A model generated the notes under the pieces. It saw nothing but the letters and a program-made list of their open reading frames with translations. It searched no databases and was not told the DNA's origin. A stretch of 64,000 nucleotides of DNA from Mesonia mobilis DSM 19841. GTDB taxonomy: Bacteria > Bacteroidota > Bacteroidia > Flavobacteriales > Flavobacteriaceae. The DNA is taken from contig NZ_KE384013.1 of the NCBI RefSeq assembly GCF_000423405.1, forward strand, positions 307,705 through 371,704, in the 5' to 3' direction. Shown piece after piece: positions 1 to 64,000 of this stretch (the stretch's first letter is position 1; every line of letters starts with the position of its first letter). Both the position numbers and the translations under genes were made by a program.

Positions 1-146
1 TGGTTGATACTTGGTTAACAGAAAAGATCTCGATCGAAAATGTGATTCAGCAATTACCAAAAGCTAATTTTGATAAAGAATTTTCTAAGAAATTCTCCAA
101 GCAAGTACAAAAATCTTTTCAGCAATCGCAATTACAAAAGGCTTAG
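1..146 (+). CDS. C-terminal fragment of an unidentified protein, cut by the window edge
   Basis: An open frame enters from the left edge (codons in phase with position 3) and ends at TAG 144-146. The visible 47 residues start VDTWLTEKISIENVIQQLPK and end in a Lys/Gln-rich, probably helical tail (FSKQVQKSFQQSQLQKA). The next gene starts 3 nt after the stop, so the two are very likely co-transcribed. I do not recognise the family from this tail and assign no function. Confidence 0.6.
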   Translation, partial: VDTWLTEKISIENVIQQLPKANFDKEFSKKFSKQVQKSFQQSQLQKA

Positions 147-149
147 TTT

Positions 150-1739
150 ATGAGTAGAGTTCAATATAATATGGCTTTATCGGGGCAACCGCCTCAAGAA
201 TTAACTGTTGCGCAAAAAGTCTTCGTGTTTGTAGGAATGTTAGGTCTTTTGGTCTTTTTATTGGCAACCTTTAATTTTCAATTTCCGAATAAAACTTTAT
301 GGTTAAGCTTGTCGTTGGGCGCTATTTCTGTCGGGACGATCGGTTTTTCTTGGTCGTTATACGCCAACAAATCAAGCGGAATTAAAAATGATGGTGTCTG
401 GTTTAAATCGTTAACCTCACGCGGACTTTGGGCTTGGGTATTCGGGATTTTAATTACGCTTTTTTACGTCGTTCTTTATTTCTTTCCGCAGTATTTAGGC
501 TTAAATGCAGACGCAGAAAACACCGGTTTGATCGCTTTATTCGATCCGTTAAGTAAAATGTTAAGCGGAAATCCTGCGAGCCAGTGGTTTGTTTACGGGA
601 CTTTATATACACTTTCAATTCTACTTTTCGGTATAAAATTCATTTGGAAATATCGTCACAGTCGCTACGAAATTATTCGTACCATTTCTGTAATGTTTTT
701 TCAAACTGCTTTTGCGTTTATCATTCCGGAATTGATGGCACGTTTAAACGGAGAAAGTTTACAACTTCCGTATTACGATCTTAAAAATATCTGGCCGCTT
801 AATTATTATAATTTTGAACAATATCGCATCGACGGTTTTCTCAATTCAGGAACGATCGGTTTAGCTTTACTTATTTTTGGCGTGATCTCTATTTTTGTGA
901 TCACGCCCATTTTGACTTATAAATATGGGAAACGTTGGTATTGCTCTTGGGTTTGTGGTTGCGGTGGTTTAGCAGAAACAGCCGGCGATCCTTTTCGACA
1001 TTTAAGCGATAAACGACAAGTTGCTTGGAAAGTCGAACGTTGGATTGTGCATAGTGTGGTGGTTTTCGTAACCTTGATGACGACTGCCGTGATCTATTCT
1101 TACCTCGATTACGATGCTGCTAAATACTGGTTGAATAAAGACGTGTTTTTAGGTTTCGTGGCTTTATTGCTCACCTTGGTTTTTGGCTGGGCAATGTTAT
1201 TTAGACGAGAAGAATTGCAAAAAGATGCGCAATACGGAGCGATCGGTTATTTTGTAATCATACTCGGACTTATCGGAATTCATTTTTTCTTCGGAAATCA
1301 ATTATTTCTTTTTCAGGCAGAAACTTTACGTAAAACCTATGCATTTTTAATTGGTTCTGTTTTTAGCGGAGTAATCGGTGTTGGTTTTTACCCCATTTTT
1401 GGGAGTCGCGTTTGGTGTCGTTTCGGTTGTCCGATGGCGGCAATTTTAGGTTTTCAGCAGCGTTTATTTTCAAAATTTAGAATCTCTACCAATGGCGGAC
1501 AATGTATTTCTTGCGGAAATTGTTCTATTTATTGTGAAATGGGAATTGATGTTCGCTCGTATGCGCAAAAAGGCCAGAATATTGTACGTTCGTCTTGTGT
1601 AGGTTGTGGTATTTGTGCAGAAGTTTGTCCGCGTGGCGTTTTAAAACTTGAAAACGATTCACCTAACGGAAGAATTAATCCGAAAGATGTACTTTTGGGC
1701 AACGATGTAGATTTGATGAACTACGTCAACCAAAAGTAG
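150..1739 (+). CDS. Polytopic membrane protein with NosR/CcoG-like 4Fe-4S ferredoxin domain
   Basis: The protein has 529 residues and about eight hydrophobic segments. Two Cys motifs sit near the membrane segments (CSWVCGCGGLAE and CRFGCPMAAILG), as in the Fer4_5 domains of NapH, NosR and CcoG. A cytoplasmic-type ferredoxin module follows with C452/C455/C458/C462 (CISCGNCSIYC) and C483/C486/C489/C493 (CVGCGICAEVCP), enough for two [4Fe-4S] clusters. By family it is a membrane electron-transfer protein; the partner is not visible. The ATG lies 3 nt after the preceding stop, and the glycosyltransferase start follows 3 nt after this stop, so this is an operon. The link between an Fe-S protein and the glycosyltransferases is unexplained. 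Confidence 0.85.
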   Translation: MSRVQYNMALSGQPPQELTVAQKVFVFVGMLGLLVFLLATFNFQFPNKTLWLSLSLGAISVGTIGFSWSLYANKSSGIKNDGVWFKSLTSRGLWAWVFGILITLFYVVLYFFPQYLGLNADAENTGLIALFDPLSKMLSGNPASQWFVYGTLYTLSILLFGIKFIWKYRHSRYEIIRTISVMFFQTAFAFIIPELMARLNGESLQLPYYDLKNIWPLNYYNFEQYRIDGFLNSGTIGLALLIFGVISIFVITPILTYKYGKRWYCSWVCGCGGLAETAGDPFRHLSDKRQVAWKVERWIVHSVVVFVTLMTTAVIYSYLDYDAAKYWLNKDVFLGFVALLLTLVFGWAMLFRREELQKDAQYGAIGYFVIILGLIGIHFFFGNQLFLFQAETLRKTYAFLIGSVFSGVIGVGFYPIFGSRVWCRFGCPMAAILGFQQRLFSKFRISTNGGQCISCGNCSIYCEMGIDVRSYAQKGQNIVRSSCVGCGICAEVCPRGVLKLENDSPNGRINPKDVLLGNDVDLMNYVNQK

Positions 1740-1742
1740 CCC

Positions 1743-2438
1743 ATGAAAAACCCCCGCATAAAAGTCATCATTCCTGCTTTTAACGAAGCAGATTCTATTG
1801 GTTTAGTCATTCAAGATATTCCTGATTTAGTTGAAGAAGTGATCGTGGTGAGTAACAATTCAACCGATCAAACTGAAGAAAATGCCCGAAAAGCTGGAGC
1901 AAGCGTTTTAACCGAAACCCGAAAAGGTTATGGTTATGCTTGTTTAAAAGGAATGGATTATGTTGCTGAACAAGCAGAAAAGCCTGATGTTATTGTGTTT
2001 TTAGATGGTGATTACAGCGATTATCCGGAGCAACTTTCAGCAATTATTCAACCCATACTTCAAGAAAATATAGATTTTGTAATTGGCGCAAGAGTAGACC
2101 GACTTAGGGAAGAAGGTTCAATGACGTTTCCACAAATTTTCGGTAATTGGTTAGCTACGCGATTAATGCGTTTGTTTTTTGGAGCAAGATTTACCGATCT
2201 AGGTCCGTTTCGAGCCATTAAATATGAAAAGTTATTGGCCTTAAAAATGGAAGACAAAACCTATGGTTGGACGGTTGAAATGCAGTTGAAAGCCATCAAA
2301 CAAAAACTTTCGTATGTAGAAGTGCCAGTAAATTATAGAAATCGAATAGGTGTTTCTAAAGTTTCAGGAACGTTAAAAGGAGCCGTAATGGCCGGGGTTA
2401 AAATTTTAGGTTGGATTTTTAAATATAGTTTGAAGTAA
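1743..2438 (+). CDS. Family 2 glycosyltransferase, polyprenyl-phosphate sugar synthase type
   Basis: This is a soluble 231-residue GT-A enzyme. It has the nucleotide-binding start IPAFNEADSIG (residues 10-20), the SNNSTDQT segment and the metal-binding DxD at D88/D90 (FLDGDYSDYPE), as in dolichyl-phosphate mannose or glucose synthases. There is no C-terminal transmembrane pair, which excludes the GtrB-like subtype. The likely reaction is transfer of a sugar from a nucleotide sugar to a polyprenyl phosphate. That would feed a polyprenol-sugar-dependent transferase such as the polytopic protein at 4119-5474; this link is inferred from proximity. The start is 3 nt after the upstream stop. Confidence 0.85.
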   Translation: MKNPRIKVIIPAFNEADSIGLVIQDIPDLVEEVIVVSNNSTDQTEENARKAGASVLTETRKGYGYACLKGMDYVAEQAEKPDVIVFLDGDYSDYPEQLSAIIQPILQENIDFVIGARVDRLREEGSMTFPQIFGNWLATRLMRLFFGARFTDLGPFRAIKYEKLLALKMEDKTYGWTVEMQLKAIKQKLSYVEVPVNYRNRIGVSKVSGTLKGAVMAGVKILGWIFKYSLK

Positions 2439-2444
2439 TAATTG

Positions 2445-2557
2445 TCGTCATTCCGCGCTTGTTGCGGAATCTCATCTAGTTTTTCTGTTATTCAGTTTTG
2501 CTAATTGAGATGCTGAGTTTGAATATAGAACGAAGTTAATCAAGTCCGGAATGACGA
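2445..2557. repeat. REP-like palindromic pair, family B (first copy)
   Basis: The left unit (2445-2474) begins TCGTCATTCCGCGCTTG and folds as a CCGC/GCGG hairpin ending in ATCTCA. A degenerate inverted unit ends CCGGAATGACGA at 2546-2557. The outer arms TCGTCATTCCG and CGGAATGACGA are exact reverse complements. It fills most of the gap between two same-strand glycosyltransferase genes. It shares the GTCAT...TCTCA frame with the repeats at 9029-9100 and 5505-5538. Confidence 0.75.
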
Positions 2558-2582
2558 AAATAAAATATTAGATTAAAAAGTT

Positions 2583-2626
2583 TCTCCTCTTCATAAAGGG
2601 GAGATGCCGAAGGCAGAGGGGTTTTT
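2583..2626 (+). repeat. Palindromic repeat of the CTCC...GGAG type touching a start codon
   Basis: The sequence forms CTCC(11 nt)GGGAG followed by the tight hairpin GCC-GAA-GGC, then AGAGGGG and TTTTT. The T-run ends at the ATG at 2627, so this element is the whole 5' flank of the next gene. It could attenuate or terminate transcription coming from the upstream operon. A related C/G palindrome lies at 7836-7856. Confidence 0.55.
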
Positions 2627-4117
2627 ATGATTACAATAATTCTTACACTTTATACACTTGCTTTACTCATTGTATTTTTCTATGCGTTAGCGCAATTGCA
2701 GTTAGTCTTCAATTATTTTAAAGCGCAAAAAGTAAAAGACACTTCAGAAAAATTTAATTTTCAGCTAGAAGAAGAAATTCCGTTTGTGACGGTTCAACTT
2801 CCTTTATACAATGAAAAATATGTTGTTGAGCGATTGCTGAAAAATATCGTTCAGCTTGATTATCCTCGAGAGAAATTAGAAATTCAAGTGTTAGACGATT
2901 CTACCGACGATTCGGTTTTACAAACTCATCAATTGGCTGAAAGATTTAAAGCTGAAGGAATCGATATTCAGCATATCATTAGAACGCATCGCAAAGGCTT
3001 TAAAGCCGGAGCCTTAAAAGAAGGTTTGAAGATCGCAAAAGGAGAATTCATTGCTATTTTTGATGCGGATTTTATGCCGAAAAAAGACTGGTTGCAGCAA
3101 ACCATTCCTTATTTTAAAGATGAAAAAATAGGAGTAGTGCAAACCCGTTGGGCGCATTTAAATCGTGATTATTCCTTGATCACCAAAGTGCAAGCCTTTG
3201 CGTTAGACTTTCATTTTATTTTAGAGCAAGTCGGCAGAAGTTTTGGCAAGCATTTTATCAATTTTAACGGAACGGCCGGTGTTTGGCGAAAGTCGTGTAT
3301 TCTTGATGCCGGGAACTGGCAAGGTGATACTCTAACCGAAGATTTAGATTTAAGTTATCGAGCCCAATTAAAAGGCTGGCAATTTAAATATTTACAAGAG
3401 GTTGAAACTCCGGCAGAATTACCGATGGTGATGAGTGCAGCGCGTTCACAGCAATTTCGATGGAATAAGGGTGCGGCAGAGAATTTTCAGAAAAATTATA
3501 GTCAATTATTTAAAAGCAAACAACTTTCTTGGGCAACTAAATTTCACGGCTTTTTTCATTTACTCAATAGTTCGATGTTTTTGTTAGTCTTGGTAATTGC
3601 GGTGTTGAGCGTTCCCGTGTTGTACATTAAAAATCAGTTTCCGGATTATCACTTTTATTTTTATGTAATGGCGTTTTTAGGTGTGAGTACTTTAATTTTC
3701 TTTATCGCTTATTTAATCACGTTCACTAAAATTCACGGAAAAGAAAAGAAAAGCTTGTTGAAATTTATCGGGATGTTTTTTGCATTTTTTTCGGTTGCGA
3801 TGGGCTTGTCAGTGCATAATACTTGGGCAATTTTAGAAGGCCATTTAGGTAAAAAATCTTCTTTCATTCGAACGCCAAAATTTAACATTACGAGTTTAAA
3901 TGATTCTTGGAAAGAGAATCAATACCTACAACATTCCTTTAGCGTTACGCAACTGCTAGAGTTGGGCTTGTTTTTTTATTTCGCATTCGCTATTTATAGT
4001 GCTTTTAAGGTAAACGATTTTGGTTTACTTATTTTTCATTTGATGCTTTTCTTTGGGTTTGGCTTTGTGGTTTGGAAATCATTTTTCCCTAACTTTCGGT
4101 TGAAAAATCGAAAATAG
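2627..4117 (+). CDS. Membrane-bound family 2 glycosyltransferase, cellulose/glucomannan synthase-like
   Basis: The 496-residue protein has an N-terminal membrane segment (about 1-25), a processive-type GT2 domain and three to four C-terminal membrane segments (from about 305). All family signature positions are present: LDDSTDDS (89-96), FDADF (145-149), the catalytic TED at 237-239 in TLTEDLDLSYR, and QQFRW (275-279). This is the D,D,D,QxxRW pattern of CESA-like synthases, which polymerise sugars from nucleotide donors at the inner membrane. The product cannot be told from sequence. The gene follows a repeat-filled gap and is followed after 1 nt by the mannosyltransferase-like gene. Confidence 0.85.
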   Translation: MITIILTLYTLALLIVFFYALAQLQLVFNYFKAQKVKDTSEKFNFQLEEEIPFVTVQLPLYNEKYVVERLLKNIVQLDYPREKLEIQVLDDSTDDSVLQTHQLAERFKAEGIDIQHIIRTHRKGFKAGALKEGLKIAKGEFIAIFDADFMPKKDWLQQTIPYFKDEKIGVVQTRWAHLNRDYSLITKVQAFALDFHFILEQVGRSFGKHFINFNGTAGVWRKSCILDAGNWQGDTLTEDLDLSYRAQLKGWQFKYLQEVETPAELPMVMSAARSQQFRWNKGAAENFQKNYSQLFKSKQLSWATKFHGFFHLLNSSMFLLVLVIAVLSVPVLYIKNQFPDYHFYFYVMAFLGVSTLIFFIAYLITFTKIHGKEKKSLLKFIGMFFAFFSVAMGLSVHNTWAILEGHLGKKSSFIRTPKFNITSLNDSWKENQYLQHSFSVTQLLELGLFFYFAFAIYSAFKVNDFGLLIFHLMLFFGFGFVVWKSFFPNFRLKNRK

Positions 4118-4118
4118 A

Positions 4119-5474
4119 TTGCTGAAGAATTTCTTGAAATATCATAAAATTTCATTGATCATGATGCTTAGCGTCGTGATCATGTATGCTGCTTTTGCTT
4201 ACGATTTGGTGCGAAGTGATTTTGTGAAGTTACTCAGTTTATACGCTGCTTTATTTTTTCTAAGTTTTAAAGTGATTCAGCTACAAAAGCTTGATTGGAA
4301 GTTATTATTAGGCTTCGGAATTGTTTGTCGGTTAGTTTTTCTTTTTGCGATCCCTAATTTATCACAAGACTTTTACCGTTTTATCTGGGATGGTAGAATG
4401 ATTGCAGAAGGCATTAATCCTTATCTTTCAACACCACAAGAATGGATGCAGTCCGGCAATTTTGAAGTAGTTGCACAATCAAGACAATTAGTGGAAGGCA
4501 TGCAAAGTCTAAATGCAAGTCATTACACCAATTATCCGCCGGTTTCTCAATGGGTTTATGCCTTGGCCGGAGTTTTGTATCCGAAGAGCATTTTAGGAAG
4601 TGTTATCGTGATGCGCATTATTTTAATTTTCGCAGATGTCGTGACCTTTTTATTTCTTCGGAAATTACTTCAGCAACTAAAATTACCACAGCATCGAGCC
4701 TTTTGGTATTTTTTAAATCCGTTAGTAATTATTGAACTTACCGGTAATTTACATTTTGAAGGCTTGATGGTAATGTGTTTATTAATCTCTATTTATTTAT
4801 TGCTGAAAAAGAAATGGATTTGGGCAGCTGTGCTGTTTGGTCTTTCGGTTTCTGTAAAGCTTCTTCCTTTGGTGTTGTTACCGTTATTTTTTCATTATTT
4901 CAGAAAACAAGAAAGGCTCAATATTTATAAGTTGATCGCTTTCTACGGAATTATTTTTTTAACCATACTCATCACTTTTCTGCCTTTTCTTTCAGTAGAA
5001 TTAATTCAGAATTTTGGAGATTCGGTAGCGCTATGGTTTAATAAATTTGAGTTTAATGCCAGTATTTATTATGTAATTCGGTGGATCGGTTTTCAGACCG
5101 TCGGCTGGAATATTATTGGGATTGCAGGTAAAATACTGCCGATAATAGTTTTATTTGCGGTTTTAGCCCTGAGCTTATTTGAAAAAAATAATTCTGAAAA
5201 GACGCTGTTTGTAAATATGCTTTTTGCGCTCAGTATTTATTTTTTGTTGTCGACTACCGTTCATCCTTGGTACGTGATCACACCTTTAGCGATTTCGATT
5301 TTCACGAACTATAAATATTTATTGGTTTGGTCGTTTACGGTGATTTTTAGTTATAGTGCCTACTGCATAAATGGTTTTAATGAACAACTGTGGTTGGTGG
5401 GGTTGGAGTATGTGTTGGTAATTGGCTTTTTGATTTATGAATTTAATTCTTCTGAAAAAATTAAGTTGTTTTAG
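4119..5474 (+). CDS. Polytopic GT87/DUF2029-like mannosyltransferase family protein
   Basis: The 451-residue protein is very hydrophobic, with ten or more predicted membrane helices. The motif QDFYRFIWDGRMIAEGINPY resembles the first acidic loop of GT-C polyprenol-phosphate-sugar-dependent transferases. The frame opens with TTG at 4119, one nt after the upstream stop. The next in-frame ATGs are at 4161 and 4164, so the start is uncertain; TTG keeps a basic N-terminus before the first helix. It ends at a repeat shared with the convergent gene. The family is fairly sure, the substrate unknown. Confidence 0.75.
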   Translation: MLKNFLKYHKISLIMMLSVVIMYAAFAYDLVRSDFVKLLSLYAALFFLSFKVIQLQKLDWKLLLGFGIVCRLVFLFAIPNLSQDFYRFIWDGRMIAEGINPYLSTPQEWMQSGNFEVVAQSRQLVEGMQSLNASHYTNYPPVSQWVYALAGVLYPKSILGSVIVMRIILIFADVVTFLFLRKLLQQLKLPQHRAFWYFLNPLVIIELTGNLHFEGLMVMCLLISIYLLLKKKWIWAAVLFGLSVSVKLLPLVLLPLFFHYFRKQERLNIYKLIAFYGIIFLTILITFLPFLSVELIQNFGDSVALWFNKFEFNASIYYVIRWIGFQTVGWNIIGIAGKILPIIVLFAVLALSLFEKNNSEKTLFVNMLFALSIYFLLSTTVHPWYVITPLAISIFTNYKYLLVWSFTVIFSYSAYCINGFNEQLWLVGLEYVLVIGFLIYEFNSSEKIKLF

Positions 5475-5480
5475 TTTCTG

Positions 5481-5579
5481 CAAGGGATAGTAGTGGCATC
5501 CTTTTTTGTTGTGCTTCGACAAGCTCAGCATGACAACAAAAAAGATATAGCGAATAGCCCGACCCGATAGGGATGCAGC
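5481..5579 (+). repeat. Structured repeat family A, copy 1, with a nested family B palindrome
   Basis: It runs from AAGGGATAGTAGTGGCATCC through a T-run, a variable stem, an A-run and AAAGATATAGCGAATAGCCC to GACCCGATAGGGATGCAGCC. The terminal hairpin is CCC-GATA-GGG. The variable stem is TTTTTTGTTGT/ACAACAAAAAA, and its loop holds the family B palindrome TGCTTCGACAAGCTCAGCA (5512-5530). Read in the sense of the minus-strand gene it follows (stop at 5580), the repeat starts immediately after the stop. It lies between convergent genes and could end transcripts from both sides. Confidence 0.85.
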
Positions 5580-6215
5580 CTAACTATTTTTCGCTTTCAA
5601 TCCAATATAAATATTTCTAATATAGATGATTGAACCACCGGCGTGAGCTGCAAATAAAACCGGGTCTTCTCGCATCACCGCGTAATAAATTAGAATTGCA
5701 GATCCCACAATGCTCAGGATCCAGAAGTTGGTGGGTAAACCCGATTCTTTTTCTTGTTCAGAATAATACCATTGGTATAGAAATCTACCGGTATAAATAA
5801 TCTGGCCAATCACTCCAATAGCCATTAACCAAGTTGCAATACCATTTTCTTCTTGTTGTGAAAATAGTAAGCTGAAATTGATATTCGCCCAAAATATTCC
5901 GTAGAAAATCGCGAAAAGAGGAAAGCCAATCACTACAATTTTGAACAATATATTCGTGGGTTTCCATTCATTTTGAAGTTGAAGATTTCTGATGAAAACA
6001 TAGTAAATAATTACTTGCCCAAGCATAATTGAGAAATCTTTTCGCAAGTAACCATAGATAAAAAAAATAATGGCAGCGATAAGGCTGAGTTTCCAAAAAG
6101 CTGAAGGTGTTTCTAATTGCTTAGCTTTTTCAGATTTTAACCACTGAAGAATAATTCGCGATGCAAATATAAACTGCGCGACAAAACCAACCGCATAAAT
6201 CATCCAATCATTCAT
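5580..6215 (-). CDS. LAB_N-domain membrane protein (lipid-A-disaccharide synthase N-terminal domain-like), two repeats
   Basis: The 211-residue protein is all-helical and hydrophobic. Two similar halves (about 1-80 and 120-205) each carry the pattern G-x2-Q-x-(I/F)-x4-R-x2-Q-W: VGFVAQFIFASRIILQW and IGVIGQIIYTGRFLYQW. This is the LAB_N fold seen in small membrane proteins near lipid glycosylation genes. I place the start at ATG 6215 (MNDWMIYA); an upstream TTG at 6233 lies in what looks like the promoter/leader. The leader is 19/20 identical over 20 nt to that of the pseudouridine synthase gene at 12606. It could act with the nearby glycosyltransferases on a lipid carrier; that is inference. 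Confidence 0.75.
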   Translation of the reverse strand: MNDWMIYAVGFVAQFIFASRIILQWLKSEKAKQLETPSAFWKLSLIAAIIFFIYGYLRKDFSIMLGQVIIYYVFIRNLQLQNEWKPTNILFKIVVIGFPLFAIFYGIFWANINFSLLFSQQEENGIATWLMAIGVIGQIIYTGRFLYQWYYSEQEKESGLPTNFWILSIVGSAILIYYAVMREDPVLFAAHAGGSIIYIRNIYIGLKAKNS

Positions 6216-6275
6216 AGTCGAAATTTTTTGCAATAACGGTATTTTAGGACCAACTATTTAGTTTTTGGCAAAAGC

Positions 6276-7811
6276 TTATTTCTTGTTTAACGCTACTCGT
6301 TTTACCTCATACACGTCTTTTCTTCTATCTTTTAAGTTATGAACGCTTCCAAAAGTGTGTAACTCTCTTAGTAAATCGATATCTACATCGGCCACTAAGA
6401 TCATCTCTGCATTTGGGGTCGCTTCGGCTTTAATTCCGTTACTCGGGAACGCAAAATCACAAGGTGTAAAAACGGCCGATTGTGCATATTGAATATCCAT
6501 ATTGTGCACGTTTGGTAAATTACCAACGCTACCGGCAATGGCAACATAACATTCGTTTTCAACCGCTCGAGCCTGTGCGCAAAGTTTTATACGCGAATAG
6601 CCGTTTTGTGTGTCGGTTAAAAACGGAACAAACAAAATATCCATTCCTTCTTCAGCTAATAGTCGAGAAAGCTCTGGGAATTCAACATCATAACAAATTA
6701 GAATTCCAATTTTACCGCAATCGGTATCAAAAGTTTTGACGATATTTCCTGTTTGCATTCCCCAAACTCTAGCTTCATCTGGAGTAACGTGTATTTTTTC
6801 AAAACGTTCTATGCTTCCGTCACGTTTGCACAAATAACCAACATTGTAAAGTTTACCATCGATCATTTCAGGCATACTTCCGGAAATAATATTGATATTA
6901 TAAGAAACGGAAAGTTCTGAAAAAAGCTCAATAATTGTTTCTGTAAAACCTGCCAATTCTCGAATAGCTTCCGGTTCACTCATATGGTTGTAAGCCGCCA
7001 TTAACGGAGCGTTAAAAAACTCAGGAAACAAAGCAAAATCTGAACGATAACCGGCAACGGTATCGATAAAATATTCGGCTTGATGCATTAAATCTTCTAA
7101 ACCTTCGTAGGTACGCATTTGCCATTGAATGAGCCCTAAACGCACGACACTTTTATTCGCAGAAGGCTTTTTACTGGGTTTGGTGTAATACACATTATCC
7201 CATTCCATCAACACCGCATATTCGCCAGAATCATCATCGCCTTCTAAATAACCTTTTAAAATTCGAACCGGATGAAAATCGTTAGACAGCTGAAAGTTTA
7301 ATACCGGATCGTGAATTTCTTTTGAACGTACTTTTTCAATGTATTGAAGCGGACTAATATCTTTTGAAAACTTATGGTAGTTGGGGATTCGTCCTCCAAA
7401 AACGATCCCTTTTAAGTTGAGGTTCTCGCAAAGTTCTTTTCGGTAATCGTAAAGACGGCGACCTAATCGTAAGCCGCGATAATCGGGTTTAATAAAGACA
7501 TCAATCCCGTAGAGCGTATCCCCCTCTTCATCGTGAATTTTAAATGAAGTATCTCCGGCAATATCGTCGTAGGTGTGATTATCATCAATTTCATCAAAAT
7601 CGACAATAACTGAAAGCGCGCATCCGGCAATATCACCATTCACTTTGATCACGATTTGCCCTTCCGGAAATAGCGAAATCAATTTTCCTATTTCATCTAA
7701 TTTCCAATACGAATTGGGCATCGAGTGGTAAGCTGCTTCTGTGGCTTCTTTCAACTCTTCAAAATCCTCTAAGGTGAGGTATTTTAACTCTACATTTTCA
7801 ATTTTATCCAT
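6276..7811 (-). CDS. Bifunctional GNAT acetyltransferase / carbon-nitrogen hydrolase fusion
   Basis: An N-terminal GNAT domain (about residues 1-200; acetyl-CoA loop YRGLRLGRRLY) is fused to a nitrilase-superfamily domain (about 220-505). The Glu-Lys-Cys triad is visible as FPEFF, FEKIHVTPDE and ILICYDVEFPE. The second domain should hydrolyse an amide or nitrile-type C-N bond; the acceptor of the acetyl group is unknown. I choose ATG 7811 (MDKIENVELK). The frame can be extended to a TTG at 7829, but that lies next to a palindromic repeat. The gene is downstream of a polyamine gene set on the same strand, separated by repeats, so a role with amine substrates is possible but unproven. Confidence 0.85.
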   Translation of the reverse strand: MDKIENVELKYLTLEDFEELKEATEAAYHSMPNSYWKLDEIGKLISLFPEGQIVIKVNGDIAGCALSVIVDFDEIDDNHTYDDIAGDTSFKIHDEEGDTLYGIDVFIKPDYRGLRLGRRLYDYRKELCENLNLKGIVFGGRIPNYHKFSKDISPLQYIEKVRSKEIHDPVLNFQLSNDFHPVRILKGYLEGDDDSGEYAVLMEWDNVYYTKPSKKPSANKSVVRLGLIQWQMRTYEGLEDLMHQAEYFIDTVAGYRSDFALFPEFFNAPLMAAYNHMSEPEAIRELAGFTETIIELFSELSVSYNINIISGSMPEMIDGKLYNVGYLCKRDGSIERFEKIHVTPDEARVWGMQTGNIVKTFDTDCGKIGILICYDVEFPELSRLLAEEGMDILFVPFLTDTQNGYSRIKLCAQARAVENECYVAIAGSVGNLPNVHNMDIQYAQSAVFTPCDFAFPSNGIKAEATPNAEMILVADVDIDLLRELHTFGSVHNLKDRRKDVYEVKRVALNKK

Positions 7812-7823
7812 CTTCAATTGTTT

Positions 7824-7860
7824 AACCACCCCTAACCCCTCCTTTAACAGGAGGGGATTT
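7824..7860. repeat. C/G palindrome upstream of the GNAT/nitrilase gene (family C)
   Basis: CCCCTCC (7836-7842) and GGAGGGG (7850-7856) form a 7-bp perfect stem with a 7-nt loop, preceded by CCACCCCTAA and followed by ATTTTTT. The T-run makes it a possible terminator on the plus strand, but no plus gene ends here, so I treat it as an interspersed repeat. Confidence 0.55.
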
Positions 7861-7949
7861 TTTAATTAGTTTGCGAAATCTCACAGATTTTTTAAAATTA
7901 AGGAGGTTTATTTATACTTCAAGAATCTTTTAATAGTAATGGAAATTTC

Positions 7950-8921
7950 TTACATATCTAATAAATACGCAAAAATTAGTGGAGCAACGATAGTCGCGTC
8001 ACTTTCTATAATGAATTTTGGTGTATCGATATCGAGTTTTCCCCAAGTAATTTTTTCATTAGGAACTGCTCCGGAATACGAGCCATAACTGGTGGTTGAA
8101 TCTGAAATCTGACAGAAATAACTCCAAAATGGCGTATCGGTACGTTCCATATCTTGATATAACATAGGCACTACACAAATAGGGAAATCGCCGGCAATAC
8201 CACCACCGATCTGGAAGAAACCGATTCCGTTTTTAGAATTATCGGTGTACCAATCTGCTAAGAACGTCATGTATTCAATACCAGATTTCATGGTGCTGGC
8301 TTTCAATTCACCTTTTAATACATAGCTGGCAAAAATATTTCCCATTGTACTATCTTCCCAACCTGGAACAACAATTGGTAAGTTTTTTTCAGCAGCAGCA
8401 TACATCCAAGAGTCTTTTAAGTCGATCTCGTAGTATTCTTCTAGAACTCCACTTAATAACATTTTGTACATAAATTCATGCGGAAAGTAACGTTCGCCGG
8501 CCTCTTCGGCATCTTTCCAGATTTTGTAAATATGTTGTTGTAAACGTCTAAAAGCTTCTTCTTCAGGAATGCAAGTATCGGTTACTCGGTTTAAACCATT
8601 TTCTAATAAATCCCATTCTTCCTTAGGCGTAAGGTCACGATAATTAGGAACGCGTTTGTAGTGTGAGTGCGCTACTAAATTCATGATATCTTCTTCTAAA
8701 TTGGCTCCCGTACAAGAAATGATTTGCACTTTATCTTGGCGAATCATTTCTGCAAAAATTTTACCAAGTTCTGCGGTACTCATCGCTCCGGCAAGTGAAA
8801 CTAACATTTTAGCTCCGCCATTAAGTTGCTCTTCGTAAGCTTTAGCCGCATCGACAACCGATGCTGCGTTAAAGTGTAAATAGTATTTTTGTATAAATTC
8901 TGAAATTGCTCCTTTACTCAT
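7950..8921 (-). CDS. Deoxyhypusine synthase-like protein, probable homospermidine/polyamine synthase
   Basis: The 323-residue protein belongs to the deoxyhypusine synthase family throughout. It has the NAD-binding stretch (LAGAMSTAELGKIFAEMI, ISCTGANLEEDI), GFFQIGGGIAGDFPIC and a C-terminal ITWGKLDIDTPKFIIESDA, whose WGK lysine aligns with the imine-forming lysine of DHS. Bacteria have no eIF5A, so hypusine formation is not expected. Bacterial members are known or thought to transfer an aminobutyl group to putrescine. The gene lies downstream of speA and speB on the same strand, which supports this. Start at ATG 8921 (MSKGAISEF), after an AAGGAG about 15 nt upstream. Confidence 0.85.
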   Translation of the reverse strand: MSKGAISEFIQKYYLHFNAASVVDAAKAYEEQLNGGAKMLVSLAGAMSTAELGKIFAEMIRQDKVQIISCTGANLEEDIMNLVAHSHYKRVPNYRDLTPKEEWDLLENGLNRVTDTCIPEEEAFRRLQQHIYKIWKDAEEAGERYFPHEFMYKMLLSGVLEEYYEIDLKDSWMYAAAEKNLPIVVPGWEDSTMGNIFASYVLKGELKASTMKSGIEYMTFLADWYTDNSKNGIGFFQIGGGIAGDFPICVVPMLYQDMERTDTPFWSYFCQISDSTTSYGSYSGAVPNEKITWGKLDIDTPKFIIESDATIVAPLIFAYLLDM

Positions 8922-9028
8922 TTTATTATTTTTTGTCTCCTTGAGTAATATCGAGAAGTCTATGACGATTCTTTTCAAAATGACTCAAGAGATAATTTTT
9001 TTTGTTAACTCAATTTTTTAATTCGAAG

Positions 9029-9100
9029 CTGTCATGCTAAACTTGATTTAGCATCTCACTCTGCTTAGGATGAGACCCTGAATCAAGTTCAGGGTGACGA
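9029..9100. repeat. REP-like palindromic pair, family B (second locus)
   Basis: Two units face each other. Unit 1 (9029-9057) is CTGTCATGC, TAAACTTGATTTAG and CATCTCA; unit 2 (9071-9100) is TGAGACC, CTGAATCAAGTTCAG and GGTGACGA. The reverse complement of unit 2 matches unit 1 in length and frame (GTCA - stem - CTTGATT - stem - TCTCA), with paired changes in the stem (GCT/AGC against CCT/AGG). It lies between speB and the DHS-like gene on the minus strand. Confidence 0.8.
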
Positions 9101-9134
9101 TATTTGGTTATCCTTTTTTACGAAAATTTAAAAC

Positions 9135-10013
9135 TTATTCGTCTTCATCTTCACCGTCGTAATCTTCATATTTAAACTTATAGCTAAGCATTTTATAGTA
9201 AAGCTTTGCGGCTAAAAAGTCTGAAGATTTTTCGGCTGGGTTCGGGCATAATTCAACAATATCGAAACCAACCACATTTTTTTTCTTGAAGATGGTTCTA
9301 ATAAAATCTAAGGTTTCATACCAAAACAATCCGCCCGGTTCCGGAGTTCCTGTCGAAGGAAGAATTGAAGGATCAAACGCATCTAGATCGATGGTTAGAA
9401 AAACATTTGGCGTCATTTGCCCAATTGCATCATCCATCCAATCTTCATAAAGATCGTGAGCAAAATAGACTTGGTTTTCATCCATATATTCTAATTCTTC
9501 CGCATCCATCGAGCGAATACCAACCTGAATTAAATTGGTAGTTTTACTCGCCTCGTGAACGGCACAAGCGTGATTGCATTTAGAACCTTCGTATTCTTTA
9601 CGTAAATCGGCATGCGCATCGATTTGTACTACGGTTAGATCTTCAAAAGATTCATTAAACGCACGAATTGTACCTATAGAAATTGAATGTTCACCTCCAA
9701 AAAGTGTGACAAACTTCTCCTGCTGAATGTAATTTTTAGTGGTTTTATAAACCGCTTCTACCATTTTTTCAGGCGAAGAATTTTCGGTTACGGGTGGCGT
9801 TAAATAAACACCTTTTTTATACACCTCAGAACGGGTTTCAATATCGAAAAGCTCCATATTTTCTGAAGCTTCTAAAAATGCCTGCGGACCTTTATCTGCA
9901 CCTTTTTGCCAAGTGCTGGTGCCATCGTAAGGAATAGGAATTAATACTACTTTTGCCTCGTCTAAACGAGCGTATTTGTCGGGAATACCCGCGTAGTTTT
10001 TCTTAGTTGTCAT
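9135..10013 (-). CDS. speB: Agmatinase (arginase/ureohydrolase family)
   Basis: This 292-residue ureohydrolase converts agmatine to putrescine and urea. The two-Mn2+ site is complete: GGEHSISIG, the D-A-H-A-D motif in VQIDAHADLRKEYEGS, and the D-x-D-x-F-D-P motif in TIDLDAFDPSILPSTGTPEP. The length fits agmatinases. Its first 11 nt overlap the end of the arginine decarboxylase gene, so the two are translationally coupled. The acidic C-terminus (EDYDGEDEDE) is typical of flavobacterial forms. Agmatinase rather than arginase is inferred from the neighbour. Confidence 0.9.
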   Translation of the reverse strand: MTTKKNYAGIPDKYARLDEAKVVLIPIPYDGTSTWQKGADKGPQAFLEASENMELFDIETRSEVYKKGVYLTPPVTENSSPEKMVEAVYKTTKNYIQQEKFVTLFGGEHSISIGTIRAFNESFEDLTVVQIDAHADLRKEYEGSKCNHACAVHEASKTTNLIQVGIRSMDAEELEYMDENQVYFAHDLYEDWMDDAIGQMTPNVFLTIDLDAFDPSILPSTGTPEPGGLFWYETLDFIRTIFKKKNVVGFDIVELCPNPAEKSSDFLAAKLYYKMLSYKFKYEDYDGEDEDE

Positions 10014-11403
10014 CGTAACCTAAAATTTTAAGTAAGTCTTCACTTTTTTGTTGTTCTTTAAATAGTTTGGTACTCAAGTTTCCTTCTTCATCTTTATTAA
10101 TCAAGATATGTTTTGGAGTTGGGATCAAACAGTGTTGTAAACCGCCAAAACCACCAATCGTTTCTTGGTAAGCTCCCGTGTTAAAGAAGCCGATGTATAA
10201 AGGTTTTTCTTTTTTGAATTTTGGTAAATAAATAGCGTTCATATTTTGTTCGCTATTGTAATAGTCGTCACTATCGCAAGTGAGTCCGCCTAATAAAACT
10301 CTTTCATATTCATCATTCCAACGGTTAACGGCTAGCATAATAAAACGCTTGTTAATGGCCCAAGTATCTGGTAAAGTAGTGATGAATGAGGAGTTGATCA
10401 TATTCCATTTTTCACGATCGTTTTGTTGTTTTTGGTATAACACTTCATAGATCGCTCCGCCACTTTCGCCAACGGTAAAACTTCCGAATTCAGTAAAAAT
10501 ATGCGGTACAGGAACTTCAGCCTCTTGACACGCAATATTGATCTGGTTAATAATCTCATCGATCATATATTGATAATCGTAATCAAACTGAAGCGAGTTT
10601 TTAATCGGGAAACCACCGCCAATATTTAAACTATCCAAAGTTGGGCAAATACGTTTTAACCGAATATAAACTTTAAGACACTTCAGTAATTCGTTCCAGT
10701 AATACGCTGTATCGCGAATACCGGTGTTAATGAAAAAGTGAAGCATTTTAAGTTCAACCTTATCGTTGTTTTTGATTTGCTCTTCGTAAAAGGGAACGAT
10801 GTTTTTATAACCAATCCCTAAACGAGAAGTATAAAACTCAAATTTAGGTTCTTCTTCAGAAGCAATACGAATACCAATTTTAAAGTCGTCTTTAATTTCA
10901 TCTGAAAGAAGATCGATCTCTTCATAGTTATCAATAATCGGAATACAGTTTTGATGCCCATTATTAATTAATCGACCAATATTAGTAATGTATTGTTCGC
11001 GTTTAAAACCGTTACAGATCACGTACGTATCTTTGGTGATCTTTCCTTTTTTCTGAAGTTTTTCAACAATATTAATATCGAATGCCGATGAGGTTTCAAT
11101 ATGAATATCATTTTTTAAGGCTTCATCTAAAACGTGCTGAAAATGCGAACTTTTAGTACAATAGCAATAATTATAATTGCCTTTGTAGTTATGCTTTTCA
11201 ATCGCATATGTAAACCATTTTTTGGCTTTCTGAATGTTCTCTGAAATTTTCGGTAAATAGGTGAATTTTAAAGGCGCACCATATTCTTCGATTAATTTCA
11301 TAAGGTCAATCCCATGAAATTGTAATGTGTCTTCCTTTAAATCAAACTCTTCCTGCGGAAAATAATAAGTTTGATCTATAAGATCGATGTATTTAGTATT
11401 CAT
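10003..11403 (-). CDS. speA: Biosynthetic arginine decarboxylase, short form
   Basis: This 466-residue PLP enzyme has the alanine racemase-like barrel. The PLP lysine is in CYCTKSSHFQ (about residue 85), followed by the phosphate-binding LNIGGGFPI, FTEFGSFTVGESGG, and the substrate-side cysteine/aspartate motif LTCDSDDYY near residue 375. It is shorter than the roughly 630-residue enterobacterial SpeA, as is usual in Bacteroidota. It converts arginine to agmatine, the substrate of the overlapping speB product. ATG 11403 is the first of the minus-strand polyamine cluster. Confidence 0.85.
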   Translation of the reverse strand: MNTKYIDLIDQTYYFPQEEFDLKEDTLQFHGIDLMKLIEEYGAPLKFTYLPKISENIQKAKKWFTYAIEKHNYKGNYNYCYCTKSSHFQHVLDEALKNDIHIETSSAFDINIVEKLQKKGKITKDTYVICNGFKREQYITNIGRLINNGHQNCIPIIDNYEEIDLLSDEIKDDFKIGIRIASEEEPKFEFYTSRLGIGYKNIVPFYEEQIKNNDKVELKMLHFFINTGIRDTAYYWNELLKCLKVYIRLKRICPTLDSLNIGGGFPIKNSLQFDYDYQYMIDEIINQINIACQEAEVPVPHIFTEFGSFTVGESGGAIYEVLYQKQQNDREKWNMINSSFITTLPDTWAINKRFIMLAVNRWNDEYERVLLGGLTCDSDDYYNSEQNMNAIYLPKFKKEKPLYIGFFNTGAYQETIGGFGGLQHCLIPTPKHILINKDEEGNLSTKLFKEQQKSEDLLKILGYDDN

Positions 11404-11721
11404 TAATTTTTATTGAAATAAATTGAGGTTTTGCTAAAATCTATAGAAAGTTATAAAAAGTTGAAATAACTAATCTTAAATTAAAGCAAAATTTGATTTG
11501 AAGTAACCGGAATAAATGCCAGTTCTTGATAAAAAGAAGGTCTTAAGGCGGAAGCTAGCTTTAAAATTCGGTGGTTTACCTGGTAACCTATTTTTGAAAT
11601 TGACTTCCTCACGTTCAAAAACCCGAAACTATAAACAGTATTCAATATGTTCAGCTAAATGCGCAGCAAATAAAATCTATTTTTTATTCTTGTGGAATAG
11701 TCGAAATGTTAAAATTTAAAA
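11404..11721. other. Non-coding stretch upstream of speA
   Basis: This 318-nt AT-rich gap should hold the speA promoter. I found no exact TAnnTTTG box; the closest is TAACTTTC on the minus strand near 11445. A 67-codon plus-strand frame at 11516-11719 has a Lys/Arg/Ser-rich composition with no recognisable domain, and I do not call it a gene. Confidence 0.5.
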
Positions 11722-11759
11722 TAAAAAAAGCCTTTTGAATAATTAATCAAAAGGCTTTC
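11722..11759 (-). terminator. Rho-independent terminator of the pseudouridine synthase gene
   Basis: On the minus strand GAAAGCCTTTTGA and TCAAAAGGCTTT form a long stem around an AT loop, followed by a T-run. It begins about 22 nt after the stop of the gene at 11782. Confidence 0.85.
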
Positions 11760-11781
11760 GAATTTCTTTAAAAACTTAGTT

Positions 11782-12606
11782 CTATAACATTCCTAAGTTA
11801 ATTACTTCTTGCTTAGTAAGGTGTCTGTAGCGACCTCTTGGTAAATCTTTTTTAGTTAATCCGCCAAAAACCACACGGTCTAATTTTTCAATTTCGTAGC
11901 CTAATTTTTTGAAAGTACGTTGTACAATGTGTGGCTTCGTGCTTTGTAGTTCTATACCAACTTCACGTTTTGGTTTATTGTCTACATAACTAATCTCGTC
12001 GACAATTACTTTACCATCTTCTAAAATTACTTTACCATCTTGAATACGGTCTAAGTCTTCTTGATCTAAGTTTTTATTGAGCGTTACGTGATAAATTTGT
12101 CTTACTCTGGTTTTGGTGCTTCCTAAGCTTTTTGCCATCGTACCATCGTTGGTAAATAATAGCAATCCGGTAGTGCTGGTTTCTAATTTACCAACAGGAT
12201 CTAATTTAGAATTAGAAGCATTGGCAATTAAATCCATCACCGTACGATTATTACGCTCTAAACTTCCAGTTACGTAAAAGCCAGAAGGTTTGTTCAATAA
12301 AACGTATTCTTTTCTTTCAGGACTAATTCTGCGGCCGTCAAACTTCACCTCGTCGGTGAGTTTTACTTTATGACCCATTTCTGTAACTACTTCACCATTT
12401 ACACGAACGCTTCCCGCTGCAATATAAATATCGGCATCGCGACGGCTACAAATTCCTGCATTGGCAATGTATTTATTAAGACGCATTCCCGCTTCCGGGT
12501 CTTTTACTTGTTTATCGACCGCAATTTTTTGCGTCGGCTTTTTCTTTTGATTAAAAGGCTTGTTCTTCTTCATATTTCCTTTTCCTTGATTTCTTGAATT
12601 GCCCAT
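11782..12606 (-). CDS. RsuA/RluB-type pseudouridine synthase paralogue with catalytic Asp replaced by Glu
   Basis: The 274-residue protein has a basic leader (to about residue 40), an S4 RNA-binding domain (RLNKYIANAGICSRRDADIY) and a RsuA/RluB synthase domain. In the catalytic loop the family has GRLD followed by T-x-G-L-L; here it reads VGKLETSTTGLLLFTNDG, so the universal catalytic Asp is Glu and the Arg is Lys. Other conserved positions remain (LDRVVFGGL near the end). It would act on 23S rRNA if active, but activity is doubtful. I use ATG 12606: the frame extends to TTG 12624, but that codon lies inside the promoter box at 12622-12629. Confidence 0.85.
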   Translation of the reverse strand: MGNSRNQGKGNMKKNKPFNQKKKPTQKIAVDKQVKDPEAGMRLNKYIANAGICSRRDADIYIAAGSVRVNGEVVTEMGHKVKLTDEVKFDGRRISPERKEYVLLNKPSGFYVTGSLERNNRTVMDLIANASNSKLDPVGKLETSTTGLLLFTNDGTMAKSLGSTKTRVRQIYHVTLNKNLDQEDLDRIQDGKVILEDGKVIVDEISYVDNKPKREVGIELQSTKPHIVQRTFKKLGYEIEKLDRVVFGGLTKKDLPRGRYRHLTKQEVINLGML

Positions 12607-12621
12607 AGTTGAAATTTTTTG

Positions 12622-12629
12622 CAAAGGTA
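12622..12629 (-). promoter_or_regulatory. TAnnTTTG promoter box of the pseudouridine synthase gene
   Basis: TACCTTTG on the minus strand, 15 nt upstream of ATG 12606, matches the Bacteroidota -7 box. The leader between box and ATG (TTTGCAAAAAATTTCAACT) is nearly the same as that before the LAB_N gene start at 6215. It excludes the upstream TTG as start codon. Confidence 0.65.
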
Positions 12630-12726
12630 CATTTAATAAATGATTTCTAAGGGCTGAAGAATTATTAATTAAGTATTGATTTACAGTGAATTAATTTCTT
12701 CGGAATAAAATTTTATTCAGCAATAA

Positions 12727-13641
12727 TTATAGAACACGATTTAACACGACGTCGATATCGATTAATAAAATACTGAAAACACCAATCACGATAATGAGCT
12801 TTAATAAATTATGAAGTAAGGTATATTGAAGTTTTGAAGAAGATTTCCAAAGGAAGAACAGAAAAATGATCATTAAAATAAAGCTCAGCAAAAAGTAATA
12901 ATGCATATAACCAATCTCAAATTTATTGGAAATTAAGATCAGCGTCGGTATCAAGGTTAACGCTACTAAAAGGCTTAAAATAACTTTTGAAACCTTTACC
13001 CCGTAAACCACAGGAATGGTGTGATAATCTTGTGTTAGATCACCTTTTAAATTTTCGAGATCTTTGGTGAGCTCTCGAATCGAGATGATTAAAAATAGAA
13101 AAGTGGCGTGCACAAAAATCACCATATCGAAATTGTGGTAATACACAAATACCGCAAAAAATGGCGTAATCGCTAAAATTGAAGCGACTAACGTACCAAT
13201 AAATGGGTATTTCTTAAGTTTGTGAGAATATAACCAAAGAAAAAAGATAAAGAGCGAAAAGAAAATTACGGCTTTAAACGACACGTAACTCGCTAAAATC
13301 ACTGAGAGGAAATTCAGAATAAAATAAATTGCCAATTTCGTTTTCTGGCTAATGTAATTGTCGAGCAAAGTTTTATGCGGCCGATTGATAAGGTCTTTTT
13401 CAGCATCATAAAAATTATTGATTAAATAACCAGAGGCAATGGCAAAAGTACAAGCGATCACCAGTACAAAAAGATTCACGTCAAAAAGTACTTCTCGTAA
13501 AGGTTTTTCTGGTGCGAGAATATAAATCGATGCTAAATATTGCGCAATAAATAGAATTAAAATATTGTAACCGCGCACAACTGAAAACAAACTTGCCAGT
13601 TTTAGTAATACCAGTTTGTTTTTACGTGAAAGCATCCCCAT
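12727..13641 (-). CDS. UbiA-family prenyltransferase, geranylgeranylglycerol-phosphate geranylgeranyltransferase-like
   Basis: The 304-residue polytopic protein has eight to nine hydrophobic segments. The first Asp-rich site is NNFYDAEKDLINRPHKT (about 71-87) and the second is RELTKDLENLKGD (about 189-201); both bind the Mg-diphosphate of the prenyl donor. Flavobacterial homologues are usually named as the archaeal-type ether-lipid transferase, but a quinone-type substrate cannot be ruled out. It follows the GHMP kinase gene by 18 nt and mvaD, so isoprenoid supply and use are in one operon. A second ATG at 13635 is possible. Confidence 0.8.
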   Translation of the reverse strand: MGMLSRKNKLVLLKLASLFSVVRGYNILILFIAQYLASIYILAPEKPLREVLFDVNLFVLVIACTFAIASGYLINNFYDAEKDLINRPHKTLLDNYISQKTKLAIYFILNFLSVILASYVSFKAVIFFSLFIFFLWLYSHKLKKYPFIGTLVASILAITPFFAVFVYYHNFDMVIFVHATFLFLIISIRELTKDLENLKGDLTQDYHTIPVVYGVKVSKVILSLLVALTLIPTLILISNKFEIGYMHYYFLLSFILMIIFLFFLWKSSSKLQYTLLHNLLKLIIVIGVFSILLIDIDVVLNRVL

Positions 13642-13659
13642 AAGAATAGAGAAGGGGTT

Positions 13660-14598
13660 TTAGAAAGTGTAAACGACTTCTAGGTTATGGTTTTTTAGCG
13701 CTGTTCTGGCTTTATCAATATCTTCAGTAAAACCTAAAATATAACCGCCGCCACCTGAGCCACAAAGCTTTAAATAATAAGCTCCGGTATCGATACCTTC
13801 TTTCCAAAGATTGTGAAATTGCTTCGGGATCATTGGTTTAAAGTTATCTAACACTACGTGAGAAAGTTGCTTGATGTTTGAGAATAAAGACTTCACATCA
13901 CCTTTCATAAAATCTTCTACACAAGCATCGGTGTGTTTTACAAATTTATCTTTTAGCATTTTACGAAAACCTTCTTGTTTCAGGTTTTCCATAAAAAGGT
14001 TGACTAACGGAGCGGTTTCACCAACCATCCCGCTGTCTAATAAAAATACAGCGCCTTTACCTTCTTTTGACTGTGAAGGAATTCCTGCTGCTTCAATATT
14101 ATCTTTAGAATTGATAAGAATAGGTAAGCTTAAATAACTGTTTAATGGATCGAGTCCTGAAGATTTTCCGTGGAAAAATGATTCCATTTGCCCAAAGATC
14201 TTTTTCAGTTTCAACAGTTTTTCTCGGCTTAAGTTTTCTAGAACGGTAATTTTATTCTTGGCATATTTATCGTAGATCGCTGCAACTAAAGCACCGCTAC
14301 TTCCTACACCGTAACCTTGCGGAATGCTACTGTCAAAGTACATTCCTGCTTCAATATCTTTTGTTAATTCTTCTAAGTTGAATTGAACCAAATTAGGATT
14401 TGAAGTTTGTAGTTCTGCTAAATAATTGGCAAAACGCTTCAGGTTATTGTTTGATTTTTGTTGCACTTCAGAAAGATCACTATCAATTTTTAAAGCGCCG
14501 TTGTAAAAGTTATAAGGTATCGATAAACCCTTAGAATCTTTGATGATTCCGTACTCTCCAAACAATAAAATCTTAGAATAAAATAAAGGTCCTTTCAT
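13660..14598 (-). CDS. GHMP kinase of the mevalonate pathway, mevalonate kinase-like
   Basis: The 312-residue protein has the GHMP kinase ATP loop SIPQGYGVGSSGALVAAIYD (about 95-114; core P-x-G-x-G-S-S-G-A) and the C-terminal glycine motif LKLCGSGGGGYILGF. The N-terminal MKGPLFYSKILLFGEYGI fits mevalonate kinases. It lies between mvaD and the prenyltransferase gene, 22 nt after mvaD, so phosphorylation of mevalonate or phosphomevalonate is the likely role; which of the two is not certain. I use ATG 14598; a TTG two codons upstream is less likely. Confidence 0.85.
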   Translation of the reverse strand: MKGPLFYSKILLFGEYGIIKDSKGLSIPYNFYNGALKIDSDLSEVQQKSNNNLKRFANYLAELQTSNPNLVQFNLEELTKDIEAGMYFDSSIPQGYGVGSSGALVAAIYDKYAKNKITVLENLSREKLLKLKKIFGQMESFFHGKSSGLDPLNSYLSLPILINSKDNIEAAGIPSQSKEGKGAVFLLDSGMVGETAPLVNLFMENLKQEGFRKMLKDKFVKHTDACVEDFMKGDVKSLFSNIKQLSHVVLDNFKPMIPKQFHNLWKEGIDTGAYYLKLCGSGGGGYILGFTEDIDKARTALKNHNLEVVYTF

Positions 14599-14620
14599 AA
14601 TCAAGTATTCCGTTAAAAGC

Positions 14621-15703
14621 TTAAGCTAATTGTTTTGCTCCTGTTCCAACATTATCACAAATATACTGAGCATTTTGACAATGTGCAACTAACTGGTTCT
14701 TAATGAAATCTAAAACTTTAATTTTTTCATTTTCAGGATATAACAAATGCACATTCGCGCCGGCATCTAAGGTAAAGCATAATTTAGAACCGGTTTCGTT
14801 TCGATACTTCCAGATTTTATGAATAATTTCTAAAGTGTTGGGTTTCATTAAAATAAAATACGGATTGCTACTCATCATCATCGCGTGCAACGTTAATGCT
14901 TCGCTTTCAACAAGATTAATAAACGTATCTAAATCTCCAGATTTAAAAATAGGCTGAAGTTTTTCTAAATTATCAAAAGCTTGCTGAAATCTAGCTTCCG
15001 CATAAGGATGATCGTGCATTAATCCGTGGCCAACGGTGCTACTCACCGTTTTTTCGCCTTTATCGACTAATAAAATGGTGTCTTGATAGGTTTTAAAAAC
15101 CGGATGAATCTCGTAAGGATACGGAGTGCCGTATAAATTACTGCTGTTTTCAACTTTTGGATGTTCTCCCCAAACCACTAAATTTTCTTCGATACTTCTG
15201 GCAGCACTACCTGAACCTAATCGAGCTAAAAACGATGCTTTTTTATCGAAGTAAGCTGAAGTAATTTCAGGATTTAGTTCTTTTTCTAAGCTCATTAAAC
15301 AACAAGCTAAAGCGCTCATTCCGCTGGCAGAAGAGGCGATACCGCTACTATGCGGAAAAGAATTGGAGGTTTTTATCGTAAAATGATATTGCTTTAAAAA
15401 AGGTAAATAAGCTTCAATTCTTTCTAAAAACGTTTTGATCTTTGGTTCAAACGAAGGTGCTTTTTCTTCCTCTAAAAAAACTTCAAAAGAAAAATTTTCA
15501 GTAGCACTTATAGGTCGATATTCAAGTGTTGTGGTGGTTTTACAATTGTTAAGCGTAAAACTAACCGATGGGTTTTTTGGTAATTGTTCGCCATACTTTC
15601 CCCAATATTTAACCAAAGCAATATTGCTGGGAGACTCCCAGGTTACTTTACCTGCCGGTAATTGCTTTTCAGGTTTTGTTAGAACAAACTCAGCTATCGT
15701 CAT
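14621..15703 (-). CDS. mvaD: Diphosphomevalonate decarboxylase
   Basis: The 360-residue GHMP-family enzyme makes isopentenyl diphosphate from mevalonate diphosphate. The N-terminal motif SNIALVKYWGKYGEQLPKNP (about 26-45) and the phosphate loop FPHSSGIASSASGMSALA (about 115-132) are diagnostic. It is slightly longer than typical bacterial forms. It is the first gene of the minus-strand mevalonate/prenyltransferase operon and has its own TAnnTTTG box. The pathway is uncommon in bacteria but established for many Flavobacteriaceae. Confidence 0.95.
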   Translation of the reverse strand: MTIAEFVLTKPEKQLPAGKVTWESPSNIALVKYWGKYGEQLPKNPSVSFTLNNCKTTTTLEYRPISATENFSFEVFLEEEKAPSFEPKIKTFLERIEAYLPFLKQYHFTIKTSNSFPHSSGIASSASGMSALACCLMSLEKELNPEITSAYFDKKASFLARLGSGSAARSIEENLVVWGEHPKVENSSNLYGTPYPYEIHPVFKTYQDTILLVDKGEKTVSSTVGHGLMHDHPYAEARFQQAFDNLEKLQPIFKSGDLDTFINLVESEALTLHAMMMSSNPYFILMKPNTLEIIHKIWKYRNETGSKLCFTLDAGANVHLLYPENEKIKVLDFIKNQLVAHCQNAQYICDNVGTGAKQLA

Positions 15704-15720
15704 TACTTTAAAGATTTGTA

Positions 15721-15728
15721 CAAATATA
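15721..15728 (-). promoter_or_regulatory. TAnnTTTG promoter box of mvaD
   Basis: TATATTTG on the minus strand lies 17 nt upstream of the mvaD ATG (15703). No good -33 TTG is visible at the usual distance. It would drive mvaD, the GHMP kinase gene and the UbiA gene. Confidence 0.55.
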
Positions 15729-15803
15729 AACGAATACGTATGGCTTGTGGTTGTAGAAATTCAAAAATAATTCTAAATTAGAACTCGACTAAGCCAATAA
15801 CTC

Positions 15804-16283
15804 ATGAATAGAAAACCTAACTACCTTAAAATCTTAGCCAGTACGTTTGCTTGCGTATTAATAGGTTTTTTAAGCACACTTGCTATACAAAGTGTGTTGC
15901 ACGATTGGTTGGCAGTGATCAATAAGCCATCTTTTACCGTACCCGATTGGTTGTATACTTCACTTTGGTTAATCAATTTTGCGTTGATGGGCATCGCAGC
16001 AGGAATTGTGTGGAGTAGAGGTTTGCATCATATTTGGGTAAAGACAGCCTTGTATCATTTTGGTTTTCAGATTTTATTGACTGCCGCTTGGTTTCTTACT
16101 TTTTTTGAAATGAAAATGTTGATGCTAAGTTTCTTACTCACTTTAGCATTGTTTGTATTGCTACTTTTTACAGTAAAATGGTTTAAAGTCGTAAAACCTT
16201 CTGCAGCCTATTTATTAATACCTTATACGTTATGGATTGCTTATACAGCGATCGTAAATTTTGAAATCTGGCGTTTAAACTGA
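15804..16283 (+). CDS. TspO/MBR family tryptophan-rich sensory protein
   Basis: The 159-residue protein has five membrane helices, the TspO hallmark. The segment KPSFTVPDWLYTSLWLINFA (about 39-58) is the family PPxWxFxxVW-like region, and Trp residues are spread through the helices. TspO proteins bind tetrapyrroles such as protoporphyrin IX and affect stress responses. It is divergent from mvaD and shares a 100-nt intergenic region with it. No neighbour clarifies the ligand. Confidence 0.9.
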   Translation: MNRKPNYLKILASTFACVLIGFLSTLAIQSVLHDWLAVINKPSFTVPDWLYTSLWLINFALMGIAAGIVWSRGLHHIWVKTALYHFGFQILLTAAWFLTFFEMKMLMLSFLLTLALFVLLLFTVKWFKVVKPSAAYLLIPYTLWIAYTAIVNFEIWRLN

Positions 16284-16356
16284 TAAAGTTTTACTAAAGC
16301 AAACTCAATTGGTAGTGAACTAAATTATCTTCAATTTTCAAATAAAAGAGATAATT

Positions 16357-16878
16357 ATGGAAAAGTGGTTTGAAGCTTCTACAACCTCAATTTTTGCAAT
16401 CGCCATTACGTGTTTTGTGATCTATTTTTTAGTGTTTTTATTTACACGAATTGTAGGAAAACGAAGCTTTGCTAAAATGTCGAGTTTAGATTTTGCGGTT
16501 ACTATTGCGATAGGTTCGGTGATTGCTTCAACAATCATTTTAAAAAATGTAAGTTTAGTACAAGGTGGCTTTGCTTTATTATTACTATACGTTATACAGT
16601 GGATAGCTTCAAAATTAAGAAGGGTAGAAGCTTTAAAAAAAATGCTCGATAATACTTCTTTGCTTTTAATGGATAAAACTGAAATTTTACACCATAATCT
16701 TAAAAAAGCTAACGTAACTGAAGACGATCTAAAAGCAAAGCTTAGAGAAGCCAACGTACTCAATTTAGCTGAAGTTAGAGCGGTAGTTTTTGAAAGTACC
16801 GGCGATATTTCTGTGTTACATACCAATGATGCCAACAAAGAATTAGAAGATTGGCTGTTAACCGATGTGACGCGCTAA
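16357..16878 (+). CDS. DUF421 (YetF/YcaP-type) membrane protein
   Basis: The 173-residue protein has three N-terminal membrane helices and a C-terminal soluble DUF421 domain. Signature segments are FTRIVGKRSFAKMSSLDFAV and AIGSVIASTI, then LLLMDKTEILHHNLKKANV and LNLAEVRAVVFESTGDISV. The function of the family is not settled, although links to envelope and spore proteins exist in other phyla. Its TAA overlaps the ATG of the next gene (TAATG), implying coupled translation. Confidence 0.9.
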   Translation: MEKWFEASTTSIFAIAITCFVIYFLVFLFTRIVGKRSFAKMSSLDFAVTIAIGSVIASTIILKNVSLVQGGFALLLLYVIQWIASKLRRVEALKKMLDNTSLLLMDKTEILHHNLKKANVTEDDLKAKLREANVLNLAEVRAVVFESTGDISVLHTNDANKELEDWLLTDVTR

Positions 16879-17486
16879 TGTACCAACCTAAGAAATATAA
16901 AAAGCAAGATCCGTATATATTCAAATTCATTCAGCAGCATCCGTTTGCTACGTTTGTGATCCAACAAGAAGAATTGCAAGCCACGCATATTCCTGTTTTG
17001 GTAGATGGCAATGCTGAAAATTTTAGATTATTTAGCCATATCGCCAACCATAACGAGCTATTTACAGCCTTAAAAAACGGTGCAAAAGCTTTGTTTATTT
17101 TTCAAGGGAATCACGCTTACGTTTCCTCTTCTTGGTACGAGCAAAAAGACATTAGCACTTGGGATTATTCTGCAGTTCACGTTTCGGTCGAAATCGAGTT
17201 GCAAACCACTGCAGAGTTAGAAAATTCATTAGATAAATTGGTGAATCATTTCGAAAAAGATCAAGAGCAACCTTTATTTTACAAAAACCTGCCTAAGCCT
17301 TTAGTGAATGATCATTTACCGTTAATTACCGGTTTTTGGGCTAAGCCACTTCAGGTTAAAGCCATTGCCAAGCATCATCAAGGTTCATCGACGAAAAATG
17401 TAAAAAATGTAATTCAGCATTTATCTAAAAACGGAAATACTTTACTTGCCCAAGAAATTAAAAAAGAAAACCTGAATAATGATTAG
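16878..17486 (+). CDS. PaiB-type FMN-binding split-barrel protein
   Basis: The 202-residue protein begins MYQPKKYKKQDPYIFKFIQQ, the typical PaiB start, and carries HIPVLVD, FSHIANHN, ALFIFQGNHAYVSSSWY (about 77-93) and GFWAKPLQVKAIAKHHQ. Family members bind FMN; the Bacillus member is called a negative transcriptional regulator, though it has no DNA-binding domain that I can see here. ATG 16878 overlaps the upstream stop by 1 nt. A family A repeat begins directly after its stop codon. Confidence 0.85.
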   Translation: MYQPKKYKKQDPYIFKFIQQHPFATFVIQQEELQATHIPVLVDGNAENFRLFSHIANHNELFTALKNGAKALFIFQGNHAYVSSSWYEQKDISTWDYSAVHVSVEIELQTTAELENSLDKLVNHFEKDQEQPLFYKNLPKPLVNDHLPLITGFWAKPLQVKAIAKHHQGSSTKNVKNVIQHLSKNGNTLLAQEIKKENLNND

Positions 17487-17580
17487 GGCGTTACCCGTTG
17501 GGTCGGGCTATCTGCTTAATCTTTTTTAATCACTGCTTGGGCAGAAATTAAAAAAGGATATCGCGTCTATCCCTAACGCA
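17487..17580 (-). repeat. Structured repeat family A, copy 2
   Basis: Starting with the base after the PaiB stop, the plus strand reads GGCGTTACCCGTTGGGTCGG, then GCTATCTGCTTAATC, a T-run, a stem, an A-run and GGATATCGCGTCTATCCCTA. The first hairpin is ACCC-GTT-GGGT. The central stem is CTTTTTTAAT/ATTAAAAAAG around CACTGCTTGGGCAGAA. In its reverse complement it aligns over its whole length with the copies at 5481 and 25541. Confidence 0.85.
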
Positions 17581-17645
17581 ATAATTTTTTATCGTAAAGC
17601 TTATACATTAACGGTAGCTTAACAAAATCTTTGTCGATTTAAGAA

Positions 17646-17653
17646 TATTTTTG
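17646..17653 (+). promoter_or_regulatory. TAnnTTTG promoter box
   Basis: TATTTTTG lies 25 nt upstream of the ATG at 17679. It separates the following small membrane genes from the PaiB operon and its terminal repeat. Confidence 0.55.
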
Positions 17654-17678
17654 TATTTTAACCTAAAATCAATGAGAT

Positions 17679-18005
17679 ATGTCGAATTCAGAACTACAAG
17701 TTAGTAAAAAATTAGTGGGCGGTATGGTGATCGCAGGAATCTTATTTATTCTATTAGGAGCTTTCTCTAAAATTATGCATTTTAATTTTGGCGGAGAGTT
17801 ATTAACCTTTGGTTTATTTGTTTCTGGGGTTTCTTGGGTAATTATTATGGCCGATATTCTTCAGCAAGAATTAATCAACAAAGGTTTTTGGATCTTAAGT
17901 ATGTTTATTCTTCCTTGGTTAACACCGTTATTATATTTATTTAGAAGAAATCATTTAATTCAATTTGATGCTTCTGCCTTTTTCAATAAAGATCATCAGG
18001 CTTAA
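17679..18005 (+). CDS. Small membrane protein of unknown function
   Basis: The 108-residue protein has three hydrophobic segments (about 12-32, 38-60 and 66-90) and a short polar tail. The stretch FSKIMHFNFGGELLTFGLFV faintly recalls the membrane part of the gliding protein GldL, but it is far too short and lacks the rest. It has its own promoter box and the next small membrane gene follows 71 nt downstream. I do not recognise a function. Confidence 0.7.
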   Translation: MSNSELQVSKKLVGGMVIAGILFILLGAFSKIMHFNFGGELLTFGLFVSGVSWVIIMADILQQELINKGFWILSMFILPWLTPLLYLFRRNHLIQFDASAFFNKDHQA

Positions 18006-18076
18006 GTTTTAATTTTTTTAAATTTGAGAAAACTGGATTTATTCTAGAAAATTAAAAATTTTAAAACTAATAAATA

Positions 18077-18307
18077 ATGAATTATATCTTACCAATTGCC
18101 GTTTTACTGAGTATCGTTTTATGGTTGTGGGCGATGATTGACCTAGCGACTTCACGTCGAACATTTAAAGATCCTGCAAAGTCAACCTTAGCTTTGCTAA
18201 TGATTTTGTTTTTTCCGGTAGTGGGTTCACTGTTTTATTTTCAGCTAAAAAGAAAATTAGTCAATCGCAGAAAGCGAAAATTTAATCCGGAATTTAATCC
18301 GCATTAA
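18077..18307 (+). CDS. PLDc_N-domain small membrane protein
   Basis: The 76-residue protein has two membrane helices and matches the phospholipase D/nuclease N-terminal membrane domain: IVLWLWAMIDLATSR in helix 1, and FFPVVGSLFYFQLKRK, with the typical G-x-x-F/Y-Y-F, after helix 2. The tail is very basic (RKLVNRRKRK). No catalytic domain follows, as is common for stand-alone members. Its last 4 nt overlap the convergent transporter gene. Confidence 0.75.
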   Translation: MNYILPIAVLLSIVLWLWAMIDLATSRRTFKDPAKSTLALLMILFFPVVGSLFYFQLKRKLVNRRKRKFNPEFNPH

Positions 18308-19254
18308 TATTCAACCTCTTTCGCATAACGTTCAGCAAAAATAGAGATCAGAATTAGCTGACTTATATGAAAAAGCATAATCGGTAATAAAAACAAACCT
18401 GCACCGGCAGAATTCCCAAAAATGATCTTTGCCATCACCGAACCGTGAACCAAAGATTTTTTTGTACCGCAAAATCGAGCGGTAATTTTATCTTCTCTAT
18501 TAAAACCAAATAGTTGCGAAATCCAACCTGAGAGTCCGAAAACGGCAAAGAAAATCGCTAAAATTCCTAGTAAGATCAACCCGAGATCAAGAATACTTAA
18601 ATCGTTAAAAATTTTAGCCGCGAAAGATTTGCTAAAACTATCGTAAACAATTAAAACGATAATCGATTTATCGAATAAACTGAGTTTGCTTTTGTAGCGA
18701 TTTACAAAACTTTCTAAGATTCGATGTAGCGCAAAACCTAAGATAAGCGGAATAATAATTTGGTAAAGTAGTTTTAAAAATACGTCGGCAAAGCTAAAAC
18801 CTTCAGAAGCGTCTAAGAAAAAACCTAACCAAAACGGAGTGATAATCACGCCGATAATTCCCGATAAACTTGCATTAAAAATTGCTGCCGGTATATTTCC
18901 TTTTGCTAACGAAACCATCACCACCGAAGATGAAACGGTCGAGGGTAATGCTGCTAAAAAGAAAAAAGCCAGCCAATATTCTTCTGCTGCCGTATCTTTT
19001 AGAAATGGATAGGCAATAAAAACCAAGGCTGGAAATACTAAAAAAGTGGTGAGTTGTATGAGCACGTGCAATTTGTAATTGCTCATCCCAAGTTTTAATT
19101 CAGAAACCGAAAGTTTTAATCCGTAGAAAAAGAAAATAAGTCCGATGCCTATATCGGTTAATAACTTCAAAGGCAAAACATCTCCTAGTTGCGGAAAAAG
19201 ATAAGCCACAAAAATGGCAGCGATCAACGAAAGAACAAAAGGGTTAATTTTCAT
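18304..19254 (-). CDS. SBF/bile acid:sodium symporter family transporter
   Basis: The 316-residue protein has nine to ten membrane helices. The segments LAALPSTVSSSVVMVSLAKG (about 99-118) and FCGTKKSLVHGSVMAKIIFG (about 262-281) correspond to the sodium-binding crossover regions of SBF-like carriers of the YfeH/SLC10A7 type. It likely takes up an organic anion with Na+, which suits a cell with a sodium-pumping NQR. Its start overlaps the upstream flavoprotein gene by 11 nt, so the two are coupled. Confidence 0.85.
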   Translation of the reverse strand: MKINPFVLSLIAAIFVAYLFPQLGDVLPLKLLTDIGIGLIFFFYGLKLSVSELKLGMSNYKLHVLIQLTTFLVFPALVFIAYPFLKDTAAEEYWLAFFFLAALPSTVSSSVVMVSLAKGNIPAAIFNASLSGIIGVIITPFWLGFFLDASEGFSFADVFLKLLYQIIIPLILGFALHRILESFVNRYKSKLSLFDKSIIVLIVYDSFSKSFAAKIFNDLSILDLGLILLGILAIFFAVFGLSGWISQLFGFNREDKITARFCGTKKSLVHGSVMAKIIFGNSAGAGLFLLPIMLFHISQLILISIFAERYAKEVEY

Positions 19255-20476
19255 TTACTACAGATTTTGCAATGGCTTGTGCAGCTAAAAAACCGCCCGT
19301 CCAAGCATTTTGAAAATTAAAACCACCGGTAATCGCATCAATATTCAAAATTTCTCCGGCTAAGTAAAGTTTAGGGTAAAGTTTACTTTCAAAAGTTTTA
19401 AAATTAATTTCTTTTAGATCTACTCCGCCGGCTGTCACAAACTCTTCTTTAAAAGTGCTTTTTCCGTTCACGGTGAGTTGGCATTGCGTTAATTCTTGCG
19501 CTAATTTGTGTATTTGTTTATTGCTCAATTCTGCCCATTTTTGGTCTTCAGGAAATCTAGCGGCTTTCAATAAACTCAACCATAAACGCTTAGGTAAATT
19601 AAATTGTGCGTGTGTGGTGAGTTGTTGCTTTGCAAATTTATGCTTGAGCCTTTTTATTTTTTCTAAAATTTCTTCAGCAGTAGTATAGCCTAACCAATTC
19701 ACCTGAATTTTAAAATGATAATTACGCGCTTCTAAAATACGAGCACCCCAAGCAGAAAGCTTTAAAATTCCGGGTCCGCTTAAACCCCAATGTGTGATTA
19801 ATAATGGGCCGTCGCTCTCTAATTTTTCATCTAAGATTTTAAGATGTGCAAAAGTTGAAATACCAGCCAGATCTTTAATGCGATGATCTTGAATGTTGAA
19901 GGTAAATAGCGAAGGAACCGGTTGTACAATTTGATGACCAAGTTTTTCTAGAAGCTTCCAGATTTTTGGATTGCTACCCGTTGCCATAACAAGTTGATCT
20001 GCCGTAAAATCTCCTTTTAAAGTTTTTACCAACCAGCGATCATTATTTTGCTGAATATCTTGAACCGAATGTCCTGTTTTTATTTCAATATTTAAACGTT
20101 CGGTTTCGGCAAGAAAACAATCGATAATCGTTTCTGAAGAATCGGTTATTGGGAACATTCTTCCGTCTTCTTCCGTTTTCAATTCAATACCGCGTTCGTC
20201 AAACCAAGCAATTGTATCGCCGGTCATAAATTGATGAAAAGGTCCTAATAATTCTTTTTCACCACGCGGATAATTTTTGCTAAGTTCTTTCGGAATAAAT
20301 TCTGCGTGTGTTACATTGCAACGACCACCACCAGAAATTCTAACCTTGGTTAACACTTCTTTACCACGTTCTAGAATAGTGATTTTTAGATCGGGATTGG
20401 CTTCAGCTAAATTAATGGCTGTAAAAAATCCCGCTGCACCGCCGCCAATAATGAGTACTTCTTGCTCTTGCATCAT
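19244..20476 (-). CDS. HI0933/YhiN-family NAD(P)/FAD-dependent oxidoreductase
   Basis: The 410-residue flavoprotein has the FAD-binding start VLIIGGGAAGFFTAINLAE (residues 7-25), the family motif KVRISGGGRCNVTH (about 44-57) and a C-terminal FAD motif GEILNIDAITGGFNFQNAW. This pattern defines the HI0933-like family, whose substrate is unknown. A TACTTTTG box ends only 4 nt before ATG 20476 (ATG 20473 is next), so the mRNA may be leaderless. It is the first gene of a two-gene unit with the SBF transporter. Confidence 0.9.
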   Translation of the reverse strand: MMQEQEVLIIGGGAAGFFTAINLAEANPDLKITILERGKEVLTKVRISGGGRCNVTHAEFIPKELSKNYPRGEKELLGPFHQFMTGDTIAWFDERGIELKTEEDGRMFPITDSSETIIDCFLAETERLNIEIKTGHSVQDIQQNNDRWLVKTLKGDFTADQLVMATGSNPKIWKLLEKLGHQIVQPVPSLFTFNIQDHRIKDLAGISTFAHLKILDEKLESDGPLLITHWGLSGPGILKLSAWGARILEARNYHFKIQVNWLGYTTAEEILEKIKRLKHKFAKQQLTTHAQFNLPKRLWLSLLKAARFPEDQKWAELSNKQIHKLAQELTQCQLTVNGKSTFKEEFVTAGGVDLKEINFKTFESKLYPKLYLAGEILNIDAITGGFNFQNAWTGGFLAAQAIAKSVVNEN

Positions 20477-20480
20477 ACTG

Positions 20481-20488
20481 CAAAAGTA
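20481..20488 (-). promoter_or_regulatory. TAnnTTTG promoter box abutting a start codon
   Basis: TACTTTTG on the minus strand with a TTG 16 nt upstream of it. Transcription should begin about at the ATG at 20476, so a leaderless transcript is likely. Confidence 0.6.
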
Positions 20489-20565
20489 AGGATTTGATTG
20501 TTCTCAAGTTGAATTTGCTTCATTTTATATTTTAATGAAAGTAAGGCTTCAACTATTTTATTTCT

Positions 20566-20573
20566 TAAATTTG
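20566..20573 (+). promoter_or_regulatory. TAnnTTTG promoter box of the lipoprotein gene
   Basis: TAAATTTG, 63 nt upstream of ATG 20637. No convincing -33 element at the usual distance. Confidence 0.5.
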
Positions 20574-20636
20574 AAGAGAGCTTTAGGTTAAATTGATTTC
20601 AGCCTATCAACTAACAGATTTTTATTTATTCAACAC

Positions 20637-21068
20637 ATGAAAAAAACATTTTTACTTATTTTTTCCGGAATGTTATTAGCAAGCTGTGGAGAAACGCCAA
20701 AACCCTCTAAAGAAAAAATACATTACGATGAAAGTATAGATGAAATTTTAGCAGTACACGATGAAGTGATGCCAAAAATGGGAGAGCTTTCCAGCTTAAT
20801 TGAAAAAACAGAAGCAAAGATCGATACCACCGATGCGGGTAAAAAATTTAAAGTGGTGAACGAAGAATTAAAAGGAGCTCACGATTTTATGATGACCTGG
20901 ATGAGAGATTTTGGAGAGAAATTTCCGAATGCTTTAAAAGATACTACTTATACTTCTGAAGAATATGAAAAGCGCGAACCTCTGTTGGAAGAAGAAAAAG
21001 AAGAAGTAAGAGAAATGAAAGATCGCGTAACTGAAAGTATGAAAAACGCAAAAGACTTATTAAAATAA
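20637..21068 (+). CDS. Putative lipoprotein, helical, unknown function
   Basis: The 143-residue protein has a lipoprotein signal with lipobox LASC at residues 14-17 (MKKTFLLIFSGMLLASCGE). The mature part is rich in Glu and Lys and probably helical (residues 25-65 and 105-143). Flavobacterial homologues of this kind are sometimes labelled viral A-type inclusion protein, which has no functional meaning. The DoxX gene starts 6 nt downstream. Confidence 0.8.
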   Translation: MKKTFLLIFSGMLLASCGETPKPSKEKIHYDESIDEILAVHDEVMPKMGELSSLIEKTEAKIDTTDAGKKFKVVNEELKGAHDFMMTWMRDFGEKFPNALKDTTYTSEEYEKREPLLEEEKEEVREMKDRVTESMKNAKDLLK

Positions 21069-21074
21069 TTAATT

Positions 21075-21482
21075 ATGGGATATAGAACAAACTTAAGCTT
21101 ACCGGCAACAGATTTAGCGGTTTTACTTTTTAGAATTGGGGTTTCTGCTTTAATGTTACCCCACGGCTATAGTAAGTTAATGCAGTTTTTTAGCGGAGAT
21201 GAAATACAATTTGCAGACCCGATCGGGATTGGAGCAACAGGAAGTTTAGCGCTAGCCGTATTTTCAGAATTTATCTGTTCTGTGCTTATTATTTTAGGTT
21301 TAGGTACTCGTTTAGCGGCTATACCTTTAGTAATTACAATGCTTGTGGCAGTTTTTATAGTGCACGCCGCATACGGAATGTCTCACCAAGAATTACCACT
21401 TTTATACCTATTTAGCTATGTGTTATTAATGCTAACCGGTTCGGGTAAATATTCGTTAGATCATTACTTTTTAAAGAAGTAA
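21075..21482 (+). CDS. DoxX-family membrane protein
   Basis: The 135-residue protein has four membrane helices. Typical DoxX features are LLFRIGVSALMLPHGYSKL (about 18-36) and FSEFICSVLIILGLGTRLAA (about 66-85). DoxX-like proteins are linked to quinone or thiol redox processes, but the exact role is open. It ends 4 nt before a strong terminator, so the lipoprotein/DoxX pair is a two-gene unit. Confidence 0.85.
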   Translation: MGYRTNLSLPATDLAVLLFRIGVSALMLPHGYSKLMQFFSGDEIQFADPIGIGATGSLALAVFSEFICSVLIILGLGTRLAAIPLVITMLVAVFIVHAAYGMSHQELPLLYLFSYVLLMLTGSGKYSLDHYFLKK

Positions 21483-21486
21483 ATTA

Positions 21487-21517
21487 AAAAAAAGCGGTTT
21501 TTAAACCGCTTTTTTTA
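21487..21517 (+). terminator. Rho-independent terminator after the DoxX gene
   Basis: The perfect stem AAAGCGGTTT/AAACCGCTTT is followed by TTTTTTT, starting just after the stop codon at 21482. Confidence 0.9.
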
Positions 21518-21583
21518 TTTATAAAAGTATTAAGATTCACTTTGAAGCGATTGACTTATTTTTAGTTGAAATAAATCTTTCTT

Positions 21584-21732
21584 ATGAAATCTCGTCGCAA
21601 CTTTCTTAAAAATGCCGGTTTGTTAACAGCCGGATCTGTTATAGCTCCTCAACTTTCATTTTCAAATTCTTCCGAAAAAAAATTGATAATACTTCTTCCG
21701 CGTTTTTAATTCAGAATTCAAGTATTATTACG
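21584..21732 (+). pseudogene. Detached Tat-signal N-terminus of the amidohydrolase (frameshifted)
   Basis: ATG 21584 opens a frame encoding MKSRRNFLKNAGLLTAGSVI and then APQLSFSNSSEK, a clear twin-arginine signal peptide (RRNFLK). It reaches a stop at 21707-21709 after leaving an A8 run (21675-21682). Reading one frame over after the run gives KIDNTSSAFLIQNSSIITMDD, which joins directly to the downstream amidohydrolase. With nine A residues the gene would be intact from 21584 to 22977. The break is thus one missing base in a homopolymer. Confidence 0.85.
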
Positions 21733-22977
21733 ATGGATGATGATCTGGGAGAATTAATACAAACCGATATCTTAGTTGAAAATGGAAAGATCAAGAAAAT
21801 CGGAGAGCATATTTCAGCATCTTCAGGTATTCAAAAAATTGATGGGAGTAATCACATTGTGATGCCGGGACTTATGGATAATCACTGGCATACTTGGACG
21901 TCTTTACTTAAAAGTATGTCTGGTAATTCTAAAAAAGAAGCCTATTTTAAAGTTACAGAAGAATACGGAAAGCTTTACCAACCCGAAACGATGTATTTAG
22001 CAACTAAATTTGCATTGGCAGAAGCTATACATTCCGGGATTACCACCATAAACGACTTTAACCATAATGCTAGAAATGCTGAGTTTGTTTGGGCAAGTTT
22101 TGAAGCGATAAAAGAAATGGGACTTAAGGGTCGTGTGAGTTATGGCTATTATCGTGATCTTAAAAGTGAAGAACCTACACCATTCTCAGAAATCGAAAAT
22201 GTATTGCAACAAAAGAAATCTCAAGAAGGTTATGAAGATATAAAACTTGGTTTTGGTTCTCGAGCGGTTGGTTATCCTTATTTGAAGAAAGATTGGGAAC
22301 AAGCCCGAGCATTAAATATGCCCATTGCTATACACGCGAGTTCTACACCAAAAGATAAGAATCAAATCCAGCAATTATCGAAATGGCAACTGTTAGGTAA
22401 TGATGTAAATATCATTCATGCAAATGCTATTACCGATGAAGAAATTACAGCAGTAAAAAATAGCGGAGCTTCAATAACAATGACACCTTATTCTGAAATG
22501 CGTATCGGCTTTGGCTTTCCGCAGGTAAATAGATTAGTCAACCAAGATATTAGGCTTGGGGTAGGAGTAGATTCTACTGCACTTAGCGGCAGCTCTAATT
22601 TGCTAAACACACTAAAGCTTTTAGAAAATGTTGCCAATGCACAGGCAATGAGTGAGTTTGGTGTTGCCTCTCATCGTTTATTAAAAATGGCAACTATCGA
22701 TGCTGCTAAAATTTTAGGAATTAGTGATCAAACCGGTTCTATTACTGAAGGAAAACAAGCAGATCTAATTATGATCAATAGAGATCATATTAATCTAAGC
22801 TCGGGTAATAAACTTGAAAAATTAGTGATTGAAGCAGCTCAAAATTTTAATATCGATTTTGTAGCTTCTAAAGGAAAAATTTTAAAACAAAATGGAGAAC
22901 TTACTCAAATTGATGAAGGAGAATTAAAAAATGAAGTTAATAACACCTTTGGTAAAATGACCAAGCGATTAAACTGA
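21733..22977 (+). CDS. Amidohydrolase (TrzA/SsnA-like cyclic deaminase family), main part of a split gene
   Basis: The remaining 414-residue frame is a metal-dependent amidohydrolase. It has HWHTWT (metal HxH) near residue 52, a histidine in IAIHASS (about 200), IIHANAI (about 231) and the metal Asp in GVDSTALSGSSNLL (about 272), then the C-terminal KQADLIMINRDH sheet. The substrate is unknown; cyclic amidines or ring deamination are the family norm. The true start is most likely the Tat signal at 21584, making an exported enzyme if the frame is restored by slippage or a sequencing correction. Its 3' end overlaps the convergent flavoprotein gene by 9 nt. Confidence 0.8.
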   Translation: MDDDLGELIQTDILVENGKIKKIGEHISASSGIQKIDGSNHIVMPGLMDNHWHTWTSLLKSMSGNSKKEAYFKVTEEYGKLYQPETMYLATKFALAEAIHSGITTINDFNHNARNAEFVWASFEAIKEMGLKGRVSYGYYRDLKSEEPTPFSEIENVLQQKKSQEGYEDIKLGFGSRAVGYPYLKKDWEQARALNMPIAIHASSTPKDKNQIQQLSKWQLLGNDVNIIHANAITDEEITAVKNSGASITMTPYSEMRIGFGFPQVNRLVNQDIRLGVGVDSTALSGSSNLLNTLKLLENVANAQAMSEFGVASHRLLKMATIDAAKILGISDQTGSITEGKQADLIMINRDHINLSSGNKLEKLVIEAAQNFNIDFVASKGKILKQNGELTQIDEGELKNEVNNTFGKMTKRLN

Positions 22978-24027
22978 AACCGGTTCTAATTCGTGCTTTT
23001 TTATTTGCGTTGCCAAATATTCAGCATCTTTTTGTATTCCTCCAAGTGTTGCAGAACCTCTTGTATGTAACCAAGGTAAACCAATAAAATAAAGTCCTTT
23101 AATACTACTTACTCCTCGATTGTTTTTTGGGTAACCTTCGTGATCAAGCTCCAAACCTTTGATCCAAGAGAAATTAGGGCGGTAACCGGTAGCCCAAACA
23201 ATATTTTTTACATCGGTAAGGGTTTGTTTTTCGGTTTCGATCTTGTCTTCGTGTGCATCGTTGGTTCTGCCGACGGCAATTACATTTTTTCGGCTTAAAA
23301 TTTCTTTTACATCGGTACCAATCACCGGTTGTTTAGAATGACTAATGCGCTTGCCTATAAACGATTTTTTACTGAAGCTTAAAAAACCGGTTTTGGTGAA
23401 CCACCACCAAAGCGTTTTGCCTAAAATTTCCTGCGGAAGTGTCTTTACGTCGGTATCGCCAGAAAAATAAGTGGTTCTCCCGTCTTTAGAAATTTCATCT
23501 AAAATTTGAAAACCGCTATCGCCGGCACCAACAACCATTGCTGCACCTTCTTGCAACTGACTCGGATTTTTATAATAATTACTATGTATTTGAAAAACAC
23601 ATTGATCGATCTGTTTAGAACAAGGCGGCGTGTACGGTATATGAAACGGTCCTGTAGCCACGATAACTTGTTTGGTTTCAAAAGTTTCATTATCGGTAAA
23701 AACCAAAAACTTTTCCTCTATCTTTTCAATTTTTCGAACCAAGGTTTTTAGTTGAACCGGAAAATCGAATTTCTTCACATAGCTTTTAAAATAATCGGCA
23801 ACTTCATATTTATTAGGATAGTGACCCTTACGAGCCGGAAAATCCATCCCGGCAAGATGGTTAAATTCTGTTGGGGTAAAAAGTTTTAAAGAATCCCAAC
23901 GATTAAGCCAACTGGCACCAATTTCTTCTTCTTTATCTAGTATTAAAAATTTTTTATTTAATTGCTTTAAATAATAAGCCATCGATAAACCGGCTTGAGC
24001 AGCTCCAATAATTATAAAATCCCGCAT
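22969..24027 (-). CDS. Flavin-containing monooxygenase-like NAD(P)/FAD oxidoreductase
   Basis: The 352-residue protein has two Rossmann motifs: an FAD site at the very N-terminus (FIIIGAAQAGLSMAYYL) and an NADPH site MVVGAGDSGFQILDE (about 163-177). The C-terminal motif GLYFIGLPWLHTRGSATLGG is typical of group B monooxygenases of the CzcO/YhfW type. In the first site the middle Gly of GxGxxG is Ala (G-A-A-Q-A-G), so FAD binding may be altered. The substrate is unknown. It overlaps the 3' end of the amidohydrolase gene. Confidence 0.85.
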   Translation of the reverse strand: MRDFIIIGAAQAGLSMAYYLKQLNKKFLILDKEEEIGASWLNRWDSLKLFTPTEFNHLAGMDFPARKGHYPNKYEVADYFKSYVKKFDFPVQLKTLVRKIEKIEEKFLVFTDNETFETKQVIVATGPFHIPYTPPCSKQIDQCVFQIHSNYYKNPSQLQEGAAMVVGAGDSGFQILDEISKDGRTTYFSGDTDVKTLPQEILGKTLWWWFTKTGFLSFSKKSFIGKRISHSKQPVIGTDVKEILSRKNVIAVGRTNDAHEDKIETEKQTLTDVKNIVWATGYRPNFSWIKGLELDHEGYPKNNRGVSSIKGLYFIGLPWLHTRGSATLGGIQKDAEYLATQIKKHELEPVSV

Positions 24028-24188
24028 GTTGTGTTTGTTCTGGGAATATTATAACCTTTTTTCTGCTGAAACGCAAGTTTTTAGAAAATAACTCTAAATA
24101 TTATTAAATAGGCAACTTGACTTTAATTTTAAAATCAATAGGTCTTAAGCTCGTTTATTTATTTTTCTGTTATCTTCGAAATCTAGCT

Positions 24189-25052
24189 ATGGAAGATCTT
24201 ATTATTGCACTTATTGGCATTCTTTTTTTTCTTGGGATGTTTGCGATTATCATTGTAAAATCAATCTCTCTATTCGATGTGCTTTATTTGCATTTCTTTA
24301 AAAAGCCCATTTATATTCATTTTTATTTTAAGCTGAAAAAGCTAAACTATCAAGACGAGCGATTTATTAAAGACCGTTTCCCTTTTTACAATCGTTTAAA
24401 ACCGAAACAACAAAAGTTTTTTCAGCATCGGGTTATCATTTTTATGAACGATAAGTCTTTTGAAGCACGTGAAGGTTTTCATATGAATAATGAAGTAAAG
24501 CTTTATATTTCTGCCACGGCGGTAATGCTAACCTTCGGGATGCGCGATTTTCTATTACCGGCGGTTCATAAAATTTTGGTTTACCCAGATGTTTATCATT
24601 CTACTATCAATGATGCCTACCATAAAGGAGAATTTAATCCTAGAATGAGGGCTTTAGTTTTCTCTTGGAAACATTTTTTAGAGGGTTTTGCCAGCGACCG
24701 CGATAATATCAATTTAGCTGTTCATGAGTGGGTACACGTGATTCAATTCAACAGTAAAAAAGAACACGATATTAGCGCCAGTATTTTTGATGATACTTCT
24801 AAAGAACTGGTAAAGCTTTTACTTTACGATAATATTAGGCAGCGCTTAGAAGATACAAAGTATTTTCGAGAATATGCGTTTACAAATGAGTTTGAATTTG
24901 TAGCGGTTCTTGTAGAATATTTTATTGAAAGCCCGATCGAGTTCAGGCAGAAATTTCCTGAGTTTTATGCGAAAGTGAAAAAAATGCTGAATTATAATTT
25001 TGCCGGATACAAAAAAAGCAGTATGAAAATATACTGCTTTAATTTTATTTGA
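24189..25052 (+). CDS. MtfA/M90-type zinc-dependent peptidase, membrane-anchored
   Basis: The 287-residue protein has one N-terminal membrane helix (about 3-25) and a soluble domain with the zinc motif HEWVH near residue 180 (NLAVHEWVHVIQF) and a downstream acidic ligand region TNEFEFVAVLVEYFIE, as in MtfA. It lacks the E. coli regulatory context. I choose ATG 24189 (MEDLIIALIG); the frame extends to 24117, but a near-consensus TATCTTCG box lies in between. The last dozen codons run through a terminator hairpin, so the original stop may have been earlier. Confidence 0.85.
   Translation: MEDLIIALIGILFFLGMFAIIIVKSISLFDVLYLHFFKKPIYIHFYFKLKKLNYQDERFIKDRFPFYNRLKPKQQKFFQHRVIIFMNDKSFEAREGFHMNNEVKLYISATAVMLTFGMRDFLLPAVHKILVYPDVYHSTINDAYHKGEFNPRMRALVFSWKHFLEGFASDRDNINLAVHEWVHVIQFNSKKEHDISASIFDDTSKELVKLLLYDNIRQRLEDTKYFREYAFTNEFEFVAVLVEYFIESPIEFRQKFPEFYAKVKKMLNYNFAGYKKSSMKIYCFNFI
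25015..25050 (+). terminator. Terminator hairpin lying inside the peptidase coding end
   Basis: The perfect 10-bp stem AAAGCAGTAT/ATACTGCTTT is followed by AATTTTATTT. It overlaps the final codons of the preceding gene, whose stop is at 25050-25052. Confidence 0.75.
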
Positions 25053-25065
25053 GAAGTTTTAACAA

Positions 25066-25464
25066 CTAGCTTATTGCTTTCTTAGCTGCGCTTGCTACTT
25101 GGTGATCGTTCTCTACAGAACTACCAGATACTCCTATCGCTCCAATCACTTCCCCATCATGTTCAATAGTTACTCCACCGGGGAAAGTTATAAGACCGTT
25201 GTTTGAATGCTCTATACTAAAAAAAGATTTTCCTGGCTGAGAAAGTTTTCCTATTTCTCCAGTATCCATATCGAAATAACGAGAAGTTTTAGCTTTTTTA
25301 ATTGCAATATCTATAGACCCTAACCAAGCGCCTTCCATTCTATTAAATGCCATTAGGTTTGCACCTGCATCAACTACGGCAATGTTCATTTTTAAATTAA
25401 GTTCTTTAGATTTTTTAATCCCAGCTTCTACAGCTTTTTGTGCTTGTTCTAAGGTAAGTTTCAT
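25066..25464 (-). CDS. GlcG/HbpS-family heme-binding-like protein
   Basis: The 132-residue protein is a single GlcG/HbpS domain: [52 protein letters not shown], and the C-terminal [20 protein letters not shown]. No signal peptide is seen, so it is cytoplasmic here. Members bind heme or cobalamin-like ligands or occur with glycolate and diol operons; none of these is nearby. I start at ATG 25464; the longer frame to 25530 has an unlikely Ile/Lys/Asn-rich extension. Confidence 0.85.
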
Positions 25465-25540
25465 ATCTATTTTTTTATTTTTCTGAATATAATAAATATT
25501 TAACTTGATAAAGAACTTATTAATAAGCATTTAACGTTTT

Positions 25541-25637
25541 TGCGCTAGGGATAGTAGCGGCATCCTTTTTATGCTTTTTAAAAGCATAAAAAGATATAGC
25601 GAATAGCCCGACCCAAATTTATTTGGGTAGCGTCCTA
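25541..25637 (+). repeat. Structured repeat family A, copy 3
   Basis: It runs from TGCGCTAGGGATAGTAGCGG and CATCC through TTTTTATGCTTTT/AAAAGCATAAAAA and GATATAGCGAATAGCCCG to ACCCAAATTTATTTGGGT and AGCGTCCTA. The terminal hairpin is ACCCAAA/TTTGGGT. Read in the sense of the minus-strand NYN gene (stop at 25642), it starts 4 nt after the stop codon. Confidence 0.85.
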
Positions 25638-25641
25638 AATC

Positions 25642-26382
25642 TTATTCTTTATTTTTTACGTAAATAAGCTTATGTCTACCTTTTTGGTTATCTCTAGATT
25701 CAATCTCAAATTGGTTGATGGAGTTAATCATAGGGGTAAGCTTTTGAAACCCGTAATTACGACTATCAAAATTAGGTTGCTTTTTTTGAAGTAAACTTCC
25801 TACATCGCCTAAAAATGCCCAGCCATCTTCATCGGCCACATCAGAAATTGTAGAGGCAATAAGTTTTATAACTTTTGGAGTGATCTTATCGACATCGTCT
25901 TTCTTTTCATCTTTTGTTTTAGAAGAGCTTTTGCTTTCAACTTCTTTGTCTTGGTTCTTTAAAATTTCAAGATAGATGAATTTATCACAAGCAACGATAA
26001 AAGGTTCTGGGGTTTTCTTTTCACCAATACCAATTACATTTTTACCGGCTTCTCGAAGTCTTGTTGCAAGTTTAGTAAAATCACTATCGCTAGAAACCAA
26101 GCAAAAACCATCTACTTTATTAGAATATAAAATATCCATGGCGTCGATGATCATGGCAGAGTCGGTGGCGTTTTTACCTTGCGTATAAGCGTATTGCTGA
26201 ATAGGATTTACCGCATTTTCAAGCAAAACGTTTTTCCATTTATTAAGATGAGGTTTGGTCCAATCTCCGTAAATACGTTTAATAGTAGGGTTACCATACT
26301 TGGCAATTTCCTGTAACATTTCGGTAATGTAAGCCGATGGAATGTTGTCGCCATCAATTAAAACTGCCAATTTATTTTCCAT
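25642..26382 (-). CDS. NYN-domain (LabA/PIN-like) protein with C-terminal OST-HTH/LOTUS domain
   Basis: The 246-residue protein has an N-terminal NYN ribonuclease-like domain with conserved acidic residues in LAVLIDGDNIPSAY (residues 5-18), NATDSAMIIDAMDIL (about 91-105) and LVSSDSDFTKLATRLREAG (about 115-133). A Lys/Ser-rich linker leads to a LOTUS/OST-HTH domain (about 171-243). The combination is widespread in bacteria and resembles eukaryotic MARF1-type RNA regulators. RNA cleavage is expected but unproven. It starts 8 nt after ypdA and ends before a family A repeat. Confidence 0.9.
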   Translation of the reverse strand: MENKLAVLIDGDNIPSAYITEMLQEIAKYGNPTIKRIYGDWTKPHLNKWKNVLLENAVNPIQQYAYTQGKNATDSAMIIDAMDILYSNKVDGFCLVSSDSDFTKLATRLREAGKNVIGIGEKKTPEPFIVACDKFIYLEILKNQDKEVESKSSSKTKDEKKDDVDKITPKVIKLIASTISDVADEDGWAFLGDVGSLLQKKQPNFDSRNYGFQKLTPMINSINQFEIESRDNQKGRHKLIYVKNKE

Positions 26383-26390
26383 AGTTTTTA

Positions 26391-27377
26391 TTAATTACAA
26401 GAGATGTTTTCCATAATCATCTTGGCGTGAATACGAGAGTTTTCAATAAACCACTTATGGGTTTCTAAGCCACCGCAAATTACTCCGGCTAGGTAAACTC
26501 CTTTTAAATTTGTTTCCATCGTTTGTGAATCGTATTGCGGTATTTTTTTCTCTTTATCTTGAAGCTGAATGCCTACTTCTTCTAAGAATTTAAAATTAGG
26601 GCGATAGCCGGTTAAAGCTAATACAAAGTCGTTTTTTAAAGTTTTTTTGAGTCCGTTTTCATCTTCAATATCAACTTCATGTTCACGAATTTCTTTTATT
26701 GTTGAATTAAAATAGGCCTTTATGCTACCTTCTTCAATACGATTTACAATATCGGGTCTAACCCAATATTTAACTCGCTCACCAATACCTTCACCACGAA
26801 CAACCATGGTAACTCGGCCGCCTTTACGATAAACTTCTAAAGCCGCATCGACAGAAGAATTACTGGCGCCAACCACAATCACATCTTGATTAGAATAATA
26901 ATGCGGGTCGTTGTAATAATGATTAACTTTAGGTAAATCTTCTCCCTTCACATTCATATGATTCGGGATGTCGTAAAAACCGGTGGCGATTACCACATTT
27001 TTAGCTGTGTAATCACTTTTACTCGTATGTATATGATAGCTGTTCTCTTCTTTTTTAACTGAATTTACTTTTTCAAATAAATGAATATCAAGCTTCTTAG
27101 AGGTTGCAATTCTTCTATAGTATTCTAGAGCTTCAGCCTTGCTTGGCTTTGCGTTTTTACTAATAAAAGGAATTTGATCGATCTCTAATTTTTCTGAAGA
27201 AGAGAAAAAAGTCATATTCGTTGGGTAATGGTATAAAGAGTTTACCAACGGACCTTTTTCTATAACTACATAAGAAAGATTTCTTTTTTGCGCTTCAATA
27301 GCACAGGCAATACCAATTGGGCCACCACCAATTATAATAACATCTAACAAATCTTCTTGTTGATTATGAGTTAGCAA
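26391..27377 (-). CDS. ypdA: YpdA-family putative bacillithiol disulfide reductase
   Basis: The 328-residue flavoprotein has VIIIGGGPIGIACAIEAQKR (FAD site), a second Rossmann motif VIVVGASNSSVDAALEVYRK, and FALTGYRPNFKFLEEVG, as in YpdA. The family reduces bacillithiol disulfide with NADPH, and a bacillithiol system is known in many Bacteroidota. No ATG exists near the N-terminus: the frame opens at TTG 27377, which overlaps rpe by 14 nt, with a second TTG at 27350. So the start is non-ATG either way. Confidence 0.85.
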   Translation of the reverse strand: MLTHNQQEDLLDVIIIGGGPIGIACAIEAQKRNLSYVVIEKGPLVNSLYHYPTNMTFFSSSEKLEIDQIPFISKNAKPSKAEALEYYRRIATSKKLDIHLFEKVNSVKKEENSYHIHTSKSDYTAKNVVIATGFYDIPNHMNVKGEDLPKVNHYYNDPHYYSNQDVIVVGASNSSVDAALEVYRKGGRVTMVVRGEGIGERVKYWVRPDIVNRIEEGSIKAYFNSTIKEIREHEVDIEDENGLKKTLKNDFVLALTGYRPNFKFLEEVGIQLQDKEKKIPQYDSQTMETNLKGVYLAGVICGGLETHKWFIENSRIHAKMIMENISCN

Positions 27378-28023
27378 TTTCTTTTAATTTTTTGACAATT
27401 TCTTTAGGGTCTTTAGATTTAAAAACAAAGCTACCTGCAACCAATACATCTGCACCAGCATCTATTAACTTTTTAGCATTGTCACTATTTACACCGCCGT
27501 CAATTTCGATTTGTGTTTTAGCTTGATTGTCTACAATAATCTCTTTTAATTGTTGAGTTTTCTTGTAGGTGTTCTCGATAAAACTTTGTCCGCCAAAACC
27601 AGGATTCACGCTCATGATACATACCAAATCGATATCGTTAATTACATCTTCTAATAAACTTACATTGGTATGAGGGTTAATAGCTACTCCGGCTCTCATT
27701 CCTTCAGCTTTAATAGCTTGTAACGTACGGTGTAAGTGTGTGCAAGCTTCAAAATGAACGGTTAGAATATCGGCACCTAAATCTGAAAAGGTTTTAATAT
27801 AACGATCTGGGTCTACAATCATTAAATGTACATCGATCACTTTGCCGGCGTGACGGTTAATGGCTTCGAGTACCGGCATCCCGAAAGAAATGTTAGGTAC
27901 AAAAACACCATCCATAATATCGATATGAAACCAGTCTGCATCGCTTTCGTTTATCATCTCGATATCACGTTGAAGGTTTGCAAAATCTGCAGCTAAGATA
28001 GAAGGGGCAATTAATTTTTCCAT
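27364..28023 (-). CDS. rpe: Ribulose-phosphate 3-epimerase
   Basis: The 219-residue TIM barrel interconverts ribulose 5-phosphate and xylulose 5-phosphate. Visible motifs: APSILAADFANL (residues 6-17), the metal site HIDIMDGVFVPNISFG (about 33-48), VHLMIVDPDRYI, SVNPGFGGQSFI (about 140-151) and the phosphate-binding IEIDGGVNSDNAKKLIDAGAD region. Length is typical. It leads an rpe-ypdA-NYN operon with a TAnnTTTG box upstream. ypdA overlaps its end. Confidence 0.95.
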   Translation of the reverse strand: MEKLIAPSILAADFANLQRDIEMINESDADWFHIDIMDGVFVPNISFGMPVLEAINRHAGKVIDVHLMIVDPDRYIKTFSDLGADILTVHFEACTHLHRTLQAIKAEGMRAGVAINPHTNVSLLEDVINDIDLVCIMSVNPGFGGQSFIENTYKKTQQLKEIIVDNQAKTQIEIDGGVNSDNAKKLIDAGADVLVAGSFVFKSKDPKEIVKKLKEIANS

Positions 28024-28043
28024 TTTTCTTTTTAGTTGAATTA

Positions 28044-28051
28044 CAAAAATA
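28044..28051 (-). promoter_or_regulatory. TAnnTTTG promoter box of rpe
   Basis: TATTTTTG on the minus strand, 20 nt upstream of the rpe ATG (28023). It lies just downstream of the decayed BLUF gene, so rpe transcription does not depend on that gene. Confidence 0.55.
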
Positions 28052-28074
28052 CTAAGAAATAATGGATTATGGTC

Positions 28075-28484
28075 TTATTGACATTTTAGAAAAAGTTTTA
28101 ATACTTCTTGGGCGGTATCTCGAGGTTTATCGTCTAGAGATTTGAGTTGATCGAACATTCTTTTCAAATTATCGAATTGGTATTTTTCTTCTTCAGAGAT
28201 ATAATCACAAAGAAATCCATCAAATGAGGGAGTTGTTATTTTTTTTCTTCAAAGATCTTGATGATGCTTTTATGACGATCGTCTTTTTTTATTTTTTGCC
28301 ATAGGTTATTCACTTTTGCAGTTTCACCTTCAATTACCTGAAAAAAATTTCCGTATGAAAATAAAAGTAAGCCTTTTATGTTTAGGAGTTAGTACTCTTC
28401 TTCAAGGGCCATTAGTAACTCTTTAATTTCTTTTTCTGTAAAGTATAAGTTAGAGTTACTAACATAACATATGGCTAATCTCAT
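28075..28484 (-). pseudogene. Decayed single-domain BLUF blue-light sensor
   Basis: ATG 28484 opens MRLAICYVSNSNLYFTEKEI and then KELLMALEEEY, followed by an in-frame TAA (28389-28391). The same frame goes on as LLNIKGLLLFSYGNFFQVIE, then GETAKVNNLWQKIKKDDRHK and SIIKIFEEK, where an A8 run (28239-28246 on the plus strand) shifts the frame to TTPSFDGFLCDYISEEEKYQ and a helical tail ending at TAA 28075. BLUF hallmarks are the N-terminal CYVS tyrosine, the glutamine in FFQVIEG and KDDRHKSI. Intact homologues of about 140 residues bind FAD and sense blue light. At least two lesions make it inactive. Confidence 0.8.
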
Positions 28485-28557
28485 AAATAAATACTGTTAA
28501 CTTCGTTACGTAAGATATATATAAATAATTGCATAGGTGTTATTAGAAGTTGTGAAA

Positions 28558-28589
28558 ATAAAAAAACCCCGGTAATCAGCCGGGGTTTC
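28558..28589 (-). terminator. Terminator of rpoD
   Basis: On the minus strand AACCCCGG/CCGGGGTT forms a GC-rich 8-bp stem with loop CTGATTA, followed by TTTTTTT. It is about 65 nt downstream of the rpoD stop. Confidence 0.9.
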
Positions 28590-28652
28590 ATTCATCAATC
28601 AAAAAACGAACAGTTATGAAATTACTGTTTGTTATGGTAAAGTTACGAATTT

Positions 28653-29516
28653 TTAACCTAAATAGGTTTTTAAAATCTTACTTCTAGAAGTATGTTTTAA
28701 TCTTCGTATAGCTTTTTCTTTAATTTGTCTAACTCTTTCACGTGTTAAATCGAAAGTTTCACCAATTTCTTCTAAGGTCATTGGGTGTTGATTACCTAGA
28801 CCAAAATATAAGCGAATTACATCTGCCTCTCTTGGAGTTAGCGTTTCTAAAGAACGTTCAATCTCTGTTTTTAAAGAATCGTGTAATAGTTCTTTATCTG
28901 GGTTTGGAGATTCTCCTGAACGTAATACGTCATATAAATTAGAATCTTCACCTTCAATTAAAGGAGCATCCATCGATACGTGGCGACCAGAGTTTTTCAT
29001 AGACTCTTTCACGTCGTTAATGGTCATGTCTAACTCTTTGGCAATCTCTTCTGCACTAGGAGGTCTTTCGTTAGATTGCTCTAAAAATGCATAGGTTTTA
29101 TTAATTTTATTAATAGAACCAATTTTGTTAAGCGGTAAACGTACAATTCTAGATTGTTCTGCTAATGCCTGAAGAATAGATTGTCTAATCCACCAAACGG
29201 CATAAGAGATAAATTTGAAACCCCTAGTTTCATCAAAACGTTTTGCTGCTTTAATAAGCCCTAAGTTACCTTCGTTAATAAGATCTGGTAATGTTAAGCC
29301 TTGGTTTTGGTATTGTTTTGCAACCGATACTACGAAACGTAAGTTAGCTTGAGTTAATTTTTCTAAAGCTCTGTTATCACCGGCTTTAATACGTTGTGCT
29401 AATTCTACTTCTTCGTCTGCAGTAATTAAATCTACCTTACCAATTTCTTGTAAATACTTGTCTAGCGAAGCGGTTTCTCTGTTAGTTACCTGCTTCGTAA
29501 TTTTAAGTTGTCTCAT
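28653..29516 (-). CDS. rpoD: Primary sigma factor of Bacteroidota type (RpoD/SigA)
   Basis: The 287-residue sigma-70 factor lacks the long region 1.1 of proteobacterial RpoD. Region 1.2 is [14 protein letters not shown]; region 2 is [20 protein letters not shown] to [18 protein letters not shown]; region 3 follows from about 125; region 4 has [20 protein letters not shown] (about 248-267). This is the group 1 housekeeping sigma of Bacteroidota, which recognises the TTTG/TAnnTTTG promoters seen throughout this window. It is monocistronic, with its own terminator. Confidence 0.95.
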
Positions 29517-29687
29517 TTACGATCTCTAGATTATGTTTAAGAGTGTTATATTTAGTTATACGTAAGTTCTTCAAAAAAGGTTACAAAAACTTTAAAAAAA
29601 CTTGCGTTTAATTTTAACTCCCAACTTGTCGCAAAAAATTGACGAGGTTTACAATTTGGTTTATTTCTTTTATGAATATCAATAAAA

Positions 29688-29720
29688 AAAAGCCTGCTTT
29701 TAAAAAAAGCAGGCTTTTTG
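29688..29720 (-). terminator. Terminator of the proCBA operon
   Basis: AAAAGCCTGCTTTT and AAAAGCAGGCTTTTT form a long stem. On the minus strand it starts about 24 nt after the proA stop and ends in a T-run. Confidence 0.9.
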
Positions 29721-29743
29721 AAAACTTATTATAGTTTTATTTT

Positions 29744-30943
29744 TTACACTCTTACGTGACCGTCACCGTAAACATAGTATTTATTAGTTACTAACTGTTT
29801 AAGACCTAACGGACCTCTGTGATGTAACTTATCGGTACTTATGGCTAACTCTGCGCCAACTCCCATTTGACCACCATCGGTAAATCGGGTAGAAGCGTTA
29901 TGGTAAACCGCTGCACTATCGATTTGCTCCATAAATTTAGCGGCTTTGTCTTTATCTTCTGTAATAATACAAGCAGAGTGACCACCAGAATACTGATTAA
30001 TTTTTTCGATAACACCGTCAATACCATCAGCTTCGGCAAGTACAATTTTTAATGCTAAAAATTCTTCGTACCATGTATCTTCACTTGGTATTTTTTCTTC
30101 ATTAGAAAGTGTAGCGCTAACTTTTTCATCTACAAGAATCTTTACATTTGCTTCTTTTAAAACAGTCTGAAGCTCTTTAAGTTTAGATTCGTATGCTGGG
30201 ATATTCTTATCGATAAATACTTTATCTAATGCATTACATCCTGAAATTTTATCTGTTTTCGCATTAAAAATAACTTTTACTGCTTTTTCCCAATCGGCAT
30301 CTTCTGCTACATATAAAAAGTTATTCCCACGACCACTTACCAATACGGCACATTTAGCGTGATCTTTTACAAACTGAATTAAACGCTCACCACCTCTTGG
30401 TACGATCAAGTCTAATTGTACCGGTGGATTTTGTAAAAACTCCTGTGTTTCTGTTCTGTTGGTGTGCATTAGCTCGATCCAGTCTTTAGCTAGACCGTTT
30501 TCTTCTAAAGCTTCGTGCCAACATTTTTCAAGAATGATATTACTGTTTTTTGCTTCTTTACCGCCTTTTAAAAAGATTTTATTATTGGCTTTAAAAGCTA
30601 ATACAGCAGCTTCAATGGTTACATCTGGTCGAGATTCATAAATAATCATGATCGTACCAAACGGTGCGGTTTTATTGATAATTTTTAAACCGCTATCTAA
30701 AGTTCTGTCAGAAATTTCTTTACCGACAGGATCGTCTTGTTCTTTTACTTCTTTAATCGCCTGTATCATTCCATCAACCTTAGCTTCATTTACCACTAAT
30801 CGGTCGTAAAGTGCTTGGTCGTCTTTGTTAAAAGCGTCAAGATCTTTTTTGTTTTCAGCGATAATGTTAGAACGTTCTCGATCGATAATTTTCATCATCG
30901 AGTCTAAAACTTTATCTTTTATTGTTGAATCTAATAATTGCAT
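29744..30943 (-). CDS. proA: Gamma-glutamyl phosphate reductase
   Basis: The 399-residue aldehyde dehydrogenase-fold enzyme reduces glutamyl 5-phosphate to the semialdehyde with NADPH in proline synthesis. The N-terminal part has APFGTIMIIYESRPDVTIEA (about 93-112), LKGGKEAKNSN, and the catalytic cysteine in DKISGCNALDKVFID (about 232-246); the C-terminal STRFTDGGQMGVGAELAIST is diagnostic. It is the last gene of proC-proB-proA, 28 nt after proB. Confidence 0.95.
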   Translation of the reverse strand: MQLLDSTIKDKVLDSMMKIIDRERSNIIAENKKDLDAFNKDDQALYDRLVVNEAKVDGMIQAIKEVKEQDDPVGKEISDRTLDSGLKIINKTAPFGTIMIIYESRPDVTIEAAVLAFKANNKIFLKGGKEAKNSNIILEKCWHEALEENGLAKDWIELMHTNRTETQEFLQNPPVQLDLIVPRGGERLIQFVKDHAKCAVLVSGRGNNFLYVAEDADWEKAVKVIFNAKTDKISGCNALDKVFIDKNIPAYESKLKELQTVLKEANVKILVDEKVSATLSNEEKIPSEDTWYEEFLALKIVLAEADGIDGVIEKINQYSGGHSACIITEDKDKAAKFMEQIDSAAVYHNASTRFTDGGQMGVGAELAISTDKLHHRGPLGLKQLVTNKYYVYGDGHVRV

Positions 30944-30971
30944 GTTTCGTTTTTTAGTTGTTAAAATTTAC

Positions 30972-31748
30972 TTAGTTGGTAAACTTTGTTCCTACATTTT
31001 TTCCGTCAATAATATCTAAAATCACATTGTGTCGTTTACCATTTGCGATGTAGGTAGGTATATCTTTATTTGCGGTTCCTTTGGCAATTTTTAATTTAGA
31101 ACCCATTCCGCCACGGCCTTCGCCTTCACCTTTGTCTGAAGTTTGAACGTATTTTTCAACATTCTCATCTACTTTTACTTCATTCAGTTTTTCTGAATTT
31201 TCATCTTCCGGGTGACCGGTGTAAAATCCTTCGATATCGGTAAGAATAATTAGCTTATCGGCATTAATCAATTCGGCTACTAAACTTGCTAATTCATCAT
31301 TATCAGAAAACATAGACATGGTTAATGATACGGCATCATCTTCATTAGCGATCGGGATAATCCCTTCGGCTAATAAACCTTCGTAACAGTTAATCATGTT
31401 TTCTCTGTGCTTACCAGGATCGAAGTCTCTTTTGGTGGCTAGAACTTGAGCGCAACGCATACCGTAATCGTGAAAAATGCTGTAATAGTGTCGCATCATT
31501 CTTGGTTGTCCTACGGCAGAAAAGACTTGTCTTCTAATCGATTTGTCTTGTATTTTACATTCGCCAAGTATTTCTTGTCCTGCTATAGAAGAACCAGAAG
31601 AAACTAGAACGGTCATAATATCACGTTCGTATAATTCTGCAATTTGTCTTACTAGCTCTTTTAATACAGGGCCTAAAATTCGGTTGTCTTTGTTGGTCAT
31701 TACATTGGTTCCAACTTTAATTACAACTCTTTTTGTATCCTCGTCCAT
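30972..31748 (-). CDS. proB: Glutamate 5-kinase, short form without PUA domain
   Basis: The 258-residue amino-acid kinase phosphorylates glutamate. Motifs: VVIKVGTNVMTNKDNRILGP (about 8-27), TVLVSSGSSIAGQEI (about 45-59), IPIANEDDAVS, LIILTDIEGFYTGHPEDE and GEGRGGMGSKLKIAKG. The C-terminal PUA domain found in E. coli ProB is absent, giving about 258 instead of 367 residues, as in other short bacterial forms. It lies 22 nt after proC. Confidence 0.95.
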   Translation of the reverse strand: MDEDTKRVVIKVGTNVMTNKDNRILGPVLKELVRQIAELYERDIMTVLVSSGSSIAGQEILGECKIQDKSIRRQVFSAVGQPRMMRHYYSIFHDYGMRCAQVLATKRDFDPGKHRENMINCYEGLLAEGIIPIANEDDAVSLTMSMFSDNDELASLVAELINADKLIILTDIEGFYTGHPEDENSEKLNEVKVDENVEKYVQTSDKGEGEGRGGMGSKLKIAKGTANKDIPTYIANGKRHNVILDIIDGKNVGTKFTN

Positions 31749-31770
31749 AATTGGTTTATAATGAATAAAA

Positions 31771-32574
31771 TTATTTTTCTCCTAATTCGATTGCTCTATT
31801 AAAAGCTGCATAGGCTGCCTCTTTTATAAGGTCTTTCACGTTATTATCGTCCATAGAGTCTAACGCAGCTCTTGTGGTACCTCCTTTAGATGCAACTCTG
31901 TTCATCCAAGTTTGTGGCGATAAATCATTTTTGTTGAAAAGCTCTACGGCTCCTTCAAAAGTATTGCTTACTAAAACTTTAGAATCGTGTTCAGAGAATC
32001 CCATTTTTTTAGCAGCTTCGAGCATAGAATTCATAAAGTAGAAAACATATGCAGGTCCGCTACCTGAGATTCCTGTTGAAGCATCAATAAATTTTTGGGT
32101 ATCTACGTGTATCGATTCTCCTGTGGTATCTAATAAATTTCTAATGGCTAATAATTCTACTCTAGAAACTTTATCAGACTCGGTATAAGAAGTAACTCCT
32201 TTACCAACTTGTGCCGGTAAGTTAGGCATTGTTCTCACTACTTTTTCTGCGCCTAAACGCTCTTGGATTGATTCGATAGTCACACCAGCCATTAATGAGA
32301 TGAAGATTTGATTTTGATTAATCATTGGCTTCATCTTTTCGAATAAATCATCACTGTGATAAGGTTTCACAGCAATAAAAACTAAGTCTGCTTTAGGAAG
32401 GCAGTCTTCTAATTTATCGTAAACATCGAAATGCGAAACTTCTTTTAAAGCAATTATTTTTTCTGGATCAGTATCGAATATCTGAAGGTTTTTTTCTCCC
32501 AGAAGTGATGATTTCACCATTCCTTCTGCGTAAGTTAACCCCATATTTCCTGCTCCAATTACTAATACTTTCAT
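31771..32574 (-). CDS. proC: Pyrroline-5-carboxylate reductase
   Basis: The 267-residue enzyme makes proline from pyrroline-5-carboxylate. The N-terminal NADPH site is VLVIGAGNMGLTYAEGMV (residues 3-20), with VFIAVKPYHSDDL, VVRTMPNLPAQVGKGVTSYT and the C-terminal signature ISGSGPAYVFYFMNSMLEAA. It is first in the proC-proB-proA operon, so the complete glutamate-to-proline route is here. The 246-nt upstream region holds an inverted repeat that may be regulatory. Confidence 0.95.
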   Translation of the reverse strand: MKVLVIGAGNMGLTYAEGMVKSSLLGEKNLQIFDTDPEKIIALKEVSHFDVYDKLEDCLPKADLVFIAVKPYHSDDLFEKMKPMINQNQIFISLMAGVTIESIQERLGAEKVVRTMPNLPAQVGKGVTSYTESDKVSRVELLAIRNLLDTTGESIHVDTQKFIDASTGISGSGPAYVFYFMNSMLEAAKKMGFSEHDSKVLVSNTFEGAVELFNKNDLSPQTWMNRVASKGGTTRAALDSMDDNNVKDLIKEAAYAAFNRAIELGEK

Positions 32575-32678
32575 TTTTATTTATTTCTTGGTTTAGTATT
32601 TATTTGCTTTATAATGTGCAAGGATTATGCAGAGATGCTTAAAAATCTACTAAATTCACAGCCCTCCGCAAATTAGTA

Positions 32679-32700
32679 ATTAACTAGTGTATTAGTTAAT
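32679..32700. other. Inverted repeat upstream of proC (possible operator or leader hairpin)
   Basis: The perfect 8-bp arms ATTAACTA and TAGTTAAT are separated by GTGTAT. With one bulged A the arms extend to 11 bp (AGTA(A)TTAACTA and TAGTTAATACT). It lies about 105 nt upstream of proC and has no T-run, so it is not a terminator. Confidence 0.5.
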
Positions 32701-32823
32701 ACTTTGACATTATTTTAATAAAATTGTGTAGATAATCTAATTTGGTAATGAAAATTTAAAATTTTAATAACTGCCAATACGTCGAAAAGTGTAAGTATGT
32801 CAGTTAAAAAAATCTTAAAATAA

Positions 32824-32853
32824 AAAAAGCTCCGAAGTTATTCGGAGCTTTTT
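32824..32853 (-). terminator. Terminator of pnp
   Basis: AAAAAGCTCCGAA and TTCGGAGCTTTTT form a 13-bp perfect stem with loop GTTA, about 20 nt after the pnp stop on the minus strand. It is symmetric enough to work both ways. Confidence 0.9.
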
Positions 32854-32873
32854 ATGCACTTGAAAGAGATTAA

Positions 32874-35036
32874 TTACTTCTCGTTATTGTTCTCTCTTTT
32901 TTTATCTTCTCTTGGTGGTCTTGGTAAAAGCGCCTTTCTAGAAACTTTTTCTTTTCTAGTTTTAGGATCTACACCAAAATATTTCACATCAATAACATCA
33001 CCCATATTTACAACATCGGTAACGTTGTTGGTGCGTTCCCAAGCAAGTTCAGAAATGTGTAATAAAACTTCGTTTCCTGGAGCATCTACATATTCTACAA
33101 CTGCACCAAAATCTAAAATCTTGATTACTTTTACTTCGTAAACACTACCTTTTTCAGGCTTAAAAGTAATCGAATCGATCTTCGCCATTACTTTATCGAT
33201 ACCTTCTTGATCGGTTCCTAAGATCTCCACAATTCCTTCTTCAGTTACAGGATCTTCGTTAATAACGATTTCTGTTCCTGTTTCTTTCTGAAGTTCCTGA
33301 ATTACTTTTCCGCCAGGACCAATTAAAGCACCTATAAATTCGTTAGCAATTCTGCGAGTGATCATTTTTGGAGCATGACCTTTCACTTCTTCACGAGGAG
33401 CTTCGATCGTTTCGGTAAGTTTACCTAAGATATGAAGCCTTCCTTCTCTTGCTTGTTTTAAAGCTTTAATTAAGATCTCGTAGCTTAATCCTTTCACTTT
33501 AATATCCATTTGGCAAGCCGTGATCCCGTCTTCTGTTCCGGTTACTTTAAAATCCATATCACCTAAGTGATCTTCATCTCCTAAAATATCTGAAAGAACA
33601 GCATATTTTCCAGAATCTGCATCAGAGATCAATCCCATGGCGATACCAGAAACCGGTTTTTTAATTTTTACACCTGCATCCATTAATGCCATTGTACCGG
33701 CACAAACCGTTGCCATAGAAGAAGAACCGTTAGATTCTAAAATTTCTGAAACTACACGAACTGTATATGGGCAATCTTCAGGAATCATTCCTTTTAAAGC
33801 TCTTTGTGCTAAGTTACCGTGACCAACCTCTCTACGTGAAGTACCACGAATTGGGCGTGCTTCTCCTGTTGAGAAAGGAGGGAAGTTATAATGAAGGTAA
33901 AAAGTTTCTTCACCTTCGAAACTTGGCATATCAATTTGGTTAGCTTCTCTAGAAGTACCTAATGTTGCGGTTGCTAAAGCCTGAGTTTCTCCTCTAGTGA
34001 AAATAGAAGAACCGTGTGTAGACGGTAAATAATCTACTTCACACCAGATTGGTCTAATCTCATCAGTTTTTCTACCATCTAAACGTAAACCTTCATTTAA
34101 GGTTAAATCGCGAACGGCAGCTTTTTCTGCTTTAGAGTAATATTTTGAAATTAAATCTCCGAAATCTTCTCTTTCTTCTTCAGAAAAGCTATTTGCAATT
34201 TCTTCTTTAATTTCACCAAAAGCGGTAGAACGTTCTTTTTTAGAAGATCCTGCTTTTGCTACGGCATAAACTTTATCGTATGCCATTTCGTGGATTTTCT
34301 GCTGAAGTGCTTCATCTTCTCTTTCACCATCATATTCACGAGTTTCTTTTTTACCAAATGCTTCTGCTAATTTTACTTGAGCTTCACATTGTTTTTTTAT
34401 GTGTTCGTGTGCAAATTTGATGGCTTCTGTCATTTCTTCTTCAGAAATTTCATTCATTTCGCCTTCAACCATCATCACAGAATCTGCAGAAGCTCCGATC
34501 ATCATATCGATGTCTGAATTTTCTAACTGTGCGCGTGTTGGGTTAATGATTAATTCGCCATTTACACGACCTACTCTTGCTTCAGAAATTGGGCACTCGA
34601 AAGGAGCGTCTGAAAGTTGAATAGCTGCTGAAGCTGCTAAACCAGCCATTGCGTCTGGCATTACATCTTCGTCATGAGACATTAACTGAATCATGATCTG
34701 TGTTTCTGCGTGATAATCTTTTGGGAAAAGTGGTCGAAGTACACGATCTACTAAACGCATCGTTAATACTTCACCATCACTTGGTCTAGCTTCTCTTTTG
34801 AAGAAACCACCCGGGTAACGTCCTGCAGCCGCAAATTTTTCACGGTAATCTACAGTTAATGGTAAGAAGTCAACATCGCTTTGTTTGTAGTTAGATACTA
34901 ACGTACAAAGCAACATACACTTACCCGATTGTACAACCACAGAACCATGTGCTTGTTTTGCTAATTTTCCGGTTTCGATAGAGATTTTTCTTCCATCTCC
35001 TAAATCGATAACCTCTTTAAATGTTTTTGGAATCAT
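32874..35036 (-). CDS. pnp: Polyribonucleotide nucleotidyltransferase (PNPase)
   Basis: The 720-residue phosphorolytic 3'-5' exoribonuclease has two RNase PH domains (about 10-230 and 310-540; [40 protein letters not shown]), a KH domain ([20 protein letters not shown]) and an S1 domain ([20 protein letters not shown]). The tail is charged ([13 protein letters not shown]). I use ATG 35036 (MIPKTFKEV); a TTG seven codons upstream at 35057 is in the leader. It follows rpsO, the classical arrangement. Confidence 0.95.
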
Positions 35037-35157
35037 AAAATTTGTGTTATTAAACAATGGTCTTCCGTCTTACCGGACGGTCTGGGTTGTGTTGTTGTGT
35101 GTTTAATAGACCAATGAAAAACTACCCAATTATTGTTTGGGTGACAATTTATCTTAT
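35037..35157 (-). promoter_or_regulatory. rpsO-pnp intercistronic leader with hairpins
   Basis: Between rpsO and pnp the minus-strand RNA can form several stems: CCGTC/GACGG (within 35069-35082) and ACCCAA/TTGGGT (35124-35142). In other bacteria PNPase autoregulates through cleaved hairpins in this leader; the same here is inference from position. Confidence 0.4.
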
Positions 35158-35159
35158 AA

Positions 35160-35185
35160 AAAAAAGGGGCGTAAAGCCCCTTTTA
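35160..35185 (-). terminator. Terminator/attenuator after rpsO
   Basis: On the minus strand AAAAGGGGC and GCCCCTTTT form a stem with loop TTTAC, followed by TTTTTT, 8 nt after the rpsO stop. It separates rpsO from pnp, with partial readthrough likely. Confidence 0.85.
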
Positions 35186-35188
35186 ATA

Positions 35189-35458
35189 TTATTTTCTTAA
35201 TCCTAATTCCTTAACGATAGCACGATATCTTAAAATATCTTTTTTCATTAAGTAATCAAGTAAGCTTCTTCTTTTACCTACTAGCGCTACAAGTGAACGC
35301 TCAGAGTTGTAATCTTTTCTGTTTGTTTTCAAGTGATCAGAAATATACGCAATTCTTTTTGTGAATAATGCGATTTGACCTTCTGCTGAACCGGTATCGT
35401 TTTTACCTTTACCGTGTTTTTCGAACAATTGTTCTTTTTCTTCTTTTGTTAAATACAT
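35189..35458 (-). CDS. rpsO: 30S ribosomal protein S15
   Basis: The 89-residue protein is full length: KEEKEQLFEKHGKGKNDTGS, AEGQIALFTKRIAYISDHLK, DYNSERSLVALVGKRRSLLD and YLMKKDILRYRAIVKELGLR match S15 through the 16S-binding HL and S-x-R regions. It binds the 16S central domain early in assembly. A complete promoter with a leader hairpin lies upstream (35489-35540). Confidence 0.97.
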   Translation of the reverse strand: MYLTKEEKEQLFEKHGKGKNDTGSAEGQIALFTKRIAYISDHLKTNRKDYNSERSLVALVGKRRSLLDYLMKKDILRYRAIVKELGLRK

Positions 35459-35488
35459 TCCAATATTATTTCAATGATTATTATGTAC

Positions 35489-35540
35489 CGATAGTTTTTC
35501 TATCGAAGCGGCAAAGATACATTTATTATTTAATAAACAA
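35489..35540 (-). promoter_or_regulatory. rpsO promoter (-33 TTG, -7 TATCTTTG) with leader hairpin
   Basis: On the minus strand TTG (35540-35538), 18 nt, then TATCTTTG (35519-35512): the best full promoter in the window. The leader then folds CGATAG-AAAAA-CTATCG (35505-35489), about 30 nt before the ATG. The hairpin could be where S15 binds its own mRNA; this is inference from the family. Confidence 0.7.
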
Positions 35541-35563
35541 TTTCTTTACTCGAATTATTTTTA

Positions 35564-36421
35564 TTACGCTCTAATAGGCTGATTTAAAATTAAATCTATA
35601 TAAAGATTGATCTTATTTTTTAGCTCTTTTCGTTGCGTGATAAAGTCTAAGAAACCGTGCTCTAATAAAAACTCAGAACGTTGGAAACCTTCCGGTAAAT
35701 CTTTACCAGTCGTATCTTTTACGACACGTGGTCCTGCAAAACCAATTAAAGCTCCCGGTTCAGAAATATTTATATCTCCTAACATCGCAAAAGATGCCGT
35801 TGTCCCACCGGTTGTAGGATCTGTACATAATGAGATGTAAGGTAACTTAGCTTCTGCTAATTGCGCTAACTTCACTGAAGTTTTTGCCATTTGCATTAAC
35901 GAGTAAACTGCTTCTTGCATTCTTGCGCCACCAGATTTTGAAATAATCATCAATGGTAGCTTATGCTCGATACAATAATCTGCTGCTCTTGCTATTTTTT
36001 CACCTACTACAGAACCCATAGAACCACCTACAAATCTAAAATCCATACAAACGACAACGAGGTCTTTTCCTTTAGATTTTCCTACGCCGGTTCTAATGGC
36101 GTCTTTTAAACCTGTTTTTTCTTGCGCATCTTTTAAACGATCGGGATACTTCTTGGTATCTTCAAACTTTAAAGGATCTTTAGCAGTTAGGTTTTTATCT
36201 AGTTCTTTATATTTTGCATCGTCAAAAAGTATTTCGAAATACTCTTTACTACCAATTCTAACGTGGTAACCATCTTCCGGACTTACATAAAAGTTTTTTT
36301 CTAGTTGCTCTGCGTCAACTATTTTTCCGGTAGGAGATTTGTACCAAAGACCTTTAGGGACGTCTTTTTTATCTTCGGTAGCGGTCTGAATTCCTTTTTT
36401 TGTTCTTTTAAACCAAGCCAT
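35564..36421 (-). CDS. accD: Acetyl-CoA carboxylase carboxyltransferase beta subunit, zinc-ribbon cysteines absent
   Basis: The 285-residue protein transfers carboxyl from biotin to acetyl-CoA with AccA. The core has [20 protein letters not shown] (about 121-140), [20 protein letters not shown] and [20 protein letters not shown]. The N-terminal zinc ribbon has no zinc ligands: where E. coli has C-x2-C and C-x2-C, this has [11 protein letters not shown] and [10 protein letters not shown]. The rest of the fold seems kept. It is 40 nt downstream of fbaA. Confidence 0.95.
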
Positions 36422-36461
36422 AAATAGTTATTTGGGTTGTATGAGGTTTTATAGAATTTGA

Positions 36462-37529
36462 TTAAAGACTGTTAACGTTGTTTAAGTCTTCGAAGGCTTT
36501 TTTAAGTCTGTTCTTAAAAGTAATTTCTCCTTCTCTTAACCATTTTCTTGGGTCGTAGTATTTTTTGTTAGGCACATCTTCACCATCTGGGTTACCAATT
36601 TGTGTCGCTAAATAATCTTTATGCTCTTGGATGTAATCACGTACACCTTCTGCAAAAGCATATTGTAAATCGGTATCGATGTTCATTTTAATTACTCCGT
36701 AACCAATTGCTTCTCTAATTTCTTCAACAGTAGAACCACTTCCGCCGTGAAAAACAAAATCGATATGATTTTCTTCTACATCATATTTTTCTGTGATGTA
36801 CTCTTGAGAATTTTTAAGAATTTTTGGAGTTAATTTTACGTTTCCTGGTTTGTAAACCCCGTGAACGTTACCAAAAGCAGCTGCAATTGTAAATTGATCA
36901 CTTACTTTGCTTAACTCTTCATAAGCGTAAGCTACTTCTTCTGGTTGAGTGTATAATTTAGATGAATCTACATCGGTATTGTCTACACCATCTTCTTCAC
37001 CACCGGTAATCCCTAATTCAATTTCTAAAGTCATACCCATTTTGCTCATGCGAGCTAAGTATTCTTTACAGATTTCAATGTTTTCTTCAAGTGATTCTTC
37101 ACTTAAATCAATCATATGAGAGCTGTATAATGGTTTACCGTGCTCTTTGTAAAATTTTTCACCGGCATCTAATAAACCGTCAATCCAAGGTAATAATTTT
37201 TTTGCACAGTGGTCGGTATGTAAAATTACTGTTGCACCGTAAGCCTTTGCTAAATCGTGTACGTGTTTTGCACCGGCAACACCACCTAAAATTGCTGCTT
37301 GTTGGTTTTCGTTAGAAAGGCCTTTACCAGCGTTAAAAACAGATCCTCCGTTAGAAAACTGAAGAATTACAGGTGAATTTAGCTCTGCCGCAGTTTCTAA
37401 AACTGCATTAATAGTGTTAGAACCTACTACGTTTACTGCCGGAAGGGCATAACCATTCTCTTTTGCGTGGTTAAAGATTTCTTGTACTTCTTTTCCGGTA
37501 GCAACACCAGGCTTAATATTATGACTCAT
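36462..37529 (-). CDS. fbaA: Class II fructose-bisphosphate aldolase
   Basis: The 355-residue zinc aldolase of class IIA has the zinc and catalytic residues in VILHTDHCAKKLLPWIDGLL (about 106-125), the second signature LEIELGITGGEEDGVDNTDV (about 173-192), FGNVHGVYKPGNVKL and FVFHGGSGSTVEEI. It interconverts fructose 1,6-bisphosphate with the triose phosphates. It has a TAATTTTG box upstream and leads an fbaA-accD unit. Confidence 0.95.
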   Translation of the reverse strand: MSHNIKPGVATGKEVQEIFNHAKENGYALPAVNVVGSNTINAVLETAAELNSPVILQFSNGGSVFNAGKGLSNENQQAAILGGVAGAKHVHDLAKAYGATVILHTDHCAKKLLPWIDGLLDAGEKFYKEHGKPLYSSHMIDLSEESLEENIEICKEYLARMSKMGMTLEIELGITGGEEDGVDNTDVDSSKLYTQPEEVAYAYEELSKVSDQFTIAAAFGNVHGVYKPGNVKLTPKILKNSQEYITEKYDVEENHIDFVFHGGSGSTVEEIREAIGYGVIKMNIDTDLQYAFAEGVRDYIQEHKDYLATQIGNPDGEDVPNKKYYDPRKWLREGEITFKNRLKKAFEDLNNVNSL

Positions 37530-37556
37530 GAATTAGTTTTTTAATTAAACGATTTA

Positions 37557-37564
37557 CAAAATTA
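37557..37564 (-). promoter_or_regulatory. TAnnTTTG promoter box of fbaA
   Basis: TAATTTTG on the minus strand, 27 nt upstream of ATG 37529, in the short gap after the tamL stop. Confidence 0.55.
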
Positions 37565-37579
37565 ATAAAATAAAATGGG

Positions 37580-40153
37580 TTAGAAAGGATAATTAATTCC
37601 AACATTATAAACTGCGTGTGCAAAATTGTAATGCTGAAACCATTCTTGTCGATTATAAGCGGGGTTGTAAGTTTTAAACCCAACATCGAAACGAATTACA
37701 AAAAAGCTAAGGTCGTAGCGTAAACCTAAACCAGAGCTTACTGCAATTTCTCTAAAATCTTTAATAGAGGTAAATCTAGAGCGCTCGTCTTCAACATTGT
37801 CTAAAACATTCCAAATGTTACCGGCATCTACAAAAACAGCACTGTTTAATTGCCCGAATAGGTTGAAGCGATACTCGGCATTGAGTGTGATTTTCATATT
37901 CGCTTCGTTAAACTCGTTAATTCCGCCAGAGCTTCCGGGACCTAGGTCGTAAGCTTGCCAACCTCTGTTATCGTTTGCGCCACCGGCAAAAAAGCTACGC
38001 GCAAAAGGAATGCTGTTAGAGTTTCCGTACGGAACGGCAATACCACCTAAGGCTCGAATGGCGAATATGTTTTGTTGACCTAAATCCCAATGTTTGATAA
38101 AATCGGTTTCAAATTTTCCGTATTGAGAGAATTCAACCCCAAAAAGATTATAGTTGTCATTATCATTTTTATCAAGATTTAAAAGAGGAGCTACAAGTGA
38201 AAGGGTGCTTCCGGCAGCTTCAACTTTAAATCTAAACTGCGTAAAATCTTGATCGTAAATATTTTCTTTGGTGTTTTTAATATAGCTGAAGTTAGAGGCT
38301 AGTATTAAATTGTCTTGCGTTAGTCTATTTCTTCGCTCAATAATATTTCTGGTGATCTGATTTTCTTCCGAAGAAAAATTATAAGTGTTATTATTAAAGT
38401 CTCTAATAAAAGACTGTGCACCATCGGGAATACTTAAATTAGGAAGATTGTCGTCGTTAGGATTACTGTCTTCGTTAAAATATGAATTTTCTACTTGGTC
38501 AAAATTATTTTGCGCAATGTTATTGAGCCTGCTGAAAGAATTTCGGTAAACATTAAAATAGTTACTGGAGTTTAGGTTTCTTACATATTGTAAATCGATT
38601 AAATCTAAACGATGGGTAAGCTCATCGTTAGGATACCAGCGGTAATTAAATTTCCCGGTAACATTATGTTTATCTAAACCAATATTTTGCTGTGTACTTA
38701 CACCGGCACTTACTGTTGTGAATGGAAACATCGATTTTGGGATGATTCCATCAGTATTAATAGGGAATGCGATTTTTGGAAATGATAAATTTACATCGGC
38801 TCCAATTTCTGAAATATTAAAAAAGCGGTCTTCACTATCGGCCGCATCGTTTGAAGAACCAATACTACCTCGACCTCCAATTTCTAAAGTTTCGGCGCCG
38901 CCAAAAACATTTCGTATTAAAAGTGAACCTCCAAAACCGATCCCGAAATCTTGTATGTTACTACGAGAAACATCAAAATTAAAATCGACTCCAAATTTTT
39001 CTTTTGGGGTAAGGAAAATATTCGTGATTAATTGAGTACCTGTTGAATCCCGAGGATCGGACATATATTGAATATCGGGATATTTAAAAATCCCTAATTG
39101 ATTCATTCTTCTATAAGTAAGTGATCGATCTAGATCTCGATAAACCTCACCTTTTTTAATAAAAACCGCATCGGCTATTGCTTCGGGTTTATACTTTAAT
39201 TTGTCGAAACTATAAAGTGTATATCCTTTAAAGCTTGCAGAATCTGTGATCGATCGTTCTTTATTAGAATATGTATAATCTGTAAAAATGTTTACATCGC
39301 TAATGTAATGCGCTCGGTAAGGAACGGTGTAAGCAGTATCTTCTTTTTGAATATTTCTATCGGCAATCACTAAGTCGATATTAACTTTATGATTGGTGTC
39401 GATAGTATCGGCATCAAAACTAATGTATTCTTGCTCGAAGTGATAAAAACCATTGTTTCTAAATAAACTTACAATGCGATCACGTTCGGCGTTAAATTTA
39501 TCGGTTTCAAACTGCTCGCCGCTAACAACGAGACTTTCTTCTTTATGTTGTTGATAAACAGAGTCTGTTTGTGGCGAAGCAATACGTTCAGATATTGAAT
39601 CTAAAATGTACGCTTGGTGCGGCTTTATGCGATATTCAACTTTTGCTCTTTTATTTTCTAGTTTTTCAATATTATAATCGGTTTCTACATTAAACCAACC
39701 GTGGTTCCAGTACCAAGCTTTTAGTCGGCTGGCAGAACGCTCGGTCTTTTCTTTATTTAAGATTACCGGAGCTTCACCGGCATCTTCTAAAAATTCGTGA
39801 AAACCAACATACGATTGACCTATTTTTTCAACTTGCTTTTTAGAGAGCCAATTAATAAGTCGCTTTTCTCGTTTTGGTTTTTTATGCAGCCATTTATAAA
39901 AAGTAGTGTCGGGATTTGGATTGGCAGCGTTGTAAATATGTAATTTTAAAGGAATACCAAGTAACGGAAGTTTCGCATTTGGTTCTTGGTATAATTGATC
40001 GAAAATTTGTCTTTTGCTAATTTCTTCATCATTTACAAAAATCTTATTCTCGGTAAGTAAATGTTGATCTTCTTGAACCTTTTTTACCGCATTACAAGAA
40101 ATTATAAGCAGCACCAACAGAATAAATGATATTTTTGTCGTTACAGATTTCAA
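37580..40153 (-). CDS. tamL: TamL, BamA/TamA-family outer-membrane lipoprotein
   Basis: The protein has POTRA-like repeats in the N-terminal half (for example SLTYRRMNQLGIFKYPDIQY) and a C-terminal 16-strand barrel with the family motif SFFAGGANDNRGWQ. A lipobox (LIISC) is visible, the mark of the Bacteroidota TamL form. I start at TTG 40153, giving MKSVTTKISFILLVLLIISC, an ideal signal; the upstream TTG 40174 lies inside the TATTTTTG box. There is no ATG upstream. It should work with an inner-membrane TamB in barrel protein or lipid handling. Confidence 0.85.
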   Translation of the reverse strand: MKSVTTKISFILLVLLIISCNAVKKVQEDQHLLTENKIFVNDEEISKRQIFDQLYQEPNAKLPLLGIPLKLHIYNAANPNPDTTFYKWLHKKPKREKRLINWLSKKQVEKIGQSYVGFHEFLEDAGEAPVILNKEKTERSASRLKAWYWNHGWFNVETDYNIEKLENKRAKVEYRIKPHQAYILDSISERIASPQTDSVYQQHKEESLVVSGEQFETDKFNAERDRIVSLFRNNGFYHFEQEYISFDADTIDTNHKVNIDLVIADRNIQKEDTAYTVPYRAHYISDVNIFTDYTYSNKERSITDSASFKGYTLYSFDKLKYKPEAIADAVFIKKGEVYRDLDRSLTYRRMNQLGIFKYPDIQYMSDPRDSTGTQLITNIFLTPKEKFGVDFNFDVSRSNIQDFGIGFGGSLLIRNVFGGAETLEIGGRGSIGSSNDAADSEDRFFNISEIGADVNLSFPKIAFPINTDGIIPKSMFPFTTVSAGVSTQQNIGLDKHNVTGKFNYRWYPNDELTHRLDLIDLQYVRNLNSSNYFNVYRNSFSRLNNIAQNNFDQVENSYFNEDSNPNDDNLPNLSIPDGAQSFIRDFNNNTYNFSSEENQITRNIIERRNRLTQDNLILASNFSYIKNTKENIYDQDFTQFRFKVEAAGSTLSLVAPLLNLDKNDNDNYNLFGVEFSQYGKFETDFIKHWDLGQQNIFAIRALGGIAVPYGNSNSIPFARSFFAGGANDNRGWQAYDLGPGSSGGINEFNEANMKITLNAEYRFNLFGQLNSAVFVDAGNIWNVLDNVEDERSRFTSIKDFREIAVSSGLGLRYDLSFFVIRFDVGFKTYNPAYNRQEWFQHYNFAHAVYNVGINYPF

Positions 40154-40171
40154 ATAAAAAAAATTAAATTT

Positions 40172-40179
40172 CAAAAATA
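40172..40179 (-). promoter_or_regulatory. TAnnTTTG promoter box of tamL
   Basis: TATTTTTG on the minus strand. Its last three bases are the TTG that would open the longest frame, so translation must start downstream, at TTG 40153, 18 nt after the box. Confidence 0.65.
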
Positions 40180-40188
40180 CATCATTTT

Positions 40189-40911
40189 ATGCTTAGCAAA
40201 GGCCAAATAAAGTTAATAAACAGCCTATCTCAAAAAAAATACAGACAAAAAAATGCATTGTTTGTGGCAGAAGGTATAAAAGTGATCAAAGAGCTGCTAA
40301 ATTCTAACTTTGAATTGGAGCGTTTATTTTCTGAAGCTGATCTTTTTTTTACTGAAAATAATAAAATGCAACTTCTGGAAGCCAACGAGCTAAAGAAAAT
40401 TACTAAACTTGCTACAGCTCAAACAGCCTTGGCTTTGTTTAAAATTCCTCAGAAAAAGCAAACGATAACCGAAGATTTTATCGTGGCTTTAGATGGAGTT
40501 CGAGATCCCGGAAATTTAGGAACGCTCATTCGGCTTTGTGACTGGTTTGGCGTAAAGCAATTGTTATGCTCTAAAGATACGGTCGATTGTTATAACGAAA
40601 AAGTAGTGCAAGCCACAATGGGTTCTATTGCTAGGGTTGAAGTGATTTATGGCGATTTAGCTGAAGAAATTTCGAAGCTCGATCTTCCTGTTTTCGGCAC
40701 GTTTATGAATGGTGAAAATATTTATGAATCTTCACTTTCTTCCAAAGGAATTTTAGTATTGGGAAATGAAGCTAACGGAATTTCAGATGAAATTAAGCAA
40801 TTGAGCAAACATCAAATTTCGATTCCGCAGTTTGGTGAAACTAAAAACACCGAAAGTCTAAACGTCGCTACCGCTACCGCGATTTTATTAAGCGAATTTA
40901 AACGTCGCTAA
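40189..40911 (+). CDS. TrmH/SpoU-family RNA 2'-O-ribose methyltransferase
   Basis: The 240-residue protein has an N-terminal substrate-binding domain (SLSQKKYRQKNALFVAEGIK) and a knotted SpoU domain with motif 1 DGVRDPGNLGTLIRLCDWFG (about 98-117), motif 2 LVLGNEANGIS and motif 3 ISIPQFGETKNTESLNVATA. It methylates rRNA or tRNA; the target nucleotide is not evident. It is divergent from tamL (14 nt from the longest tamL frame) and convergent with porT, ending 2 nt before its stop. Confidence 0.9.
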   Translation: MLSKGQIKLINSLSQKKYRQKNALFVAEGIKVIKELLNSNFELERLFSEADLFFTENNKMQLLEANELKKITKLATAQTALALFKIPQKKQTITEDFIVALDGVRDPGNLGTLIRLCDWFGVKQLLCSKDTVDCYNEKVVQATMGSIARVEVIYGDLAEEISKLDLPVFGTFMNGENIYESSLSSKGILVLGNEANGISDEIKQLSKHQISIPQFGETKNTESLNVATATAILLSEFKRR

Positions 40912-40913
40912 TC

Positions 40914-41609
40914 TTACTGAAAAGTAAAGTTTATAAAAATCCCGCGGGTAGACATTTGATCGATATTACCCGTGTAAGGACTGTTGGGATCTACGTCACG
41001 TTTTAATTCATCATTAATCGCAAAAACACCACGTATCGAAGGACTAAATTTAAAGAAGAAAAGGTATAAGTCTATCCCGAAACCTACTTCATAATAGTAG
41101 GTGCTTTGCATCATTCTAAACTCACCGGCGCTATTATCGTCTGGGTTTTTCTCGTTACTCGATAAGTTGATAGAAGTTGAAACACCGCCAACAATAAAGG
41201 GTTTAAAGTTATTGATTCTTTTTGTTGAAAATTTTACAAGAAACGGAATATGAACATAAGTAGATTTTACTTCTCTAAAATTATCATCTTCCGGAATATC
41301 GGGATAGGTTAAATTTCTATTAGAAAAAACCACGCCCGGTTCTAATCGTAAGTCAAAATAATCGTTCAGCCGTAAATTACCAATTAATCCCACGTTAAAC
41401 CCTAGGCTTTTTTCAACAAGAATATCGTTAGTCGGATGTTCTTTGTAGTCGAATTTAAAATCGTAAGAATTAAAACCCAAAAAGTAACCCCAAGACCATC
41501 TTTTCTTATCGAAATTCTCAAGGTTTTTTATTTTTTCTTTCGTAAAAAGTTGCGCGTTAGTGTATTGAAAACCTAGTAAGAAGGTTAAAACTAAAATTAC
41601 TTTCTTCAT
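40914..41609 (-). CDS. porT: PorT-family outer-membrane beta-barrel protein (T9SS/gliding)
   Basis: The 231-residue protein has a signal peptide (MKKVILVLTFLLGFQYTNA, cut before QLF) and a small beta-barrel domain (GYFLGFNSYDFKFDYKE, LRLEPGVVFSNRNLTY, STYVHIPFLVKFSTKRINNF, ending in YTGNIDQMSTRGIFINFTFQ). PorT is needed for type IX secretion in Porphyromonas and Flavobacterium. I start at ATG 41609; the frame extends into ubiE. It follows ubiE by 4 nt, an arrangement often seen in Flavobacteriia. Confidence 0.85.
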   Translation of the reverse strand: MKKVILVLTFLLGFQYTNAQLFTKEKIKNLENFDKKRWSWGYFLGFNSYDFKFDYKEHPTNDILVEKSLGFNVGLIGNLRLNDYFDLRLEPGVVFSNRNLTYPDIPEDDNFREVKSTYVHIPFLVKFSTKRINNFKPFIVGGVSTSINLSSNEKNPDDNSAGEFRMMQSTYYYEVGFGIDLYLFFFKFSPSIRGVFAINDELKRDVDPNSPYTGNIDQMSTRGIFINFTFQ

Positions 41610-41613
41610 ACAA

Positions 41614-42342
41614 TTATTTTGAAGCCGTGTAAATGGTAGCGACACCAAAAGTTTGAGGCTTATCTTGTGTATTTATAAACCCAATTTTCTTTAAAATATT
41701 GTTGAATTTTTCTCCGTAAGGAAAAACAGCCGCACTATCACTTAAATATTTGTAAGCAACTTTATCTTTAGAGAATACTTTACCAATGGTTGGTAAGATG
41801 TATTTACAATGAATATGATAACCTTGTTTAAATGGAAATTTAGTAGGAACAGAAGTTTCTAGAACTACAAAAATACCTCCCGGTTTTAATACGCGGTAAA
41901 TTTCTTGAAGTCCGTTTTCTAAAGTTTCAAAATTTCTTACTCCAAAGGCTACGGTAATCGCGTCGAAGCTATTATCTTCAAAAGGTAAATTTTCAGAATC
42001 ACCTTGTATCATTTCAATTTTATCAGAAAGCGAAGAACCTTCAATTTTCTTTCTTCCTACGCTTAACATTCCTTCAGAAAGGTCTAAACCAACCACTTTC
42101 GGAATGCCATTTTGCGCCATGCTAATCGCTAGATCTCCGGTTCCTGTCGCAATATCTAAAGCATTTTTAGGATGGGTGTCGGTAACTAATTTAATTACTT
42201 TTTTTCTCCAAGAAGTATCGATCCCAAAAGAAATTACACGATTTAAACCATCGTAATTTTCAGAAATTGTGTCGAACATTTGCTCAACCTGCTTTTTCTT
42301 TGTGAGTTTAGAATCTTTATATGGAGTTACGTTTTTAGACAT
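41614..42342 (-). CDS. ubiE: Demethylmenaquinone/UbiE methyltransferase
   Basis: The 242-residue SAM methyltransferase has motif I ALDIATGTGDLAISMAQ (about 60-76), the family segments VEQMFDTISENYDGLNRVIS and WRKKVIKLV, then AITVAFGVRNFETLENGLQE and RVLKPGGIFVVLE, which are specific to UbiE/MenG. It makes menaquinone, the quinone reduced by the NQR complex encoded further right. I use ATG 42342, just after a TATCTTTG box; a longer frame would start upstream of the promoter. Confidence 0.95.
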   Translation of the reverse strand: MSKNVTPYKDSKLTKKKQVEQMFDTISENYDGLNRVISFGIDTSWRKKVIKLVTDTHPKNALDIATGTGDLAISMAQNGIPKVVGLDLSEGMLSVGRKKIEGSSLSDKIEMIQGDSENLPFEDNSFDAITVAFGVRNFETLENGLQEIYRVLKPGGIFVVLETSVPTKFPFKQGYHIHCKYILPTIGKVFSKDKVAYKYLSDSAAVFPYGEKFNNILKKIGFINTQDKPQTFGVATIYTASK

Positions 42343-42356
42343 AGCAAAAATTTTTG

Positions 42357-42364
42357 CAAAGATA
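42357..42364 (-). promoter_or_regulatory. TAnnTTTG promoter box of ubiE-porT
   Basis: TATCTTTG on the minus strand, 14 nt upstream of ATG 42342. Together with the plus-strand box at 42442 it forms a divergent promoter pair. Confidence 0.7.
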
Positions 42365-42441
42365 AGGTTTATGTAATAGATATAACTTTTACGATTAAAA
42401 AATTGCACCCTAAGCTTTTACTTCATATTTATAATTTAACC

Positions 42442-42449
42442 TATCTTTG
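42442..42449 (+). promoter_or_regulatory. TAnnTTTG promoter box of trkA
   Basis: TATCTTTG, 27 nt upstream of ATG 42477. It excludes the longer frame starting at 42447, which begins inside the box. Confidence 0.7.
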
Positions 42450-42476
42450 TTACTTTCTGAAAAATTTCATGTTTAT

Positions 42477-43826
42477 ATGAAGATTATTATTGCGGGAGCG
42501 GGAGAAGTAGGATTTCATTTAGCTAAACTATTATCTTTTGAATCTCAAGATATTACCTTAATCGATACCGATAAATATAATTTAGAATACGCCGATACGC
42601 ATTTAGATATTAGAACCATTAAAGGAGACGCTACTTCGATAAAGGTTTTAAACGATGCGCAAATTAATGGGGTAGATCTTGTTATAAGTGTAACTTCTAG
42701 TGAAACTACTAATATTACGGTTTGTGTGCTAGCCAAGCAATTAGGTGCTAAAAGAACCGTTGCCAGAATATCGAATACAGAATTTTTAGAAAATAAAGAT
42801 GAAATTGGCTTTAAGCGATTTGGGATAGATGAATTAATTTCTCCTGAAGCTTTAGCCGCAAAAGAAATAAAATTACTCTTAGATCAATCTGCGTTTAATG
42901 ATACCTTTCAGTTTGAAGATGGTGCGTTAACGATGGTTGGTTTTAAACTTTCAAGAAATGCTTCATTTGTTCGTAAAAGTGTAAAAGAAGCTGCAGAAAT
43001 TTTTCCGGAAGTTCATTTTGTGCCGATCGCTATTCAACGATTTAGTACACAATATACGTTAATTCCACGAGGCGATACGCAGTTTAGAGAAGGCGATCAA
43101 GTTTACTTTATCACTACACAAGACGGTGTTGAAGAACTGTTTAAACTCACCGGAAAAGTAAAGCAAGACATTAAAAATATAATGATTCTCGGCGGAAGTA
43201 AAATAGGAAGAAGAACCGCTAAAGATCTAAGTGAATCAAAATTCAACGTAAAGCTTATTGAGCACGATAAAGAAAAAGCCTTCGATCTTGCCGATGAATT
43301 ACCCAAAGTATTAGTGATTAATGGTGATGGTCGCAATGTTGAATTGTTAGAAGAAGAGAATATTCACGATATGGATGCGTTTATCGCATTAACCGGTAAT
43401 TCTGAAACCAATATCATGTCTTCGTTGGTTGCTAAATCGAAAACGGTAAGAAAAACCATCGCTCTAGTAGAAAATATGGATTATTTTCAGCTGAGTCATT
43501 CGATCGGGATCAATACCCTTATCAATAAAAAGCTGTTAGCCGCTAACAATATTTTTAGGTATGTAAGAAAAGGTGAAGTAGTAGCGATGACCAAGCTTAA
43601 CAATATGAATGCAGAATTGTTAGAGTTTATCGTTAATCCATCTTCTAAAGTTTGTAACAAGAAAATAAAAAATATCGATTTTCCGAGATCGTCAATTATT
43701 GGCGGAGTAATAAGAAACGGAAAAGGATTAATTACTCTTGGCGATTTTAGAATTCAGGAGGGCGATCGAGTAGTGGTTTGTTGCTTGCCAAGATCGATTA
43801 AAAAAGTAGAAAAACTCTTCTTGTAA
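42477..43826 (+). CDS. trkA: Trk potassium uptake regulatory subunit TrkA
   Basis: The 449-residue cytosolic protein has two RCK units. Each has an NAD-binding Rossmann motif (MKIIIAGAGEVGFHLAKLL at the start and IMILGGSKIGRRTAKDLSES near 234) and a TrkA_C domain (about 130-215 and 365-445). It gates the TrkH channel in response to nucleotides. The ATG 42477 fits family N-termini. Its TAA overlaps the trkH ATG (TAATG), so the two are coupled. Confidence 0.95.
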   Translation: MKIIIAGAGEVGFHLAKLLSFESQDITLIDTDKYNLEYADTHLDIRTIKGDATSIKVLNDAQINGVDLVISVTSSETTNITVCVLAKQLGAKRTVARISNTEFLENKDEIGFKRFGIDELISPEALAAKEIKLLLDQSAFNDTFQFEDGALTMVGFKLSRNASFVRKSVKEAAEIFPEVHFVPIAIQRFSTQYTLIPRGDTQFREGDQVYFITTQDGVEELFKLTGKVKQDIKNIMILGGSKIGRRTAKDLSESKFNVKLIEHDKEKAFDLADELPKVLVINGDGRNVELLEEENIHDMDAFIALTGNSETNIMSSLVAKSKTVRKTIALVENMDYFQLSHSIGINTLINKKLLAANNIFRYVRKGEVVAMTKLNNMNAELLEFIVNPSSKVCNKKIKNIDFPRSSIIGGVIRNGKGLITLGDFRIQEGDRVVVCCLPRSIKKVEKLFL

Positions 43827-45322
43827 TGCCAAAACTCAACTATAAAATTATTCTGCATATTATGGGTTTGCTGTTAGTTTGTAACGGCGGCTTTATGATT
43901 TTTGCTTGTTTAGTAAGTTGGTATTATGCAGATGGAGTAACCGTTCAGATTTTAGGAGCAGCCATCACGACGATGCTTTTAGGGATGGCACTTATGTTTT
44001 TTACCCGAAATCACCGTAAAGAAATGAAAAAGCGTGAAGGTTACATTATTGTGACTTTTGGGTGGATTTTTATGGCGCTCAGCGGAATGTTACCGTATCT
44101 TTTTTCTGAAGCCATTCCAACCGTAACCAATGCTTTTTTCGAAACCATGTCGGGTTACACCACAACCGGAGCCACGATTTTAAATGATATTGAAGTAATT
44201 CCTGAAGGGATTCTCTTTTGGCGAAGCCTTACCCATTGGATTGGCGGAATGGGAATTATCGTACTTGCCGTTGCAATTTTACCGCTTTTAGGAATCGGCG
44301 GGATGCAGTTATTCGCTGCTGAAGCTCCAGGCCCAAGTGCCGATAAACTAAAACCTAGAATTACCGATACCGCAAAACGTTTATGGTTTATCTACGTAGG
44401 TTATACTTTTGCAGAAACCATTTTGCTAAAGGTTGCCGGGATGAGCTTTTTCGATGCAATTAATCACGCGTTAAGTACACTTTCTACCGGAGGTTTTTCA
44501 ACCAAAAATGCCAGTGCTGCTTATTGGAACGATCAACCCATCATTCAATACATTCTAATCGTTTTTATGTTTTTGGCAGGTACTAACTTTGTCTTGAGTT
44601 ACTTTAGTTTTAAAGGAAGAGTGCAAAAGGTTTTACGAGATGAAGAGTTTAAATGGTATTGCATATTTGTATTTGGTTTTACGGCTATTGCTGCTTTATT
44701 AATTTATTTTGAAGCTGATGTTGGCGTATCTTCAATTGCACACCCAATGGTTTGGGGTGAAGCAGAAAGCGCTTTTCGTCACGCGTTGTTTCAGGTGTTA
44801 ACCGTAATTACTACAACCGGTTTTGTGTCTGCAGATTTTAGTTTATGGACGCCCTTTCTTACCATATTTTTCTTCGGAATGTTCTTCTTAGGCGGTTCTG
44901 CGGGTTCAACTTCAGGTGGAGTAAAAGTAGTGAGACATATCATCATGATTCGAAACGGAATTACAGAATTTAAACGAACCTTGCATCCTAACGCTATTTT
45001 GCCGGTTCGCTATAACGGAAGAAGCATTAAAGGAGAAATCGTATTTAATATTCTTGGTTTCTTTATTTTATATATGCTGGCATTTATTATCGGTGCGATT
45101 GGTTTAGCCTCGTTAGGTTTAGATTTTCCTACTTCTATTGGTGGTGCCGCATCTTCGTTAGGTAATATTGGTCCGGCGTTTGGGGCTTTAAGTCCGGTGA
45201 ATAATTTTGATGCTTTGCCTTCTCCCGGAAAATGGTGGTGCGCATTTTTAATGCTTATCGGTCGTTTAGAACTCTTTACAGTTTTAATTATTCTAACTCC
45301 TTTCTTCTGGCGAAATAGATAA
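43826..45322 (+). CDS. trkH: Trk-type potassium transporter subunit TrkH
   Basis: The 498-residue polytopic protein has four pore-loop repeats with selectivity-filter glycines: MSGYTTTGATIL (about 108-119), ALSTLSTGGFSTKN, VITTTGFVSADFS and GGAASSLGNIGPAFG. SKT-family length is typical. It forms the K+ pathway and works with TrkA. It overlaps trkA by 1 nt and is followed 3 nt later by a CarboxypepD_reg-like protein gene, so a three-gene operon is likely. Confidence 0.95.
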   Translation: MPKLNYKIILHIMGLLLVCNGGFMIFACLVSWYYADGVTVQILGAAITTMLLGMALMFFTRNHRKEMKKREGYIIVTFGWIFMALSGMLPYLFSEAIPTVTNAFFETMSGYTTTGATILNDIEVIPEGILFWRSLTHWIGGMGIIVLAVAILPLLGIGGMQLFAAEAPGPSADKLKPRITDTAKRLWFIYVGYTFAETILLKVAGMSFFDAINHALSTLSTGGFSTKNASAAYWNDQPIIQYILIVFMFLAGTNFVLSYFSFKGRVQKVLRDEEFKWYCIFVFGFTAIAALLIYFEADVGVSSIAHPMVWGEAESAFRHALFQVLTVITTTGFVSADFSLWTPFLTIFFFGMFFLGGSAGSTSGGVKVVRHIIMIRNGITEFKRTLHPNAILPVRYNGRSIKGEIVFNILGFFILYMLAFIIGAIGLASLGLDFPTSIGGAASSLGNIGPAFGALSPVNNFDALPSPGKWWCAFLMLIGRLELFTVLIILTPFFWRNR

Positions 45323-45325
45323 TCG

Positions 45326-46216
45326 ATGAGGTTAATAGTTTACTTTTTGCTGTTTATTTCTTTGGGTTTACAAGCGCAAGAAGTTTCAGGAATTGTAAAA
45401 GATAGCCTTACGCAAGAAACTTTGCTTTATGTGAATATTACGTATTTACATTCAGATGAAGGAACTAGTACAGATCAACAAGGCGTTTTTCAGCTTCAAC
45501 TTTCAGAAGAAAACAAAACAGATACTTTGTTGATTTCTTACGTAGGTTATCGGTCAAAATTAATTCCTGTACATCAATTAAATTCTACTTCCGAAGAGAT
45601 TTTACTTCAGCAAGAACGAGCAGAAATAGAAACCGTTCAACTTCAAGTTAAGAAAGCAAAATATACTTCAGCAAGAAAAATAGGATTTAAGCGTAAAGGC
45701 GATTACCGTCATTCGAAAGCTTATGGTACTGAAGTTTGCGTCTGGATAAAAAATGAAGAACGCCGAGCAGGAAAACTTACCGAAGTACAATTGTTTTTTA
45801 AGAAGAACAAGGAGCAGAATAAGAAATGGAAAAGTTATCAAGCTTATTTTTTAGTGAAGTTTTATGCTTTTGATGTTGAAAAAAGAAAACCGGGAAATCT
45901 GTTAGTGGCAGAACCTATTTTAATTCAGCCTAAAAATAAACGTAACACTGTAAAAATTGAAGTTGAAGATTTAAATATTCTTTATCCGGTTGAAGGAATT
46001 TGCATAGGTGTCGAAACCATAAAACCGGAACACATAAAACCTACAGAATCGATGTTTTCAACCTATCCGTATCAAGTTTACGCGCATTCCAAAGAAGCTT
46101 TAACTTGGGGGAGTTTTCGAGGAAAACCTTGGAAGAAACAACGCAGGCGTTCTTATTTTAAGCCTAATATGTTTACCAATCCTTTAGTAAAATTAAAAGT
46201 GAAATATAGAAAGTAA
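45326..46216 (+). CDS. Exported protein with CarboxypepD_reg-like (DUF4480-type) N-terminal domain
   Basis: The 296-residue protein has a signal peptide (MRLIVYFLLFISLGLQAQ), then a carboxypeptidase-regulatory-like beta-sandwich (EVSGIVKDSLTQETLLYVNI, STDQQGVFQLQL, DTLLISYVGYRS; about 19-95) and a basic C-terminal domain of unknown type (Lys/Arg rich, RKPWKKQRRRS-like stretch near 265). The same layout is seen in the protein at 52814, 297 residues long. The function is unknown; such domains are often cell-surface associated. It ends the trk operon before a terminator. Confidence 0.8.
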   Translation: MRLIVYFLLFISLGLQAQEVSGIVKDSLTQETLLYVNITYLHSDEGTSTDQQGVFQLQLSEENKTDTLLISYVGYRSKLIPVHQLNSTSEEILLQQERAEIETVQLQVKKAKYTSARKIGFKRKGDYRHSKAYGTEVCVWIKNEERRAGKLTEVQLFFKKNKEQNKKWKSYQAYFLVKFYAFDVEKRKPGNLLVAEPILIQPKNKRNTVKIEVEDLNILYPVEGICIGVETIKPEHIKPTESMFSTYPYQVYAHSKEALTWGSFRGKPWKKQRRRSYFKPNMFTNPLVKLKVKYRK

Positions 46217-46225
46217 ATTTTAATC

Positions 46226-46262
46226 ATAAAAAAAGCCTTATCATTTCGATAAGGCTTTTTCA
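46226..46262 (+). terminator. Bidirectional terminator after the trk operon
   Basis: AAAAAGCCTTATC/GATAAGGCTTTTT forms a 13-bp perfect stem with loop ATTTC, placed between convergent genes. It serves the plus-strand gene and the aminotransferase gene on the minus strand. Confidence 0.9.
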
Positions 46263-46281
46263 GTATAAATAATTTATGAAC

Positions 46282-47472
46282 TTATGCTAAAGCTTCTTTA
46301 ATCTGAGCGATGGCATTTTTAATATCATCTTCGCTGGCAGCGTAAGAAATTCGGATACAATCCGGGTTACCGAAAGCTTCACCGGTTACAGTAGCAACTT
46401 GTGCTTCTTCTAGTAAATACATCGAAAGATCGGTGGCATTTTCAATTTTGTTTCCTTTAAACGTTTTTCCGAATAAAGCAGAAACATTAGGAAATACATA
46501 AAAAGCACCTTCGGGTTCGTTACATTTAAAGCCTTCAACTTCATTTAATAAATCTAAAATTAGCGTACGACGCTCTTTAAATTTATCGATCATGTATTGA
46601 ATTTTGCTAACCGGTGCTTTTAGTGCAGTAATCGTTGCACGTTGCGCGATACAGTTGGCACCGCTGGTAATTTGTCCTTGAATTTTATTACACGCTCTCG
46701 CGATATATTCTGGAGCGCCAATATAACCAATTCGCCATCCCGTCATGGCAAATGCTTTAGAAACACCGTTTACAGTAACGGTACGATCATACATATCGTC
46801 AAATTGTGCCATAGAAGCGTGACCACCGGAAAAATTAATATGCTCGTAAATCTCATCACTCACTACAATAATTTGCGGATGCTTTTGTAAAACATCGGCT
46901 AGAGCTCTTAATTCTTCAGTGCTGTAAAGTGAACCGCTAGGATTACAAGGAGAACTAAACCAAAGCATTTTTGTTTGCGGTGTAATCGCTTCTTCTAATT
47001 GCTGCGGAGTCATTTTAAAGTCGTTCTCGATTGAAGTTTTAACTTCTACCGGAGTTCCTTCAGCAATTTTTACGATATCTCGGTAACTTACCCAGTAAGG
47101 GCAAGGTAAAATCACTTCATCTCCCGGGTTAAGCATCACCATCGCAACGTTTGCTAATGATTGTTTTGCACCGGTAGAAACTACGATTTGAGAAGGTTTG
47201 TAAGTTAATTTATTATCTCTTTCAAATTTCTCGATGATGGCTTCTTTCAATTCAACATAACCATCAACCGGCGTGTACGAATTGTAATTATCGTTGATCG
47301 CCTGGATCGCCGCTTCTTTAATAAAATCTGGTGTGTTAAAATCGGGTTCACCTAAACTTAAGCCAATAATTTTTTTTCCTTCAGCTCTTAATTCGCGTGC
47401 TTTTGCTGCCATAGCTAAAGTTGCAGAAGTTTCTAGCTTGTTAATTCTTTCCGAGAGTTCTTGGTGTTGCAT
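46282..47472 (-). CDS. Class I/II PLP aminotransferase, aspartate aminotransferase type
   Basis: The 396-residue enzyme is of the AspC-I gamma (AAT) subfamily. Motifs: GLSLGEPDFNTPDFIKEAAI (about 38-57), YVELKEAIIEKFERDN, VVSTGAKQSLANVAMVMLNP, FSSPCNPSGSLYS (Asn binding PLP), VVSDEIYEHINFSG and the PLP lysine in NGVSKAFAMTGWRIGYIGAP (about 234-253). Aspartate is the likely substrate; other amino donors are possible. It follows the desaturase gene by 23 nt on the same strand. Confidence 0.9.
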   Translation of the reverse strand: MQHQELSERINKLETSATLAMAAKARELRAEGKKIIGLSLGEPDFNTPDFIKEAAIQAINDNYNSYTPVDGYVELKEAIIEKFERDNKLTYKPSQIVVSTGAKQSLANVAMVMLNPGDEVILPCPYWVSYRDIVKIAEGTPVEVKTSIENDFKMTPQQLEEAITPQTKMLWFSSPCNPSGSLYSTEELRALADVLQKHPQIIVVSDEIYEHINFSGGHASMAQFDDMYDRTVTVNGVSKAFAMTGWRIGYIGAPEYIARACNKIQGQITSGANCIAQRATITALKAPVSKIQYMIDKFKERRTLILDLLNEVEGFKCNEPEGAFYVFPNVSALFGKTFKGNKIENATDLSMYLLEEAQVATVTGEAFGNPDCIRISYAASEDDIKNAIAQIKEALA

Positions 47473-47495
47473 GGGTTTTTTAGATAGGTTTTAGT

Positions 47496-48596
47496 TTAAA
47501 CAGTAATTGCCGGTTTTGTTCCCATTTCTTTTAAATGCTTGAAATGAGCAATAATTGCGGCGCGGGTTGTTTTATATTCGTGGTAAGGAAGGTTACATTC
47601 CTTAGCCGTTTCTTTAACGATTTTTGAAATTTTTGAATAGTGAATATGACTAATATTCGGGAAAATATGATGTTCTACCTGATGGTTTAAACCACCGGTA
47701 AACCAGTTGACAATTCTATTTTTTGTTGAAAAATTTACTGTGGTAAACAATTGATGAATTGCCCAAGTGTTTTTCATTGAACCTTTATCGTCAGGGAGTG
47801 GCATTTGTGTATTTTCGACCACGTGCGCTAATTGAAAAACGATGCTCAAAATAAGTCCGGCAGTATAATGCATAATAAAAAAGCCGAGTAAGATCTTCCA
47901 CCAAGCAATATTCATAATGATCATAGGGAGAATGATCCAAATGGCAATATAAAGTGCTTTCGTGATCGCTAATGTACTCCATTGTCTTATTGGGCTAGGC
48001 ATTTTACCGTACGCGAGTTTTCTTTTTAAATACCTGCGGGTTTGTTTAAAATCGGTAGTAATTACCCAATTAAACGTAAGTAAACCGTATAAGAAAACAG
48101 AATAATAATGCTGAAATTTATGAAAACGTCTCCACTTTGAATGTTCGCTAAAACGAATTACACGACCGGCTTCTAAATCTTCATCGTGACCGTGAATATT
48201 AGTGTAGGTATGGTGAAGTACATTGTGCTGTACTTGCCAATTGTAAACATTACCGGCAAGAATATACATGCTGCCGCCCATAATTTTATTTACCCATTTT
48301 TTTGAAGAATACGATCCGTGATTGGCATCGTGCATTACATTCATCCCAACTCCGGCCATCCCGACTCCCATCACGATAGTTAACAAAAGCATCCACCATT
48401 GTGAAATGTCTAAGGTAAGCATTATAAAATACGGAGTAAGAAATAGGGAGAACATGATAATGGTCTTTAAATGAAGTTTCCAATTACCGGTTCTCTTTAT
48501 ATTATTTTCTTTAAAGTAACTATTTACTCGTTTATTTAAAGTTCTGAAGAATTTTGCAGAGTCTACTCTAGAAAATTTTATGGCAGATTGTGTCAT
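47496..48596 (-). CDS. Membrane fatty acid desaturase, front-end type
   Basis: The 366-residue protein has four hydrophobic segments and the three His boxes of membrane desaturases: HDANHGSYSSKKW (about 93), HNVLHHTYTN (about 128) and the front-end type QVEHHIFPNISHIHY (about 309), in which Gln replaces the first His. This suggests a delta-5/6-like acyl-CoA or acyl-lipid desaturase without a cytochrome b5 domain. I use ATG 48596; the longer frame starts inside the TAACTTTG box. The upstream gene lies divergent. Confidence 0.9.
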   Translation of the reverse strand: MTQSAIKFSRVDSAKFFRTLNKRVNSYFKENNIKRTGNWKLHLKTIIMFSLFLTPYFIMLTLDISQWWMLLLTIVMGVGMAGVGMNVMHDANHGSYSSKKWVNKIMGGSMYILAGNVYNWQVQHNVLHHTYTNIHGHDEDLEAGRVIRFSEHSKWRRFHKFQHYYSVFLYGLLTFNWVITTDFKQTRRYLKRKLAYGKMPSPIRQWSTLAITKALYIAIWIILPMIIMNIAWWKILLGFFIMHYTAGLILSIVFQLAHVVENTQMPLPDDKGSMKNTWAIHQLFTTVNFSTKNRIVNWFTGGLNHQVEHHIFPNISHIHYSKISKIVKETAKECNLPYHEYKTTRAAIIAHFKHLKEMGTKPAITV

Positions 48597-48620
48597 TGTT
48601 ATAGATTCCTTAAATGTGTT

Positions 48621-48628
48621 CAAAGTTA
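48621..48628 (-). promoter_or_regulatory. TAnnTTTG promoter box of the desaturase gene
   Basis: TAACTTTG on the minus strand, 24 nt upstream of ATG 48596. The TTG within it (48623) is not a start. Confidence 0.6.
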
Positions 48629-48747
48629 AAAATTAATCGCTATAATAAACGCCTTTCTATTCATAAAGATTCAATTATCTATTTTTAAAACGAATTTTAT
48701 TCTATTTTTAGTACTTCAGCGTTCACTCTAAATAAATTTACGCAGTT

Positions 48748-49500
48748 ATGTTGGCGGCAGTTTCACTATTCGTAATAATTACACTTTCAGCTTTGGTCAC
48801 CAAAGTGGCTGCCATTGCATTAATGCATACCGGTTTATCTACCGAGATTGCTAAGTTTCAAGCGCGTTCTGCTTACACGGGTTCTGGTTATACTTCACAA
48901 GAAAGTGAAAAATTAATGAACCATCCCGTACGTAGAAAAATTGTGTATATGCTCATGCTTATTGGTAATGCGGGGATCATTACTACTTTATCTTCGTTAA
49001 TGTTAACTTTTTTACTGCCAAATAATCGTAGTTCATTAGTCTATAGTTTAATATTTATTGTGGTGGCACTTTCAGCCTTATGGTTTGCAATTAAAAGTAA
49101 GGTGGTCGATCGTTGGTTGTCGAAAATGATCGATAGAGCTTTAAAAAAATATACCAATATCGATGTAAAGGATTATGCGGCAATTTTGCATTTATCGGGA
49201 GAATATCAAATTTCAGAATTACGTGTACGTAAAACCAGTTGGTTAGCCGGGAAGACATTATTAGAGTTAGATTTAAAAAGTGAAGGGATAAATGTGTTGG
49301 GTATTCAGCAGAAAAAAGGCGAATATATTGGTGCTCCGGGTGGTGACGATGTTATTAATGCCGGCGATGTAATTACAATGTATGGTAAAGCTGAAATCTT
49401 TAAAAATATCGATGCGAGAGACGATGATTTTCTTGGCGATTGGAACCATCAAAAAATTGTAGAATTAGAAAAGAACGAAGAAAATAAAAATCAATTTTAG
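48748..49500 (+). CDS. Membrane protein with C-terminal TrkA_C (RCK_C) domain
   Basis: The 250-residue protein has an N-terminal helix, a loop with the unusual motif FQARSAYTGSGYTSQESEKL (about 38-57), two more helices (about 70-120), a linker and a TrkA_C domain (about 151-225: SELRVRKTSWLAGKTLLELD, INVLGIQQKKGEYIGAPGGD, INAGDVITMYGKAE). It lacks the RCK_N nucleotide-binding part. The loop recalls the re-entrant pore stretch of Trk/Ktr proteins (S-A-x-T-x-x-G-Y-T), so an ion-transport role is possible. The ligand and transported ion are unknown. Confidence 0.75.
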   Translation: MLAAVSLFVIITLSALVTKVAAIALMHTGLSTEIAKFQARSAYTGSGYTSQESEKLMNHPVRRKIVYMLMLIGNAGIITTLSSLMLTFLLPNNRSSLVYSLIFIVVALSALWFAIKSKVVDRWLSKMIDRALKKYTNIDVKDYAAILHLSGEYQISELRVRKTSWLAGKTLLELDLKSEGINVLGIQQKKGEYIGAPGGDDVINAGDVITMYGKAEIFKNIDARDDDFLGDWNHQKIVELEKNEENKNQF

Positions 49501-49517
49501 CATTAGAGATATTCCTT

Positions 49518-49525
49518 TAATTTTG
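49518..49525 (+). promoter_or_regulatory. TAnnTTTG promoter box of rsmG
   Basis: TAATTTTG. It contains the TTG at 49523 that would open the longest frame, so translation must start downstream, at TTG 49541. Confidence 0.6.
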
Positions 49526-49540
49526 TCAAAAAATATTCCC

Positions 49541-50170
49541 TTGAAAGAAGTACTTAAATATTTTCCCGATTTAACTGAAGATCAACTCGAGAAGTTCACG
49601 AAGTTAAAAGACCTTTATAAAGATTGGAACCTAAAGATCAATGTGGTTTCGCGTAAAGATATCGACGAGATCTATTTGCGTCACGTTTTGCATTCGTTGG
49701 GTATTGCAAAAGTGCAGCAATTTCAACCGGGTTCTACGGTGATGGATGTAGGAACCGGAGGTGGTTTTCCCGGTATTCCGTTAGCGATTCTTTTTCCTGA
49801 AACACAATTTCATTTAGTAGATAGTATCGGTAAAAAGATTAAAGTGGTAAATGAAGTAAAAGAAGGCTTGGGGTTAGAAAATGTAAAAACTTCTAATTGT
49901 CGAGTTGAAGAAATTGATGAGCAATATGATTTTATTGTAAGTCGTGCCGTAGCTCAAATGGAAACTTTTGTGCGTTGGGTAAAAGGAAAAATTAAAAAGA
50001 AAAGTAACCATGAACTCAAAAACGGAATTTTGTACTTGAAAGGCGGAGATCTTTCTGAAGAGTTAGCGAAATATGAAACCGCTAAAATTTATAATTTATC
50101 AGATTATTTTGAAGAAGACTTTTTTGAAACCAAAAAAGTAGTGCATCTTCCGATGAAGTTTAAAGGTTAA
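49541..50170 (+). CDS. rsmG: 16S rRNA (guanine-527-N7)-methyltransferase RsmG
   Basis: The 209-residue SAM methyltransferase has the motif VMDVGTGGGFPGIPLAILFP (about 69-88), preceded by WNLKINVVSRKDIDEIYLRH and followed by NVKTSNCRVEEIDEQYDFIV and SRAVAQMETFVRWV, all typical of GidB/RsmG. It methylates N7 of G527 in 16S rRNA. There is no ATG near the N-terminus. The promoter box makes TTG 49541 (LKEVLKYFPDL) the best start and gives a normal family length. Confidence 0.9.
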   Translation: MKEVLKYFPDLTEDQLEKFTKLKDLYKDWNLKINVVSRKDIDEIYLRHVLHSLGIAKVQQFQPGSTVMDVGTGGGFPGIPLAILFPETQFHLVDSIGKKIKVVNEVKEGLGLENVKTSNCRVEEIDEQYDFIVSRAVAQMETFVRWVKGKIKKKSNHELKNGILYLKGGDLSEELAKYETAKIYNLSDYFEEDFFETKKVVHLPMKFKG

Positions 50171-50202
50171 TTAAAGTAATAATCATTTCATTTGAATTCA
50201 TA

Positions 50203-50234
50203 AAAAAAGCCTCACTAAATTGTGAGGCTTTTTT
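50203..50234. terminator. Bidirectional terminator between rsmG and pruA
   Basis: AAAAAAGCCTCAC/GTGAGGCTTTTTT forms a 13-bp perfect stem with loop TAAATT between two convergent genes. Confidence 0.9.
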
Positions 50235-50254
50235 GTTTTTCTTCAGAAAAGAAA

Positions 50255-51880
50255 TTAGTCCATAAACGGATATCTATAATCGGTTGCCGGTACAAAAGTT
50301 TCTTTAATTAAGCGTTGAGATACCCAACGTTGTAAGTTTAATTTAGAACCTGCTTTGTCGTTAGTTCCGCTGGCTCTTGCTCCACCAAAAGGTTGTCTTC
50401 CAACCACAGCTCCGGTACATTTATCGTTAATGTAGAAGTTACCTGCAGAATTTTGTAACATATCGGTTGCTTGTGCAGCAGCGTAGCGATCTTTAGAGAA
50501 AACCGCTCCGGTTAATGCGTAAGCACTTGTATTATCTACTTCGACTAAAGTTTCTTCCCACTTTTCATCTTCGTAAACATAGATAGTCACCACAGGACCG
50601 AATAACTCAGTTTCCATGGTCGTGTAGTGTGGGTCTGTAGTTACGATTACCGTTGGTTCAACAAAATAACCTACAGATTTATCGTAGTTACCACCAATAA
50701 TAATTTCTGCTTTCTTATCTTTTTTAGCTTGGTCGATATACTTCGCTAATTTATCGAAAGAACGCTCGTGAATCACCGCATTGATAAAGTTGCTCATATC
50801 TTCAGGAGAACCCATTTTAAACGATGAAATATCTTCGATCAGTTCTTCTTTAATCTGAGGCCATAAGCTTTTTGGTAAATATATTCTCGAAGCAGCACTA
50901 CATTTCTGCCCTTGATATTCAAAAGCACCTCTAGAAATTGCGGTAGAAACTTCTTTAGGGTTTGCAGAAGGGTGAGCAATGATAAAATCTTTACCACCGG
51001 TTTCTCCTACAATTCTAGGGTAAGTTTTATAAGTGTGAATGTTGTTTCCGATTTTTGCCCAAATATCTTTAAATACTTCGGTACTTCCGGTATAATGAAT
51101 TCCGGCAAAATCTGGACTTTTTAAGATGACATCGGTAATCATTGCAGGATCACCCATAACCATATTAATCACACCATCTGGTACACCTGCTTCTTTAAAT
51201 ACTTGCATTAAAATTTCCGCAGAAAATACTTGGCTGTCGCTAGGTTTCCAGATTGCAACATTCCCCATTAATGCCGGTGCAGAAGGTAAGTTACCGGCAA
51301 TTGCGGTAAAGTTAAACGGAGTTACAGCATAAACAAACCCTTCTAATGGTCTGTGTTCAACACGGTTCCAAGCAGTTTCGTCAGATTCTGGTTGGTCGTT
51401 GTAGATCTCAGACATGTATTCTACGTTAAAACGTAAGAAATCTGCAATCTCACAAGCTGAATCAATTTCTGCCTGATAAATATTTTTAGACTGCCCGATC
51501 ATTGTCGCTGCATTTAATTTATAACGGTAAGGACCAGAAATTAAATCGGCAGCTTTTAAAAATACCGCAGCGCGTTGTTCCCACTCTAATTTAGCCCATT
51601 TTTTACGAGCTTCTAAAGCAACATCGATCGCTTTTTCGATATGTTTTTTTTCAGCTAAATGATAAACACCTAAGTTGTGTTTATGATCGTGTGGCGGATG
51701 CATCGTTGCCGTTTTTTTAGTTCTAATTTCTTCAGAACCTATATAAAGTGGCACATCTACATTTTTGTTATATAAATCTTTATAAGTGAGTAATACTTCT
51801 TCTCTTTCCGGGGTTCCGGGTGCGTAACTTTTAACGGGTTCGTTGTTAGCCGGCGGAACGTGAAAAAATCCTTTCCCCAT
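50255..51880 (-). CDS. pruA: L-glutamate gamma-semialdehyde dehydrogenase (delta-1-pyrroline-5-carboxylate dehydrogenase)
   Basis: The 541-residue aldehyde dehydrogenase oxidises glutamate semialdehyde to glutamate in proline breakdown. It matches the stand-alone P5CDH type: AVTPFNFTAIAGNLPSAPAL (about 184-203), NVAIWKPSDSQVFSAEI, the catalytic Glu in VGETGGKDFI (about 289) and Cys in YQGQKCSAASRIYLP (about 323). No proline dehydrogenase gene is in the window. It shares its substrate with proA/proC products, so this is the catabolic side of the same pathway. Confidence 0.95.
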   Translation of the reverse strand: MGKGFFHVPPANNEPVKSYAPGTPEREEVLLTYKDLYNKNVDVPLYIGSEEIRTKKTATMHPPHDHKHNLGVYHLAEKKHIEKAIDVALEARKKWAKLEWEQRAAVFLKAADLISGPYRYKLNAATMIGQSKNIYQAEIDSACEIADFLRFNVEYMSEIYNDQPESDETAWNRVEHRPLEGFVYAVTPFNFTAIAGNLPSAPALMGNVAIWKPSDSQVFSAEILMQVFKEAGVPDGVINMVMGDPAMITDVILKSPDFAGIHYTGSTEVFKDIWAKIGNNIHTYKTYPRIVGETGGKDFIIAHPSANPKEVSTAISRGAFEYQGQKCSAASRIYLPKSLWPQIKEELIEDISSFKMGSPEDMSNFINAVIHERSFDKLAKYIDQAKKDKKAEIIIGGNYDKSVGYFVEPTVIVTTDPHYTTMETELFGPVVTIYVYEDEKWEETLVEVDNTSAYALTGAVFSKDRYAAAQATDMLQNSAGNFYINDKCTGAVVGRQPFGGARASGTNDKAGSKLNLQRWVSQRLIKETFVPATDYRYPFMD

Positions 51881-52011
51881 AATGTATTTTGGTTTTTTAT
51901 TGTTAATAATTGTTTGGATAAAGATAGATAAAATCTAAGAACTTAAAACTCACAAGAATGTAAGGTTTTATTAATTTCTGTTAAGTTTTATTAAGGCTGA
52001 AGTAGTTATGT

Positions 52012-52019
52012 TATTTTTG
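52012..52019 (+). promoter_or_regulatory. TAnnTTTG promoter box abutting a start codon
   Basis: TATTTTTG ends 5 nt before ATG 52025. Transcription should start at about the ATG, so the NRDE mRNA may be leaderless. Confidence 0.6.
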
Positions 52020-52024
52020 AATAT

Positions 52025-52744
52025 ATGTGTACAATATCTTTTATTCCTTCCGTAGAAAATTCAACAGAATTTATTTTTACTTCTAATCGAGATGAAGCAA
52101 GTAACCGACCAACTTTAGCACCTGAAGTTTATACTGAAAATGGCATTCAACTTCTTTATCCGAAAGATGAAATTGCCGGCGGAACTTGGATCGCTGTTAG
52201 TGAACAACAAAAATTAATTTGTTTAATGAATGGAGCTGAAAAAGCACATCAACGACAAAAAGATTACCGAAAGAGTAGAGGCGTGGTTCTGAAAGATCTA
52301 CTCTTGGCTTCAGATTTTAATAAAGCGGTTGAAAATTATGATTTTGTCGGAATCGAGCCATTTACCATGATCTATGTTTCTTGGCAAGAGAAATTAGAGC
52401 TTCAGCAATTAAGTTGGAATGGCGATGAGGTGAAACTTTCTAATTTACCAGTAAAACCTCATATTTGGTCGGCATCGATGACGTACACTTCAGCAATGAA
52501 AAAAGAACGGCATGAGTGGTTTGACGATTTTATTTCAAAACAAAATTTAGTAGAAATAACTTCAGAAAAAGTTTGGCAATTTCATCACGAAGCCGGTAAA
52601 AATGATAAAAATAACGGATTTATTATCGATCGTGGTTTACTAAAAACAACGAGTATCACACAAGTGAAATTTGAGGAAAATGAAATTAAAATGAAGTTTG
52701 AAAACCTTTTAAAAGGTGAAACGACAACGAAACTTTTAGTTTAA
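52025..52744 (+). CDS. NRDE (TANGO2-like) family protein
   Basis: The 239-residue protein starts MCTISFIPSV and has the N-R-D-E signature in FTSNRDEASNRPTLAP (about 19-34), then AGGTWIAVSEQQKLICLMNG (about 57-76), as in TANGO2/NRDE proteins. The free N-terminal Cys after Met suggests Ntn-type processing. The function is poorly known, with links to heme and lipid handling in eukaryotes. Its stop lies inside one copy of a 25-bp direct repeat (52734-52758). Confidence 0.85.
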   Translation: MCTISFIPSVENSTEFIFTSNRDEASNRPTLAPEVYTENGIQLLYPKDEIAGGTWIAVSEQQKLICLMNGAEKAHQRQKDYRKSRGVVLKDLLLASDFNKAVENYDFVGIEPFTMIYVSWQEKLELQQLSWNGDEVKLSNLPVKPHIWSASMTYTSAMKKERHEWFDDFISKQNLVEITSEKVWQFHHEAGKNDKNNGFIIDRGLLKTTSITQVKFEENEIKMKFENLLKGETTTKLLV

Positions 52745-52758
52745 AGCAAACGGAGCGC
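52734..52758 (+). repeat. 25-bp direct repeat, left copy
   Basis: The exact 25-bp sequence starting TTTTAGTTTAAAGCAAACGG recurs at 53721-53745. Here it carries the last codons and stop of the NRDE gene. The repeat and the 962 bp between the two copies look like an insertion with duplicated target. Confidence 0.85.
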
Positions 52759-52813
52759 GTAATATTCATCATTTGTCTAAGTCTTTATGTTGAAGTTGTA
52801 AATGAATTAAAAA

Positions 52814-53707
52814 ATGAAAAATGTTCTATTTCTAATTATAGTAAGTCTTATTTGTGTAAAATCTTATTCGCAATCGTTTAAAATTTTGGATGTAGAATCT
52901 CATAGGCCGATTTCGTATGCTAGTATTTTCTACAACGGTAAAGGACTTTATGCGAATGGTAATGGAGAATTTCGAATACCTAATAATATTGAAGATGACA
53001 CTGTAATTAGAATTGAAGCAATGGGATTTGAGGCTTACGAATCGTTGGTCAGTAACTTAAAGCCTGAGGTTTACTTGTCGCCAAAAATTGATGAGTTAAA
53101 TGAAGTTGTAATCGAAAAAACGAGAGAGACGACAGTAGTTAAAGAAGAAAAGACAACTAAGAATTTTGGTAGCTTTCCACTAAGAGTTGAGCAAGAGTTT
53201 GTTAGTGTGTTGTTTCCTAATGAAAAGATTAAAAATAGTTTCTTTAATAAGATTACGATCTTTTTTAATAAAAGCAGGGGTTTTAATCACAAAAGAAAAG
53301 AACTGCAGGAGAAGCGTTCTGCAATGCGTTTAAATATTTATAAGTACGATGCTAAAAGCGAGGCGGTATTCGGGAAATTATTTAGTAGTGATGTCTTTTT
53401 TGTAAATCGTTATCATAAAGATGAAATATCTGTTGATATAAATAGCTATATACCTTTTTACGAAGAAGGAATTGCAATTGGAGTTGAGTTTTTAGGCGAG
53501 GTAAATGAGCAAATGGAATTTGTCGAAGACGATGAGTTTGCTAGAGGACCAGCATTAACGGAAAGGCAGAGTGATGATTATGAAGCAGAATCTTTTCTTC
53601 GCTATTTTTTAGCTGAAAATCCAGCGTATAAATCTTTTTCAGAAATATTTAACGAGCATGGGTATGATATGCGTAATCTTCAATTACGATTGGAACTTGT
53701 AAAATAA
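52814..53707 (+). CDS. Exported CarboxypepD_reg-like protein, bracketed by direct repeats
   Basis: The 297-residue protein has a signal peptide (MKNVLFLIIVSLICVKSYSQ), an N-terminal carboxypeptidase-regulatory-like sandwich (RPISYASIFYNGKGLYANGN, DDTVIRIEAMGFEAYESLVS; about 21-97) and a long polar C-terminal domain. It resembles the protein at 45326 in layout and length, with weak sequence similarity. No catalytic motif is visible. It is the only gene in a 962-bp segment between two 25-bp direct repeats, so it was probably inserted between two convergent genes. Confidence 0.75.
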   Translation: MKNVLFLIIVSLICVKSYSQSFKILDVESHRPISYASIFYNGKGLYANGNGEFRIPNNIEDDTVIRIEAMGFEAYESLVSNLKPEVYLSPKIDELNEVVIEKTRETTVVKEEKTTKNFGSFPLRVEQEFVSVLFPNEKIKNSFFNKITIFFNKSRGFNHKRKELQEKRSAMRLNIYKYDAKSEAVFGKLFSSDVFFVNRYHKDEISVDINSYIPFYEEGIAIGVEFLGEVNEQMEFVEDDEFARGPALTERQSDDYEAESFLRYFLAENPAYKSFSEIFNEHGYDMRNLQLRLELVK

Positions 53708-53720
53708 ATACGAGAAAAAA

Positions 53721-53745
53721 TTTTAGTTTAAAGCAAACGGAGCGC
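53721..53745 (+). repeat. 25-bp direct repeat, right copy
   Basis: Exact copy of 52734-52758. On the minus strand it encodes the end of ApaG (SAPFALN and the stop). The neighbouring bases differ from those of the left copy on both sides. Confidence 0.85.
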
Positions 53746-54109
53746 TCAATTTAAATGAAGGAATATTTACTTTAAACTTTCTTGTTGAAGTAAAATTAAT
53801 CATATCGTAGTAGCCGCTCATAGCTCCAAACGGAGAGGTAAGTTGGCAACCACTGGTGTAAGTATGAGATTCACCGGGTTTTAAAACCGGTTTTTTACCA
53901 ATAACTCCTTCGCCTTTAACAATTAGATTTTTGTTTAAAGAGTCTTTGATCTTCCAAAAACGTGAATTGAGTTGTACAGAATCGTTGCTTTGATTTTCGA
54001 TAGTGATTTGGTAACCAAAGGCAAAATGAATTTGGTAGTTTTTCAAGAAAGTACCTTGAAAACTAGTCTTTACAGAAATTTTTATTCCTCTGGTAACTTG
54101 TTGAATCAT
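53723..54109 (-). CDS. apaG: ApaG-family protein
   Basis: The 128-residue protein is one ApaG beta-sandwich: YQIHFAFGYQITIENQSNDS (about 25-44), VQLNSRFWKIKDSLNK, GEGVIGKKPVLKPGESHTY (GxGVVGxQPxLxPG motif) and SGCQLTSPFGAMSGYYDM. The family is connected with cobalt and magnesium effects, but its biochemical role is unsettled. I use ATG 54109 (MIQQVTRG). Its 3' end overlaps the right copy of the 25-bp repeat. A decayed DUF3667 gene ends 2 nt upstream. Confidence 0.9.
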   Translation of the reverse strand: MIQQVTRGIKISVKTSFQGTFLKNYQIHFAFGYQITIENQSNDSVQLNSRFWKIKDSLNKNLIVKGEGVIGKKPVLKPGESHTYTSGCQLTSPFGAMSGYYDMINFTSTRKFKVNIPSFKLSAPFALN

Positions 54110-54110
54110 T

Positions 54111-55101
54111 TTAATAAACTGCAAAGGAAGCCAAAATAGCTAAGCCTGTTGTTGTGATTGCTAATATAGCAAATATAACATTTAAAAACACAAATTTAAA
54201 GAGGGTTTTTAAAATGCCTTGTTTGTAAAATCCTCTCAAAGCAAAAAATAGATAGACGGCGTAACTTAAAATAAATAAAACAGTTAACCAGTTTGAATTG
54301 AAAAGATAATGAAAAAATACGCTAAAACACATTAAGAAAAAGAGCATCGTTTGTGAGTGGAAAGCAAATACCAAATGTTCCATATACGTGTAATTTGTTC
54401 GGCAAAAGTAAGCCATAAAATAAACGTGAATACCGGTATAAAAAAGAAGATAATAAATGGTAATTTGCCTATTGCATAACTGGTAAATGAGCCGGGTTCT
54501 GTCATTACTTTGTCAACTGCGATCGCTCTTTTAAATAATCAGCGGTTGTAAAAATTGTCTTTATGGTCAAGCTCTTCTAGAGATTTTGAAATGCTTTTTT
54601 CAGAATTTAATTTATCGAATGCTAAGTAAATTTCAATTTTCTTGGTCGATCTTTCAGTAAAACCAAGCGTGTCTAATTCGTTTTCAGCAAGTAGTTTGAT
54701 CTTTTTGTAATCTTCAATGGTAGCGTTGTTTTGATTGCCAACATCAATAAACACATCATCTCTGTTGTTGTTTAAAGAGAGACCGTAAAGTAAAAAGAAA
54801 ATAATTGAAACGCTTAGGTAAAACCGAAAAGGGTTTGCGTATTTAGCTCGCTTACCTTTAATGTATTCTAAAGAAATTTTACCGGGCTTAAAAATGAGTA
54901 CATTTAACGTACGGTAAATTCTAGAATCGTAAGAAAAAATACTTCCGAAGAATTCATTGAAAAAATCGTTGAAACTCAGTTTTTTATTCGAGTTTAACTG
55001 TCCGCAATAACTGCAATATTATCTTCTTTCTCAAGAGGAGTTTCACAGTTAAGGCATTGGTGGCTTCGATACTTTTTTACGAACCTAGATTTCTCCGTAA
55101 A
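54111..55101 (-). pseudogene. Decayed DUF3667 protein (zinc-ribbon plus membrane domain)
   Basis: Minus-strand fragments in different frames add up to one DUF3667 protein. QCLNCETPLEKEDN (near 55055) and, one frame over, YCSYCGQLNSNKKLSFNDFF (from about 55017) give the zinc ribbon and continue open through RAKYANPFRFYLSVSIIFFL to LEELDHKDNFYNR, then an in-frame TGA (54539-54541). LFKRAIAVDKVMTEPGSFTS follows, then frame changes lead into NYTYMEHLVFAFHSQTMLFF and the last membrane helices to TAA 54111. At least three frameshifts and one nonsense codon are present, and no in-frame ATG opens the front. The left boundary is approximate. Confidence 0.8.
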
Positions 55102-55103
55102 AA

Positions 55104-56354
55104 TTAATTGCTAATATTTCTGCTGTTAGCGCTTCCAACTCCAACAATACGATCATAGCGACCACCGACTTCACGGTAATAAGCTAAGATGGTATATTGG
55201 TTTTCGGTTTCGTCGAAATTACCACTATTAAAACCTTCATCGATACTTCCGTCGGGCATTAATAAAACGTATTTGTAGTTATAAAAACCTTGTTTAAATA
55301 AACGTTTACCTTCAAAAACATCGCGTTTAGAATTGTAAGGGAGTTTGGTAGATTCATCTAAATTAAAATTGTTGAAATTTCCGTAGATATGAATTTCGCC
55401 ACCTTTTAGTTTTTCATAATTCGCTAAAGAAAAGTGTACCCAAGTATATTCAGCTTCGATCGTGGGATCTTCTCCTTGAATTGTATTTACTCGAAACTGA
55501 CCGTTAATGTCGGGATCGTAGGTGTACGGATCATAAGAACGATTTTTGTTGGTAAATAAGTAAGTATTGTAAATATCCTTAAGTTCGATACTTCTAATAT
55601 TCATCGTTGCGGCCCTTACATCTTTATTATCAAATTCTAGGTATTCGTTACCGCCCCAGAAAGCAGCTTCTTGATCGTAACGATAAACCAGTTCATTCCC
55701 TAAAGAATATTGAGGTTTAAGATTGTAAATCGAAGTTTGTAAATTGTTATTCTGAATAATAAGCGTTTTCAAATTTTGATCGGGGTTTCTAAAAATGATT
55801 TGATCAGAACCATCGACCGAAAAATAAACCACCTGTTTGGTGTCGATAAATTTAAGATTTCTCGAACGTTTAATTTCAGCTTTTACCAAGGCAATATCTT
55901 CGTAAACCATAAATTTTCTGGAGAAGACCAACTCTTTATCGTCGTTAAAAATTTTCAGCATATAATTACCACTAACCTTAAGTCTTCGGGTGTTTCTGTT
56001 AGGAATGTTTAAGGTGTAATGCGAATATATCTGTAGGGTATTAAAAGAGTTTTGATAATTTAAAATTCTCATATTATCAAAACCTTCCATATATTCATTC
56101 TTAGCTAAGTTGGAAGGTTGCCAGTTAAAATCGTAATGTTCGATGGTGTAGTAATAATCGGCTTCATCACCAATTAAATCATCAAAAGAAATGCTTAGTG
56201 TTTCTCCTAGAGCAATAATGGGAGTTCCACTAAATTGTGAATTTCCCTGAAATTGTATAGTTCTAATATAATCTGGCGGAGTGGTTTCTAAAGCCTGAGA
56301 AATACCTGAATATGCAATAAGAAGAAAACAAATATTGTTGAATAGATTTTTCAT
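55104..56354 (-). CDS. Type IX secretion system plug protein (DUF5103)
   Basis: The 416-residue protein has a signal peptide (MKNLFNNICFLLIAYSGISQ) followed by beta-rich domains: TIQFQGNSQFSGTPIIALGE, DYYYTIEHYDFNWQPSNLAK and YMEGFDNMRILNYQNSFNTL (about 68-120), then a C-terminal domain with EIHIYGNFNNFNLDEST and YNYKYVLLMPDG. This is DUF5103, the Plug that closes the SprA translocon. It agrees with porT elsewhere in the window. It is divergent from nqrA and upstream of the decayed DUF3667 gene. Confidence 0.9.
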   Translation of the reverse strand: MKNLFNNICFLLIAYSGISQALETTPPDYIRTIQFQGNSQFSGTPIIALGETLSISFDDLIGDEADYYYTIEHYDFNWQPSNLAKNEYMEGFDNMRILNYQNSFNTLQIYSHYTLNIPNRNTRRLKVSGNYMLKIFNDDKELVFSRKFMVYEDIALVKAEIKRSRNLKFIDTKQVVYFSVDGSDQIIFRNPDQNLKTLIIQNNNLQTSIYNLKPQYSLGNELVYRYDQEAAFWGGNEYLEFDNKDVRAATMNIRSIELKDIYNTYLFTNKNRSYDPYTYDPDINGQFRVNTIQGEDPTIEAEYTWVHFSLANYEKLKGGEIHIYGNFNNFNLDESTKLPYNSKRDVFEGKRLFKQGFYNYKYVLLMPDGSIDEGFNSGNFDETENQYTILAYYREVGGRYDRIVGVGSANSRNISN

Positions 56355-56500
56355 GAAATATAACTACTGAAATTTGGCCTAAATATAATTAAAAACTTTT
56401 CGTAAATACTATTTTGCTTAAAACTGAAGCGTCTTTATTTAGAATTGGTATAAATAAATAACTTCCATTTAACAAGGCTATAACATGAGGATTTAATTAT

Positions 56501-56508
56501 TAAATTTG
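56501..56508 (+). promoter_or_regulatory. TAnnTTTG promoter box of the nqr operon
   Basis: TAAATTTG, 30 nt upstream of ATG 56539. The TTG inside it (56506) would open a longer frame but cannot be the start. Confidence 0.65.
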
Positions 56509-56538
56509 CAACCGCGAATATTAACTTATAACAGAATT

Positions 56539-57882
56539 ATGTCAAAAGACATTAAAGTTAAAAAAGGTCTTAATTTGCGATTTAAGGGTGAAGCAGAGCA
56601 AACGCTTGTTGAAGCTCCGAGATCAAAGACCTTTGCTATTAAGCCTCCAGATTTTCACGCTGTTGTTCCTAAGCTTGTTTTAAAAGAAGGAGCTAAAGTA
56701 CAAGCAGGTGAAGTAATCTTCTTTTCAAAGTATAACGAAGCTGTTAAATTTTCTTCTCCTGTTAGTGGGACAATCGTAGAAGTTGTTCGAGGAGCAAAAC
56801 GTCGTGTTTTAGAAATTGTTATTGAAGCAGATGCTGTTAATTCTTATAAAGAATACGGTACTATGAGCGCTGAATCTTCAGATGCTGAAGCTGTGAAAAC
56901 GAGAATTTTTGAGAGCGGTTGTGGTGCTTTTATTAAGCAACGTCCTTACGATATTATCGCTAATCCGGAAGATGCTCCTAAAGCAATTTATATTTCAGTT
57001 TACAATACAGCTCCTTTAGCTGCAGATCCTGAATTTATTTTACAAGATCAAAAAGCAGAATTTCAAGAAGGTATAAAAGCTTTAAAGAAGCTTACTGCTG
57101 GTAAGGTTTATTTGGCGGTAAATAAAAAGTCGTCAAATTTAAAAGATATTCAAGACGTAGAGATTTTAAATGTTTCTGGTCCGCATCCGGCAGGTAATGT
57201 TGGGGTTCATGTTCATGAAACTGAGCCAATTAATGGCGGAGATCGTGTTTGGACGGTAGGTCCTGAAGATGTTGCGATTATTGGTCGTTTGTTCTTGACT
57301 GGTAAATTCGATGCAAAACGTACGATCGCTGTAGTTGGAGCAGATGCAAAAGATAAAAAATACTTTAGAACGCTTTTAGGTACTAACGTTTCTGCGTTAG
57401 TAGGTGAAGTGAACGAGTCTGCATCTCGTATTATTTCTGGAGATATGTTAACCGGTCTAAGATTAACAAATAATCAGTTTGTTGGTTTTTACGATAACAC
57501 GGTAACTGTAATTCCTGAAGGAAATAATTACAGAATGTTTGGTTGGTTACCATTTACATATAACAATATTCACTCGATGTCTAAGACTTCACTTTCTTGG
57601 ATGTTCCCGAATAAGAAATATGATGTGAATACCAACTTAAACGGTGAAGAGAGAGCATTAGTAGTGACTGGAGAAATGGAAGAGGTAATGCCTTTAGATG
57701 TTTATCCAATGCAATTACTAAAAGCTTGTATGACTGGTGATATCGAAAAAATGGAGAATCTTGGTATATATGAAGTAATACCGGAAGATTTTGCGTTGGT
57801 AGATTATGTGAATACATCTAAAATTGAGGCGCAAGAAATTATTCGTCTTGGTTTAGATTTAATGATTACTGAAGTAGGATAA
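56539..57882 (+). CDS. nqrA: Na+-translocating NADH:quinone reductase subunit A
   Basis: The 447-residue soluble subunit matches NqrA throughout: KVKKGLNLRFKGEAEQTLVE (about 5-24), PPDFHAVVPKLVLKEGAKVQ, VSGTIVEVVRGAKRRVLEIV, CGAFIKQRPYDIIANPEDAP and HPAGNVGVHVHETEPINGGD (about 216-235). It binds quinone and completes the cytoplasmic side of the pump. ATG 56539 (MSKDIKVKKG) is the family start. It is first in nqrABCDEF, with nqrB 16 nt downstream. Confidence 0.96.
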   Translation: MSKDIKVKKGLNLRFKGEAEQTLVEAPRSKTFAIKPPDFHAVVPKLVLKEGAKVQAGEVIFFSKYNEAVKFSSPVSGTIVEVVRGAKRRVLEIVIEADAVNSYKEYGTMSAESSDAEAVKTRIFESGCGAFIKQRPYDIIANPEDAPKAIYISVYNTAPLAADPEFILQDQKAEFQEGIKALKKLTAGKVYLAVNKKSSNLKDIQDVEILNVSGPHPAGNVGVHVHETEPINGGDRVWTVGPEDVAIIGRLFLTGKFDAKRTIAVVGADAKDKKYFRTLLGTNVSALVGEVNESASRIISGDMLTGLRLTNNQFVGFYDNTVTVIPEGNNYRMFGWLPFTYNNIHSMSKTSLSWMFPNKKYDVNTNLNGEERALVVTGEMEEVMPLDVYPMQLLKACMTGDIEKMENLGIYEVIPEDFALVDYVNTSKIEAQEIIRLGLDLMITEVG

Positions 57883-57898
57883 AAGGATCATAATATTT

Positions 57899-59068
57899 AT
57901 GAAGTGGATACGTCAAAGGCTCGATAAGATAAAAGAGCCATTTTCCAAAGGAAAAAAATACGAAAAGTTCGCACCCGCAATCAATGCGTTAGATACTTTT
58001 TTGTTTGTGCCTAATCACACAACCCAAAAAGGAGCTCACGTAAGAGATGCGGTAGATTTAAAAAGAGTGATGATTACAGTGGTAATTGCTTTAATTCCGG
58101 CATTAATTTTCGGGATTTGGAATGCAGGTTACCAATATTTAAGTCAGATTCAAGAACAAGTTGGTTTTTGGGAAGCTATGGGAGAAGGAGCAATCAAGGT
58201 TTTACCGATGGTTGCAGTTTCTTACGCGGTTGGTCTTGGTATAGAATTCGCATTTGCTGTTTTTAGAGGTCACGAAGTAAATGAAGGTTATTTAGTAACC
58301 GGTTTACTTATCCCAATGGTGATGCCGGTAGATATTCCATTATGGATGGTAGCGGTATCTGTTGTTTTTGCAGTATTAATCGGTAAAGAAGCGTTTGGTG
58401 GTACAGGAATGAATATTCTAAACCCTGCCCTTACCGCAAGAGCTTTTGCTTTCTTTGCATACCCAACTTATATGTCTGGTAACGGCGTTTGGGTGAGTGA
58501 AGCAAGTGAGTTAGATGCAGTTTCTGGTGAAACAATTTTAGGGAAGCTAGCAGCAGGAACCGATGTTCCTTATAATACTATGGATATGTTCTCTGGTTTA
58601 ATACCGGGATCTATTGCAGAAACTTCTACAATTTGTATTCTAGCCGGAGCTTTATTGTTAGTATTAACAAAAGTTGGTAGCTGGAGAATTATCGTAAGTG
58701 GTTTCTTAGGGGCTGCTTGTATGGCATTTATCTTTAATTTGTTAGGTGGAAGTTATCCTAATAACGATTTAATGAATTTCCCTTGGTATAATCATTTAGT
58801 AATTGGTGGTCTTGCTTTCGGTGTTGTATTTATGGCAACAGATCCTGTATCTGCAGCTCAGACTTACAAAGGAAAATGGATTTACGGTTTCTTAATTGGT
58901 TTGTTCGCGGTAATGATTAGAATCTTTAACCCGGCTTACCCAGAAGGAATTATGTTAGCTATTTTATTAATGAATGTGTTTGCTCCTACCATCGATCATT
59001 ATGTGATTCAAGGTAACATCAAGAAACGTAAGAAGAGAGTTAAAGCACAAGTTAAAACAGCAGTATAA
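57899..59068 (+). CDS. nqrB: Na+-translocating NADH:quinone reductase subunit B
   Basis: The 389-residue polytopic subunit carries covalently bound FMN. The flavinylation site is the threonine in FSGLIPGSIAETSTI (about 236-250, family core GSI-x-E-T-S). RDAVDLKRVMITVVIALIPA (about 49-68) and MNILNPALTARAFAFFAYPT are typical. It is slightly shorter than Vibrio NqrB. It overlaps nqrC by 1 nt (TAATG). ApbE, encoded at the end of the window, attaches the FMN. Confidence 0.95.
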   Translation: MKWIRQRLDKIKEPFSKGKKYEKFAPAINALDTFLFVPNHTTQKGAHVRDAVDLKRVMITVVIALIPALIFGIWNAGYQYLSQIQEQVGFWEAMGEGAIKVLPMVAVSYAVGLGIEFAFAVFRGHEVNEGYLVTGLLIPMVMPVDIPLWMVAVSVVFAVLIGKEAFGGTGMNILNPALTARAFAFFAYPTYMSGNGVWVSEASELDAVSGETILGKLAAGTDVPYNTMDMFSGLIPGSIAETSTICILAGALLLVLTKVGSWRIIVSGFLGAACMAFIFNLLGGSYPNNDLMNFPWYNHLVIGGLAFGVVFMATDPVSAAQTYKGKWIYGFLIGLFAVMIRIFNPAYPEGIMLAILLMNVFAPTIDHYVIQGNIKKRKKRVKAQVKTAV

Positions 59069-59826
59069 TGGATAAGAGTAGTAACGCATATACATTTATA
59101 TTCGCTATCATTATGGTAATAGTGGTAGGGTCTGTATTAGCTTTTGCTTCTATATCTTTAAAAGATAGACAAAATGCTAATGTGAAGCAGGAGAAAATGC
59201 AAAACATCCTGTATACAGTTGGTGTAGATTCAATAGAACAAAATGGTGAGTTGGTTCCGTTAACGCGTCCATTAGCAGAAGCCAATTTTAAAAAATACAT
59301 CACTAATCAAATTGCTTTAAATAATAAAGGTGAAGTTATTGCTGAAGGAGATAAAGCCTTCAATGTAGATTTAGCTAAAGAATTAGGTAAAGACGATAAT
59401 GAGCAACAATTTCCTTTATATGAAGCTGAAGTAGACGGGGAGAAGTATTATATAATTCCGCTTCGTGGTACTGGTCTTTGGGATGCGATTTGGGGTTATA
59501 TCTCTTTAAAAGATGATGTGAATACTGTAAAAGGTGTTGTTTTTGATCATAAAGGAGAAACAACCGGTCTTGGTGGTGAGATTACAAAGGCTTGGTTTCA
59601 GGAACGCTTTGCAGATGAGAAAATCTTTGATAGTTCTGGTAACTTAGTGGGTGTATCTGTCGTAAAAGGTTACGGTGGTGGTAACAATAAAGATGATAAT
59701 GCTGTAGATGCTATTTCTGGAGCTACAATTACCGGAGACGGTGTTACCAAAATGATCTCAAAAAGGCTAAAATATTACCTGCCTTATTTTAAGCAACAAA
59801 CTGATATGAAAGTAGCAGTAAAATAA
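59068..59826 (+). CDS. nqrC: Na+-translocating NADH:quinone reductase subunit C
   Basis: The 252-residue subunit has one N-terminal membrane helix (about 7-27) and a periplasmic FMN-binding domain. The flavinylated threonine is in the family motif SGATIT ([14 protein letters not shown], about 212-225), with [16 protein letters not shown] and [16 protein letters not shown] upstream. The FMN is attached by ApbE. It overlaps nqrB by 1 nt and is 7 nt upstream of nqrD. Confidence 0.96.
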
Positions 59827-59833
59827 AATTTTT

Positions 59834-60583
59834 ATGGCTCAAGAAAATAATAATACACAAATGTCAGAGAAAGAAGCTAAGAAGAAAGAAATGATTCTTT
59901 TCCTTTCAAGTTCAGAAGAAAAAGAAAGCTTCTTATCTAAGCAAAACTTAAAGTTATTATCAGATCCTTTAAATGATGATAACCCAATTACAGTTCAGGT
60001 ACTTGGTATTTGTTCTGCATTAGCAATTACAGTACAATTACAAGCGGCAGTGGTAATGTCGTTAGCAGTAATGGTAGTAATGGCTTTTAGTAACATGATC
60101 ATTTCTTTAATGCGTAACTTAATTCCTAGCCGAATTAGAATTATCGTTCAGTTAGTAGTAGTGGCTGCTTTGGTAATTTTAGTAGATCAGGTTTTAAAAG
60201 CATTTTTATACGATTTAAGTAAACAGTTATCGGTATTCGTTGGTTTAATTATTACTAACTGTATTGTAATGGGGCGTTTAGAGGCGTTTGCCTTAGGTAA
60301 CGGTATTTACAAATCATTCCTAGATGGTATTGGTAACGCTGCCGGTTACGGTATAATTCTTGTAATTGTAGCATTTTTTAGAGAACTATTAGGTTCTGGT
60401 AAACTTTGGGGTATCGAAGTGCTTGGTCATAAAGGCGCTACTATGGCAGAATCTACAGGTCTTTACGCTTTAGGATATGAGAATAATGGTTTAATGTTAT
60501 TGGCTCCAATGGCATTAATTATTGTGGGTATCGTGATTTGGATTCAACGTTCTAGAAACAGAAAATTAATAGAAGAAGCATAG
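59834..60583 (+). CDS. nqrD: Na+-translocating NADH:quinone reductase subunit D, N-terminally extended
   Basis: The 249-residue polytopic subunit has six helices with the family stretches [20 protein letters not shown] (about 52-71), [40 protein letters not shown] (about 136-155) and a conserved Cys. It carries about 35 extra polar residues at the N-terminus ([20 protein letters not shown]) compared with the roughly 210-residue Vibrio protein. A downstream ATG at codon 10 is possible. NqrD and NqrE together hold an Fe-S centre in the membrane. Confidence 0.92.
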
Positions 60584-60609
60584 TCAATACTGCTTTAAAA
60601 AGATAAATT

Positions 60610-61350
60610 ATGCAAGAGTATTTAAACTTATTTGTTAGAAGTATTTTCATAGAGAATATGATTTTTGCTTACTTCTTGGGAATGTGTTCTTATTTAGCAG
60701 TTTCCAAAACCGTAAAAACAGCGGTTGGTTTAGGAGCAGCAGTTATATTCGTATTAGCGATTACGGTACCTATTAACTTTTTAATGGATGCTTATTTATT
60801 GCAACCGGGAGCTTTATCTTGGTTAGGCGATGAATTTCTGGATGTTGATTTAAGTTTCTTAAGTTTCATTATGTTCATCGCGGTAATTGCATCGATGGTA
60901 CAATTAGTAGAAATGATTGTTGAAAAATTTGCTCCGGCACTTTACGGTGCATTAGGTATTTTCTTACCACTTATCGCTGTAAACTGTGCGATTTTAGGAG
61001 GATCTTTATTTATGCAACAAAAAGATTTCGGAGGTATAGGAGAAGCAGTTACTTATGGTTTAGGTAGTGGTATCGGATGGTTTTTAGCAATTTTAGCAAT
61101 TGCAGCTATTCGTGAGAAAATTGCTTACTCAAACGTTCCGGCTCCATTAAAAGGATTAGGAATTACTTTTATCATTACAGGTCTTATGGCAATTGGTTTT
61201 ATGAGCTTTATGGGAATAAAATTAGATGGTCAAGAAGAAGCAGAAGCTGTTGAAACAGAAACTTCTTCAGTTGAAATGATCGAAGAAAAAGCAGATAATA
61301 ATACTGAGCAAACATTGTCATCTATAGACAATACAAAATTTAATAAGTAA
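60610..61350 (+). CDS. nqrE: Na+-translocating NADH:quinone reductase subunit E, C-terminally extended
   Basis: The 246-residue polytopic subunit has six helices and matches Nqr[21 protein letters not shown] (residues 1-20), [18 protein letters not shown] and [17 protein letters not shown] (about 119-135), whose cysteines can bind iron with NqrD. After the usual end ([10 protein letters not shown]) there is an acidic tail of about 40 residues ([20 protein letters not shown]) not present in Vibrio NqrE. It begins 26 nt after nqrD. Confidence 0.94.
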
Positions 61351-61354
61351 GATT

Positions 61355-62647
61355 ATGACAGTTATCATTGCTAGTGTAGTAGTATTTTTAGCATTAATAT
61401 TATTATTAGTTAGTGTTTTATTAGGTGCAAAAGCAAAACTTGTTCCTTCAGGACCGGTGAAAATTAATGTTAATGGAGAAAAGAACATTGAAGTAGGTTC
61501 CGGTGGAACGTTATTATCTACTTTAGGTGATAATAAATTATTTTTACCTTCTGCTTGTGGAGGAGGTGGTACTTGTATTCAGTGTAAATGTATCGTTAAA
61601 GAAGGTGGCGGAAGTATTTTACCAACAGAAGAACCACACTTTACAAGAAAAGAAATTGCTGAAGGTTGGCGTTTAGGTTGCCAGGTAAAAGTAAAGCAGA
61701 ACATGGATATCCAAATACCGGAAGAAGTATTTGGAGTGAAGAAGTGGGAAGCAACTGTAGTAAGAAACTGGAACGTAGCATCATTCATTAAGGAATTTGT
61801 TGTTGAAATTCCGGAAGATATGGATTATGAAGCTGGAGGATATATTCAGATCGAAGTGCCAAAGTGTACTGTAAAATATGAAGATATCGATATTACGGCT
61901 CATCCGGAAGAACATCCTGGTGAACCAGATAAATTCAAAAAAGAGTGGGATAACTTTAAACTTTGGCCTTTAGTAATGAAGAATCCAGAGAAAGAAGAAA
62001 GAGCTTACTCGATGGCTTCTTACCCTGCAGAAGGACGTGAGATTATGTTGAATGTTCGTATTGCAACTCCTCCTTTCGATCGTGCTAAAAACGGTTGGAT
62101 GGATGTAAATCCTGGTATTGCTTCTTCTTACATCTTCTCTAGAAAGAAAGGTGATAAGGTGACAATTTCAGGACCTTACGGTGAATTCTTCATCAACGAG
62201 AGTGAAGCAGAAATGCTTTATGTTGGTGGTGGGGCTGGTATGGCGCCAATGCGTTCTCACTTATACCACTTATTTAAAACCCTAAAAACGGGTAGAAAAG
62301 TTACTTATTGGTACGGTGGTCGTTCAAAAAGAGAATTATTCTACTTAGAGCATTTTAGAGAATTAGAAAGAGAATTCGATAACTTTAAATTTTTCTTAGT
62401 TCTTTCAGAGCCTTTAGAAGAAGATAATTGGAAAGAGAAAAAAGATATTCATGATGCTGAAGGAGACGGTTTCTTAGGTTTTGTTCACAATGCTGTGATC
62501 GATCAATACCTTTCTAAGCACGATGAGCCCGAAGAGATTGAACTTTATTTCTGTGGACCTCCATTAATGAATAAAGCTGTTCAGAAGATGGGAGAAGATT
62601 TTGGTATCCCAGATGAGAACATTCGATTTGATGATTTTGGAGGATAA
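61355..62647 (+). CDS. nqrF: Na+-translocating NADH:quinone reductase subunit F (NADH dehydrogenase subunit)
   Basis: The 430-residue subunit has an N-terminal membrane helix (about 4-25), a 2Fe-2S ferredoxin domain with cysteines in SACGGGGTCIQCKCIV and RLGCQVKV (about 68-115), an FAD domain (RAYSMASYPAEGREIMLNVR) and an NADH domain (MLYVGGGAGMAPMRSH; FCGPPLMNKAV). Electrons from NADH enter here. It starts 4 nt after nqrE and ends before a terminator. Confidence 0.96.
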   Translation: MTVIIASVVVFLALILLLVSVLLGAKAKLVPSGPVKINVNGEKNIEVGSGGTLLSTLGDNKLFLPSACGGGGTCIQCKCIVKEGGGSILPTEEPHFTRKEIAEGWRLGCQVKVKQNMDIQIPEEVFGVKKWEATVVRNWNVASFIKEFVVEIPEDMDYEAGGYIQIEVPKCTVKYEDIDITAHPEEHPGEPDKFKKEWDNFKLWPLVMKNPEKEERAYSMASYPAEGREIMLNVRIATPPFDRAKNGWMDVNPGIASSYIFSRKKGDKVTISGPYGEFFINESEAEMLYVGGGAGMAPMRSHLYHLFKTLKTGRKVTYWYGGRSKRELFYLEHFRELEREFDNFKFFLVLSEPLEEDNWKEKKDIHDAEGDGFLGFVHNAVIDQYLSKHDEPEEIELYFCGPPLMNKAVQKMGEDFGIPDENIRFDDFGG

Positions 62648-62668
62648 AATCTAACAAAACAATAAATA

Positions 62669-62704
62669 AAAGTCTGATGTTAACCGCATCGGACTTTTTT
62701 TGTT
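62669..62704 (+). terminator. Terminator after nqrF
   Basis: AAAGTCTGATG and GCATCGGACTTTTTTT form a stem with one G-U type mismatch and loop TTAACC, 20 nt after the nqrF stop. The next genes need readthrough or their own promoter. Confidence 0.8.
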
Positions 62705-62755
62705 TTTTATCTTCAGTTTTTACATTAGCAATACTCAAAGTTTTATTTTTGTTTT

Positions 62756-63115
62756 ATGGCTAAACTATCAGAACAAGAATTACATAATCTGGCAATGAAT
62801 ATTGTTGGCAAAGATTTAGAGGCTAACGGTTATGAGTTTTTAGGTATTAACAGTACGCTTAAAAGAAACCCGCAATTTGTAGCTTTAAAAAATAAAAAGC
62901 TTCATTTTGTGATCGTACGTGCGGTACTTTATCCAGACGATCCTAAAAGTATAGATCACGTTTTAATGACGACGATTCGAGATCACGCTGTAAAATTTAA
63001 AGCGAAAGCCTTCTATGCAGGTGTTGGCATTGCAAATTCTTCAGACTTAGAAAAACCGGTTACTTCAGAAGATGATTATGTAGTTAATTATTCAGGAATA
63101 CAAGCTTATGAATAA
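62756..63115 (+). CDS. Small conserved protein between nqrF and apbE, unknown function
   Basis: The 119-residue protein is soluble with no signal peptide (MAKLSEQELHNLAMNIVGKD, then GYEFLGINSTLKRNPQFVAL, KLHFVIVRAVLYPDDP, DHAVKFKAKAFYAGVGIANS). Similar flavobacterial proteins lie at this place and are often misnamed as NqrF subunits, but it has no Fe-S or flavin motif. The position between nqrF and apbE suggests a role in assembly of the complex. Its last 8 nt overlap apbE. Confidence 0.8.
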   Translation: MAKLSEQELHNLAMNIVGKDLEANGYEFLGINSTLKRNPQFVALKNKKLHFVIVRAVLYPDDPKSIDHVLMTTIRDHAVKFKAKAFYAGVGIANSSDLEKPVTSEDDYVVNYSGIQAYE

Positions 63116-64000
63116 CTTTAAATATTTACTAGTTGGTTTGGCGATTTTCAATTTTATTTCTTGCCAAAATAAACCAAGTCTTCAGTCGGAATATGTAGAA
63201 GGAAATGCTTTAGGAACATCTTATCATATCAATTTCTACAGTGATAAGTCAGAAAATTGGGAACAAGGTTTCGACTCTATTTTTGAAGCGGTCAATAAAT
63301 CGATGAGTACTTATTTGCCGAATTCAGATATTTCAAAAATCAATAAGGGAAATAAGGACGTAAAAGTCGATCAAATGTTTCGAGAAGTATTTAATCTATC
63401 TAAAGAAATTTACGCTAACACAGACGGTTATTTTGACCCAACGGTTGGTAATTTAGTTAATGCTTACGGTTTTGGTGCAGAAGAATTAAATGAGCTTACC
63501 GAAAAAGATCTCGATTCTTTAGTGAGTTTAGTAGGTTTTAAAGATTTTTATTTAACTGAAGAAAACCAAGTTAAAAAACCTCATAAAAATAGTTATTTAG
63601 AATTCAATGCTATTGCGAAAGGCTATACGGTAGATCGTTTAGCAGTTTATTTAGAATCTCAAGGCGTAGAAAATTATTTAGTTGAATTGGGAGGTGAATT
63701 AAGAGCTAAAGGAATAAACCTTACCAAAGATAAATCGTGGAAAGTTGGCTTAGACGATCCTTACCAAGAAGATGGCAATCGTGAGATCATTGCTATTTTA
63801 GAACTTAAAGATCGTGCATTGGCAACTTCTGGTAACTACAGAAAATTTCGAGTAGACTCGGTGACCGGTCAAAAATTTGTACATACCATTAATCCAAAGA
63901 CAGGAAAAGCAGAACGTAGCAATATTTTAAGCGCTTCTGTTCTTGCTGAAACTTGTGCTGAAGCAGATGCTTATGCTACAGGATTTATGGCTATGGGATT
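63108..64000 (+). CDS. apbE: FAD:protein FMN transferase (ApbE), lipoprotein form, cut by the window edge
   Basis: Open from ATG 63108 to the window end, giving 297 residues. A lipobox (FISC, residues 16-19) follows MNNFKYLLVGLAIFN. Typical ApbE motifs: NALGTSYHINFYSD, VNKSMSTYLPNSDISKINKG, AIAKGYTVDRLAVYLESQGV, NYLVELGGELRAKG, ALATSGNYRKFRVDSVTGQK, HTINPKTGKAE and the metal site AETCAEADAYATGFMAMG. It attaches FMN to the threonines of NqrB and NqrC. It overlaps the small gene upstream by 8 nt, which ties it to the nqr region. Confidence 0.93.
   Translation, partial: MNNFKYLLVGLAIFNFISCQNKPSLQSEYVEGNALGTSYHINFYSDKSENWEQGFDSIFEAVNKSMSTYLPNSDISKINKGNKDVKVDQMFREVFNLSKEIYANTDGYFDPTVGNLVNAYGFGAEELNELTEKDLDSLVSLVGFKDFYLTEENQVKKPHKNSYLEFNAIAKGYTVDRLAVYLESQGVENYLVELGGELRAKGINLTKDKSWKVGLDDPYQEDGNREIIAILELKDRALATSGNYRKFRVDSVTGQKFVHTINPKTGKAERSNILSASVLAETCAEADAYATGFMAMG

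Follow-up and report, generated by a model that had tools for sequence, protein, structure and literature searches.

The three structured repeats in a 64,000-nucleotide stretch of the Mesonia mobilis DSM 19841 genome (hereafter the window) are Flavo-1 elements (RF01705), and most form-I copies of this family, to which the window copies belong, form a three-way junction with covarying stems, closed by an outer stem (P0) that is new here and absent from the Rfam model. Tentatively, we propose that Flavo-1 is a chromosomal element that functions as folded single-stranded DNA rather than as a transcribed RNA, with a structured RNA as a serious rival. A first-pass annotation had suggested that the repeats may be Flavo-1, which was borne out by an Rfam search in which all three exceeded the gathering cut-off of 42 bits (49.6–66.5 bits; E 2.3e-12 to 1.1e-7). 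The elements and their neighbours, in window positions, are as follows:

4119..5474, + strand: GT87-like gene, convergent on copy 1 (Pfam PF09594, 2.8e-7)
5478..5578, + strand (Rfam strand): Flavo-1 copy 1, Rfam 61.5 bits at 5469-5568; P0 5478-5482/5574-5578, core GGG 5484-5486/CCC 5558-5560, P1 5563-5565/5570-5572
5512..5530, - strand: dispersed repeat TGCTGAGCTTGTCGAAGCA, lying within the apical stem of copy 1 (exact match; mean expected by chance 0.01)
5580..6233, - strand: LAB_N gene, followed by copy 1 (Pfam PF07578, 1.9e-52)
16851..17486, + strand: FMN_bind_2 (PaiB-like) gene, followed by copy 2 (Pfam PF04299, 9e-39)
17488..17579, - strand (Rfam strand): Flavo-1 copy 2, Rfam 49.6 bits; P0 17488-17492/17575-17579, P1 17493-17496/17500-17503, core 17505-17507/17571-17573
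25542..25633, + strand (Rfam strand): Flavo-1 copy 3, Rfam 66.5 bits; P0 25542-25546/25629-25633, core 25548-25550/25607-25609, P1 25611-25617/25622-25628
25642..26382, - strand: NYN + OST-HTH/LOTUS gene, followed by copy 3 (Pfam PF01936, 7.5e-43)

Behind each of the three genes that a window copy follows, the element has the same sense, with GGGTCGGGCTAT read first, and sequence and open reading frames show P0 separated from the stop codon by 1 nt at the LAB_N and FMN_bind_2 genes and by 8 nt at the NYN gene. Copy 1 sits between genes that converge on it, so a stop codon adjoins it on both sides. The folding strand of each copy is antisense to the gene followed; that of copy 1 runs in the same direction as the GT87-like gene converging on it, and the Rfam strand of copies 2 and 3 is antisense to both neighbours. 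Inside the window, Flavo-1 copies occupy both strands over a span of 20 kb, and both strands are likewise used within contigs. Copies 1 and 3 share the blocks GGGATAG and GATATAGCGAATAGCCCGAC, which have diverged in copy 2 (GATTAAGCAGATAGCCCGAC), and the central stems differ in sequence while their pairing is kept. On the Rfam strand P1 reads CCC-GATA-GGG, ACCC-AAC-GGGT and ACCCAAA-TTTA-TTTGGGT in copies 1, 2 and 3, and the corresponding P0 pairs are CTGCA/TGCAG, GCGTT/AACGC and GCGCT/AGCGT, the last with one G-T pair. Fold z-scores of this strand are -2.98, -5.04 and -6.56 with DNA parameters and -0.81, -3.86 and -4.55 with RNA parameters; the minimum free energy (MFE) structure is the three-way junction for copies 1 and 3 as either molecule, and for copy 2 as DNA but not as RNA.

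Flavo-1 was described by Weinberg et al. 2010 (PMC2864571) and stands among the most abundant sRNAs in the list of one review (PMC9029176); the accessible parts of the open-access PMC literature on Flavo-1 or RF01705 give no function for it. The M. mobilis DSM 19841 genome holds 39 matches, and the family was matched in 38 of 60 relatives. Among the matches listed in a genome scan, all of at least 80 loci carry Bacteroidota names.

In most form-I copies the 5-bp P0 encloses the P1 hairpin and the core stem. The Rfam consensus, in contrast, corresponds to form II and leaves P0 and P1 unpaired, while having the same core and the same host phylum as the window copies, for which the present evidence leans to DNA. 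Of 112 form-I copies, 100 had a perfect P0 (mean of shuffles 21, maximum 39); counting only copies with at least four of five pairs, P0 comprised 31 distinct sequence pairs, with GCGTT...AACGC as the commonest ends; as P0 was located through the best Watson-Crick match, wobbles within it are under-counted. A separate Bacteroidota sample, from which 6 of 81 matches had been dropped for want of a recognisable left arm, gave perfect P0 in 66 of 75 copies (shuffled mean 34, maximum 41), in 65 of 74 (mean 34) once the single copy common to both sets (L284, the same as L183) was removed, and in 47 of 56 (mean 19, maximum 26) when Aquimarina sp. 821-3Z, the source of 19 of the 75, was reduced to one copy. 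Core pairs were read from the 146-copy set, from which L045 (G010), L048 (G003) and the remaining G010 matches are missing, either because they were near-duplicates or through oversight; 10 copies were unparsed, 9 of those form II, and restriction to one copy per orthologous group dropped 48 of 136. The core X pair (n=88) was AT in 44, TA in 24, GC in 11, CG in 2 and TT in 7 (shuffled Watson-Crick mean 35.5, maximum 50). Two core mismatches are fixed, T.C at l5.r5 in 88/88 and C.T at l2.r2 in 78/88; the constancy of L4.R15 and L7.R12 is a product of the parser and is left out of the findings. The earlier proposal of covarying hairpin stems was upheld by core pairs and P0 across many copies, and pairing persists above shuffles in the additional ones.

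The further proposal that the elements always follow a stop codon in the same sense describes the three window copies and fails as a rule. Using gene calls from a simple longest-ORF script, we found all four flanking-gene orientations among 146 copies (++ 74, -- 32, convergent 19, divergent 21). The window's own genome likewise showed no fixed sense relative to the preceding stop (16, 10, 8 and 5 of 39, in the same order; 14, 11, 8 and 4 under slightly different rules, with 2 lacking a gene on one side), and the 60 of 75 copies in the separate sample with an ORF on both sides gave 23, 16, 14 and 7. In that sample divergent gaps were if anything avoided (7/60 against 30/144 in the background, p = 0.16) and convergent gaps if anything favoured (14/60 against 19/144, p = 0.09). 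Flavo-1 lacks an orientation rule, although the relatives' set is biased and closeness to stops is common: one orientation prevailed by 49 to 20 in that set when each orthologous group was reduced to a single copy (p = 0.0006), and, of 69 form-I copies whose upstream gene is co-directional, 43 have P0 0–16 nt past the stop. Only ordinary genes, and no recurrent neighbour, were seen among the Flavo-1 clusters looked at. Two observations speak for a 3'-end terminator or mRNA-stabilising hairpin, a role that we nevertheless regard as very improbable: this position behind stop codons, and the terminators predicted in sense immediately upstream of 25 of the 146 copies, against 10 with one on the opposite side. 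T-rich sequence precedes the element and A-rich sequence comes after it, so that neither strand has a T run behind the fold; an intrinsic terminator is a GC-rich hairpin with a T run behind it, whereas here A-rich sequence comes next in the sense direction and on the Rfam strand alike. Further, no terminator-like site was found in 5300–5800 around copy 1, the 25 copies already lie behind a terminator, and copies occur in divergent gaps.

The fold itself is supported as belonging to the Rfam strand. Variable columns contain 15 G-U cells on this strand and 3 on the other (p = 0.008), and in the 125 copies whose P0 is perfect, the Rfam strand has the full junction as its MFE structure in 96 with DNA parameters and 60 with RNA parameters, against 27 and 46, respectively, for the other strand. 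Few cells underlie the G-U asymmetry: the core alone has 9/429 against 2/422, and 8 of the 9 fall in column l4; loosely predicted terminators, as an RNA control, showed a weak asymmetry (G-U 50, A-C 35). The G-U rate of Flavo-1 (15/755, 2.0%) was lower than that of the TPP riboswitch of the same genomes (36/437, 8.2%; p = 7e-7), a gap that shrinks with stricter columns (80% Watson-Crick pairs; TPP 6/146, 4.1%). The attC control, to which Flavo-1 comes closer than to TPP, gave 3/143 in a small set of 16 sites and 9 variable pairs, and 53/546 paired cells with 4/171 in variable pairs on a bottom-strand RNA consensus, so that its result depends on the structure used. Given that RNA parameters recovered attC better than DNA parameters (0.90 and 0.60), the difference between 96 and 60 is no evidence for DNA, and the energy-model comparison was abandoned as a test of RNA or DNA. 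GNA- and GNNA-type loops are unusually stable in DNA. On the Rfam strand, P1 loops of the relatives' set (orthologues included) were GNA in 23 of 34 triloops and GNNA in 25 of 38 tetraloops, with no GNRA; the preference was not clear in the separate sample (GNA 7/19; GNNA 2/10, both GNRA).

Our leading, still tentative, reading is that of folded single-stranded DNA. Once the duplex is open, its Rfam strand would fold into a hairpin with a three-way junction of P0, the small P1 hairpin and a core stem that carries fixed A.G mismatches and bears a replaceable apical stem. A putative protein reading folded single-stranded DNA would recognise the core, and the same protein probably also distributed copies to T-rich intergenic sites where genes end; from then on they would be inherited vertically with the fold under selection. 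In favour of this DNA model we counted covariation in P0 and core, the asymmetry between strands, in-place conservation, rare G-U pairs, GNA/GNNA loops, divergent-gap copies (21/146 and 7/60) and the published matches outside transcribed regions (PMC9723704). Against it we set the few cells behind the G-U asymmetry, the under-counted wobbles in P0, the narrower gap to TPP with stricter columns, the small attC control, the P1 loops of the separate sample, the comparison of divergent and convergent gaps with the background, and the orientation bias of the relatives' set, which fits transcription too. A structured RNA made from the Rfam strand, either an sRNA or an antisense 3'-end element in line with its Rfam entry, that binds a protein or pairs with transcripts, is a possibility to which we give somewhat less credence. 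Strong covariation and an RNA fold matching the junction in 60/125 copies suit it, the asymmetry between strands is equally expected of RNA, and several matches coincide with transcribed 5' regions in a Flavobacterium psychrophilum transcriptome (PMC9723704). The same study, however, reports matches sense or antisense alike and many outside transcribed regions (PMC9723704). Also against an RNA are the scarcity of G-U pairs relative to TPP (less clear with the stricter filter), Flavo-1 flank profiles in which no promoter consensus at a fixed distance was seen, and the antisense placement of window copies 2 and 3 to both neighbours. Of the initial claim of a selected RNA structure, the selected structure stands, through covarying stems and a core kept in place; its being RNA is called into question by the antisense folding strand, the rare wobbles and the transcriptome (PMC9723704).

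REP sequences are mobilised with a cognate RAYT (Y1) transposase, and Flavo-1 resembles them in its dispersed intergenic palindromes and patchy copy number. A REP-like mobile palindrome devoid of host function, whose symmetry template switching would maintain and whose transposase is lost or unrecognised, strikes us as unlikely, yet it would accommodate several observations: copy numbers from 0 to 38 in 15 same-genus relatives, filled and empty orthologous sites (judged by eye), near-identical copies within one genome (e.g. L026/L027), and the dispersed repeat nested in the apex of copy 1, whose 19-mer has 34 genome matches at up to two mismatches (control 0). Unlike REP/RAYT systems, Flavo-1 yielded no cognate RAYT, and its copies are retained at orthologous sites, where their cores are conserved. 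Over 76 orthologous pairs, median identity was 0.91 in the core and 0.65–0.72 in the flanks, P0 was identical in 59% of orthologous against 12% of same-genome pairs, and apical stems were replaced while the core was kept. Such in-place conservation amid diverging flanks and apex argues against a REP-like palindrome, as do the fixed mismatches at l5.r5 and l2.r2, which template switching would be expected to correct. A RAYT/Y1 transposase was rejected as the mobiliser, since six genomes with 19–38 copies each (G003, G004, G010, G013, G018 and G032) lack any Y1_Tnp (PF01797) match; the single PF01797 match of the M. mobilis genome is flanked by palindromes other than Flavo-1. In four genomes searched by eye with exact arms, no autonomous version of greater length (unpaired left and right arms on the same contig and strand) was seen, and no protein partner was found in this analysis.

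Integron attC sites share with Flavo-1 variable Watson-Crick stems, conserved unpaired bases, a single folding strand and a similar wobble rate. Their two ends carry RYYYAAC and GTTRRRY. Flavo-1 ends, by contrast, have GTT on the left and AAC on the right, so that on either strand the polarity is the opposite one, and P0 is variable. The RYYYAAC end is given in a study that also notes attC-like DNA motifs surfacing in RNA searches, such as OTH-22-1 (PMC8632094). Whereas attC sites lie between co-oriented cassettes beside an integrase, Flavo-1 is dispersed beside ordinary genes among the neighbours looked at, except in G048, in which 6 of 7 copies head cassette-like arrays. Relatives possess an integrase of ~400 aa with a series of co-oriented genes and attC-like repeats behind it, and Flavo-1 adjoins the integrase at 2 of 20 loci examined (G004 and G013, in a similar place); a loose pattern gave additional candidate matches in other parts of these loci. 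A link to integrons was rejected on the low count of two such loci, on G007, which has integrase and array with no Flavo-1 match (copy number thus not tracking the integrase), and on the few matches of array repeats to Flavo-1 flanks outside G048. A broader reading, that these are phylum-wide chromosomal elements acting as folded single-stranded DNA and not an RNA family, parallel to attC with opposite polarity, placed by a putative enzyme behind terminators and gene ends and marking cassette-array starts in G048, is conceivable, and we hold it with more reserve than the DNA model itself.

Together, the fuller structure and the assigned folding strand make the function of Flavo-1 testable. A family entered in Rfam from 2010 may have been filed under the wrong molecule, and these results suggest that comparing wobble rates with those of established RNA and DNA hairpins from the same genomes could serve as a check on other motifs.

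The three repeats claimed for the window by the first-pass annotation are real, and its guess that they belong to the Flavo-1 family (Rfam RF01705) is borne out by scores of 66.5, 61.5 and 49.6 bits, all above the gathering cut-off of 42; their identity is certain. These copies, and a further structured RNA match in the window, are:

5478-5578 (+), Flavo-1 copy 1, behind the LAB_N gene
17488-17579 (-), Flavo-1 copy 2, behind the PaiB-like gene
25542-25633 (+), Flavo-1 copy 3, behind the NYN gene
35456-35519 (-), S15-Flavobacteria ribosomal leader (RF03161, 72.5 bits)

At E <= 0.001 the M. mobilis genome holds 39 Flavo-1 matches, and 31 score above the cut-off. Under stricter filters than those of this count, 38 of 60 relatives have a match (34 above the cut-off), and copy number ranges from 0 to 38 across 15 same-genus relatives. 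A pattern scan of GTDB contigs found at least 80 loci, those listed being mostly from Flavobacteriaceae, plus Pedobacter, Chitinophagaceae, Marinifilum, Crocinitomicaceae and Cytophagales; one, in Mesonia phycicola (L284), is identical in place to a copy of the same-genus relative G013. Also observed were a tandem pair of near-identical copies 289 bp apart in Brumimicrobium glaciale (L339), right-arm pattern matches in 11 stretches of putative viral contigs from IMG/VR (L399-L409), and, at G000:C10:30450-30495 of the M. mobilis genome, what is probably a decayed copy: a left arm and the apical repeat are there, but the pattern list has no right arm to match.

We compared 146 copies, comprising 39 from M. 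mobilis, 7 relatives' loci from the genome search and 100 fetched further (picked from the best matches listed, with the relative G010 left out), which fall into form I (112, including the window copies), form II (31, corresponding to the Rfam consensus) and 3 unassigned. Form I is closed by a 5-bp outer stem (P0), inside which lie a small hairpin (P1) and the core stem; the resulting three-way junction is well supported. Of the 112 form-I copies, 100 have a perfect P0 (shuffled mean 21, maximum 39); the stem occurs as 31 distinct sequence pairs, most commonly GCGTT/AACGC. In a separately collected Bacteroidota sample it is perfect in 66/75 (shuffled mean 34, maximum 41), in 65/74 without one copy shared with the first set, and in 47/56 (shuffled mean 19, maximum 26) when an Aquimarina genome supplying 19 copies is cut to one. 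Core pairs covary across several Watson-Crick (WC) types among 88 copies, one per orthologous group, with WC pairs at positions N3_1, N3_2, X, l3 and l4 in 87, 87, 81, 87 and 78, counts that none of 1000 shuffles reached. The apical stem is free to vary; that of copy 1 holds a dispersed repeat matching 34 times in the genome. Two core mismatches, neither imposed by the parser used, are conserved: T.C at l5.r5 (88/88) and C.T at l2.r2 (78/88), both A.G on the strand matching the Rfam model.

This Rfam strand, antisense to the direction in which the window copies follow a stop codon, is most likely the one that folds. G-U cells in variable columns number 15 on it and 3 on the other strand, although 8 of its 9 core G-U cells fall in a single column. 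The full junction is the MFE structure in 96/125 cases with DNA parameters and 60/125 with RNA parameters on the Rfam strand, and in 27/125 and 46/125, respectively, on the other. All three window copies form the junction with DNA parameters; with RNA parameters, two of three do so on the Rfam strand and none of three on the other.

Judged by eye, the three window sites occur in filled and empty versions among same-genus relatives. The PaiB-like site is filled in M. mobilis, G010, G014 and G013 and degenerate in G002, among 13 genomes matching the gene, some matches possibly being paralogues; the LAB_N site is filled in M. mobilis, G010 and G004 among 11 genomes, and the NYN site in M. mobilis, G003 and G015 among 12. 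Thirty orthologous groups take in 82 of the 146 copies. Median identity across 76 orthologous pairs is 0.91 for the core, 1.00 for P0, 0.64 for the apex and 0.65-0.72 for the flanks, against 0.83, 0.70, 0.59 and 0.60 in unrelated pairs. Orthologous pairs share an identical P0 in 59% of cases and same-genome pairs in 12%, which speaks against within-genome homogenisation.

Loci probably representing chromosomal integron arrays, in each of which an integrase of ~400 aa precedes a set of variable, co-oriented genes and attC-like repeats, were observed in M. mobilis (L234) and in relatives (L237 in G010, and L238, L239, L245, L248 and L252); the papers retrieved on integrons with attC in Flavobacteriales seem, by their titles, unrelated. 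Flavo-1 lies directly upstream of an integron-like integrase in two relatives (L176 in G013, L196 in G004). In another relative, G048, six of seven copies (L224-L229) share ~300-400 nt of downstream sequence; preceded by the predicted terminator of an ordinary gene, they open runs of co-oriented, repeat-separated genes. A RAYT was rejected as partner protein. The sole Y1_Tnp match of the M. mobilis genome (L049) is flanked by CCTACAAGG-type palindromes, likely a separate REP family.

In all three window copies P0 lies 1-8 nt behind a stop codon in one sense, copy 1 between convergent genes. The fixed sense proposed from these copies does not extend to a general rule: by a simple ORF caller, the contexts of the 146 copies are ++ 74, -- 32, convergent 19 and divergent 21. 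Orientation is a bias in one set, since the relatives' set, at one copy per orthologous group (n=94), is skewed (++ 49, -- 20, convergent 15, divergent 10; ++ vs -- p = 0.0006) but the separate sample (n=60) gives 23, 16, 14 and 7 (p = 0.34); the sequences being related, p-values here and below are only guides. Predicted terminators stand directly upstream in sense of 25/146 copies and on the other side of 10/146 (p = 0.017); form-I flanks are T-rich on the sense 5' side, ending in GG, and A-rich on the 3' side, and form II has the T run without a clear A run. That Flavo-1 is a 3'-end hairpin appears improbable. A neutral palindrome is unlikely.

An RNA is a serious alternative. Flavo-1 has a G-U rate of 2.0%, versus 8.2% in 30 TPP riboswitches of relatives (Fisher p = 7e-7), and resembles 16 integron attC-like sites at 2.1% (3/143). 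The comparison has limits: when no energy model is used to define the columns, TPP riboswitches give 8.3%, or 4.1% at 80% WC, and attC-like sites 1.5%, or 0% at 80% WC; a bottom-strand RNA consensus of attC has G-U in 53/546 cells. DNA and RNA energy parameters fail to separate known RNA from known DNA. In the relatives' set P1 loops conform to GNA/GNNA, with no GNRA, a fit that is unclear in the separate sample. A published F. psychrophilum transcriptome (PMC9723704) reports Flavo-1 hits lying indiscriminately in sense or antisense to transcribed regions, and many beyond these regions. Over RNA, neutral palindrome and 3'-end hairpin, we tentatively prefer to read Flavo-1 as a structured DNA element.
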